Part shown: in pieces, positions 1 through 29,053 of the stretch
Layout of the letters: each line of letters opens with the position of its first letter
Position numbering within the stretch: position 1 is the first letter of the stretch
IMG/VR virus record: IMGVR_UViG_3300028114_000657
Span: 1-29,053 of that record
Source: a virus
DNA length: 29,053 nucleotides
Reading direction: 5' to 3' (one strand)
Translations under genes and position numbers: made by a program
The notes under the pieces: model-generated
What the model saw: only the letters and a program-made list of their open reading frames with translations
Told to the model about the DNA's origin: nothing
The model's database searches: none

Positions 1-1
1 A

Positions 2-751
2 GCATCTTCATCATCAGGTAAGGCAACATTTAACCTTACTGGCGTGAAGGCTGGAACAGCTAAGATCACTGTAAGCAACGGTTCAACAGCCGCGCTTTCA
101 ACAGTCTCTGCAGCTGCAGTTGACGTTCGTGTCGGTGGCGGACAAGCGGATCTAGATGGTCTTCTAGTTGGAGCTGATAAGACGTCATATGCTCCAGGTG
201 AGCTCGTAACACTTACAGTTACACCTACAGATGTTACGGGACTTTCACTTGGAAATGACACTTACACTGTCTTTACATCTGCAGGTATCGTTTCATCACA
301 TACCCTAACAATGGTCAAGGGTGTTCTTACACTCGCTGGTGCACACAACGGTGGAGTAGATGGAACAGGTACAGTTAAGAACGCTGCTGTTTACCAGTTC
401 TACGCTCCAAACATGGAAGGTGACTTGACATTGTCATGGACACGCTCAACATCATTCGCAACAACTGCAAATGATTCACTTGCTGGTTCACTTGTTCTAC
501 CTATCGCAAGCCCAGGAGCAGCTGCAGCAACAGATGCAGCTAACGAGGCAACAGATGCAGCGAATGCAGCAACAGATGCAGCTCTAGCTGCAGCTGAAGC
601 AGCAGATGCTGCTACAACAGCAGCTCAGGAAGCATCTGATGCAGTTGCAGCTCTTTCAGAGTCTGTAACCAAGTTGATCGCAGGCCTACAGGCTCAGATC
701 AAGTCACTTGCAGCAGTAGTTGCAAAGATTGCTAAGAAGGTAAAGGCTTAA
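2..751 (+). CDS. C-terminal part of large phage surface/tail-type protein (5' end outside window)
   Basis: The reading frame is open from the first bases of the window, so the gene is truncated at its 5' end; the first internal ATG (44) is not a convincing start. The visible part has a beta-rich, Thr/Val/Gly-rich region of Ig-like character with short Asp-Gly-Gly loops, then about 75 residues of almost pure Ala/Asp/Glu/Thr heptads built from short repeats (ATDAAN, ATDAAL), then a lysine-rich amphipathic tail. This is the build of a fibrous virion or surface-exposed protein ending in a coiled coil. No enzymatic motif is seen. Codons are richer in C/G third positions than in the small genes, which fits high expression. 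A strong terminator follows 15 bp after the stop. Exact role unknown; virion structural is the best inference. Confidence 0.75.
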   Translation, partial: ASSSSGKATFNLTGVKAGTAKITVSNGSTAALSTVSAAAVDVRVGGGQADLDGLLVGADKTSYAPGELVTLTVTPTDVTGLSLGNDTYTVFTSAGIVSSHTLTMVKGVLTLAGAHNGGVDGTGTVKNAAVYQFYAPNMEGDLTLSWTRSTSFATTANDSLAGSLVLPIASPGAAAATDAANEATDAANAATDAALAAAEAADAATTAAQEASDAVAALSESVTKLIAGLQAQIKSLAAVVAKIAKKVKA

Positions 752-765
752 TAAGCAAAACAATT

Positions 766-796
766 AGGGGAGTCAGGCAACTGGCTCCCTTTTTTG
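766..796 (+). terminator. Rho-independent terminator
   Basis: A GGGGAGTCAG / CTGGCTCCCT stem with a GCAA tetraloop is followed by a run of T. It ends the transcript of the upstream surface protein gene. Confidence 0.85.
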
Positions 797-806
797 TTGC
801 ATAAAA

Positions 807-815
807 TGGTATAAT
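807..815 (+). promoter_or_regulatory. Extended -10 promoter
   Basis: TGG-TATAAT directly behind the terminator. It would start transcription near 822 for the PA14/coiled-coil gene. A second weaker hexamer, TATTAA (821-826), lies exactly 6 nt before the TTG start codon. Confidence 0.6.
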
Positions 816-832
816 AAGGCTATTAAACATCT

Positions 833-3112
833 TTGAAAGGATGGCCCTCTATCAGAAACTTCCTACTAAAAAGTTGTTTGGTGGGATTTTTTGTATTGCT
901 TTGGCTATTCTTTGCATCTGGAGAACCTGCACATGCAGATGAGGTTTTAACTGTACAGGTAGATACAGCAACAGCAACTTCTACTGGGACAATACAGTTA
1001 ACAGAGTCTGCAACAGTAACAATTGAAAGCGCAACAGCCATTATTGAGTCAGCAACTGCTGTAATTACTCAGGCCGAAACTGTCACGGCAGTCATACAAA
1101 CCCAAGCAACAGCCATTACAAGCCCTACAGAGACTATTACAGCCACCATCACACAGGCTCAGAACTTTATTACCCAGGCTCAGACAGTAGTAGATAGTGC
1201 TACTGTGGCTATTGCACAAGTTGATTCTGCTACCGTTTTAGTTGAAGAGGCTGAAGAAGATGTTGAGATTGCAGAGATAGCAGTAGAGGCACAGATAGCA
1301 GTTGTTGAAGATAAAACTCAGGTAGTTGAATCTGCTACAGCAGTAGTAAATGAAAACACAAGCCCTGGATTAACTACAACAGTTTACCAAAATATTGGAT
1401 ACAACAATGCACCACCATTGGGTGCAGGTCAGGTAGTTTCTACGACTACTGATACAAATGGAATTAATGAGCAATGGGGCGGATCAGGCCCAGCAAATAC
1501 GTACCCTGAAGACTTTCAGGTTAAGTGGGAAGGGATTTGGACACCAACCCATACAGGTACAACATATCTTCATGCTCCAGCCGATGATGGAGTTCAACTA
1601 TACTTAGATAATCAACTTGTGATTAATGACTGGTACGACAAAGGTGGCGGAGGATCTGTTGTAGGTGTTCAAACTACAGCAGGAACAGGGAAAGACTTTA
1701 TATTGTGGTTTTATGAAAATGGTGGCGGTGCAGGTGTTTCTTTATATAAAAATACAGGCAATGGCTGGGAATTAATTCCAGGATCTGAATTTAGCACATC
1801 TAGTGCATCACAAGAACAAATTCAAACACTTCAAGCAGCACAAACAAATCTTGAGGTTGCAGAAGAAACTCTAGAGATACTTAATAGCGATTTAGAAACC
1901 TCACAAGAAAACCTAACAACTGCTCAGTCAAACCTAACAAGTGCTCAGGAAAACCTAACAAATGCTGTTGTTGCAGTTCAGGTTGCAGTAGAAGTAATGA
2001 ACAATAATGTTGCAGCAGCACAAAATATTGTTGTATCAACACTCGCTGCTGAAGAGGCAGAGCGAGCAAGAATTGCTGAGGAAGCAAGACAAGCAGAAAT
2101 TGCTAGGCAAGCAGCACTAGCAGCAGAAGCAGCAAGGGTTGCTGCACAACAAGCATATGAAGCAGAGCAGTCTAGAATTGCAGCAGAAGCAGCACGAGCA
2201 AAGGCAGAGGCAGAGGCGAAGGCAGCAGAAGAAGCAAGAATTAAAGCAGAAGAAGAAGCAAAAGCGGCTGCGGAGGCAGTAGCAAAGGCTGAAGCAGATC
2301 GTATAGCAGCAGAAGAGGCTGCAAAGAAAGCAGAACAAGAAAGAATTGCTGCAGAAGAAGCAGCAGCCAAAGCCAAGGCGGAAGAAGAAAAGGCTGAGTC
2401 TGATAGATTAGAAGCAGAGGCAAAAGCCAAAGCAGAAAAAGAAGCGAAAGCAAAGGCTGAGTTAGATGCAAAGATTAAGGCTGAAGAAGAAGCCAAAAGA
2501 TTAGCGGAAGAAAAAGCAGCAGAGGAAGCAAAGGCTAAAGCAGAATCAGATAGATTAAAGGCAGAAGCAGATGCTAAAAAGGCTGAAGAAGAAAGATTAG
2601 CAAAGATTGCAGAAGATGCTAAAAAAGGAATAGAGTTATCTAAAGAAGAAGTTGCAGCAGTTGTAACAGCATTGGTAGAAAATTTAAAACCAGGAGAGTC
2701 AATTTCAGCAGAACAAGTACAAGCATCTGGAGTCTCTTATGCAGACCTTCCACCATCTACACCAATTGAAGTTAGAGCAGATAAAAATGGAAATGCTCTT
2801 GTAATTACAGCAGAATTAGCAGCAAATGTTGAACTTGTACAAGATCCAGGTGCGCTACTTGAAGCAGTATTCAGTGATCCAGGAGCAGCGCTAGCAGCCT
2901 TTGGAAGCATAGGTGCAGACATGACTGAAGGCGAAAGAGAAGAAGCAACAGACATGGTTATAGCAACAGTAGTAGCAGCAGGAGCAGCAATTAATGCAGC
3001 AGCCGTAGCCACAGGCGGAGCTGCAGGTGGAAGCACAGGTGGAGGAAGTTCTGGTGGAGGTGGTGCTTCAGGTGCTAATTCACCAGGTTCAAGAGGAGGA
3101 AGAAAATGGTAA
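833..3112 (+). CDS. Secreted PA14-domain, long coiled-coil surface protein
   Basis: 759 residues. The N-terminus is a signal peptide (basic n-region, hydrophobic core about residues 13-30, AHA cleavage site near 36). Residues 40-175 form a Thr/Ala/Val/Glu-rich helical region. Residues about 178-322 match a PA14 fold (WEGIWTPTHTG, then DDGVQLYLDNQLVINDW), a carbohydrate- or surface-binding beta-barrel domain. Residues about 325-615 are an Ala/Glu/Lys TolA-like coiled coil. A small globular domain (615-715) and a Gly/Ser-rich tail follow. This suggests a fibre or receptor-binding protein, or a host-surface protein carried by the phage. The TTG start is inferred because the signal peptide needs it and no ATG exists in frame; an ATG at 841 in another frame opens a short signal-peptide-like ORF. 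Confidence 0.75.
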   Translation: MKGWPSIRNFLLKSCLVGFFVLLWLFFASGEPAHADEVLTVQVDTATATSTGTIQLTESATVTIESATAIIESATAVITQAETVTAVIQTQATAITSPTETITATITQAQNFITQAQTVVDSATVAIAQVDSATVLVEEAEEDVEIAEIAVEAQIAVVEDKTQVVESATAVVNENTSPGLTTTVYQNIGYNNAPPLGAGQVVSTTTDTNGINEQWGGSGPANTYPEDFQVKWEGIWTPTHTGTTYLHAPADDGVQLYLDNQLVINDWYDKGGGGSVVGVQTTAGTGKDFILWFYENGGGAGVSLYKNTGNGWELIPGSEFSTSSASQEQIQTLQAAQTNLEVAEETLEILNSDLETSQENLTTAQSNLTSAQENLTNAVVAVQVAVEVMNNNVAAAQNIVVSTLAAEEAERARIAEEARQAEIARQAALAAEAARVAAQQAYEAEQSRIAAEAARAKAEAEAKAAEEARIKAEEEAKAAAEAVAKAEADRIAAEEAAKKAEQERIAAEEAAAKAKAEEEKAESDRLEAEAKAKAEKEAKAKAELDAKIKAEEEAKRLAEEKAAEEAKAKAESDRLKAEADAKKAEEERLAKIAEDAKKGIELSKEEVAAVVTALVENLKPGESISAEQVQASGVSYADLPPSTPIEVRADKNGNALVITAELAANVELVQDPGALLEAVFSDPGAALAAFGSIGADMTEGEREEATDMVIATVVAAGAAINAAAVATGGAAGGSTGGGSSGGGGASGANSPGSRGGRKW

Positions 3113-3285
3113 GAATACTAAAAAATATAATCAAAGACCTAATAGATCAGGCATGGACTCTTCTTGGAATGTTTATTGCTTGGGTGGTTTTAGATGGTAG
3201 TGCAAAAACAATAGTTGGCTATGGAATTATAGCAACCACAGCACTATGGATATTAACTAGTCCTGCTAGAAATAAAGAAGAGTAG
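3106..3285 (+). CDS. Small two-helix membrane protein (holin-like)
   Basis: 59 codons beginning inside the last codons of the PA14 gene (7-nt overlap) behind a strong AGGAGGAAG ribosome site. A basic amphipathic N-terminus is followed by two hydrophobic segments (about residues 16-30 and 37-52) and a charged tail (ARNKEE). Size and topology are compatible with a holin or small phage membrane protein, but no family is recognised. Its end carries the -10 box of the next gene. Confidence 0.6.
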   Translation: MVRILKNIIKDLIDQAWTLLGMFIAWVVLDGSAKTIVGYGIIATTALWILTSPARNKEE

Positions 3286-3291
3286 TATAAT
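3286..3291 (+). promoter_or_regulatory. -10 box of near-leaderless promoter
   Basis: TATAAT lies 7 nt before the ATG at 3299 and overlaps the end of the preceding gene. Confidence 0.5.
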
Positions 3292-3298
3292 ACTAAAT

Positions 3299-3508
3299 AT
3301 GAGAAAAATATTATCCACCATATCTGTATTAATACTATCTGTCTCTTTGACTTCTTGCGGTATGCTAGAAAACAGATACCGTTATGAGTGCCATGACCCA
3401 GAGAACTGGTATAATAAAGAGTGCACTGTTCCAGTCTGCTTAGCAGATGGATTATGTACAAAAGATATACTTGGTTTTGATCCTGCGGAGGGTGGAGTAA
3501 ATGAGTAG
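3299..3508 (+). CDS. Small phage lipoprotein
   Basis: 69 residues. A lysine/arginine start, hydrophobic core and LTSC lipobox (Cys about residue 20) mark a lipoprotein signal. The mature part is short, with four further cysteines and an ENRYRYEC motif followed by DPENWYNKEC. I recall this pattern from small conserved lipoproteins of marine and freshwater myophages, function unknown. It overlaps the next membrane protein by 8 nt, so the two are probably co-translated and may act together in the envelope. Confidence 0.7.
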   Translation: MRKILSTISVLILSVSLTSCGMLENRYRYECHDPENWYNKECTVPVCLADGLCTKDILGFDPAEGGVNE

Positions 3509-3857
3509 AAAAAGATATTCATCAGATGAATTAGATGCAAGACTAAAGTTTTTCCTTGGAATGACACTAGGAACAATTTTATTGTTTACAACAATGGGTA
3601 TTCTTTATGCCCTTGTTTTTGTAACACAGCCAATAGGTGAGCAGTCAGAAAATGATAAGATGTTCTTTAATGTCTTGTCATCTGTGGCAACATTTATCAC
3701 AGGTACACTGGCTGGTATTTTGATTGGTAAAAATGGTGGAAGCTCAGAAGTTACACAAACTTCTCAGCCATATGAGCAACAGTCTATTCAGACATCTAAG
3801 CCTACTGCAACACAAGCAGTAGATGAACTTGATGATCTTGATGATTTTATTGAATAA
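3501..3857 (+). CDS. Two-helix membrane protein, possible holin
   Basis: 118 residues with two transmembrane helices (about 17-42 and 55-75), a short N-terminus with charged residues, and a hydrophilic Gln/Thr then Asp/Glu-rich C-terminal tail (ending LDDLDDFIE). The first helix, NDKMFFNVLSS-type linker and glycine-rich second helix resemble membrane proteins that follow the ENRYRY lipoprotein in other phages. Holin-like topology is visible, but its distance from the endolysin makes the assignment uncertain. Confidence 0.6.
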   Translation: MSRKRYSSDELDARLKFFLGMTLGTILLFTTMGILYALVFVTQPIGEQSENDKMFFNVLSSVATFITGTLAGILIGKNGGSSEVTQTSQPYEQQSIQTSKPTATQAVDELDDLDDFIE

Positions 3858-3868
3858 ATAATCAATTC

Positions 3869-3897
3869 TTGACACCATCTAGGGCAGATGGTATACT
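3869..3897 (+). promoter_or_regulatory. Consensus sigma70-type promoter with palindromic spacer
   Basis: TTGACA (3869-3874), a 17-bp spacer, then TATACT (3892-3897), also with a TGG extended -10. The spacer is bracketed by a perfect 7-bp inverted repeat, ACCATCT / AGATGGT (3874-3880 and 3886-3892), which touches both promoter hexamers and may be an operator. Confidence 0.75.
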
Positions 3898-3926
3898 TTA
3901 ATATACACATCTAAAGGGGTTGGGGC

Positions 3927-4451
3927 ATGACTTGTATTGCAGTGGTAAAACATGAAGATAAAATCTACATGGCTGGAGATCGTGGTGCTTCAGATGATGG
4001 AACAATTCTAGCACTTGATGCACCAAAGGTTTGGAAGATAGGTCCATACCTTATTGGATATGCAGGTGCAATGGATGGAGAAAGAATCCGTTACAACTTT
4101 AAACCAACACCTCCAAACATTAAAGATACTGATAAGTTTATGCAAACTAGATTTATCAAAGAGCTTCGTGAATTCTATAATGAGTTCTGGGTTGATACAT
4201 CTAAAGATGGTGATCTTGGTTTAATAGTGTGTGTGCGTGGTGAAATTTATGAACATAGTTCTGCCGATATGTCTTTATCTAAGTATACCCTTCCATATTT
4301 AGCTATGGGATCTGGAGCTGAGTATGCTTATGGAGTTCTCTATGCAACAGATAAACAAAAAAATGCAAGAAATAGAGTGATGTCTGCAGTATCTGCTGCA
4401 ATTAAATTTAGCCCATCATGCATGGGACCAGTTGACATCGTTAGCCTTTAA
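3927..4451 (+). CDS. HslV/proteasome-beta-like Ntn hydrolase (peptidase)
   Basis: 174 residues, the usual length of HslV. After removal of Met the N-terminus is TCIAVV, placing a threonine nucleophile at position 1. The mature numbering then gives Asp17 (AGDRG) and Lys33 (APKVWKIG), the catalytic Thr1/Asp17/Lys33 set of proteasome beta and HslV subunits; a GYAG motif and a later GSGAEYAYGVLYA segment also fit the fold. No partner ATPase (HslU, ClpX-like) is visible nearby. It has its own consensus promoter and an AAAGGGG ribosome site. Likely a cytoplasmic self-compartmentalising peptidase, perhaps for virion maturation or host protein turnover (inference). Confidence 0.8.
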   Translation: MTCIAVVKHEDKIYMAGDRGASDDGTILALDAPKVWKIGPYLIGYAGAMDGERIRYNFKPTPPNIKDTDKFMQTRFIKELREFYNEFWVDTSKDGDLGLIVCVRGEIYEHSSADMSLSKYTLPYLAMGSGAEYAYGVLYATDKQKNARNRVMSAVSAAIKFSPSCMGPVDIVSL

Positions 4452-4454
4452 GGG

Positions 4455-4460
4455 TATACT
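4455..4460 (+). promoter_or_regulatory. -10 box of leaderless promoter
   Basis: TATACT followed by exactly 6 nt and the ATG at 4467; no ribosome site precedes the start. Confidence 0.55.
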
Positions 4461-4466
4461 TAATAT

Positions 4467-4688
4467 ATGGAAGAAGAGTTTGAAGAAGTATTAAATCAAA
4501 TGCAAAACAATGACTCAGACTACAAAGAGTTTGAGATTTGGTTAAATAACGGTATTGATAGAGGCTGGATTACAGAGCCTTTCTGCAATACTCATGATGG
4601 AGATCCATACATGACAGAAGAAGAAATGCAAGAGTGGTCAGATGGTGGAGATCCATGCCAAGTAGTATTTAAAATAAAAGAATCATAA
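4467..4688 (+). CDS. Small acidic conserved phage protein
   Basis: 73 residues, very acidic. The C-terminal half holds a WITEPFCNTHDGDPYMTEEE stretch and a later GGDPC, with two cysteines and a histidine that could bind metal. I recall a similar THDG...GGDPC pattern in small actinophage proteins of unknown function. It is expressed from its own leaderless promoter. Confidence 0.65.
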   Translation: MEEEFEEVLNQMQNNDSDYKEFEIWLNNGIDRGWITEPFCNTHDGDPYMTEEEMQEWSDGGDPCQVVFKIKES

Positions 4689-4711
4689 CAACAAAAACAA
4701 GGGGTAATAAA

Positions 4712-5578
4712 ATGAAGAAAGTAATCGTAGTTCTAGTATCAGTAGTAATGTCATTTATGGCAATTCAGCCAGCACATGCAGAAGATCAAAAGGTCTTGGC
4801 TATCATTGACACAGCAATTGACTCATCAAGAATGACAAATGTAATCCATGAAGTATGTTTTACATACAATAATACATGCAACAATAAAGCTGGGTATGAT
4901 GAGGGTCCAGGATCTGCAAGAATTAATAACTGGAAGATTAAGGGTGCTCTTCACGGATTTAGTATGGCACAGGTTGCAGTCCAAGCAAATCCAAATGTAA
5001 AGATTGTCTTTATCAGAATTTCTGATGAAAAGGTATACGATACATTTTCAATGATTCGTAATGATGGTGGATCAATCGCACGTGCTATTGACTGGGTATC
5101 TAATAATGCATCACGATTTAACATCAAGGCTGTATCTATTAGTCAGTCAAGAAGCAACTTTGCTGCTGGAACATGCCCATCTGATACGCTTTTTGAGGAA
5201 TCTGTAAAGAAGCTAAAAGTACAGAATGTTCCTACATTTGTAGCAACTGGCAATGATAGTAAAAAGAATCAAATTGGATTCCCAGCATGTGTTTCTGGAG
5301 TATACTCAGTTGCAGGTACAGATGCTAAGAATAATATTGTTAGATCAAGCAATGTCAATGCAACAACAAGCCTGCTTGCCTCTACATGCTTTAGTTTTAA
5401 TAAAGATGCATGCGTAGAAACAAGAGACTACTTTGGGGTTATGCGCCCAATCGTTGGAACATCTACGGCTACAGTGCTTGCTGCAACACTATCTATTAGC
5501 AAGAATAGTCTGTCAAACTTTGATCAGTTCTTGGCAACATTGCCTAAGTCAGGCAACTATCCATACCTATCAAAGTAA
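4712..5578 (+). CDS. Secreted subtilisin-like serine protease (S8)
   Basis: 288 residues with a signal peptide cleaved after AHA (about residue 23). The subtilase triad is visible in order: Asp33 in AIIDTAID, His81 in GALHGFSMAQVA and Ser251 in the GTSTATVLAA block; Asn181 in ATGNDS is the oxyanion-hole residue. Several cysteines could form disulfides. No propeptide-sized extension lies between the signal peptide and the catalytic Asp, which is unusual for subtilases. A good ribosome site (AAGGGGTAATAAA) precedes the ATG. Activity outside the cell or on the cell surface is inferred. Confidence 0.85.
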   Translation: MKKVIVVLVSVVMSFMAIQPAHAEDQKVLAIIDTAIDSSRMTNVIHEVCFTYNNTCNNKAGYDEGPGSARINNWKIKGALHGFSMAQVAVQANPNVKIVFIRISDEKVYDTFSMIRNDGGSIARAIDWVSNNASRFNIKAVSISQSRSNFAAGTCPSDTLFEESVKKLKVQNVPTFVATGNDSKKNQIGFPACVSGVYSVAGTDAKNNIVRSSNVNATTSLLASTCFSFNKDACVETRDYFGVMRPIVGTSTATVLAATLSISKNSLSNFDQFLATLPKSGNYPYLSK

Positions 5579-5584
5579 GAGGTT

Positions 5585-5606
5585 TTGGTCTGTAGATTCA
5601 GACCAA
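5585..5606 (+). other. Hairpin immediately upstream of tRNA-Asn
   Basis: A perfect 8-bp stem, TTGGTCTG / CAGACCAA, with a 6-nt loop ends exactly at the base before the tRNA. It has no T-tract, so it looks more like an RNA processing or folding element than a terminator. Confidence 0.5.
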
Positions 5607-5678
5607 TGGGGTATAGTGAAATGGCTATCACGGAACGCTGTTAACGTTCAATACTTGGATCGTAACCAGGTACCCCAG
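5607..5678 (+). tRNA. tRNA-Asn (GTT)
   Basis: Acceptor stem TGGGGTA / TACCCCA, D stem GTGA/TCAC, anticodon stem GAACG/CGTTC with loop CTGTTAA (anticodon GTT), T stem CTTGG/CCAGG. The T loop ATCGTAA departs from the usual TTCRANY. CCA is not encoded (the discriminator G is followed by CAA). Confidence 0.8.
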
Positions 5679-5682
5679 CAAT

Positions 5683-5756
5683 GCGGATATTGCATAGTGA
5701 TAGTGCGTAACCTTGCCAAGGTTAATGTGCGGGTTTGATTCCCGCTATCCGCTCCA
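5683..5756 (+). tRNA. tRNA-Gly (GCC)
   Basis: Acceptor GCGGATA/TATCCGC, anticodon stem TAACC/GGTTA with loop TTGCCAA (anticodon GCC), T arm GCGGG-TTTGATT-CCCGC, encoded discriminator T and CCA. It lies 4 nt after tRNA-Asn, so the two are probably co-transcribed. Confidence 0.93.
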
Positions 5757-5763
5757 AAAAGTT

Positions 5764-5772
5764 TGATATAAT
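5764..5772 (+). promoter_or_regulatory. Extended -10 promoter of hsp20
   Basis: TGA-TATAAT just after tRNA-Gly, about 50 nt upstream of a GAAAGGGG ribosome site and ATG. Confidence 0.65.
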
Positions 5773-5827
5773 AGTATTGTATTGCCTACGGGGATACATT
5801 AACTTATTCGCTTGAAAGGGGAATAAC

Positions 5828-6244
5828 ATGGTAACAAAGTACGCTATGGATCTATTCAATGATCCTTTTTTTATTGGCTTTGGCAGGGAGCTAAGTCGCC
5901 TTAATGGTGCATATAAAACAAATTCACAGTCATATCCTCCATATGATCTTATTAAGCTAGATGAAGATACATATAGACTATCACTTGCAGTTGCAGGTTT
6001 TACAAAAGAAGATATTGATGTATCAGTAGATAATGGTACATTAATTATTAAGGGTGAGATTGTTGAAGTAACAGATGCTGAAGTTGTTCACAAAGGTATC
6101 GCAGCTCGTAAATTTGTAAGATCATTTGCACTTGGAGAATACATGGAAGTAACAGGGGCTGATCTAAAGGATGGTATGCTACATATTAATGTTGATCGTA
6201 TCGTTCCTGAAGAAAAGAAACCCAAGACAATTAAAATCAAGTAG
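5828..6244 (+). CDS. hsp20: Hsp20-family small heat shock protein
   Basis: 138 residues with an alpha-crystallin domain (about 38-130): YDLIKLDEDTYRLSLAVAGF, then DIDVSVDNGTLIIKGE, the AARKFVRSFALGE strand and the DGMLHINV strand near the end. It lacks a long C-terminal extension, ending in KTIKIK, which still contains an IxI-like motif. It is an ATP-independent holdase; phages carrying it may use it in capsid assembly or stress survival (inference). Own promoter and ribosome site; followed by a structured RNA/terminator. Confidence 0.92.
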   Translation: MVTKYAMDLFNDPFFIGFGRELSRLNGAYKTNSQSYPPYDLIKLDEDTYRLSLAVAGFTKEDIDVSVDNGTLIIKGEIVEVTDAEVVHKGIAARKFVRSFALGEYMEVTGADLKDGMLHINVDRIVPEEKKPKTIKIK

Positions 6245-6255
6245 TACAATATAGA

Positions 6256-6343
6256 AGTCCCCACACAGGACCTTAGAGATGGATTAGTTACCCATTTATA
6301 TATAACCTGGCCTTCGTGCCTGAATTACCTGTGTGGGGCTTTT
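6256..6343 (+). terminator. Long structured terminator or small RNA after hsp20
   Basis: Two 11-nt arms, CCCCACACAGG (6259-6269) and CCTGTGTGGGG (6328-6338), pair perfectly and are followed by CTTTT. They enclose 58 nt that can form inner hairpins (ATGG/CCAT around 6280-6293 and GGC/GCC around 6310-6320). Ordinary terminators lack such a long interior, so this may be a stable 3' RNA or a small RNA. Confidence 0.55.
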
Positions 6344-6354
6344 AACATTAGGTG

Positions 6355-6360
6355 TATAAT
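6355..6360 (+). promoter_or_regulatory. -10 box for HNH gene
   Basis: TATAAT, 9 nt before the ATG at 6370, giving at most a very short leader and no ribosome site. Confidence 0.45.
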
Positions 6361-6369
6361 TATAAAACC

Positions 6370-6645
6370 ATGTCAGAAAAAGAATTGGCAGTTTATAATA
6401 AACAGCAATTCAAGATGCGCCTTAAGGCAATTAAGGAGGCAAGTGGATGTGTTGACTGTGGAGAATGTAATCATATAGTTTTAGACTTTGATCACATTAG
6501 AGATAAAAAATATAATATTTCAAGAATGATCCACGATGGGTTTTCTTGGGCAGCAATAAAAAAAGAAATAGCAAAATGTGAAGTAGTCTGTGCCAACTGT
6601 CATAGAATAAGAACTCATAATCGTTTGACAGAAAAAGCTTCATAG
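6370..6645 (+). CDS. HNH endonuclease-like protein
   Basis: 91 residues from the ATG (an upstream in-frame GTG overlaps the -10 box and is unlikely). A first CxxC (CVDCG), LDFDHI with the Asp-His of the HNH core, then CANCHRIRTHNR with the second CxxC and the final His. This is the compact beta-beta-alpha-metal nuclease with two zinc knuckles common in phages. It may be a free-standing homing-type nuclease or a packaging-associated HNH; no intron or intein is evident. Its last codons contain the -35 of the endolysin promoter. Confidence 0.8.
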   Translation: MSEKELAVYNKQQFKMRLKAIKEASGCVDCGECNHIVLDFDHIRDKKYNISRMIHDGFSWAAIKKEIAKCEVVCANCHRIRTHNRLTEKAS

Positions 6646-6654
6646 TGATATACT
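6625..6654 (+). promoter_or_regulatory. Promoter of endolysin operon
   Basis: TTGACA (6625-6630), an 18-bp spacer and TGA-TATACT (6649-6654). It overlaps the 3' end of the HNH gene and precedes an AGGAGG ribosome site for the endolysin. Confidence 0.7.
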
Positions 6655-6682
6655 AGAATGTCGTACTTAACAGGAGGAACAA

Positions 6683-7474
6683 ATGGCGGTAAAAGGTAGT
6701 TTAGAAGCAATCATTGAGGTTGCAAAGAAAGAAGTAGGAACCATTGAAGGTCCTAAAGATAATGAAACAAAGTATGGAAAGTGGAGTGGTGCAAACTTCC
6801 TTCCATGGTGCCAGTCATTTGTTTCTTGGTCAGCATTTACAGCAGGATTAAATCCAAATAAATACCCAAAGACTGCTTCAACAGTTGCAGCAGCAGATTG
6901 GTTTAAGAAAAATAATCGTTGGGCAGATGCTCGTAATGATGATCCAACACCAGGTGATTGGATTTATTTTGATTTCCCAGATGATGGTGTAAATAGAATT
7001 TCACATGTTGGTATATGCATCAAGAACAATGGCGATGGAACAATTCAAGTTATTGAAGGAAATACTTCAGGAACTGCAAAGGGAGACCAGCGTAATGGCG
7101 GAATGTGCGTAGAAAAGACTCGTGCATACGTAAAGAATAAAAAGGGAATTATAAATGCAGTAGTTGGTTGGGGTCGTCCAGTTTATGCTGGTGAAGAGAA
7201 TGTCCCACTTCTGTCAAAGGGTGGATCAGTATCACAGCCTGCAACAACTACATCTCAGCCTGCAGCACCTGCAGCAAAGAAAGAGTTTAAGCCATTTAAG
7301 GTTGGCTCAAAAGGAGAAGCAGTAAAGAAAGTTCAAGAGCTTCTTAGTCTAAATGCAGATGGTGATTTTGGTCCAGGAACTGAAAAGGCAGTCAAGGCAT
7401 TTCAGAAGAAGTCTGGTCTTCCAGTAACAGGAATAGTAGATCAGGCAACTCTAAAAGCATTAAGAGGAAAGTAA
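6683..7474 (+). CDS. Endolysin: CHAP amidase/endopeptidase plus peptidoglycan-binding domain
   Basis: 263 residues. The N-terminal CHAP-type domain (about 1-170) has the catalytic Cys43 in LPWCQSFVSW, His108 in ISHVGIC and acidic/polar partners in VIEGNTS. A Pro/Ala/Thr linker (about 178-203) leads to a PG_binding_1 repeat (about 207-262: GSKGEAVKKVQELL, DGDFGPGTEKAVKAFQ). It cleaves peptidoglycan during lysis. It has no signal peptide, so it needs a holin; candidates are the small membrane proteins at 3106, 3501 and 13422. Strong promoter and GGAGGAACAA ribosome site. Confidence 0.92.
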   Translation: MAVKGSLEAIIEVAKKEVGTIEGPKDNETKYGKWSGANFLPWCQSFVSWSAFTAGLNPNKYPKTASTVAAADWFKKNNRWADARNDDPTPGDWIYFDFPDDGVNRISHVGICIKNNGDGTIQVIEGNTSGTAKGDQRNGGMCVEKTRAYVKNKKGIINAVVGWGRPVYAGEENVPLLSKGGSVSQPATTTSQPAAPAAKKEFKPFKVGSKGEAVKKVQELLSLNADGDFGPGTEKAVKAFQKKSGLPVTGIVDQATLKALRGK

Positions 7475-7475
7475 T

Positions 7476-7676
7476 ATGGAATCAACAAAGAAAACACTTC
7501 TCAAAACATTAAGCTGGGAGACATTCCATCTTGTTGGTGTTGCTGGAGTTATTTATTTGTTTACTGGTGAATGGGAATACGCCAGCCTTGGCGCATTGTT
7601 ATACATTGGTTGGGAAGCTATTGGATATTTTCTTCACGAAAGAGTATGGGCTAAATTTGGAAAGAAAATAAAGTAA
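7476..7676 (+). CDS. DUF2061 membrane protein
   Basis: 66 residues with two hydrophobic segments (about 16-31 and 36-52), a TLSWETFH motif at the start and YFLHERVW near the end, both typical of DUF2061. It lies 1 nt after the endolysin stop and 1 nt before the next gene, so it belongs to the lysis operon transcript. Role unknown; an inner-membrane protein beside an endolysin could help lysis. Confidence 0.8.
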   Translation: MESTKKTLLKTLSWETFHLVGVAGVIYLFTGEWEYASLGALLYIGWEAIGYFLHERVWAKFGKKIK

Positions 7677-7677
7677 T

Positions 7678-7860
7678 ATGGCTTTATACGAATATGATTG
7701 TATGCCCTGTGGTGTCAGAGTTGTTAAGGAAAGATCAATTAATGATTCTGACCCAGGGTATGCATGTGAGACTTGTAATCATACGTTAGTTCGTGTATAC
7801 TCTAATGTAGGAGTTGTATTCAATGGCTCTGGCTACTATTCTACAGATAACAGAAAGTAA
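7678..7860 (+). CDS. FmdB-family zinc ribbon protein
   Basis: 60 residues: ALYEYDCMPCG and YACETCN give the two CxxC knuckles, and the C-terminus GVVFNGSGYYSTD is the hallmark tail of FmdB-family (CxxC_CxxC_SSSS) ribbons. It is coupled to the gene before it (ATG 1 nt after TAA). The function of these ribbons is unclear; roles in regulation and nucleic acid binding have been proposed. Confidence 0.88.
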   Translation: MALYEYDCMPCGVRVVKERSINDSDPGYACETCNHTLVRVYSNVGVVFNGSGYYSTDNRK

Positions 7861-7869
7861 AGGTATACT

Positions 7870-8124
7870 ATGAGTACAATGATTACAGACGAAGTTGTAG
7901 AAAAAGAGTGGATACTTAAAGCAACAGATCGCTGTGATTCGTGTGCAGCAGAAGCCCTAGTTAAGGTCACTGGCCTTAATGGTGATCTTATGTTCTGCGG
8001 TCATCACTATAATAAGATTATGGATAATCCAGAAGGATACAATAAGATGATGTCCTTTATGATTAGCGTAGTTGATGAACGTGATAAATTAATTGAAAAT
8101 AAAGCAAAAGGTAAAGACTACTAA
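7870..8124 (+). CDS. Small zinc-binding actinophage-type protein (DUF7455-like)
   Basis: 84 residues. The core reads LKATDRCDSCAAEALVKV followed by LMFCGHHYNKI, i.e. CxxC plus CxHH metal ligands, a pattern I associate with a small family common in actinobacteria and their phages. An AAAGG ribosome site lies 6 nt before the ATG, and a TATACT box overlaps it. A second in-frame ATG (7879) sits 10 nt after that box, so an alternative short-leader start is possible. Confidence 0.75.
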   Translation: MSTMITDEVVEKEWILKATDRCDSCAAEALVKVTGLNGDLMFCGHHYNKIMDNPEGYNKMMSFMISVVDERDKLIENKAKGKDY

Positions 8125-8162
8125 TGCAAAATAATAAAATTAAGAAAGATATTTGTGTATGA
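8124..8162 (+). CDS. Possible 12-codon coupling mini-ORF
   Basis: ATG overlaps the preceding stop (TAATG), and its own TGA overlaps the ATG of the next gene (ATGA). It encodes MQNNKIKKDICV. It may only relay ribosomes from one gene to the next; no function of the peptide is implied. Confidence 0.25.
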   Translation: MQNNKIKKDICV

Positions 8163-8950
8163 GATTTCACTGGATGGAAAGGGGTAAAGATACTAGTACC
8201 CGTCATCTAAAAACAATTTCTGCAGTAGTTGATGAGTTTGGTTACGAATCTATTCTTCTTGTCTATCATTCTAAAATAGATGATAATTGGATTAAGGCAG
8301 CACGTGTTTTAGATACTAACCATAAATTTAAATATATGCCAGCTATTAGAACATACGCAATAAGTCCTGAATACTGTGCTATGATGGCTAAATCTTTTCA
8401 TGATATATCACCTAGTAGGCTTATGCTAAATATTGTTTCTGGTGATATACATCAAGAAGAAACATCAATAGATGATTTGGTATGGATTAATGACAAACTA
8501 GATACTGCAGAAAAAAGGCTTGAGTATACAGATGAATGGCTAAATAAATTTATTAAGATGTCTAATGGCACAGTATCTCAAATAGTCATGGGCGGTCATT
8601 CTAGCAAGACCAAGGCTATGGCTGAAAAATATGGGGCTACTCACCTTTCTATGCTTAATATGCACAAACAGATGTACAACAAACCTGATTTTATAAAAAA
8701 CTCTAAACAGATGCTGTCCTTAAGTGTTATTATAAATAATTCTAAAAAAGAAATTGATAGACTTTTACATACCAACAAAGGGTCAGAGCAGTGGACAATA
8801 TTTGGAAACAAAGAAAGCGTTAAAGAGCAAATCAATAGCTTAACAGATTTGGGTGCAACTGATGTATTGATCAGCTCACATCCAGAAGACAAAGATGTCT
8901 CATCAATACATTATTTAATAAAAGAAATGGTAGAGGAACAAAATGTATGA
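8159..8950 (+). CDS. Luciferase-like (LLM) flavin oxidoreductase family protein
   Basis: 263 residues. A TIM-barrel pattern of the bacterial luciferase-like superfamily is visible: MRFHWMERG start, a GYESILLVYH strand, PAIRTYAISPEYCAMMAK, then the diagnostic SPSRLMLNIVSGD strand, a GGHSSKTKAMAEKYGATHLS segment and GNKESVKEQINSLTDLGATD near the end. These enzymes use FMN or F420; F420 is common in actinobacteria. The substrate is unknown. ATG 8159 was chosen over the upstream TTG because it overlaps the mini-ORF stop. Its 3' end overlaps the nuclease gene by 8 nt. Confidence 0.75.
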   Translation: MRFHWMERGKDTSTRHLKTISAVVDEFGYESILLVYHSKIDDNWIKAARVLDTNHKFKYMPAIRTYAISPEYCAMMAKSFHDISPSRLMLNIVSGDIHQEETSIDDLVWINDKLDTAEKRLEYTDEWLNKFIKMSNGTVSQIVMGGHSSKTKAMAEKYGATHLSMLNMHKQMYNKPDFIKNSKQMLSLSVIINNSKKEIDRLLHTNKGSEQWTIFGNKESVKEQINSLTDLGATDVLISSHPEDKDVSSIHYLIKEMVEEQNV

Positions 8951-9350
8951 ATACTATGTAAGAAAAGTAGAAAATGTAGTAGATGGAGATACCATTGATG
9001 TTCTTATTGATTTAGGGTTTGATATTTTGTTTCAATCCCGTGTGAGATTGGCTGGTATTGATACCCCTGAGTCTCGTACAAAAGATTTAATGGAAAAGGC
9101 TCTTGGAATTGAGTCTAAAGAATACCTAAAGAAGGCTCTAAAAGATGCCAAGTCAGTTGTAATTAAGACTGAGAAGATGAACTCATCTGAAAAGTATGGT
9201 CGCATTTTAGGCTGGGTATATATTAATGGAGACACAGTATCTCTTAATGACATGATGATTAATGATGGATATGCGTGGGGCTATATGGGTGATACTAAGG
9301 TAAAGGATTTTGATGTACTTGCTAAGGCAAGAAAGAAGTCTGGTAAGTGA
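8943..9350 (+). CDS. Staphylococcal-nuclease-like (SNase) endonuclease
   Basis: 135 residues of a single SNase OB fold. VVDGDTIDVLIDLGF, RVRLAGIDTPESR and KYGRILGWVYI are visible, giving catalytic Arg35, Asp40, Glu43 and Arg87, by chance the same numbers as in mature S. aureus nuclease. No signal peptide is present, so it acts in the infected cell, for example in host DNA breakdown or nucleotide scavenging. It overlaps its neighbours by 8 and 4 nt in a coupled operon. Confidence 0.9.
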   Translation: MYEYYVRKVENVVDGDTIDVLIDLGFDILFQSRVRLAGIDTPESRTKDLMEKALGIESKEYLKKALKDAKSVVIKTEKMNSSEKYGRILGWVYINGDTVSLNDMMINDGYAWGYMGDTKVKDFDVLAKARKKSGK

Positions 9351-9598
9351 GTCACGTACTTTACTTTACTGCTGAATGGTGTAAACCATGTGAAAGAACT
9401 ATGCCAGTAGCAGAAGAATTAAAGAGGGGTGGACTTATAGATTTTATATTTGTTGATGCAGACTACGAAAGAGAGCTTTTTGAAACATTTGGTGTTAAGT
9501 CTGTTCCTACATATATACTTCTTAAAGATGGTCTAGAGGTTAAACGTATGACTGGTGCAAAAACTCGTGAAGAATTCTTGGACTTCGTAAATGCTTAA
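9347..9598 (+). CDS. Thioredoxin/glutaredoxin-like protein
   Basis: 83 residues with the redox motif WCKPC (11-15) after a short beta strand and the cis-proline signature SVPTYILL around residues 52-59. It begins with GTG in a GTGA overlap with the nuclease stop. Likely a dithiol donor, perhaps for ribonucleotide reduction or redox control in infection; the partner is not visible in this window. Confidence 0.88.
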   Translation: MSHVLYFTAEWCKPCERTMPVAEELKRGGLIDFIFVDADYERELFETFGVKSVPTYILLKDGLEVKRMTGAKTREEFLDFVNA

Positions 9599-9935
9599 TG
9601 ATGAAGAAATAAGTAAAATAGTAGACAGCCTAATACTTGAAGGTGGCATAGAGTTTGCTGGTGTTGATCCAGAGAGTGGAGAAATACTATACTCTCTTAC
9701 CCCAAAAATAAAAGAAATAATGCCAGAGCTGTATGAGGAGCATATAAACTTCATAAACAATGACTTGATGGCTCTTTGGGAAAAAGGGTTTGTAAATATA
9801 GATTTTTTTAATGATGATCCATTAATATATATTAGTGATAAATCTTATGATAAATCTGAGGTTATGAAGCTTTCCAGAGAAGAGCGATGGTCTTTGCAAG
9901 AGCTAAAAAGAACCATAGACTCTCAAGAACTCTGA
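9591..9935 (+). CDS. Conserved phage protein of unknown function
   Basis: 114 residues, acidic, predicted mostly helical, with LEGGIEFAGVDPESGEILYS and LWEKGFVNIDFFNDDPLIYI blocks. No catalytic motif is seen. It overlaps the thioredoxin-like gene by 8 nt and ends just before the next promoter, closing the operon that starts near the endolysin. Confidence 0.7.
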   Translation: MLNDEEISKIVDSLILEGGIEFAGVDPESGEILYSLTPKIKEIMPELYEEHINFINNDLMALWEKGFVNIDFFNDDPLIYISDKSYDKSEVMKLSREERWSLQELKRTIDSQEL

Positions 9936-9941
9936 TATAAT
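9933..9941 (+). promoter_or_regulatory. Extended -10 leaderless promoter
   Basis: TGA-TATAAT straddles the preceding stop codon and is followed by exactly 6 nt and ATG at 9948. Confidence 0.65.
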
Positions 9942-9947
9942 GATTAT

Positions 9948-11090
9948 ATGTTGAACATACAAGAAGGCAATTTTGTCATGGGCATGACCAAAGAAGGCAT
10001 AATCCATGGAATGGTTGAGCACATAATGGTAGAGGGTGGAACACTTGGCACACCTGGATCAGAATATTCTCTTGTCTCTATGCCACCAGATAACCCAGCA
10101 ATGTCTGTAAGAATTTATGAAGAAGAAGATGGCGGTTGGGAAGAAACCGCATATAGTATTGGCATGATGTATAGTGATGCTACAAAATTAGAAACCTTGG
10201 ATGGTCACACAATGAACTCAAATAATAACACTGACGCCTATGATAACTCAGTTGGTAAAGCAGAAAAACCTAACTATGCAGAAATAATTGATGAGCGTGA
10301 AGGTGGTAGTGAGCCATCCAACAGAGAGCTTTATAATAGAATTATTGCTGAAGCAAAAGCAAAGTTTGATGTTTATCCTTCAGCAGTAGCAAATGCGTGG
10401 GTATCACAAGAATATAAAAAACGTGGTGGAACATATAAATCTTATGATGAAGACGATAAAGTTAAAAAAGAATATGAAGGTTGTGGATGTCCTACGTGTA
10501 AAGAATTAAATGTTAACTGTGATAACTGTCCAATGTGTCAGGCTGGAGAAATGAAGTCAGATTGCTGTGGCAATGTAAGCAAGCAAGCACCTTGTTGGGA
10601 TGGATATGTACAAAGAGGAATGAAGCCTGGAAAAAATGGCAAAATGGTTCCTAATTGTGTGCCTGCTGCAAAAGCAGATGACTTATGGGAAGATGATGAC
10701 ACAGTTGAATACGATACAGATTCAGTATCAAAGGCTGAAGGTTACTCACCACCAGAAGGAGCAAGATCAGCTGCTCGTAAAGCAATTAAGTTTAAAGAAG
10801 ATGGCAAGGCCACTGGTGCAGGAACTGCAGTTGGCTGGACTCGTGCAGGGCAGTTAGCAAGAGGAGAAACTATATCTCTTAGTACTGTTAAAAGAATGTA
10901 CTCATACTTCTCACGCCATGAAGTAGATAAGAAGGGTAAGGATTGGGGAAACCAATCAAACCCTTCTAATGGATATATCATGTGGTTGGCATGGGGCGGA
11001 GACGCAGGATTCTCTTGGTCACGAGGTATTGTTGAGCGTGAAAAGAAAAAGACAGTATGGGTTGGAAGCGCATTTAGTTTTAGAGGTTAA
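9948..11090 (+). CDS. Modular cysteine-rich phage protein (DUF5872-like segment plus RHE...WGGDAG module)
   Basis: 380 residues made of recognisable phage modules. Residues 15-85 carry IIHGMVEHIMVEGGTLGTPG. Residues about 122-163 (NRELYNRIIAEAKAKF, VYPSAVANAWVSQEYK) match a DUF5872-like segment. Residues 178-216 form a cysteine cluster (nine Cys, probable metal site), and residues 216-239 read CWDGYVQRGMKPGKNGKMVP. The C-terminal module (266-365) has ARSAARKAIKFKE, TVKRMYSYFSRHE and WLAWGGDAGFSWSR, which I recall from phage head-associated polyproteins. It is probably structural or assembly-related, but no enzymatic residue set is evident. It uses a leaderless start. Confidence 0.7.
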   Translation: MLNIQEGNFVMGMTKEGIIHGMVEHIMVEGGTLGTPGSEYSLVSMPPDNPAMSVRIYEEEDGGWEETAYSIGMMYSDATKLETLDGHTMNSNNNTDAYDNSVGKAEKPNYAEIIDEREGGSEPSNRELYNRIIAEAKAKFDVYPSAVANAWVSQEYKKRGGTYKSYDEDDKVKKEYEGCGCPTCKELNVNCDNCPMCQAGEMKSDCCGNVSKQAPCWDGYVQRGMKPGKNGKMVPNCVPAAKADDLWEDDDTVEYDTDSVSKAEGYSPPEGARSAARKAIKFKEDGKATGAGTAVGWTRAGQLARGETISLSTVKRMYSYFSRHEVDKKGKDWGNQSNPSNGYIMWLAWGGDAGFSWSRGIVEREKKKTVWVGSAFSFRG

Positions 11091-11092
11091 AA

Positions 11093-11512
11093 ATGGTATC
11101 AACCTTGCTTATTGGCTTGACATCTATAGTCCTTTGCTCTATAATTATAAGAGTAGTACAAAAGCGTAAGAAGTATTTTGCTAAAATTGTTTATACTCAA
11201 AGCAGTATTCATCAAATAGTAAAAAACATTTTACCAAAAGATCTTTTTGAGGTACCTAAAATACTTTCTCAATCAAGAAAGCATGTCAGTAATAATACTG
11301 TCAAGGTACTGATAATAGAAGATAACGCATATTGGGTACACAACAATATGTTTTATGTGGCAGATGCAGTTGATGGATCAGTAGATTCAGAAACTGTTAG
11401 GCCAGTAGACACAAACAATATGTCAAAGCGAGATATTGATAAGATGCTATTCATACTGGATAGCTTAAAGAATGGGAATTCTGATGATAGTAGCAGTGCA
11501 TGGAACGAATGA
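11093..11512 (+). CDS. Membrane-anchored conserved phage protein
   Basis: 139 residues: an N-terminal transmembrane helix (about 3-22) followed by basic residues (stop-transfer, cytoplasmic side) and a soluble domain with AYWVHNNMFYVADAVDG, TVRPVDTNNMSK and DKMLFILDSLKNG. The last block resembles conserved cyanophage proteins of unknown function. It starts 2 nt after the previous stop. Confidence 0.65.
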   Translation: MVSTLLIGLTSIVLCSIIIRVVQKRKKYFAKIVYTQSSIHQIVKNILPKDLFEVPKILSQSRKHVSNNTVKVLIIEDNAYWVHNNMFYVADAVDGSVDSETVRPVDTNNMSKRDIDKMLFILDSLKNGNSDDSSSAWNE

Positions 11513-11834
11513 CTTTAATGATTATAAAGTCTTTCTTCGTGCTATGAGCGTTGCCCTTTCTGGAATGCAAGATGGAGATACAGAGTTTATAGTTTATTCT
11601 GCTGGACCAGCTTCAATAAACTCATTTGTATCTGAGTTTTGTAATTTATCAGAAAGAGGAATGAAGTCTCGTGGAAGAAAGATTAAGTTTTACAATGTTC
11701 CTTCTTCCTGGATTGAAGAAAACATGCTTAGTGTAAACTATCTTGCTTTCTTGAGCAGACCACATCAGTCTGTATCAAAACTTGTTAAAACTGCAGAAAA
11801 AAACAACATTGAAGTAGGAATTTTCCGATACTAA
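11484..11834 (+). CDS. Possible SLOG/Rossmann-type protein
   Basis: 116 residues from ATG 11484, which follows a GGGAA site and opens directly on a beta strand; an ATG at 11472 would add four residues. MIVAVHGTNDFNDYKVFLRA and EFIVYSAGPASINSFVSEF resemble the first strand/turn and the Gly-Ala motif of YspA/SLOG proteins, which bind nucleotide-type ligands. The match is weak and judged by eye. It overlaps the previous gene by 29 nt. Confidence 0.55.
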   Translation: MIVAVHGTNDFNDYKVFLRAMSVALSGMQDGDTEFIVYSAGPASINSFVSEFCNLSERGMKSRGRKIKFYNVPSSWIEENMLSVNYLAFLSRPHQSVSKLVKTAEKNNIEVGIFRY

Positions 11835-11844
11835 AGGGGTAAAA

Positions 11845-12054
11845 ATGATTGTAAAAGATTTAAAAACAATGGAAAAGATTGTTGCAAAGAACAACAACTT
11901 GCATTGGGATGGTTGGACAGTTGTAGAAACAAAGCAGTCTGATATTGCCAAGACTGCTATTAATGGAATTCGTCGTAATGGTAAATGGTTTTTGGCAAAG
12001 ACTTTCGTACCTGATCGTAATGGCTGGGATATTCCAAATAAATACAAGGAGTAA
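11845..12054 (+). CDS. Small basic conserved phage protein
   Basis: 69 residues: MEKIVAKNNNLHWDGWTVVE, then a GIRRNGKWFLAKTF strand and a GWDIPNKY end. It is compact, basic and aromatic, suggesting a nucleic-acid-binding fold, but no family is recognised. A clear AAAGGGGTAAAA ribosome site precedes the ATG, and WhiB follows after 2 nt. Confidence 0.65.
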   Translation: MIVKDLKTMEKIVAKNNNLHWDGWTVVETKQSDIAKTAINGIRRNGKWFLAKTFVPDRNGWDIPNKYKE

Positions 12055-12056
12055 CC

Positions 12057-12344
12057 ATGAAGCAACACTTATGGAAAGACGAAAGTGCTTGCTTTGGTAC
12101 AGATACCAATTTATTCTTTGAAAGATATGAAGATGATGAGCTTATTAGACCAATAATAGACAACCTGTGTCAATCGTGCCCAGTGCAAAAAATATGTTTT
12201 GCTAACGGTGTATCTGGCAAAGAGTGGGGTGTATGGGGTGGTATATACTTAGAGAATGGTGAAATATCAAGAGAGTTTAGTAAGCATAGAACAAAAGAAA
12301 AATGGGGTGAGATGTGGAAATCTCTAACAATGGAGAAGATGTAA
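12057..12344 (+). CDS. WhiB-family Fe-S transcriptional regulator
   Basis: 95 residues with the four conserved cysteines, Cys12 (SACFG), Cys38 and Cys41 (NLCQSCPV) and Cys47 (KICFANG), which ligate a 4Fe-4S cluster, followed by the family turn GVSGKEWGVWGG and a basic C-terminus. WhiB proteins bind the principal sigma factor and redirect transcription; they are restricted to actinobacteria and their phages. This is the best single host marker. It may reprogramme host sigma-dependent promoters during infection (inference). Confidence 0.92.
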   Translation: MKQHLWKDESACFGTDTNLFFERYEDDELIRPIIDNLCQSCPVQKICFANGVSGKEWGVWGGIYLENGEISREFSKHRTKEKWGEMWKSLTMEKM

Positions 12345-12616
12345 CCAGCTTTGATTCAATATGTGCCATCCTTGGAGAACTGTGGATGGACTATAAGTCT
12401 GATAAATACTTTAAAGACTTTATTGAATACAACGATATTGGTCTTCCAATTGCATTTTTAATTGATAATGAACTTGTTGAGCCAACGGTATTGGCAAGAC
12501 AGTATGTTTATGAAACATGGGATATTTTTCTTGGAGCACTAGAAGTTAAAGAAGATTTAGGCTGGGAATCATTAGAAGATTTATTTCATTATGTAGATAA
12601 GAAAGATAAGCAGTAA
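12314..12616 (+). CDS. Small phage protein, paralogue of the gene at 24866
   Basis: 100 residues from a GTG overlapping WhiB by 31 nt, with a GGGTGAG ribosome site. The core NDIGLPIAFLIDNELVEPTVLA, then YETWDIFLGALEV and LGWESLEDL align with the protein at 24866-25126 (DVGFPLAHCIFEGIVESTPLA, FKGLLRVAGVEDTGF). It is acidic and helical with no known function. The presence of two diverged copies in one phage suggests specialised partners. Confidence 0.7.
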   Translation: MEISNNGEDVTSFDSICAILGELWMDYKSDKYFKDFIEYNDIGLPIAFLIDNELVEPTVLARQYVYETWDIFLGALEVKEDLGWESLEDLFHYVDKKDKQ

Positions 12617-12846
12617 TGTATACAGATTCAATGCGTAGAGCTTTTCATGCCGTTCAAGCACCAAAAGGTTTTGGTGTGCAACTTATTGACAACGAGCACT
12701 TTCTTACGATAAAATTAGATGAAAGACACTTTGTAGGATTATCGCATGATGAAAAGATTGCAGCATTACAATATGTTGTTCAACTTAAAAATGCTTTAGA
12801 GATGGAAGGTGCTATAGTGTTAGTTACAAGAGAGGCTTTAAATTAA
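12616..12846 (+). CDS. Small conserved phage protein
   Basis: 76 residues: FHAVQAPKGFGVQLIDNEHF with a beta meander, then an amphipathic helix KIAALQYVVQLKNALEMEGA and a final strand IVLVTREAL. A similar Tyr-Val...Lys...Leu-Glu...Gly-Ala-Ile-Val pattern occurs in other phage proteins of unknown function. Single-nt TAATG overlaps on both sides show translational coupling. Confidence 0.7.
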   Translation: MYTDSMRRAFHAVQAPKGFGVQLIDNEHFLTIKLDERHFVGLSHDEKIAALQYVVQLKNALEMEGAIVLVTREALN

Positions 12847-13256
12847 TGAATATCCTAGAAGTTACAGTGATTGTTGGCTCTTTGCTTTTTGCTTCCTTGC
12901 TTTCAGTATTAGTTTTATCAATTAAGTTTTTAAGACTAAAGAACGATATTAAAAAGATGGCTACTGCCTATTCTAAAGTTACTCAGCTAATGCTATCTAA
13001 TGATAAGCTAGATAACAATGTGCATCAAGAAAGCTTTATTAAGTTTCTTTCTGATTCTCGTGATTCCGCATTTGATTATATTGAAGAGGTTCAATCAGGT
13101 ATATCTAAGTTTGTTGAGCAGGTTGATCCAGAAATATCATACTTTAAAGAGTACGGAGACATAATAGCGATGGCACCTAATTACAACTCTATGAATAAAA
13201 TTGCTACTGCCTATGAAGATCTTATTAAACTATTACCAAAAGAGGAAGTTGAATGA
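12846..13256 (+). CDS. Membrane-anchored helical protein
   Basis: 136 residues. One N-terminal transmembrane helix (about 6-29), a basic stop-transfer, then helical segments with a mixed-charge pattern and an acidic end (LLKEEVE-like). It probably faces the cytoplasm. No family recognised. It is coupled to the genes on both sides (TAATG, ATGA). Confidence 0.65.
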   Translation: MNILEVTVIVGSLLFASLLSVLVLSIKFLRLKNDIKKMATAYSKVTQLMLSNDKLDNNVHQESFIKFLSDSRDSAFDYIEEVQSGISKFVEQVDPEISYFKEYGDIIAMAPNYNSMNKIATAYEDLIKLLPKEEVE

Positions 13257-13411
13257 AAGACATTATTCTATCAACATTAACAGGTTTTGGATGCGGTGTC
13301 GTGTTCGCAGCATTCAAATTGCCAGTACCAGCACCACCAGTTTTTGCGGGAGTCGCAGGAATTATTGGTCTATGGATTGGCTTTACATTACTAACACGAG
13401 TTATATCCTAG
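13253..13411 (+). CDS. XapX-domain (DUF1427-like) membrane protein
   Basis: 52 codons overlapping the previous stop by 4 nt (ATGA). A first helix (ILSTLTGFGCGVVFAAF), the signature KLPVPAPPVFAGVAGIIG, and a second helix match the small two-helix XapX/DUF1427 proteins found in bacterial genomes. Function unknown. A second copy of a two-helix hydrophobic protein in this operon makes a holin or antiholin role possible but unproven. Confidence 0.8.
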   Translation: MKDIILSTLTGFGCGVVFAAFKLPVPAPPVFAGVAGIIGLWIGFTLLTRVIS

Positions 13412-13421
13412 GAGGAAAACA

Positions 13422-13697
13422 ATGAATACAGAACAACTAAAGGCACTACTGGCATCATATGGTCGCTCAGTACTTGCATCAGGTCTAGCACTCTATATGG
13501 CTGGCGTAACAGATCCAAAGGATCTATGGACAGCACTAGTTGCTGCAATTGCACCAGTAGCAATCAGAGCAATCAACCCTAATGACAAGGCGTTTGGCGT
13601 ATTGCCAGATGCTAAGGAAGTAGAGAAGGCTCTAAAGACTGCTAAGGCACCTGTAAAGAAGGCAGCAGCTAAGAAGGCTGCTCCAAAGGCTAAGTAA
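13422..13697 (+). CDS. Small phage membrane-associated protein with Lys/Ala tail (holin candidate)
   Basis: 91 residues: LKALLASYGRSVLASGLALYMAGV and ALVAAIAPVAIRAIN form two moderately hydrophobic helices, followed by NPNDKAFGVLP and a KKAAAKKAAPKAK tail. This pattern is frequent in phages of actinobacteria and cyanobacteria near lysis genes. A strong AGGAGGAAAAC ribosome site precedes it and a terminator follows, so it is the last gene of the + strand block. Confidence 0.7.
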   Translation: MNTEQLKALLASYGRSVLASGLALYMAGVTDPKDLWTALVAAIAPVAIRAINPNDKAFGVLPDAKEVEKALKTAKAPVKKAAAKKAAPKAK

Positions 13698-13712
13698 ATA
13701 GTAAAAATAGTT

Positions 13713-13743
13713 AGGGCCAGTCCATTTGGGCTGGCTCTTTCTA
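13713..13743 (+). terminator. Rho-independent terminator
   Basis: AGGGCCAG / CTGGCTCT stem (one G-T pair) with a 10-nt loop and a TTTCT tail; it closes the left + strand block. Confidence 0.8.
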
Positions 13744-13752
13744 TGCTATGAT
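13744..13752 (+). promoter_or_regulatory. Extended -10, near-leaderless promoter
   Basis: TGC-TATGAT, 8 nt before ATG 13761, directly behind the terminator. Confidence 0.55.
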
Positions 13753-13760
13753 AGGATTAT

Positions 13761-14447
13761 ATGTCAAATACAGCTTTAATTATGTGCACTTATATAAGGT
13801 TTGAAAACCTTAAAAAAACTTTGGGTTGCATAGAAAGACAAACCAATAAAGATTTTGATTTTTATATTGTTGATAACTCTAATAGACATGAAAAGTTGTT
13901 GGGGTACCTTGATAAATTTGGCAAAGGTATTGATATAACTGTACACAACTATCATAATGAATTTAAACAGTTCGCTAGATTCTTATTGGCAAGAGATCTT
14001 GCTGAGCAAGGATATGAAAAAATTATATTTATTGATGATGATGAAATTATTCCAGACACATTTATACAGGAATGCCACGAACAATATGAAGAAGGCTCTA
14101 TAAAATCTTTTTGGGCACATATGGTTGAAGAAAGATATAACAGAAAAATAAAATTAGAAAAAAATGAAATAGGTAACTACGCTGGAACAGGTGGACTTAT
14201 ATGTAGCTCTAAGCTATTTTTAAATGACGACTTTTTTGATTGCCCTGAAGAATATTGGATCATTGATGATCTTTGGTTATCTTATTATGTATTAAGTTTT
14301 ACAGACTATAAGATTAAAGAACTTAAAACAAATATTCAATTTATAAAAGATATGAAGGCAACATTCATGACATTAGGAAACTTAAAACAAAAATTTTCAA
14401 ATGATTTTATTATCCCAGTATCTAAAAAGCTTGATTTAAAGCTGTAG
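13761..14447 (+). CDS. GT2-family glycosyltransferase (GT-A fold)
   Basis: 228 residues. The N-terminus TALIMCTYIRFENLKKTLGC is the GT-A nucleotide-binding start, followed by DFYIVDNS and the metal-binding acidic motif FIDDDEIIP (around 92-100). A later ICSSKLF and WIIDDLWLSYYV segment fits the acceptor/catalytic region. It transfers a sugar from a nucleotide donor onto a glycan or protein; the acceptor is unknown. It is the only + strand gene of the cassette, converges with the - strand operon and overlaps its last gene tail-to-tail by 12 nt. Confidence 0.85.
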   Translation: MSNTALIMCTYIRFENLKKTLGCIERQTNKDFDFYIVDNSNRHEKLLGYLDKFGKGIDITVHNYHNEFKQFARFLLARDLAEQGYEKIIFIDDDEIIPDTFIQECHEQYEEGSIKSFWAHMVEERYNRKIKLEKNEIGNYAGTGGLICSSKLFLNDDFFDCPEEYWIIDDLWLSYYVLSFTDYKIKELKTNIQFIKDMKATFMTLGNLKQKFSNDFIIPVSKKLDLKL

Positions 14448-15470
14448 CAATTCTCTATATCCTGCTATTAAACTATTGGCTGAAAAGTTTGTTAATCCTA
14501 TTTGATATGCCTGATCCTTATAAATACTCATATCACTTTCATAATAATTATCAACTATTTTAGCTAACATTTTAGCATCTCCCCCATAAACATCAAGCAT
14601 TATACGAGTCATTAGCCTATCAATCTTTTTAGAGTCTGTAAGCCATTCCTGCGGAAGTATCTTGTTGTTAGGGGATATATTGGTCATAAAAACGGGTAGA
14701 GCGCTCATTAGAGCCTCGTTCATAGGTAGACATAGGCCTGCATACCGCCTTGGCATTACCATAGCGTCATAGCCTTCGTAGAGGCTTTCTCTGGTATCTG
14801 GACTAGAGGTATCAATGACCAGTCTTGGATCATCACATTCTGTATCTAGGGGGGTTTGACTCTTGATTACAAGTTGATAATCACTCTTAGAATACTTAAG
14901 CATTTCAATTACCGTACTTGTGCCGTTTCTATCTTTTACAGCAGCCTTGCCACCAATGTGTAATATTTTTTTGTGAGTCTTGCTTGTATTAATATTTTTT
15001 GCACCAGCAAATAAATCTATGCTTGTTGGAGGTGGAAGATAAACTACTTTGGTTTTGTCACCAAACTTTTCAACAACATCGGTAAAGTTCCATAGGCTTG
15101 GAGCAACTAAAATGTCTGGTAGTTGAAGGTCTGGGTTGGCTAAATAGTCCAAGAATTCATAGTTGTATTGAAGAACAGTTTTAACTTTTCTTTTCTTTGC
15201 TATAGAAATAAATGAGTTGTTGTAGAATATTTCACAACTAAGTACTACATCTAGTCCGTCTATGAACTCATATACCTCTTCTTTAGAGGCCATTCCTCGT
15301 TTAGTAGTCAAGCAATTGTACCCTTGATACCATTCTGGATGCTGCGTGTTGTCATTAAATTGCGAGGAATCAATAAGAAGAACCTTATCAGGATTAAGCA
15401 TTTTAACAAGCTCTTTAGTCTGATTACCTAGTCCAGTGTTGTCAGACCTTGCAATGATTCCTAATCTCAT
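14436..15470 (-). CDS. GT4-like glycosyltransferase (GT-B fold)
   Basis: 344 residues. MRLGIIARSDNTGLGNQTKEL is a GT-B N-terminal domain start, DILVAPSLWNFTDVVEKFG the interdomain stretch, and the C-terminal domain has a KKILHIGGKA strand followed by YEGYDAMVMPRRYAGLCLPM-type donor-binding and EALMSALPVFMT motifs. Last gene of the coupled - operon; its ATG overlaps the upstream stop by 4 nt. Confidence 0.82.
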   Translation of the reverse strand: MRLGIIARSDNTGLGNQTKELVKMLNPDKVLLIDSSQFNDNTQHPEWYQGYNCLTTKRGMASKEEVYEFIDGLDVVLSCEIFYNNSFISIAKKRKVKTVLQYNYEFLDYLANPDLQLPDILVAPSLWNFTDVVEKFGDKTKVVYLPPPTSIDLFAGAKNINTSKTHKKILHIGGKAAVKDRNGTSTVIEMLKYSKSDYQLVIKSQTPLDTECDDPRLVIDTSSPDTRESLYEGYDAMVMPRRYAGLCLPMNEALMSALPVFMTNISPNNKILPQEWLTDSKKIDRLMTRIMLDVYGGDAKMLAKIVDNYYESDMSIYKDQAYQIGLTNFSANSLIAGYRELLQL

Positions 15471-16132
15471 AAATCCATTTCTTTATATAATTGTTTTAGT
15501 CCTCTTAATGTTCCGATATCCATATACTTTCCACCAGGTTTTACCGCTGATATATTAGCACCATCAGATATCCAATCTTTTAATTGTTTACCAGGATGAT
15601 CCAGGGTTGGATCTAAATATCTAATCATGTTTTTTCTAAACATCATGGTTCCCCACATATCTGGGTAATTACAATCTTCTACTTTGTCTTCAGACTTAAT
15701 TACTTTATCTCCAGATAACAATACCTGCCCTACACGACCTTTTAACTCATCACCACATTCCCAAACACCCAAAACTATATCAGCATTGGTTTCTTTAATC
15801 ATTTCTTTATAAATGTTTACAGGTGCATTTAATATATAAGTATCTGGCATTCCAACAAGCACGGTATCGTTATATTCACCAATCATAAACTTTACTGCAT
15901 CAGACATTGTTGATGGCTCACGAATAATCAGCTTAATGTTCATGTCCATATTTTGTATAATATTTACCCACTCAGGTCTAGTTGATACACGAACCTCATC
16001 ACATACTTCTAGCATTTGTTCTACATGCCACTGAAGCAAACATCTTTCATCAGAAATAGGTAGGCAAAACTTTGGTATTCCTCCAATTCTGGAGGCCTTT
16101 CCAGATGCTGGTAAAACTCCTATTGTTTGCAT
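15467..16132 (-). CDS. Sugar-phosphate nucleotidyltransferase
   Basis: 221 residues. GVLPASGKASRIGGIPKFCLPI is the nucleotide-binding signature of NTP-transferases, followed by GMPDTYI (metal-binding Asp near 97), VLGVWECGDELKGRVGQV and a C-terminal GGKYMDIGT motif. It makes a nucleotide-activated sugar for the neighbouring glycosyltransferases. Overlaps of 1 nt (TAATG) and 4 nt couple it to both neighbours. Confidence 0.88.
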   Translation of the reverse strand: MQTIGVLPASGKASRIGGIPKFCLPISDERCLLQWHVEQMLEVCDEVRVSTRPEWVNIIQNMDMNIKLIIREPSTMSDAVKFMIGEYNDTVLVGMPDTYILNAPVNIYKEMIKETNADIVLGVWECGDELKGRVGQVLLSGDKVIKSEDKVEDCNYPDMWGTMMFRKNMIRYLDPTLDHPGKQLKDWISDGANISAVKPGGKYMDIGTLRGLKQLYKEMDL

Positions 16133-16920
16133 TATTTTAACCCATAGTTTTTCTTTAATGTCGCTATATCATTTACTGGCCAATAGTCTAAAGATTTTGT
16201 AGGATCGTTAAATGGATATTTATATTCTCCCCAACCTTCTCTTGTTCTATCTCCGCCCCATTTAGCCTTAAAGTAATCATGAAGAGGTTCAATGTTAATT
16301 CTTAGTCCGTCTATTGTTGCACCGCCGTCTATTTGACATGATACATCAACTTCTGCAGCAGGTGCGTTTATTCTCATTACATAACTTATAGGTGTATTAG
16401 AATGTACAAACTGACTACGCCAAGAAACTGCAACATCCGAATCAGGGTTTATTATAACTTGTTCTTCAAGTATTCTGCACCTTTGATCCCAGTCACAGTC
16501 ATCAAAATTATATGGATAAAAATTTTCATCAAAATATCCAATTGCTGAAACTAATTTTTTATTGATTCCACAAAGATGCCACCCATGCTGTGTTCTAAAC
16601 ATTAAACCATTGAAGTCTTTAAGCATATCAATGATATGTGAAAAAGGCTGATTAAACAACATTGAAGATGAAACAACAAATGTCCAATCATGATTCTTTT
16701 TTAATGCTACATTCCATGCTCTTGCTAACCCAATGTTCTCTGACTGATACTCTACCTGAAATCCATACTTTTTTTCAAATACTTCACACTCTCTGTTTCC
16801 ACTATTATCTATAAGTAAAACATTTTTATCTCTTATAGATTCCATACATTTATATATTCTTTCTGTTACTCTATAAACAGGGATACAAATTAGATAATCA
16901 ATCTCAGTATCTGTTTGCAT
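16132..16920 (-). CDS. GT2-family glycosyltransferase
   Basis: 262 residues. DYLICIPVYRVTERIYKCME, LLIDNSGN and ENIGLARAWNVAL are typical of GT2 donor-binding regions, followed by VSSSMLF and GYFDENFYPYNFDDCDWDQR, the acceptor/catalytic block of rhamnosyltransferase-like GT2 enzymes. The ATG at 16920 was preferred to 16926 because AGGAGG lies 8 nt before it but only 2 nt before the other. It overlaps the methyltransferase gene by 17 nt. Confidence 0.85.
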   Translation of the reverse strand: MQTDTEIDYLICIPVYRVTERIYKCMESIRDKNVLLIDNSGNRECEVFEKKYGFQVEYQSENIGLARAWNVALKKNHDWTFVVSSSMLFNQPFSHIIDMLKDFNGLMFRTQHGWHLCGINKKLVSAIGYFDENFYPYNFDDCDWDQRCRILEEQVIINPDSDVAVSWRSQFVHSNTPISYVMRINAPAAEVDVSCQIDGGATIDGLRINIEPLHDYFKAKWGGDRTREGWGEYKYPFNDPTKSLDYWPVNDIATLKKNYGLK

Positions 16921-17602
16921 AAACATATCCTCCTCTTTCGGGACTACCTAAAATTTCAATGCCAAACTGTTTTGAAAGCTTTTCAATCATGATGCCAAAC
17001 CTTCCGTCAAAAGATTTATCAAACTCAAGTGTTAAATATCTAATCTTTGAAAGTATTTCTGGGGGGGTATTAATTATAAGATCAAATTCAGCACCTTCAA
17101 TATCAATCTTCATAACATCTATCTCATCAATACCGTAACGTTCAACAAGGTCTTGAATTGTAATTGCTAAAACCTCAACAGATTCAGTTAATCCTCCATC
17201 AACAATGCTGCTATTACCACCTCTATTTGTAATAAAAACATTTTTTTGTTCATACCAAATAGCATTATTGACTACTGTAATATTTTCAGTTGGATTATTT
17301 TTAATATTTTCTTTTAACAAGAAGAAATTGTGTGGCTCAGGTTCAATTGAATAAACTTTTATCTTGTTTGCATCTTCTCTAAACTTATTAAAGCTATCTA
17401 CATACAGACTAACAGACCCAATGTTTGCACCAATATCAATAAATACTGCATTTTCTTTAAACTGATATTCATGTAGTCTATAAACATTTTCATTCCATGT
17501 TTCATCAACTACTTTATAGTCTAAATTATGATCATCACTTGGATCATCTAGCAACTCTCTAATTTTAAAGGAGTAGTTTGTATCTATAGTATTGTAATTC
17601 AT
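16904..17602 (-). CDS. FkbM-family SAM methyltransferase
   Basis: 232 residues. AVFIDIGANIGSVSLYVDSF is motif I (SAM binding), YSIEPEPHNFFLLKENI supplies the acidic ribose-binding residue, and DVMKIDIEGAEFDLI plus RYLTLEF are FkbM signatures. It probably O-methylates a sugar made by the cassette. ATG overlaps the preceding stop by 4 nt. Confidence 0.9.
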   Translation of the reverse strand: MNYNTIDTNYSFKIRELLDDPSDDHNLDYKVVDETWNENVYRLHEYQFKENAVFIDIGANIGSVSLYVDSFNKFREDANKIKVYSIEPEPHNFFLLKENIKNNPTENITVVNNAIWYEQKNVFITNRGGNSSIVDGGLTESVEVLAITIQDLVERYGIDEIDVMKIDIEGAEFDLIINTPPEILSKIRYLTLEFDKSFDGRFGIMIEKLSKQFGIEILGSPERGGYVYANRY

Positions 17603-18540
17603 AGTCCCAGCTCTTCAAGTATATGCTTCCATCTATGTTTGTAGGTATAGTTATTCTTCACTAACTCATGCCCTGCAATTCTTATTTGCTCACGTTCTTC
17701 TTCATGTTCTACATAATAGTCAATTAATTCCTTCAGTTGTTCAAAATTTCCATACTCATAAAAAACTAAATGCTTTCTATCTTCAAATTCTTTTTCCATC
17801 CCTTGAACATATGGATGTATAAGAAAACCACCACGACCAAGAGTTTCATAAACACGATCAGACCAATAGTCAGGGTAGTTAAAGTTTAGACATAACGTAT
17901 CTCCAACAACTACCTTAGTAGTCCAGTATATTTTATTTAAAGAAATTCCACGAACACTTTTGATACCACCGCTACCATAGTGCTCAAATCTATTTTTGTA
18001 TGTATCTTCAAGCCATTCAACTAACTTTGTTCTATATTGCCACTCTGGATGATATTTTTTACTACCAACAAACAACACCTTACGATTAGTTATGCTTGGC
18101 CTATAAATACATTCTTCTCCAAATACTCCTGCAGGAAGATAGTGACCCTTAACGTTGGTCTTTTCATTAAACCATTGAGCCATTTGGCTATCAACGGTAA
18201 AGAAGTGATCAATTAATTTGTATACAGGAAATGATTCAAGGTCTTTCTGTCTTTGAAGGCCAAACCATAAGTCAAGGTGGTATGTCATACTTGGGATAGA
18301 TAACGTTTTTAATCTTTCAAGTAGCTTTTCCATAGTTATTTTTCCTGAAGTCTGCCAACCATGTGTATGTATCCAAATAAAAAGATCACTATTTACACAA
18401 GCAGCCAAGATATCTTCTGACCTAGCGTCAGACTCTTGCATCCTAACAACTTTATGTCCAAGTGCCTCTAAAGACTTGGCATGGTGAGATTCGCTGGTAT
18501 AGTCAACACGAAAGTTACCTAAAAAAACTATATTAGCCAA
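17599..18540 (-). CDS. CgeB-like glycosyltransferase (GT-B)
   Basis: 313 residues. N-terminal NIVFLGNFRVDYTSESHHAK, MTYHLDLWFGL and HFFTVDSQMAQWF, then the C-terminal KVLFVGSKKYHPEW, LCLNFNYPDYWSDRVYETLG and GGFLIHPYV segments match CgeB/Glyco_trans_1_2 proteins. First gene of the - glycan operon. It starts with TTG, supported by an AAAGGGG ribosome site 5 nt upstream and the promoter at 18562. Confidence 0.85.
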   Translation of the reverse strand: MANIVFLGNFRVDYTSESHHAKSLEALGHKVVRMQESDARSEDILAACVNSDLFIWIHTHGWQTSGKITMEKLLERLKTLSIPSMTYHLDLWFGLQRQKDLESFPVYKLIDHFFTVDSQMAQWFNEKTNVKGHYLPAGVFGEECIYRPSITNRKVLFVGSKKYHPEWQYRTKLVEWLEDTYKNRFEHYGSGGIKSVRGISLNKIYWTTKVVVGDTLCLNFNYPDYWSDRVYETLGRGGFLIHPYVQGMEKEFEDRKHLVFYEYGNFEQLKELIDYYVEHEEEREQIRIAGHELVKNNYTYKHRWKHILEELGL

Positions 18541-18561
18541 GACTACCCCTTTGTTTTAACC

Positions 18562-18570
18562 ATTATACCA
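18562..18570 (-). promoter_or_regulatory. Extended -10 promoter of glycan operon
   Basis: On the - strand, TGG-TATAAT lies about 21 nt before the TTG start of the CgeB-like gene, between it and tRNA-Arg. Confidence 0.7.
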
Positions 18571-18576
18571 GAATAG

Positions 18577-18648
18577 CACCCCTGATTGGATTTGAACCAA
18601 CGACCTGCGGATTAGAAGTCCGTCGCTCTTCCGCTGAGCTACAGGGGT
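18577..18648 (-). tRNA. tRNA-Arg (TCT)
   Basis: Acceptor ACCCCTG/CAGGGGT, D arm GCTCAGCGGAAGAGC, anticodon loop CTTCTAA (anticodon TCT), T arm GTTGG-TTCAAAT-CCAAT. CCA is not encoded. It reads AGA, a codon frequent in these AT-rich genes. Confidence 0.92.
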
Positions 18649-18652
18649 ATGG

Positions 18653-18726
18653 TAGAGCAGGTGAGAATTGAACTCACGATCTTCAGTATATAAGACTGGT
18701 GCCTTTACCAACTTGGCTACTGGTGT
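18653..18726 (-). tRNA. tRNA-Ile (TAT)-like, defective acceptor stem
   Basis: D arm GCCAAGTTGGTAAAGGC, anticodon loop CTTATAT (anticodon TAT, reads AUA), T arm GTGAG-TTCAATT-CTCAC. The acceptor arms ACACCAG and CTGCTCT pair with C-C oppositions at two positions, and position 27-43 is a C-A mismatch. It may be a decaying or edited tRNA. Confidence 0.6.
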
Positions 18727-18730
18727 TTAG

Positions 18731-18805
18731 TAGGGCAAGTGGGACTTGAACCCACACCTTCCAATTTATGAGATTGAAGCTACTAACCAATTAAGCTATT
18801 GCCCC
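18731..18805 (-). tRNA. tRNA with CAT anticodon (Met, or Ile2)
   Basis: Acceptor GGGGCAA/TTGCCCT (one G-T), anticodon stem TCAAT/ATTGG with loop CTCATAA (anticodon CAT), T arm GTGGG-TTCAAGT-CCCAC. Elongator Met and lysidine-type Ile2 cannot be separated by eye. Confidence 0.9.
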
Positions 18806-18846
18806 AATGACGTTATTCTTTATTCTGATTAACTCCAACAGTCATT
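18806..18846 (-). other. Inverted repeat just upstream of tRNA-CAT
   Basis: AATGAC (18806-18811) and GTCATT (18841-18846) can close a 6-bp stem whose end abuts the tRNA 5' end, echoing hairpins before tRNA-Asn and tRNA-Asp. The long loop makes it weaker. Confidence 0.3.
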
Positions 18847-18911
18847 ACTAGGTATGAAACTAGATACCCAGAAAAAAATGATACTGCAGTTAAAACAATT
18901 AGCTTAAGCAT
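18813..18911 (-). CDS. Single-helix membrane microprotein
   Basis: 32 codons. LIVLTAVSFFSGYLVSYLVMT forms one transmembrane helix, ending GVNQNKE. A strong GGAAGGAG site lies 6 nt before an ATG overlapping the upstream gene's stop, which supports translation. It is clearly related to the 29-codon protein at 20864 (shared TA..F..GY...Y.VMT..V.QN). Role unknown. Confidence 0.6.
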   Translation of the reverse strand: MLKLIVLTAVSFFSGYLVSYLVMTVGVNQNKE

Positions 18912-19134
18912 TTGCCACTCCTTCCTTTTCATCTTTCTTCCAATGTATATAAGACTTAATATAAACTGCTGCATATGCTATTGCCATAGCTATGAAGCCA
19001 TACTGATCTGTAGCAAGTGCATAAGCAATCCATAAGCACTCATTAACACAAAGTATTAGCCAACCCCAAATAGTCTTACGACCTACCAAAAATATACCAG
19101 TTACACCAATTGCTGCTAATATCCAAGACCACAT
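18904..19134 (-). CDS. Small three-helix membrane protein, PnuC-like
   Basis: 76 residues with three hydrophobic segments. GRKTIWGWLILCVNECLWIAYAL and QYGFIAMAIAYAAVYIKSYIHW resemble the repeat unit of PnuC-type nicotinamide riboside/mononucleotide transporters, but the protein is about a third of the usual length. It would have to oligomerise to transport, or it has another role. The start follows the previous stop directly (TAAATG). Confidence 0.6.
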   Translation of the reverse strand: MWSWILAAIGVTGIFLVGRKTIWGWLILCVNECLWIAYALATDQYGFIAMAIAYAAVYIKSYIHWKKDEKEGVANA

Positions 19135-19260
19135 TTATTTAGTAGCTGGCATGATTTTGTCACATGGACAAATTATTGATTCTGCCAAATCGCCTTTTGT
19201 TTTAATAGTAATTGTTGTTCCACACTCTTTATCCTCACATACATATGTACGTTTATTCAT
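19135..19260 (-). CDS. Zinc-ribbon microprotein
   Basis: 41 codons. YVCEDKECG and IICPCDK supply four cysteines spaced like a miniature zinc ribbon; the rest is basic. It overlaps the preceding gene by 8 nt and abuts the next. No function is known. Confidence 0.6.
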   Translation of the reverse strand: MNKRTYVCEDKECGTTITIKTKGDLAESIICPCDKIMPATK

Positions 19261-19489
19261 TGCCATGATGTAACCTTTCGTTTTGTCCTCTTGCAATTGC
19301 AGCACATACCTTAAAAGCTGCCTTTGTCCTACGACTTTTCATAAAGCCTAACCTCTGCCATACTGGAACAGTAGCCTCAATATCAAGTGCAATCTGTTCC
19401 CTAATCTCTTTTACCGTTGTGATGATTAAATCCATCACGTATGCTTTTTGATCATCATCAAGATCTTTAGTCCACCCAGTTGTTTCCAT
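19253..19489 (-). CDS. Small conserved helical protein
   Basis: 78 residues, helical with a mixed charge pattern: WTKDLDDDQKAYVMDLIITT, then VPVWQRLGFMKSRRTKAAFK and a short C-terminal AAIARGQNERLHHG. No domain recognised. It starts at a leaderless ATG. Confidence 0.65.
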   Translation of the reverse strand: METTGWTKDLDDDQKAYVMDLIITTVKEIREQIALDIEATVPVWQRLGFMKSRRTKAAFKVCAAIARGQNERLHHGNE

Positions 19490-19495
19490 GGATCA

Positions 19496-19504
19496 ATCAT
19501 ATCA
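19496..19504 (-). promoter_or_regulatory. Extended -10 leaderless promoter (- strand)
   Basis: TGA-TATGAT followed by exactly 6 nt (TGATCC) and ATG. It is back-to-back with the + strand promoter at 19528. Confidence 0.65.
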
Positions 19505-19527
19505 GAAAATCAGCGGTATTGCAACTA

Positions 19528-19536
19528 TGGTATGAT
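19528..19536 (+). promoter_or_regulatory. Extended -10 leaderless promoter (+ strand)
   Basis: TGG-TATGAT, 6 nt (TAGTAT), then ATG at 19543. It drives the only + strand gene in this stretch. Confidence 0.65.
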
Positions 19537-19542
19537 TAGTAT

Positions 19543-19707
19543 ATGTATGAATGCGATCATCACCTAATACCTATAGTATATGGCTACATGCATGGAGACG
19601 TAATTGATAAAATAAACAATTATGAAATAATATACGGTGGAATAAAGAGATCTAGTGATTCAGCAGACTGGTTCTGCACTAGATGTCTTGAAGATGTTTA
19701 TATTTAA
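19543..19707 (+). CDS. Small zinc-binding protein
   Basis: 54 codons: ECDHHLIPIVYGYMHGD, then YEIIYGGIKRSSDSADWFCT and CLE. This matches a widespread bacterial zinc protein pattern (C..H.L.PIVYG.P........G.I..GG......W.C..C). Cys4, His6/7 and the CTRC pair are likely ligands. It is a lone + strand gene among - strand genes and has its own leaderless promoter. Confidence 0.75.
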   Translation: MYECDHHLIPIVYGYMHGDVIDKINNYEIIYGGIKRSSDSADWFCTRCLEDVYI

Positions 19708-19712
19708 TTAAA

Positions 19713-20378
19713 TTAATCAACTGCTAAAAAACTTAATTTATCTGAAAATAATTTCCAGATCTTTTCCATATGCTCAGGTTTTAATCCGTCTACTGGATGT
19801 GGAGCATCTGTATGTGTCATAGATGGAGTTAGCTCAGGTACACCAAGAGCATCTAGGATATCCTGCTGAGTAATTACTATTTCAAATCTCGCTTCTTTTG
19901 CATACTTATGTAGTGCAGCTAGAAACTCACGATTCTGATCAATTCTCTGCTCATGCGTGTAGTATGGACTAATTCCTTCATGCTTTAGCAACATCTCAGT
20001 AAATTGAGGTAATGGCTCTATCACTACAACACTAGAATTTATAAAGTTATTATTTATATTGTCAATAAATTTCTTTACTGTCTCATCTGCATTCTTGTAC
20101 CTAGGTAAAAATGTTCTAGTGTCTACATATCCAAGCCATAAAACCAAAACTCCATCATCTTTAATAACTGAAAATGGTTGTGGCATATGGTTAACAGTTC
20201 TAGCAATTTCTACTCCAGAAGACATTTCATCTTCTTCACGCATTTGCTCAACACTAAATCCATGCATTTTCTTAGCAGCTTTAGACCAAGGAATAAAAAC
20301 TACATCATGTTTTTCTGGATAATAATGCTCTATTGCTCTAGATAAATGGCAATCACCAATCATATAAATTTTTTTCAT
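19713..20378 (-). CDS. SGNH/GDSL-like hydrolase with Cys at the nucleophile position
   Basis: 221 residues. The start MKKIYMIGDCHLSRA matches block I of SGNH hydrolases, except that the usual GDS is GDC (Cys10). LVLWLGYVDTR (80-88) takes the place of the GxND block, and DAPHPVDG (191-198) gives Asp191 and His194 of block V. It could deacylate or acylate a glycan or lipid, fitting the nearby glycan genes; either a Cys nucleophile or loss of activity is possible. ATG overlaps the upstream stop by 1 nt. Confidence 0.7.
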   Translation of the reverse strand: MKKIYMIGDCHLSRAIEHYYPEKHDVVFIPWSKAAKKMHGFSVEQMREEDEMSSGVEIARTVNHMPQPFSVIKDDGVLVLWLGYVDTRTFLPRYKNADETVKKFIDNINNNFINSSVVVIEPLPQFTEMLLKHEGISPYYTHEQRIDQNREFLAALHKYAKEARFEIVITQQDILDALGVPELTPSMTHTDAPHPVDGLKPEHMEKIWKLFSDKLSFLAVD

Positions 20379-20560
20379 TACTCAAAATCTACCTGCGTTT
20401 CAAACTTTTTAGCCCATTCTGTCATATAGTTATCTTCTCCCCTTGCAATATTAGCAGCAGCAATACGCATACCCAAAGCATTTGTTACTCCTGGAACAAT
20501 TGGAATAGCCTCTATCTCTGCTGCAATTTCTATTCTTAGCATCATTTCATCCATACTCAT
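20378..20560 (-). CDS. Small protein of unknown function
   Basis: 60 residues, acidic and helical: MSMDEMMLRIEIAAEIEAIP, then ALGMRIAAANIARGEDN. No motif recognised. It lies in a coupled operon between the 80-residue protein and the SGNH-like gene. Confidence 0.55.
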   Translation of the reverse strand: MSMDEMMLRIEIAAEIEAIPIVPGVTNALGMRIAAANIARGEDNYMTEWAKKFETQVDFE

Positions 20561-20561
20561 T

Positions 20562-20804
20562 TTATTCCTCCATGTTTAATTCGTAATAGGTTCCCCACCA
20601 ATGATAGGGCTTGTACAAAAAGGTTGACATATATGCGTGGTACCTACAAGCAAGACCAAGATCATCATGATCTCTATAATGTAAAAACATATTTAGGTGA
20701 TAGTGAGCATATTTTTCACAAAAATTACCCATCCATCTAAGTGGAAGTATCCTAGTCTTCTCTATCTTCTTTGATCTGCTGAGGAATCCATCGTAATCTT
20801 CCAT
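20562..20804 (-). CDS. Small aromatic-rich protein of unknown function
   Basis: 80 residues, rich in Tyr, His and Trp (KYAHYHLNMFLHYRDHDD, YKPYHWWGTYYELN). An AAAGGG ribosome site lies about 9 nt before the ATG. The many His and Asp residues could bind metal, but no fold is recognised. Confidence 0.55.
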   Translation of the reverse strand: MEDYDGFLSRSKKIEKTRILPLRWMGNFCEKYAHYHLNMFLHYRDHDDLGLACRYHAYMSTFLYKPYHWWGTYYELNMEE

Positions 20805-20850
20805 CTACATATACCCTTTCATATCCTAAAGCTTTCCAGTCCATCTTCAT
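20752..20850 (-). CDS. Possible small ORF overlapping the next gene
   Basis: 32 codons (MKMDWKALGYERVYVDGRLR, then WIPQQIKEDRED), overlapping the 80-residue gene by 53 nt. The sequence has a plausible beta-hairpin pattern but the ribosome site is weak. Real expression is uncertain. Confidence 0.35.
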   Translation of the reverse strand: MKMDWKALGYERVYVDGRLRWIPQQIKEDRED

Positions 20851-20863
20851 AATACTTGGCTCT

Positions 20864-20953
20864 TTAATTTTGATCCACCTTGTATGTCATAACAAAATAG
20901 CATGTCACATAGCCAATAAAAAATGCTGTAATAAGAAATAATATGTTTATCAT
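20864..20953 (-). CDS. Single-helix membrane microprotein
   Basis: 29 codons: ILFLITAFFIGYVTCYFVMT and then YKVDQN, one transmembrane helix plus a short charged tail. It is a paralogue of the 32-codon protein at 18813. A near-leaderless promoter supports it as a gene. Confidence 0.6.
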   Translation of the reverse strand: MINILFLITAFFIGYVTCYFVMTYKVDQN

Positions 20954-20960
20954 ATATATC

Positions 20961-20969
20961 AGTATATCA
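20961..20969 (-). promoter_or_regulatory. Extended -10, near-leaderless promoter
   Basis: TGA-TATACT, 7 nt, ATG on the - strand. It is divergent from the + promoter at 20997 and would drive the 20953-to-19713 operon. Confidence 0.55.
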
Positions 20970-20996
20970 CTTACCAGTAAATAAGTCAAGATAAGG

Positions 20997-21002
20997 TATA
21001 AT
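20997..21002 (+). promoter_or_regulatory. -10 box of leaderless promoter
   Basis: TATAAT followed by exactly 6 nt and ATG at 21009. Confidence 0.55.
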
Positions 21003-21008
21003 GAATAT

Positions 21009-21584
21009 ATGAAAAATAATAATTATTTAGATTTTTTATACCATAAAATTCCAGACTTAACAATGCTTACTTATCCTAGATCTGGCAAACATTGGTTATA
21101 TTGGAACATATTAACAAATACAGACCTAAAAGTAAACTTTTTTCACGCAATAGGTAAAGAATATTATAAAAATAATCTTTGTGTCCCAATAATAACAGTA
21201 GTCAGAAGCCCAGAAGAATGCTTAGCTTCTATAAATACAATGGAACAAAATACAAAAATTGATAACAGACTAAATGAGTATATAAATCATTATGAATTTA
21301 TTCTAGAGCATGCAGATTTATTTTTTGCATATGAAGACTTAAAGGAAAAAACTCCACAGATAATAGAAGCTATATGTAATAGGTTTGGTGGTACGGTATT
21401 AGGGTCAAACCATAACTTTCAAGAATATGAAAGATGGTATAAAGAAACACAGAACCCAATTAAACTTATAACATCAAAAGAGTCTGTTTTGTATCAAGAT
21501 GTACTTAAACAAACTAAATCTCTTGATTTATCTAAACACAAAAAATTGTATTTTGCTGCAAAAAGCAAAGCAATCAATCTTTAA
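21009..21584 (+). CDS. Sulfotransferase-like protein
   Basis: 191 residues. LTYPRSGKHWLYW (20-32) is the 5'-phosphosulfate-binding loop and TVVRSPEECLASI (63-75, with Arg66 and Ser74) the 3'-phosphate-binding motif of PAPS-dependent sulfotransferases; a FFAYEDLKEKTPQI segment fits the family's later helix. It is shorter than most family members. Probable substrate is a carbohydrate of the host or phage surface, given the glycan cassette upstream (inference). It runs opposite to its neighbours and has a leaderless start. Confidence 0.8.
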   Translation: MKNNNYLDFLYHKIPDLTMLTYPRSGKHWLYWNILTNTDLKVNFFHAIGKEYYKNNLCVPIITVVRSPEECLASINTMEQNTKIDNRLNEYINHYEFILEHADLFFAYEDLKEKTPQIIEAICNRFGGTVLGSNHNFQEYERWYKETQNPIKLITSKESVLYQDVLKQTKSLDLSKHKKLYFAAKSKAINL

Positions 21585-21684
21585 TTTTATCTTTAATGCA
21601 CCATATGTGTTTATCTGACATAGTTTGATGAGTATCCCAGTATTCAATGTTTTCTTTGTCCATACCGCAGGCTTTACAGTTCAT
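21574..21684 (-). CDS. Zinc-binding microprotein
   Basis: 36 codons: MNCKACGMD at the start and HIWC later give CxxC plus His/Cys ligands. It overlaps the end of the sulfotransferase gene tail-to-tail. A complete promoter with a 6-nt gap to ATG makes it very likely to be real. Confidence 0.65.
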   Translation of the reverse strand: MNCKACGMDKENIEYWDTHQTMSDKHIWCIKDKIKD

Positions 21685-21690
21685 ACATAC

Positions 21691-21719
21691 ATAATACCTT
21701 ATTTAGAAAATAAAGTCAA
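21691..21719 (-). promoter_or_regulatory. Full -35/-10 leaderless promoter
   Basis: TTGACT, 17 bp, TATTAT, 6 nt, ATG on the - strand. Confidence 0.7.
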
Positions 21720-21726
21720 ACATGGA

Positions 21727-21852
21727 TTATGATACAAGGCCCATTGATAGATGATTTAAGCACACATCTGCAACCACATATTCGTGGTGATTTACTACAA
21801 CATCGTAATGTGTTGCATCTTTATCGCAGAAGAAGCACTTATCTTTTTTCAT
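21727..21852 (-). CDS. Zinc-binding microprotein
   Basis: 41 codons: KCFFCDKDATHYDVVV, then VADVCLNHL, i.e. CxxC and CxxH ligands as in small treble-clef-like domains. Leaderless promoter. It resembles in outline the CDSC...CGHH protein at 7870. Confidence 0.65.
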   Translation of the reverse strand: MKKDKCFFCDKDATHYDVVVNHHEYVVADVCLNHLSMGLVS

Positions 21853-21858
21853 ACACTT

Positions 21859-21867
21859 ATTGTATCA
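21859..21867 (-). promoter_or_regulatory. Extended -10 leaderless promoter
   Basis: TGA-TACAAT, 6 nt (AAGTGT), ATG on the - strand. Confidence 0.65.
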
Positions 21868-21874
21868 TGCCAAG

Positions 21875-22054
21875 CTATAGGCTATAAGTCTTCAAAGCGC
21901 CATTTGCTGCAATCTCAGCCTCTTCCTCTGTATGGCAATATCCATATCTTACAACCTTCAACCCATCATATAGGGTCCACTTCCAAGGGATAGATGGCAT
22001 GTAGAATCCAACACGTTTTTTTTCTACATACTCCTCAACGACTACTTTCAACAT
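21875..22054 (-). CDS. Small basic-aromatic protein, paralogue of the gene at 22836
   Basis: 59 residues from the ATG at 22054 (an ATG at 22066 would add MLGD). LKVVVEEYV, then PSIPWKWTLYDGLKVVRYGY and HTEEEAEIAANGAL align with the 22836 protein (KIVIEEYV, IPWKWELYNGL, YGYAHTEDDANKMAN). It is a single small alpha/beta domain, function unknown. Confidence 0.65.
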   Translation of the reverse strand: MLKVVVEEYVEKKRVGFYMPSIPWKWTLYDGLKVVRYGYCHTEEEAEIAANGALKTYSL

Positions 22055-22136
22055 ATCTCCAAGCATCGCCTGTTAATGGATCAATATGCCATCCAAACTC
22101 TTCCTGAAACTTTTCATTTCTTTCAATCATATTCAT
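22035..22136 (-). CDS. Small ORF with its own leaderless promoter
   Basis: 33 codons: MNMIERNEKFQEEFGWHIDP and then LTGDAWRYVESSR. It overlaps the next gene's start by 20 nt. The perfect promoter directly before it is the main support. Function unknown. Confidence 0.55.
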   Translation of the reverse strand: MNMIERNEKFQEEFGWHIDPLTGDAWRYVESSR

Positions 22137-22142
22137 GTATTT

Positions 22143-22171
22143 ATTGTAGCAAATTTGTGGGGATAAGTCAA
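22143..22171 (-). promoter_or_regulatory. Full -35/extended -10 leaderless promoter
   Basis: TTGACT, 17 bp, TACAAT with TGC just before it, 6 nt (AAATAC), ATG. It is the most complete example of the pattern in this window. Confidence 0.75.
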
Positions 22172-22177
22172 ATATAT

Positions 22178-22411
22178 TTAAACGTATTCGCCATCCCATA
22201 CTATTTCCCAAGATGTTGTATTGTATAGTCCTGCATCTACAGAAGCAGATTCTTCATTATATAAGCCACCATCAATGTATGGCACTGGAGGTGGGAAGTA
22301 TGTATCATCATATACAGTAATAGTTGGGATCTTGTTTCTTAATGTTATTGTTTCTCTACCAAGGTAAATATTGGCTTTAGGGTTTTTTTGACGAACCAAT
22401 ATTTGTGGCAC
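22178..22411 (-). CDS. Small beta-rich protein, probable virion accessory
   Basis: 77 residues: ILVRQKNPKANIYLGRETIT, then TYFPPPVPYIDGGLYNEES and a repeated AGLYNTTSWEIVWDG. It is proline and aromatic rich with no helix-forming regions. It overlaps the baseplate-like gene by 1 nt, so it probably shares its structural role. Confidence 0.5.
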   Translation of the reverse strand: MPQILVRQKNPKANIYLGRETITLRNKIPTITVYDDTYFPPPVPYIDGGLYNEESASVDAGLYNTTSWEIVWDGEYV

Positions 22412-22764
22412 TATGATGCTCCAGTTATATCGTTCACTACTGTCATAATTCCAGTCAATACTGTATATATAGTGTCTGGATCTGGGGTTGTGTCTGTGAT
22501 TTGAACATCATAAAAATATGATCCTGCAGCCAGTCCTCTGCCAACTGTAGATGTAATTGTACATCTCACGGTAGATGGCAAAACCTTTGTAGCAAGAGCT
22601 GTAGTCTTAGTACCCCCAGAACCTCTCTGAGTTCCGATGGTAAAGGCTACTGTTTCATATAGGGATATATCAAAATTACTGCCATCTTGGTTCTTCAAAA
22701 CAACATCAAATTCGTATGTATCACCACGGTAGTAGCTAAAGTCATGGTTTCCTGGAAATGGCAT
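22411..22764 (-). CDS. BppU-N-like baseplate/tail-type protein
   Basis: 117 residues. YYRGDTYEFDVVLKNQDGSN, ISLYETVAFTIGT, then RGLAAGSYFYDVQITD and GIMTVVNDIT form an Ig-like beta sandwich seen in the N-terminal domain of BppU-type baseplate proteins. A leadered promoter and AAAGGGGG ribosome site precede it. Its place on the - strand, far from the + strand surface proteins, is unusual. Confidence 0.65.
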   Translation of the reverse strand: MPFPGNHDFSYYRGDTYEFDVVLKNQDGSNFDISLYETVAFTIGTQRGSGGTKTTALATKVLPSTVRCTITSTVGRGLAAGSYFYDVQITDTTPDPDTIYTVLTGIMTVVNDITGAS

Positions 22765-22786
22765 ATGTCCCCCTTTTGTTTAACTG

Positions 22787-22795
22787 ATTATATCA
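22787..22795 (-). promoter_or_regulatory. Extended -10 promoter (leadered)
   Basis: TGA-TATAAT on the - strand about 22 nt before the ATG at 22764, with an AAAGGGGG site between. Confidence 0.65.
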
Positions 22796-22835
22796 CGGTT
22801 TAAAGTTCGGCGAAAAATAGAGGTCATAAACATTA

Positions 22836-23069
22836 CTACGCCCTATGAGGGCGATATTGGTTAATAGCCTGATTCGCCATCTTATTAGCATCATCTTCAG
22901 TATGAGCATACCCGTATGTGAGAAGGTTTAACCCATTGTAGAGTTCCCACTTCCAGGGAATTGGATCTATCCTGAAGTTTGTTTGAAGCCTCTTAGGGCT
23001 TCTTCCTCCATTCTTGCCTTTCTTAAATGGTGATACATACTCCTCAATTACTATCTTCAAGATGAACAC
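22836..23069 (-). CDS. Small basic-aromatic protein, paralogue of the gene at 21875
   Basis: 77 residues from GTG (a TTG at 23060, in a TTGA overlap with the upstream stop, would match the paralogue's start better). ILKIVIEEYV, IPWKWELYNGLNLLTYGYAH and DDANKMANQAI align with the 21875 protein; a basic insert (KKGKNGGRSPKR) lies between. The final codons form a CGCCCT/AGGGCG hairpin at 22839-22853. Confidence 0.65.
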   Translation of the reverse strand: MFILKIVIEEYVSPFKKGKNGGRSPKRLQTNFRIDPIPWKWELYNGLNLLTYGYAHTEDDANKMANQAINQYRPHRA

Positions 23070-23326
23070 TTCACATGCTTTGTCTGCTTATTCTTCTTGT
23101 TCCAAAGTATCTGATTGCCAACCAAGATCCTATCATTACAGACAGAGCAGGTGGTAATATACTGGCTTACAATCTTAACCCACTTAGCACCTTTGACAGG
23201 GGCATTATTGTTTTCTTTCTTTGCTTTCCTAAGTGCCTTTAGCCTAGATGGGGTCAGGATGTTGCCATCTTTGTCATATCTGACAGTGCTGAAAGAATTG
23301 TTCTTTGTTCTAACATTTTTAATCAT
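23057..23326 (-). CDS. Basic zinc-binding protein
   Basis: 89 residues from the ATG at 23326 (AAGGAT ribosome site). A basic N-terminus with SRLKALRKAKK precedes TTCSVCNDRILVGNQ and HVKC, giving CxxC plus HxxC ligands. The basic helix next to a zinc knuckle suggests nucleic acid binding. Confidence 0.6.
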   Translation of the reverse strand: MIKNVRTKNNSFSTVRYDKDGNILTPSRLKALRKAKKENNNAPVKGAKWVKIVSQYITTCSVCNDRILVGNQILWNKKNKQTKHVKCSS

Positions 23327-23334
23327 GACTATCC

Positions 23335-23544
23335 TTAATAGTTTCTGTGTTTCCAGTTTAGCAGGGTATAGACAAAATGACCATACCAAGTCTTACTACA
23401 TATCTTAATACCTTCTCCCCCATAATGATCCATCATGAATAGGATAAGTCTGGTTTTGTCGTTTGTCCTGATAAATTTACCACAGTCAATGCAGGACTCA
23501 AAGATATATTTGGGTAAAGGTTTGTCAAAGTTCACATCATTCAT
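23335..23544 (-). CDS. Small zinc-binding protein
   Basis: 69 residues: FESCIDCGKFIRTNDKTRLI and GGEGIKICSKTWYGHF supply CxxC and a later Cys/His. No family recognised. Leaderless promoter. Confidence 0.6.
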   Translation of the reverse strand: MNDVNFDKPLPKYIFESCIDCGKFIRTNDKTRLILFMMDHYGGEGIKICSKTWYGHFVYTLLNWKHRNY

Positions 23545-23550
23545 ATACCA

Positions 23551-23559
23551 AGCATAGCA
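23551..23559 (-). promoter_or_regulatory. Extended -10 leaderless promoter
   Basis: TGC-TATGCT, 6 nt (TGGTAT), ATG on the - strand. Confidence 0.55.
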
Positions 23560-23580
23560 GATTTTGGACGGTATGTAAAG

Positions 23581-23673
23581 CTAAGAACACTTAGGACAAA
23601 CCCTAGTAGGATACTTAATCCCATAAGGTACTTGATACATAGATCCACAGTTAAAGCATAGGACATTTAGCAT
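23581..23673 (-). CDS. Zinc-ribbon microprotein
   Basis: 30 codons: VLCFNCGSMYQVPYGIKYPT, then RVCPKCS. Two perfect CxxC knuckles 18 residues apart make a minimal zinc ribbon. Its ATG overlaps the upstream stop (TAATG). Confidence 0.65.
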   Translation of the reverse strand: MLNVLCFNCGSMYQVPYGIKYPTRVCPKCS

Positions 23674-23861
23674 TACTTACAAGCCAGACAGTAAAAGGGT
23701 GTTCTGAGGTTGTCTATATGAGTGTATATGGTTTGAGCACAGTTATGACATTTAATATTAATCATATCTGGGCTTGAAGTAATCATTGAGATTTTAAGGC
23801 TATTTGTGTAGTATACCTTAGTGACATACCATGTGATTAATATTAGGCTTAGTGTTATCAT
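23673..23861 (-). CDS. Membrane-anchored zinc-ribbon protein
   Basis: 62 residues: an N-terminal hydrophobic helix (LSLILITWYVTKVYY), then KCHNCAQTIYTHI and FYCLACK with two CxxC knuckles 16 residues apart. It is like the next gene's ribbon but tethered to the membrane. Leaderless promoter. Confidence 0.65.
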   Translation of the reverse strand: MITLSLILITWYVTKVYYTNSLKISMITSSPDMINIKCHNCAQTIYTHIDNLRTPFYCLACK

Positions 23862-23867
23862 ATATCA

Positions 23868-23876
23868 ATTGTAGCA
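23868..23876 (-). promoter_or_regulatory. Extended -10 leaderless promoter
   Basis: TGC-TACAAT, 6 nt (TGATAT), ATG on the - strand. Confidence 0.65.
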
Positions 23877-23898
23877 TATGGCTAGCTGTAGCATATAC

Positions 23899-23988
23899 CT
23901 AGTCTTTAAAAGACTCGTAGATACCCATAGCAATCAATATTCCAGAGAAAGCTAGCATGCCGTATATCCAGTAAATGATGATGTCCAT
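23899..23988 (-). CDS. Single-helix membrane microprotein
   Basis: 29 codons: IIIYWIYGMLAFSGILIAMG forms one helix, followed by IYESFKD. It starts exactly 6 nt after a TATAAT box. It is the last gene before the repeat region. Confidence 0.55.
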   Translation of the reverse strand: MDIIIYWIYGMLAFSGILIAMGIYESFKD

Positions 23989-23994
23989 AGAGTG

Positions 23995-24000
23995 ATTATA
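23995..24000 (-). promoter_or_regulatory. -10 box of leaderless promoter
   Basis: TATAAT, 6 nt, ATG on the - strand, at the edge of the GGTTTGATA repeat region. Confidence 0.55.
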
Positions 24001-24493
24001 CCTGGTTTAAATAGGTTTTATATGTCCGATTTGGGTGGTTTGATAGGGTTTGATAGGATAATAAATCTTACTGATATTTTTTAGATGTGGGTTTCGTGGA
24101 GGAAAGTGGAGTAAAGTGGGGGATTGAGCACTTAGACAGATGGCGTCGTAATGTCCAGGACGTTTTAAAGCCTGCTCCCAAACCTCCAAACCTTATATAT
24201 CCCCTGGATTATACCGCCAAACCTTCCTTTTGTCAAACCTTACATGCTTATTTCCAAACCTTTATAGCTTAAAAACCATATAAAAAACATAGACAAAATG
24301 AGCAAATTTGTCCAATAATATATATAAAGGTTTGATAAATATTTAAAAATCAGGAGAAAAGGTTTGATATCGTAATGTTTTATATAGAGAGGTTTTGTGT
24401 AGTGGTTTGTCTATCTCCCCCGCCAAAAAGCGGGGACGCCAAAGGCGTGATCGTAATGTCTAATAGGATTATTTAGCGGCCTTGCGACGGGAC
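24001..24493. other. Long stretch without a supported gene
   Basis: About 490 bp with no ORF I can support on either strand. It holds most of the repeats described for 24037-24842 and two adjacent GC-rich hairpins, CCCCGC-CAAAAA-GCGGGG (24418-24435) and ACGCC-AAA-GGCGT (24436-24448). Confidence 0.6.
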
Positions 24494-24664
24494 TTATAAA
24501 GAATACAGAACTATACCTATAATAGCTAATGTAATAACAAACCCTGACACTATAAAGTAAAAGAAACCTTTATCTAGTTTGTAAGGTTTGATATCAGAAT
24601 GCCTGGTAAAACCATCATTAATAAAATATGGTCCTCCATGCTTTGAGAAATAGTTTCTGCCCAT
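24494..24664 (-). CDS. Small membrane protein inside the repeat region
   Basis: 56 codons: a hydrophilic N-terminus (GRNYFSKHGGPYFINDGFTR, HSDIKPYKLDK) and a C-terminal helix FFYFIVSGFVITLAIIGIVL. A perfect leaderless promoter precedes it. It contains one repeat copy in its coding sequence (ATCAAACCTT). Topology suggests a C-terminally anchored protein. Confidence 0.6.
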   Translation of the reverse strand: MGRNYFSKHGGPYFINDGFTRHSDIKPYKLDKGFFYFIVSGFVITLAIIGIVLYSL

Positions 24665-24670
24665 ATAAAG

Positions 24671-24679
24671 ATTATAACA
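24671..24679 (-). promoter_or_regulatory. Extended -10 leaderless promoter
   Basis: TGT-TATAAT, 6 nt (CTTTAT), ATG on the - strand. The -35 position (24694-24699) falls in a repeat copy (GGTTTGACA), so repeat-binding factors could control it. Confidence 0.6.
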
Positions 24680-24865
24680 TGGTTTTATGGTTTGACAAAT
24701 AAGGTTTGATAGTATAAAATGGGAGGTTTTTTAGAGCCTTCGTAATGTCCTCAAATAGGAGAAAAATTTTGAGATCTCGTAATCCCAAAAAATGGGAAAA
24801 ATTTGGACATATCGTAATAAGGTTTGAAGAAATGGTTTGAATGCTCGGCCCCACCACCGCAGTGG

Positions 24866-25126
24866 CTAAGGGTTTAAAATTAAATAAACAATACTCTGTG
24901 AGCTTTTGAATCCTGTATCTTCTACACCAGCCACACGAAGCAAACCTTTAAATGCTTGCTCTATACTTTCTTGTGCTAGTGGAGTGGATTCTACTATCCC
25001 CTCAAAAATACAATGGGCTAGTGGAAATCCAACATCAAACATATCAAATAAATCTTCAAGTTCTGGAATGCGTTCTATCCATACCTCATTAAGGATTTCT
25101 ATTTTCTTAGCGTATTCTGTAGTCAT
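24866..25126 (-). CDS. Small acidic phage protein, paralogue of the gene at 12314
   Basis: 86 residues, helical and acidic: RIPELEDLFDMFDVGFPLAH, then IVESTPLAQESIEQAFKGLL and GVEDTGF. It shares its core with the 12314 protein. It overlaps the upstream gene by 20 nt. It is the last gene of the right-hand operon before the repeat region. Confidence 0.7.
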   Translation of the reverse strand: MTTEYAKKIEILNEVWIERIPELEDLFDMFDVGFPLAHCIFEGIVESTPLAQESIEQAFKGLLRVAGVEDTGFKSSQSIVYLILNP

Positions 25127-25310
25127 GGTGTTGATCTTCCTTTTCTGCTTCTGCTGAGTCCGTTAGTGTGATTAAGCGATTGTAAATTACATTAGGTGAT
25201 AATCGTACCAGATAAACACCAATCATGTCAAGGTCAAGGCGAAGGTCTGCCAAGATATTGCATAATTGTATTGCTACCTTTTCTTCCTTCGTTACCAGTT
25301 TTTTTCTCAT
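25107..25310 (-). CDS. Small conserved phage protein
   Basis: 67 residues: AIQLCNILADLRLDLDMIGVY, then LSPNVIYNRLITLTDSAEAE. I recall a similar LDLD..G.YL pattern in actinophage proteins, unknown role. It has its own leadered promoter and an AAGGAG ribosome site. Confidence 0.65.
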   Translation of the reverse strand: MRKKLVTKEEKVAIQLCNILADLRLDLDMIGVYLVRLSPNVIYNRLITLTDSAEAEKEDQHHDYRIR

Positions 25311-25326
25311 GATTCTCCTTACCTAC

Positions 25327-25335
25327 ATTGTACCA
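25327..25335 (-). promoter_or_regulatory. Extended -10 promoter
   Basis: TGG-TACAAT on the - strand, 16 nt before the ATG at 25310. The promoter abuts the T-tract of the upstream terminator. Confidence 0.6.
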
Positions 25336-25379
25336 AAAAGAGGAGAGGGGCGCAACCCACCACTAATTGCGCCTCCTCT
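25335..25379 (-). terminator. Rho-independent terminator (- strand)
   Basis: On the - strand, AGAGGAGGCGCAA and TTGCGCC....TCCTCT pair (with a 4-nt bulge) and are followed by TTTTT. It ends the 27.9-25.4 kb operon. Confidence 0.75.
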
Positions 25380-25391
25380 AATGTAGCCTGA

Positions 25392-25778
25392 TTATATGGC
25401 TACGTGCTCAGCGGAAACCTTTGGCAGGTATGCTTCAATGAATAACTGCCAGTCTAATACATTGCCCTGGTTATCAATGATAGTTTCTTTAGAGATATCA
25501 ATGACTACCGTCGTATCTCCTAGATCTTCGTTAAGATTATTAATAGCATAAATACCAAACCCTGTCTCACTAAATACGGAGTCTTGAATTAAATAACTAA
25601 TAACCATACGAGTAAAGTAACTAGCATCACTCCACCTAGGTTTAGCATGTAGCAGCGCCATTGCTAGGTCCCGCTGCCATTCTGTCTCACCCCAGTGGCT
25701 ATATAGGACAACATGTGCAGTGGGCTCACCAATTGCTGCCTCTACATCTTTAAATACATAGCAAATTCTTGCTCCCAT
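25392..25778 (-). CDS. Conserved phage protein of unknown function
   Basis: 128 residues: HVVLYSHWGETEWQRDLAMA, then AKPRWSDASYFTRMVISYLI and TGFGIYAIN. I recall this SHWGE...DLA.AL.HA.PRW.D.SY pattern from a conserved phage family; its function is unknown. The His/Trp/Glu cluster might be an active site. Coupled to the upstream gene by TAATG. Confidence 0.7.
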   Translation of the reverse strand: MGARICYVFKDVEAAIGEPTAHVVLYSHWGETEWQRDLAMALLHAKPRWSDASYFTRMVISYLIQDSVFSETGFGIYAINNLNEDLGDTTVVIDISKETIIDNQGNVLDWQLFIEAYLPKVSAEHVAI

Positions 25779-25912
25779 TATTCTTGCTCCTCTAGATCTG
25801 TAATTAGTTTGGCAATGATGTTATGTGCTTGAATGTTTTCTGTCTCTGACCCACCCCACAAAAGTTTTTGGGCCAGATCTAGTTGACCATTAAGATAGAT
25901 ATCAGTTACCAT
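25778..25912 (-). CDS. Small helical protein
   Basis: 44 codons: MVTDIYLNGQLDLAQKLLWG, then TENIQAHNIIAKLITDLEEQE, helical and acidic. TAATG overlaps at both ends show it belongs to the coupled operon, which is the main evidence that it is a gene. Confidence 0.6.
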   Translation of the reverse strand: MVTDIYLNGQLDLAQKLLWGGSETENIQAHNIIAKLITDLEEQE

Positions 25913-26217
25913 TAGTCTTCATCCTCTTCTAGTAAATCAACAGGGTCTAAAATATAACCTTTTTCTAACATCCATTCTAATACATCATCATGGTGTTGCT
26001 CTGCTCCATACTCTAGAGAGAAGCCCTTGCCTGCCTCTACAGACTCGCAGAGACCATTCCATACAGTATCAAGGTTGACGTCTGCATGGTAAGACTCATC
26101 ATCTAGTATATCTACAATAACATTCCATGTCCATAGCCATACCATGGGCAGGCCTAGACTTGTTGTCTGCAGTATCTCTAGACACTTGTGTAGTTTATCT
26201 CTATCTTCCGTTTTCAT
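25912..26217 (-). CDS. Conserved phage protein of unknown function
   Basis: 101 residues from the ATG at 26217, which overlaps the upstream stop (ATGA) behind a GAGG site; the longer frame up to 26271 lies inside the upstream gene. It is helical and acidic with many Trp residues (VWLWTWNVIVDILDD) and an acidic end (DLLEEDED). No motif recognised. Confidence 0.65.
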   Translation of the reverse strand: MKTEDRDKLHKCLEILQTTSLGLPMVWLWTWNVIVDILDDESYHADVNLDTVWNGLCESVEAGKGFSLEYGAEQHHDDVLEWMLEKGYILDPVDLLEEDED

Positions 26218-26849
26218 TTTACCTCTACTTTCGGTGGTAGTCCCATTAACTCTAACACAGGCCACTGACATTTAGGGCACACATATTCTTCATGCTCCTC
26301 CATGTATAACTCATCAGGATCTCCTGCATGGTAGTGGTCACATTCTTGGCATTTCCAGTTATATTCCATGCCGTCAAGTTTTTCACCTTTGAGGTACTCA
26401 TGCTCTCCACCCCAACCAGTCTCTTCCTCATATGACAAAGTAAATAATAAATCAGGGTACTGAGCAGACAGTTCAGCAAGAGCCTCATCTGGAATTCCCC
26501 AAGGGGATTCAAAGTTATACTGAATTACATAGTTCTCACCATTGACTTGCTCTCCACCAATGTAAACACTACTTGCATCCCATTTAACTCCCCAATTAGT
26601 AATGTTCCATGTATACCAATCGTTGCCATTTGTAGATTCTGATTTCTGCAAAGGGTATGTGTCTAGATCAGTTGGAGCAATTATGTTCCAATATGAGAAG
26701 ATAGGACTATCATTAGTTTGTATGCTTACTTCATTAGTCTGCCACTCATCTATTGGCACAGAGATAGGCTTACCTACCTGCTCCTTTAACTTAAGGACAG
26801 ATGACTCAGATCCTTCTACAGTTAATCCGTTATAAACCCAATTTGGCAT
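26214..26849 (-). CDS. YubB/DUF1281-like ferredoxin-fold protein with zinc knuckles
   Basis: 211 residues. MPNWVYNGLTVEGSESSVLK, the NWGVKWDASS motif, FESPWGIPDEALAELSAQYP and FTLSYEEETGWGGEHEY match the DUF1281/YubB ferredoxin-like family common on phages and plasmids. A C-terminal extension holds CQEC and CPKC, a probable zinc site. Function unknown; the family is often found near DUF932 genes in mobile DNA. Confidence 0.8.
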   Translation of the reverse strand: MPNWVYNGLTVEGSESSVLKLKEQVGKPISVPIDEWQTNEVSIQTNDSPIFSYWNIIAPTDLDTYPLQKSESTNGNDWYTWNITNWGVKWDASSVYIGGEQVNGENYVIQYNFESPWGIPDEALAELSAQYPDLLFTLSYEEETGWGGEHEYLKGEKLDGMEYNWKCQECDHYHAGDPDELYMEEHEEYVCPKCQWPVLELMGLPPKVEVK

Positions 26850-27081
26850 GGTGGTCTCTTTCTATTTGTTGGCGGTCTATAGATAAATTATACGTCATAA
26901 CGTATAGGTCTGTCAAGCAGTCTTTATATCCCTCTCCCCACTGCTTATCCTCAAACTCTTTATATTGCATTTCATTCATCATATTTTTAAGTTCACCGTG
27001 CATGATATCAATTAGTGGTATGGAGATATCTTCTAATGCTTTAGTTAAATGTTCGGGTAGGAAAGGATACTTAGCGCTCAT
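26830..27081 (-). CDS. Small helical protein of unknown function
   Basis: 83 residues, helical: LPEHLTKALEDISIPLIDIM, then MQYKEFEDKQWGEGYKDCLT and RQQIERDHHAKLGL. No motif recognised. A GGAG site precedes the ATG; both ends overlap neighbouring genes. Confidence 0.6.
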   Translation of the reverse strand: MSAKYPFLPEHLTKALEDISIPLIDIMHGELKNMMNEMQYKEFEDKQWGEGYKDCLTDLYVMTYNLSIDRQQIERDHHAKLGL

Positions 27082-27250
27082 TTATATACTCCAATAGGTG
27101 ATCACAGGTAGCAATGGCTCCTTCATAGTAAGCGTCTGACTCATAGTACTCGTCATCACTAATAGGAATATCATTGTTAGCGTCCTCAACGTCTTGCTCC
27201 AAGGAGATTTTGTGAATTTTTATATACTCTCGTAATGTGTCTATGTTCAT
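27071..27250 (-). CDS. Small acidic protein of unknown function
   Basis: 59 residues from the ATG at 27250 (in an ATGA overlap with the upstream stop; a longer frame exists but lies inside that gene). Helical and acidic with DDEYYESDAYYEGAIAT. No family recognised. Confidence 0.55.
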   Translation of the reverse strand: MNIDTLREYIKIHKISLEQDVEDANNDIPISDDEYYESDAYYEGAIATCDHLLEYINER

Positions 27251-27372
27251 TTTAATCCATAAAATATTTTGCATGCTTCGCAGTAGCAGTCGTTGTGACT
27301 CCATATTTCCTTTAATTCGTCACAATATGGGTCATCGTATTCGCTTATGTGCTTTAGTTTTGATATGTCCAT
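27247..27372 (-). CDS. Cysteine-rich microprotein
   Basis: 41 codons: KLKHISEYDDPYCDELKEIW, then SHNDCYCEACKIFYG. CYCEAC plus an upstream Cys and His could bind one zinc. A TATACT box 7 nt before the ATG supports it, as does the overlap with the next gene. Confidence 0.6.
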   Translation of the reverse strand: MDISKLKHISEYDDPYCDELKEIWSHNDCYCEACKIFYGLK

Positions 27373-27376
27373 AGTA

Positions 27377-27565
27377 TTAAGTATAGTGGCTTTCGCCAAT
27401 AATATCAAGGTGTGGCTCTGTGAGTTGTGTCACATCATATCTGTTTATCCTAATAATGTGAGGCTGTTCACAGATACAGTTAGGCTGAATCACCAGGGAA
27501 TTACTAGTTGTGATTTCAAACAGGGTATCACAATTAGTACATATATACTCATGCTTAGTCCACAT
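27377..27565 (-). CDS. Small zinc-ribbon protein
   Basis: 62 residues from the ATG (an upstream GTG at 27589 is possible). HEYICTNCDTLFEITTS and PNCICEQP carry CxxC and CxC knuckles, like phage zinc-ribbon proteins with a YICpnC start. It lies 1 nt after the preceding stop. Confidence 0.65.
   Translation of the reverse strand: MWTKHEYICTNCDTLFEITTSNSLVIQPNCICEQPHIIRINRYDVTQLTEPHLDIIGESHYT
27380..27385 (-). promoter_or_regulatory. -10 box of near-leaderless promoter
   Basis: TATACT, 7 nt, ATG at 27372 on the - strand, inside the end of the 27377 gene. Confidence 0.45.
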
Positions 27566-27566
27566 A

Positions 27567-27641
27567 CTATTTCTCACATTCACATTCACATTTATAGTTA
27601 GGGTCTTGGATGGGTATTCTACAAAAAGGATGAGACTTCAT
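27567..27641 (-). CDS. Very small cysteine-rich ORF
   Basis: 24 codons, MKSHPFCRIPIQDPNYKCEC followed by ECEK. TAATG coupling to the upstream gene and close linkage to the next suggest translation; with four Cys and one His it could bind a metal. Confidence 0.4.
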   Translation of the reverse strand: MKSHPFCRIPIQDPNYKCECECEK

Positions 27642-27799
27642 TAGTCAAAGTACCCTTCTGCCCAAAGCCCTTGTAAGAATTCACTTGCCATGTACAATCT
27701 TGAGTGTAGCCAAGGGTCATCGTCAGGATTCACGGTAGTTATAGCAGAGTCAATAGCATTAGTCATCTCATCTAAATCTTCTTTAGTATATCCTAACAT
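27641..27799 (-). CDS. Small conserved phage protein
   Basis: 52 codons: GYTKEDLDEMTNAIDSAITT, then PWLHSRLYMASEFLQGLW. It is an acidic helical hairpin. A GGGGAGAG ribosome site precedes the ATG, which overlaps the upstream stop (TAATG). Confidence 0.6.
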   Translation of the reverse strand: MLGYTKEDLDEMTNAIDSAITTVNPDDDPWLHSRLYMASEFLQGLWAEGYFD

Positions 27800-27960
27800 T
27801 ACTCTCCCCAATACTTTACAATAGTTTCCATAGTGATATGTAGGTGGCAGTCACAGGGTTCTCCACCCATGTTCTCCTCAAATTCAAAGTGCGATAGGTT
27901 GTCCTCATAGATTTCTTCTACTAGTTCGTGTATTGTGTATGGTTTGTATGTTGTAGTCAT
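27799..27960 (-). CDS. Small phage protein heading the right-hand operon
   Basis: 53 codons: YTIHELVEEIYEDNLSHFEF, then GGEPCDCHLHITMETIVKYW. CDCHLH may bind metal. It is the first gene of the - operon and starts leaderless. Confidence 0.6.
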   Translation of the reverse strand: MTTTYKPYTIHELVEEIYEDNLSHFEFEENMGGEPCDCHLHITMETIVKYWGE

Positions 27961-27966
27961 ATATTT

Positions 27967-27972
27967 ATTGTA
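27967..27972 (-). promoter_or_regulatory. -10 box of leaderless promoter
   Basis: TACAAT, 6 nt (AAATAT), ATG at 27960, preceded by a TG directly next to the hexamer. Confidence 0.6.
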
Positions 27973-28075
27973 CAGGATTCTGCAAAAAAAAGCAAGTCCT
28001 CTTAATACAATTTTCTGAGAATATTTATACTAGTTCTTAAATGTCCAATTTGTACCATTTTGCCTCGGGGCCTCT

Positions 28076-28210
28076 ACAATAGGAGGACAAAAGGTCTCTG
28101 GAGCTAATTTTTATTTACATTTAATTAAACAAGGTTTGCCAGATGGCTATCAGACATTATGTGCTAATTGCAATAATATTAAACAATGGGATCGTGTAAA
28201 GCGGTTCTAA
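28076..28210 (+). pseudogene. C-terminal remnant of an HNH/zinc-finger endonuclease
   Basis: On +, a frame without a start codon encodes TIGGQKVSGANFYLHLIKQG followed by LPDGYQTLCANCNNIKQWDR, the C-terminal half of small HNH proteins (GG.KH....G..FY..L.K.G.P.GYQ.LCANCN). The catalytic Asp-His half is missing and an in-frame stop lies at 28031. It ends inside tRNA-Asp on the other strand. Confidence 0.6.
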
Positions 28211-28273
28211 CGAGAATTGAACTCGTGCTTCGGCAGTGACAGTGCCGTGTCCTAACCACTGGACCATAGAACC
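28202..28273 (-). tRNA. tRNA-Asp (GTC)
   Basis: Acceptor GGTTCTA/TAGAACC, anticodon stem CGGCA/TGCCG with loop CTGTCAC (anticodon GTC), T arm ACGAG-TTCAATT-CTCGT. CCA is not encoded. Confidence 0.93.
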
Positions 28274-28276
28274 TAA

Positions 28277-28299
28277 TGAGCAGTTTTAAATCATGCTCA
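28277..28299 (-). other. Hairpin upstream of tRNA-Asp
   Basis: TGAGCA / TGCTCA (6 bp, 11-nt loop) ends 3 nt before the tRNA 5' end on the - strand. Confidence 0.4.
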
Positions 28300-28333
28300 G
28301 GATTTTTGCGAACGTTTCTGAAGTCGCAATTTT

Positions 28334-28342
28334 ATTGTATCA
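28334..28342 (-). promoter_or_regulatory. Extended -10 promoter for tRNA-Asp
   Basis: TGA-TACAAT on the - strand; its TGA is the stop codon of the DUF932 gene. It lies about 60 nt before the tRNA. Confidence 0.5.
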
Positions 28343-29053
28343 TGCTAGTTGCATGACACCCTGCACAACTTTTAGTAAGCGATTTTTTTCTGCGTTGATT
28401 ACAGGGTCAAATCCGCTTGCGCTTGCAAGAATAGATTCGTTAGAACCACCTCTTGCAGAACGATACCAGTCAAGGCGTTCAGTAAGTGCATTAAACGCAC
28501 CCCACGCATTACCAGCGATCATTCCGTTAAACTCACCAGTGTAAATGTCGTTAATAACATCTACCTTGTTTTCCCATTTCTTGATTGCGCCCTTAGAATC
28601 TTTCTCTGGCTTAGGATAAGCAGCGAGAATGATATCGTTGAATTGTTGAGCAGATACTTCTGCCTGAATCATAGCGTTAGCCATGAGATCAAATGAGTCC
28701 ATGTACTTATGAGCAAGCCCAAGAGTCTCACGTGCAACCTGAATTTTACCTTGTGCAGTTTGTGTGTGACGAATCTTGAAAGATTGCTTCACGCCACCCT
28801 TGCGCTTAGTGGTGTTAAGTGCAAGATTGAGAGTGTTAGCGCACACAACACGAACGGGTGTAATGCTTGCTTGAATAGCGATTGAGCCATCGTGTGATGT
28901 GTTGATGAGCAAATAAGTCTTTACCTTATCTGCAACACCGCTAGGGTCTAGGATAGTTTCACGCTCTAGTGCTAACGCACCGAATACGACACGACCACCC
29001 TTGATTGAGCCAGCAGTTTCCCAACGACCACCGCCGTCTAGGATATTATCACC
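28340..29053 (-). CDS. DUF932 phage/plasmid-like protein (5' end outside window)
   Basis: The frame is open to the window edge, so at least 237 residues are seen and the start is missing; the TTG at 28912 is internal. GGGRWETAGSIKGGRVVFGA, TYLLINTSHDGSIAIQASIT and PVRVVCANTLNLAL are core DUF932 motifs. The family is frequent in phages and plasmids, function unresolved. GC and codon choice are clearly higher than in the microgenes around it, like the surface gene at the left end, suggesting high expression or separate origin. Confidence 0.88.
   Translation of the reverse strand, partial: GDNILDGGGRWETAGSIKGGRVVFGALALERETILDPSGVADKVKTYLLINTSHDGSIAIQASITPVRVVCANTLNLALNTTKRKGGVKQSFKIRHTQTAQGKIQVARETLGLAHKYMDSFDLMANAMIQAEVSAQQFNDIILAAYPKPEKDSKGAIKKWENKVDVINDIYTGEFNGMIAGNAWGAFNALTERLDWYRSARGGSNESILASASGFDPVINAEKNRLLKVVQGVMQLA

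Follow-up and report, generated by a model that had tools for sequence, protein, structure and literature searches.

Do genes of a phage start their mRNAs directly with the start codon, and if so, is this a special mode of expression or a routine one? The question is raised by the window, a DNA stretch of 29,053 nt and 37% GC (IMGVR_UViG_3300028114_000657, positions 1 to 29,053), in which a preliminary description had listed ATGs at a constant distance behind a –10 hexamer, so that transcription would begin at the A of the ATG. TANNNT is indeed present at the claimed distance before all 17 cited ATGs. The distance is 6 nt for 4467, 9948, 19543 and 21009 on the + strand and for 19489, 21684, 21852, 22136, 23544, 23861, 23988, 24664 and 27960 on the – strand, 7 nt for 3299, 20953 and 27372, and 8 nt for 13761. 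The 6-nt class was announced as eleven and actually has 13 members, a sum which the same description also reached, while its statement that many starts carry TGn is borne out by 10 of the 17. TTGACT at 17 bp exists as well, in three cases (20953, 21684, 22136) rather than two. All 17 ATGs have a pyrimidine at –1 (15 T, 2 C); with a fixed +1, the four starts at 7–8 nt would have leaders of 1–2 nt.

The 6-nt spacing at gene starts

The bare pattern TANNNT-N6-ATG, sought over all 1290 ATGs of the window, is not enriched (41 versus 35.4 ± 6.2 in 200 shuffles), and a consensus promoter scan of positions 19000–28200 gives a modest excess (55 versus 39.4 ± 7.1). We defined a strong –10 as TANNNT with at least two of the three middle bases matching TAA. 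It is located at exactly 6 nt in 10 of 63 independently called window starts (binomial P about 9e-12) and in 0–2 starts at each of 30 other spacings, versus 4/637 internal ATGs, for which the spacing curve is peakless. TA[TC]AAT occurs 10 times at 6 nt, compared with 0–7 (mostly 0–3) at other spacings. In the window, the signal emerges when the search is restricted to gene starts or the hexamer is tightened, and not otherwise. The count is 10 instead of 13 because our home-made gene caller overlooked two of the genes (23544, 23861) and shifted the starts of 3299 and 21684. Five control phages have no such peak: strong –10 boxes at 6 nt were found in 0/92 starts for the E. coli phage, 0/67 for Pseudomonas, 0/80 for Bacillus, 0/67 for Pelagibacter and 1/49 for Prochlorococcus.

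The proposed phage-wide use extends throughout the phage group: among 57 non-redundant related sequences, 281 of 2043 starts are preceded by a strong –10 at a distance of 6 nt (41 more at 7 nt), versus 0.7% of internal ATGs, where the curve is flat, although 20 of the 57 sequences have few such starts (0–3). Hence TANNNT about 6–7 nt before the start codon is found above background. The peak is small in the Streptomyces relatives; with bare TANNNT, the first stretch of Karimac and BillNye demonstrate a slight rise at 6–7 nt, and the second stretch of Karimac has no clear peak there. In orthologs of at most 90% identity, a strong –10 located 6–7 nt before the aligned ATG, or before a neighbouring ATG in the same frame, is present in 87 of the 159 distinct upstreams of the cited genes, versus 61 of 675 upstreams of other window genes; for the aligned ATG alone, the values are 60/159 and 23/675.

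Features which were not selected for also appear at the predicted leaderless starts: a TTGAC(A)-like –35, a 17-bp spacer, T-R-T-G at –17 to –14, its G being present in 80%, and a pyrimidine at –1 in 85%. For 486 intergenic promoters, the predicted leader is 0 nt in 181, 1 nt in 27, 2–7 nt in 9, 8–60 nt in 168 (127 with a Shine–Dalgarno (SD) sequence), negative in 10, and longer than 60 nt or none in 91; generic promoter motifs give a similar distribution. An SD-like string occurs in 14 of the 79 predicted 0–1 nt leaders with a good –35.

Individual starts in the window

The 73-aa ORF at 4432..4688 (+) has a perfect TTGACA, 17 bp and TATACT (4455–4460) 6 nt before ATG 4467, and this predicted leaderless promoter is kept in 14/15 orthologous upstreams. 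Upstream of the 380-aa gene at 9936..11090 (+; TGaTATAAT, ATG 9948), the arrangement recurs as TANNNT-N6-ATG in 24/35 orthologs, the ATG being shifted by codons in all 24. Two divergent pairs are present. The 54-aa gene at 19531..19707 (+; TGgTATGAT, ATG 19543), whose promoter is kept in 9/9 orthologs (7/7 at ≤90% identity), faces the 78-aa gene at 19253..19501 (–; TATGAT 19496–19501, ATG 19489), where conservation is middling: TANNNT at 6 nt in 9/13 orthologs and 3/7 under a stricter test. The 191-aa gene at 20997..21584 (+; TATAAT, ATG 21009; 3/3 orthologs at 6–7 nt, one near-identical) is paired with the 29-aa ORF at 20864..20966 (–; TTGACT, 17 bp, TGaTATACT, 7 nt, ATG 20953), whose promoter is kept in only 4/33 matched upstreams and 2/32 under the stricter test.

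The near-leaderless 69-aa gene at 3286..3508 (+; TATAAT, 7 nt, ATG 3299) retains its 7-nt spacing in 5/5 orthologs. The weakest case is the 228-aa glycosyltransferase-2-like gene at 13747..14447 (+; TATGAT, 8 nt, ATG 13761): its 8-nt spacing is retained in the relatives L045 and L084, a hexamer at 6–7 nt appears in 1/10 matched upstreams via a shifted start, and none passes the stricter test. For two small Cys-rich ORFs, the promoter of the 41-aa one at 21727..21864 (–; TGaTACAAT, ATG 21852) is found in 16/16 orthologs, often with well diverged flanks, and that of the 36-aa one at 21574..21696 (–; TTGACT, 17 bp, TATTAT, 6 nt, ATG 21684) in 5/14, or 4/13 under the stricter test.

The other minus-strand starts vary similarly. 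The promoter of the 56-aa ORF at 24494..24676 (TTGTCA, 16, TGtTATAAT, ATG 24664) is present in 6/6 orthologs, and the 53-aa ORF at 27799..27972 (TACAAT, 6 nt, ATG 27960) has the hexamer at 6–7 nt in 3/4. The 62-aa ORF at 23673..23873 (TGcTACAAT, ATG 23861) is middling (7/9; 4/8 under the stricter test). For the 29-aa ORF at 23899..24000 (TATAAT, ATG 23988), 2/2 filter-passing orthologs have the promoter; in a looser comparison, L104 has it and L103 does not. The 69-aa ORF at 23335..23556 (TTTACA, 17, TGcTATGCT, ATG 23544) has TANNNT in 3/4 orthologs and the strict hexamer in none. Its own hexamer, TATGCT, is below our threshold for a strong –10 even if the gene is called. Two ORFs are only putatively coding: the 33-aa one at 22035..22148 (TTGACT, 17 bp, TGcTACAAT, 6 nt, ATG 22136), since the 2/2 relatives sharing its promoter are all 97–100% identical and no ortholog is diverged, and the 41-aa one at 27247..27385 (TTGATA, 17, TATACT, 7 nt, ATG 27372), for which the comparison yielded no diverged ortholog.

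An instructive contrast is the HslV/proteasome-like gene at 3869..4451 (+; ATG 3927). Its promoter (TTGACA, 17, TGgTATACT at 3892–3897) is the top-scoring one in the window and of the type seen at leaderless genes, yet this gene is apparently leadered, with about 23 nt that include AAAGGGG.

Probable origin and role of the predicted leaderless starts

Leaderless mRNAs are widespread in actinobacteria, where they serve many host genes. Motif, 6-nt spacing and conservation in most cases, as the preliminary description supposed, speak for leaderless promoters, and the scarcity of 2–7 nt leaders, the unit-head position and the actinophage kinship can likewise be read from the DNA. We hold it very probable that sigma-A-type promoters direct leaderless mRNAs, mostly of genes heading transcription units, which use the ordinary leaderless route of the host. 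The hexamers would be usual host –10 boxes, often extended and in many cases preceded by a –35 at 17 bp, placed so that +1 falls on the A of the ATG, as the –1 pyrimidine, the +1 A and the spacing suggest; the host ribosome would then initiate at the 5'-terminal AUG, as on many actinobacterial genes. In mycobacteria, an RTG at the 5' end is described as necessary and sufficient for leaderless initiation (PMC4633059). Leaderless starts would represent one of two interchangeable formats; in the other, a leader of at least 8 nt, usually with SD, separates this promoter from the gene.

We infer an actinobacterial host, which is supported by sequence matches. The SD-led WhiB-family gene at 12057..12344 (+), an actinophage marker, has 136/136 matches in phages of Streptomyces (127) and Rhodococcus (9), and WhiB was found in 18 of 20 related records. 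For terminase and polymerase, the best 20 listed matches of each all belong to Streptomyces phages (52–55% identity); weaker matches include phages of other hosts.

The earlier idea of a deliberate class for microgenes or modified ribosomes, in which leaderless genes are co-induced, early or with altered ribosomes, and encode mainly host-takeover microproteins, is improbable. In its favour, the 17 cited window genes are short (median 56 aa versus 91 aa among the 52 remaining genes, p=0.005), 13 of them lie in the right part (19.2–28 kb), the canonical –35/–10 suits host polymerase acting early, and leaderless mRNAs of M. tuberculosis are described as increasing in starvation and favouring toxin–antitoxin genes (PMC3898074). 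However, the shortness is confined to the window, since leaderless genes of the relatives have a median of 90 aa versus 95 aa (p=0.72); the left and right shares in G001 (2/43 versus 9/78, p=0.32) do not differ significantly; some orthologs switch between leaderless and leadered formats; SD-led genes of the same phage share the –10/–35; and large structural genes have an SD, among them the tape-measure gene of a near-identical contig. Leaderless genes are marked by unit-head position, not size: 235 of 316 are head-like versus 526 of 1706 other starts (Fisher p 1.7e-47), leaving 81 which are not head-like by our rule, and 16/316 versus 768/1706 overlap the upstream gene. An SD precedes 14/316 versus 554/1706, a scarcity explained in part by the –10 itself, which takes up the place of an SD. 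The 761 head-like starts comprise 235 leaderless, 212 with SD (strict strings) and 314 with neither; the picture of two formats is incomplete.

It is still less probable that a phage-encoded sigma factor or activator, rather than host sigma-A, reads these promoters. Two cultured Planktophila phages are reported to encode a sigma-70-like factor and WhiB (PMC10202952), and the window phage has WhiB, but the logo corresponds to the housekeeping TTGACA-17-TGnTATAAT and is common to leadered genes. Slightly weaker again is a wandering start point giving mRNAs with 1–5 nt ahead of the AUG: the starts at 7 nt in the relatives and the four at 7–8 nt in the window would fit it, whereas the sharp 6-nt peak, the –1 pyrimidine joined to the A of the start codon and the mere 9 of 486 predicted leaders at 2–7 nt do not. 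Chance in AT-rich DNA, to which the shuffle-level bare pattern and the modest promoter scan would point, is refuted by the peaks at gene starts of the window and the relatives and by the peakless control phages.

Comparison with known systems

Leaderless starts are of an already known kind, here well quantified; the oddest part is the compact divergent promoters, where in 26 of 31 double-leaderless pairs both arms fill the 32–62 nt between the ATGs. Such pairs might be built-in switches: if RNA polymerase occupies one promoter at a time, promoter choice would be protein choice, giving an early decision or noise-control module free of leaders and regulators, possibly timed to an infection moment favouring leaderless mRNAs. 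We offer this as an unlikely speculation; if the pairs are mutually exclusive, few control regions for two genes could be smaller. In E. coli, bidirectional promoters are also described as compact, divergent and able to compete for RNA polymerase (PMC12825309), while the phage pairs differ in being leaderless on both arms.

In this metagenome-type actinophage group, about 1 in 7 called starts is predicted to be leaderless, and promoters of this type serve SD-led starts as well. Gene callers seeking SD may mis-start or miss such genes, as ours did for 4 of 17. The combination of WhiB with a –10 at 6 nt is a usable clue to the actinobacterial host of an unknown phage. The Stanwilliamsviridae (Streptomyces phages Karimac and BillNye) share with the window phage the terminase (53%), the DnaE-type polymerase (52–55%) and WhiB; unlike them, it has 37% GC and is known only from metagenome-type records.

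The genes led by a TA motif in Actinobacteria and other bacteria similarly lack an SD and have TANNNT some 12 nt ahead of the start, an operon-proximal position and an actinobacterial setting, according to the sources cited (PMC3160421; PMC3898074; PMC4633059). The phage group differs in the full extended –10 combined with a –35 at 17 bp, whereas leaderless genes of M. tuberculosis are described with TGN in only 7% and no –35 consensus found (PMC3898074); low-GC groups are said to reinforce the TA motif with TG (PMC3160421). In Deinococcus-Thermus, TANNNT at a fixed spacing to the ORF was likewise reported in 2025, with leaderless expression validated experimentally (PMC12340547), although this is another phylum and the main text is without the word "phage". 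Phage precedents come from mycobacteriophages, Cluster O (PMC4351075) and Adephagia gene 90 (PMC11373665), with SigA-like promoters whose predicted +1 coincides with the start of the initiation codon; among them is a divergent pair predicted to be leaderless on both sides. As presented in these papers, they are single predicted cases, whereas here the same arrangement is found at 281 of 2043 starts in 57 sequences, with controls.

Strong -10 hexamers at gene starts

All 17 starts listed in the preliminary description have a TANNNT hexamer at the claimed distance before the ATG when both strands are read (3299, 4467, 9948, 13761, 19543 and 21009 on the plus strand; 19489, 20953, 21684, 21852, 22136, 23544, 23861, 23988, 24664, 27372 and 27960 on the minus strand). 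The hexamer–ATG spacing is 6 nt in 13 of them, 7 nt in three and 8 nt in one; TGn stands ahead of the hexamer in 10, and the base preceding ATG is T in 15 and C in two. TTGACT boxes at 17 bp, earlier counted as two, are present in three of these starts, and a fourth (4467) has a perfect TTGACA.

The loose pattern alone proves nothing: among all 1290 window ATGs on both strands, bare TANNNT-N6-ATG occurs 41 times vs 35.4 ± 6.2 in 200 dinucleotide shuffles, which is no enrichment. The analysis was therefore confined to independently called gene starts, obtained with a codon-usage program blind to the sequence upstream of the start (65 genes, 63 starts scorable). Hexamers were classed as strong -10 boxes when two or more of the three variable positions of TANNNT matched TAA. 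Such a box stands exactly 6 nt ahead of 10 of the 63 called starts, compared with 0–2 starts for any other distance between 0 and 30 nt (binomial P about 9e-12); internal ATGs of the window, used as a control, have it at 6 nt in 4/637 cases, with no peak. Thus, the proposed excess of the 6-nt spacing over shuffled sequence fails for the bare pattern over all ATGs, and strong hexamers at called starts exceed the other spacings and the internal ATGs. A consensus promoter scan of positions 19000–28200 gave only a modest excess (55 vs 39.4 ± 7.1 in shuffles).

Relatives were collected by three IMG/VR searches (80 + 16 + 14 = 110 loci, some sharing a contig). From base 524 onward, the window is 99.99% identical to part of the 76.7-kb contig G001. 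Together with the window and G001, the 110 loci made 112 sequences, of which 57 were left once any sequence with more than 20% of its length covered at ≥90% identity by a retained one had been discarded; the window itself was removed, being contained in G001. Locus L112, which is not a viral record, was excluded, and L111 (58% GC, no leaderless starts) was retained. Starts closer to a locus end than 45 bases (spacing count, total 2043) or 60 bases (alignment, 2039; gene-context count, 2022) were excluded, as were, from the context count, starts without an upstream neighbour.

The scan of related phages for hexamer-N6-ATG, suggested earlier as a check, revealed enrichment at gene starts: a strong -10 is found at 6 nt before 281 of the 2043 starts (13.8%), with 41 starts at 7 nt, 12 at 5 nt and 9–42 at each remaining spacing, vs a flat 0.35–0.81% per spacing for 21,148 internal ATGs of the relatives. 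The peak is uneven, since 37 of the 57 sequences have at least four strong 6-nt starts and 20 have 0–3; the eight kept loci recruited by the 4712 protein have only 1–3 each.

Promoter anatomy and leader formats

The starts with a strong -10 at 6 nt are predicted to be leaderless. An alignment of 280 of them revealed several features for which they had not been selected: T51 T49 G41 A49 C37 (percent) at -35 to -31, a 17-bp spacer between -35 and -10, T53, A54/G26, T65 and G80 at -17 to -14, and T70/C15 at -1. Judged by its sequence, this motif is a predicted housekeeping promoter, TTGACA-17-TRTGnTATAAT with a pyrimidine–purine start, and this geometry places the predicted +1 on the A of ATG. 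The start codons are ATG in 275 cases, GTG in five and TTG in none, vs 51 TTG among 1759 other starts.

Most probably, the host sigma-A holoenzyme would bind this promoter, transcription would begin on the A of ATG, and the host ribosome would initiate at the 5'-terminal AUG. The last step is proposed by analogy, because of the mycobacterial work reporting RTG at the mRNA 5' end to be necessary and sufficient (PMC4633059) and the M. tuberculosis data, in which the primary start site is reported to overlap the start codon for 26% of genes having one (PMC3898074). The modified ribosome conditions evoked previously are not required by anything found here, and many genes led by a Shine–Dalgarno (SD) sequence are kept, for example the tape-measure gene.

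Leader lengths were estimated from intergenic promoters only (n=486), each half of the sequences being scored by a matrix that had been trained on its counterpart. Predicted leaders are 0 nt in 181, 1 nt in 27, 2–7 nt in nine and 8–60 nt in 168 (127 with SD); the remainder are negative (10), or exceed 60 nt or have no start after them (91). Since related genes sit in both training halves, the count was repeated with generic motifs. A generic extended -10 (n=471) gave 149, 13, 13 and 175 (128 with SD) for the same four classes, and a generic -35 matching at least 5/6 (n=233) gave 78, 1, 5 and 82 (61 with SD), with an SD-like string in 14 of the 79 predicted 0–1 nt leaders of this set. Hexamers with neither element have a 0-nt leader in 29/1458 cases. 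An SD-led gene is the predicted target of the best promoter of the window, just before 3898; the leader format thus appears to be chosen independently of the promoter type. The 761 head-like starts comprise 235 leaderless ones, 212 with an SD by strict strings and 314 with neither; a two-format picture is thus incomplete, for which wrongly called starts, less strict SDs and further promoters are possible reasons. A sharp second cluster is formed by 33 of the 486 leaders, 49–51 nt long in the pooled related loci, and perhaps represents one conserved leader.

Genomic context and conservation of predicted leaderless starts

In the relatives, leaderless starts are mostly unit heads, defined by a divergent neighbour or an upstream gap of at least 20 nt (235/316 vs 526/1706 others), and rarely overlap the upstream gene (16/316 vs 768/1706) or possess an SD (14/316 vs 554/1706). 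The earlier statement that they lie mainly on microgenes is true of the window, where the 17 cited genes have a median length of 56 aa vs 91 aa for 52 others (p=0.005), and not of the relatives (median 90 vs 95 aa, p=0.72). As the size gap occurs only in the window, the link is local, and a microgene bias was dropped as a property of the class. Confinement to one arm of G001 was also considered and set aside (2/43 vs 9/78, not significant).

Among 31 divergent pairs with both genes leaderless, 26 have 32–62 nt between start codons, a gap found in 6/32 divergent pairs with one leaderless gene and 2/16 with none; several pairs are orthologs of one another, which lowers the number of independent events. 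Two double-leaderless pairs lie in the window, 19489/19543 (53 nt) and 20953/21009 (55 nt). Such intergenic DNA is, as read from its sequence, two interleaved predicted promoters, neither of them followed by a leader. E. coli bidirectional promoters are reported to compete only if one side is strongly active (PMC12825309); the two arms of the phage pairs could exclude each other.

Conservation was analysed in a stricter test, leaving out matches above 90% protein identity (15 of the 17 queries have orthologs), and a looser one retaining near-identical orthologs minus the window's own phage copies (G001, L002, L003, L082, L083, L098 and L099). At ≤90% identity, a strong -10 lies 6–7 nt from an ATG, either the aligned one or another in frame close by, in 87 of 159 distinct upstreams vs 61/675 for other window genes; for the aligned ATG alone, the values are 60/159 and 23/675. 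Conservation at ≤90% identity is clear for 4467 (14/15), 21852 (14/14), 19543 (7/7), 24664 and 3299 (5/5 each) and poor for 20953 (2/32), 21684 (4/13), 13761 and 23544 (none); it is middling for 9948 (24/35), 19489 (3/7) and 23861 (4/8), and 22136 and 27372 have no ortholog at ≤90% identity. In the stricter test, genes 6370 (19/31) and 20554 (8/14), not leaderless in the window, are often so in relatives, therefore the format shifts over time. In the window segment 6344–6645, gene 6370 has TATAAT 9 nt ahead of its ATG; the predicted leader, about 3 nt, is of a length seldom found here. All 24 orthologs of 9948 with TANNNT-N6-ATG have the ATG displaced by codons relative to the window; the hexamer spacing is kept, so the start follows the promoter.

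Other features of the window include a perfect TTGACA-17-TATAAT on the minus strand (24236–23989), near inverted repeats (24233–24265/24335–24367) and a 35-nt direct repeat (24748–24817); the roughly 213 nt downstream of this promoter motif contain no called gene. A small RNA is possible there; the region has no Rfam match, the Rfam matches being only tRNAs. The six tRNA genes (Asn, Gly, Arg, Ile(TAT), Met and Asp) lie at 5607–5756, 18576–18805 and 28201–28273. The gene under the strongest predicted promoter (3927–4451) resembles HslV/proteasome subunits; phage DSL-LC01 also has an HslV-like gene, adjoining a WhiB gene. Possible auxiliary genes (HSP20, CHAP endolysin, luciferase-like monooxygenase, SNase and thioredoxin) occupy 5828–9598, and a block of glycosyltransferase, nucleotidyltransferase-like and FkbM methyltransferase genes occupies 13761–18540.

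Host affiliation and comparison with known systems

WhiB was detected in 18 of 20 related records, and only Corynebacterium matches among 14 control genomes; the window WhiB protein matches 136 phage records, 127 of Streptomyces phages and nine of Rhodococcus phages. The best 20 listed matches of the G001 terminase (53% identity) and of its DnaE-type polymerase (52–55%) are all Streptomyces phages, although phages of other hosts appear in the full lists, Pseudomonas phages accounting for 301 of the 1366 polymerase records. Terminase family phrog_2 matched one of eight related records, not G001, whose terminase was found with phrog_9. The luciferase-like protein had no match in genome_contigs. 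The 9948 protein had one 276-base match, on a contig filed as a Burkholderiaceae MAG; this was given no weight for the host, the matching domain being shared by phages with many different hosts (89 records). This domain is the C-terminal ~110 aa (residues about 260–370 of the 9948–11090 product), and the Roseobacter phage features under the match are annotated as major capsid and portal protein.

A search by taxonomy name yielded no Planktophila phage, so the comparison set is without phages of known low-GC freshwater actinobacteria. Phages with stated or predicted actinobacterial hosts display a smaller rise of bare TANNNT at 6+7 nt (Karimac first stretch 5+2/61, BillNye 4+2/47, DSL-LC01 7+5/95), while the second Karimac stretch, which has repeated end genes in common with the first, has no clear peak (6+5/118, other spacings up to 8). 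Strong hexamers number 2+0, 3+1, 2+3 and 1+1, respectively. In phages of other hosts, the strong -10 at 6 nt forms no peak (T4 0/92, phiKZ 0/67, SPO1 0/80, HTVC010P 0/67, P-SSM2 1/49), and bare counts at 6 nt (1, 3, 1, 1 and 4) do not exceed the largest at other spacings.

TANNNT near -12 of leaderless genes is described for Actinobacteria, Deinococcus-Thermus and others (PMC3160421; PMC12340547), and single mycobacteriophage promoters, one divergent pair included, are predicted to be leaderless (PMC4351075; PMC11373665). Among the listed titles and abstract openings of the open-licence PMC literature, no report of leaderless starts across a phage family was seen, although one may exist. M. 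tuberculosis leaderless promoters are reported with 7% TGN and no -35, whereas the phage group analysed here has strong -35 and TG elements. Beyond the known leaderless starts, these data show how widely one actinophage group uses the format, together with its strong -35/TG elements, the near absence of 2–7 nt leaders and the compact double-leaderless regions.
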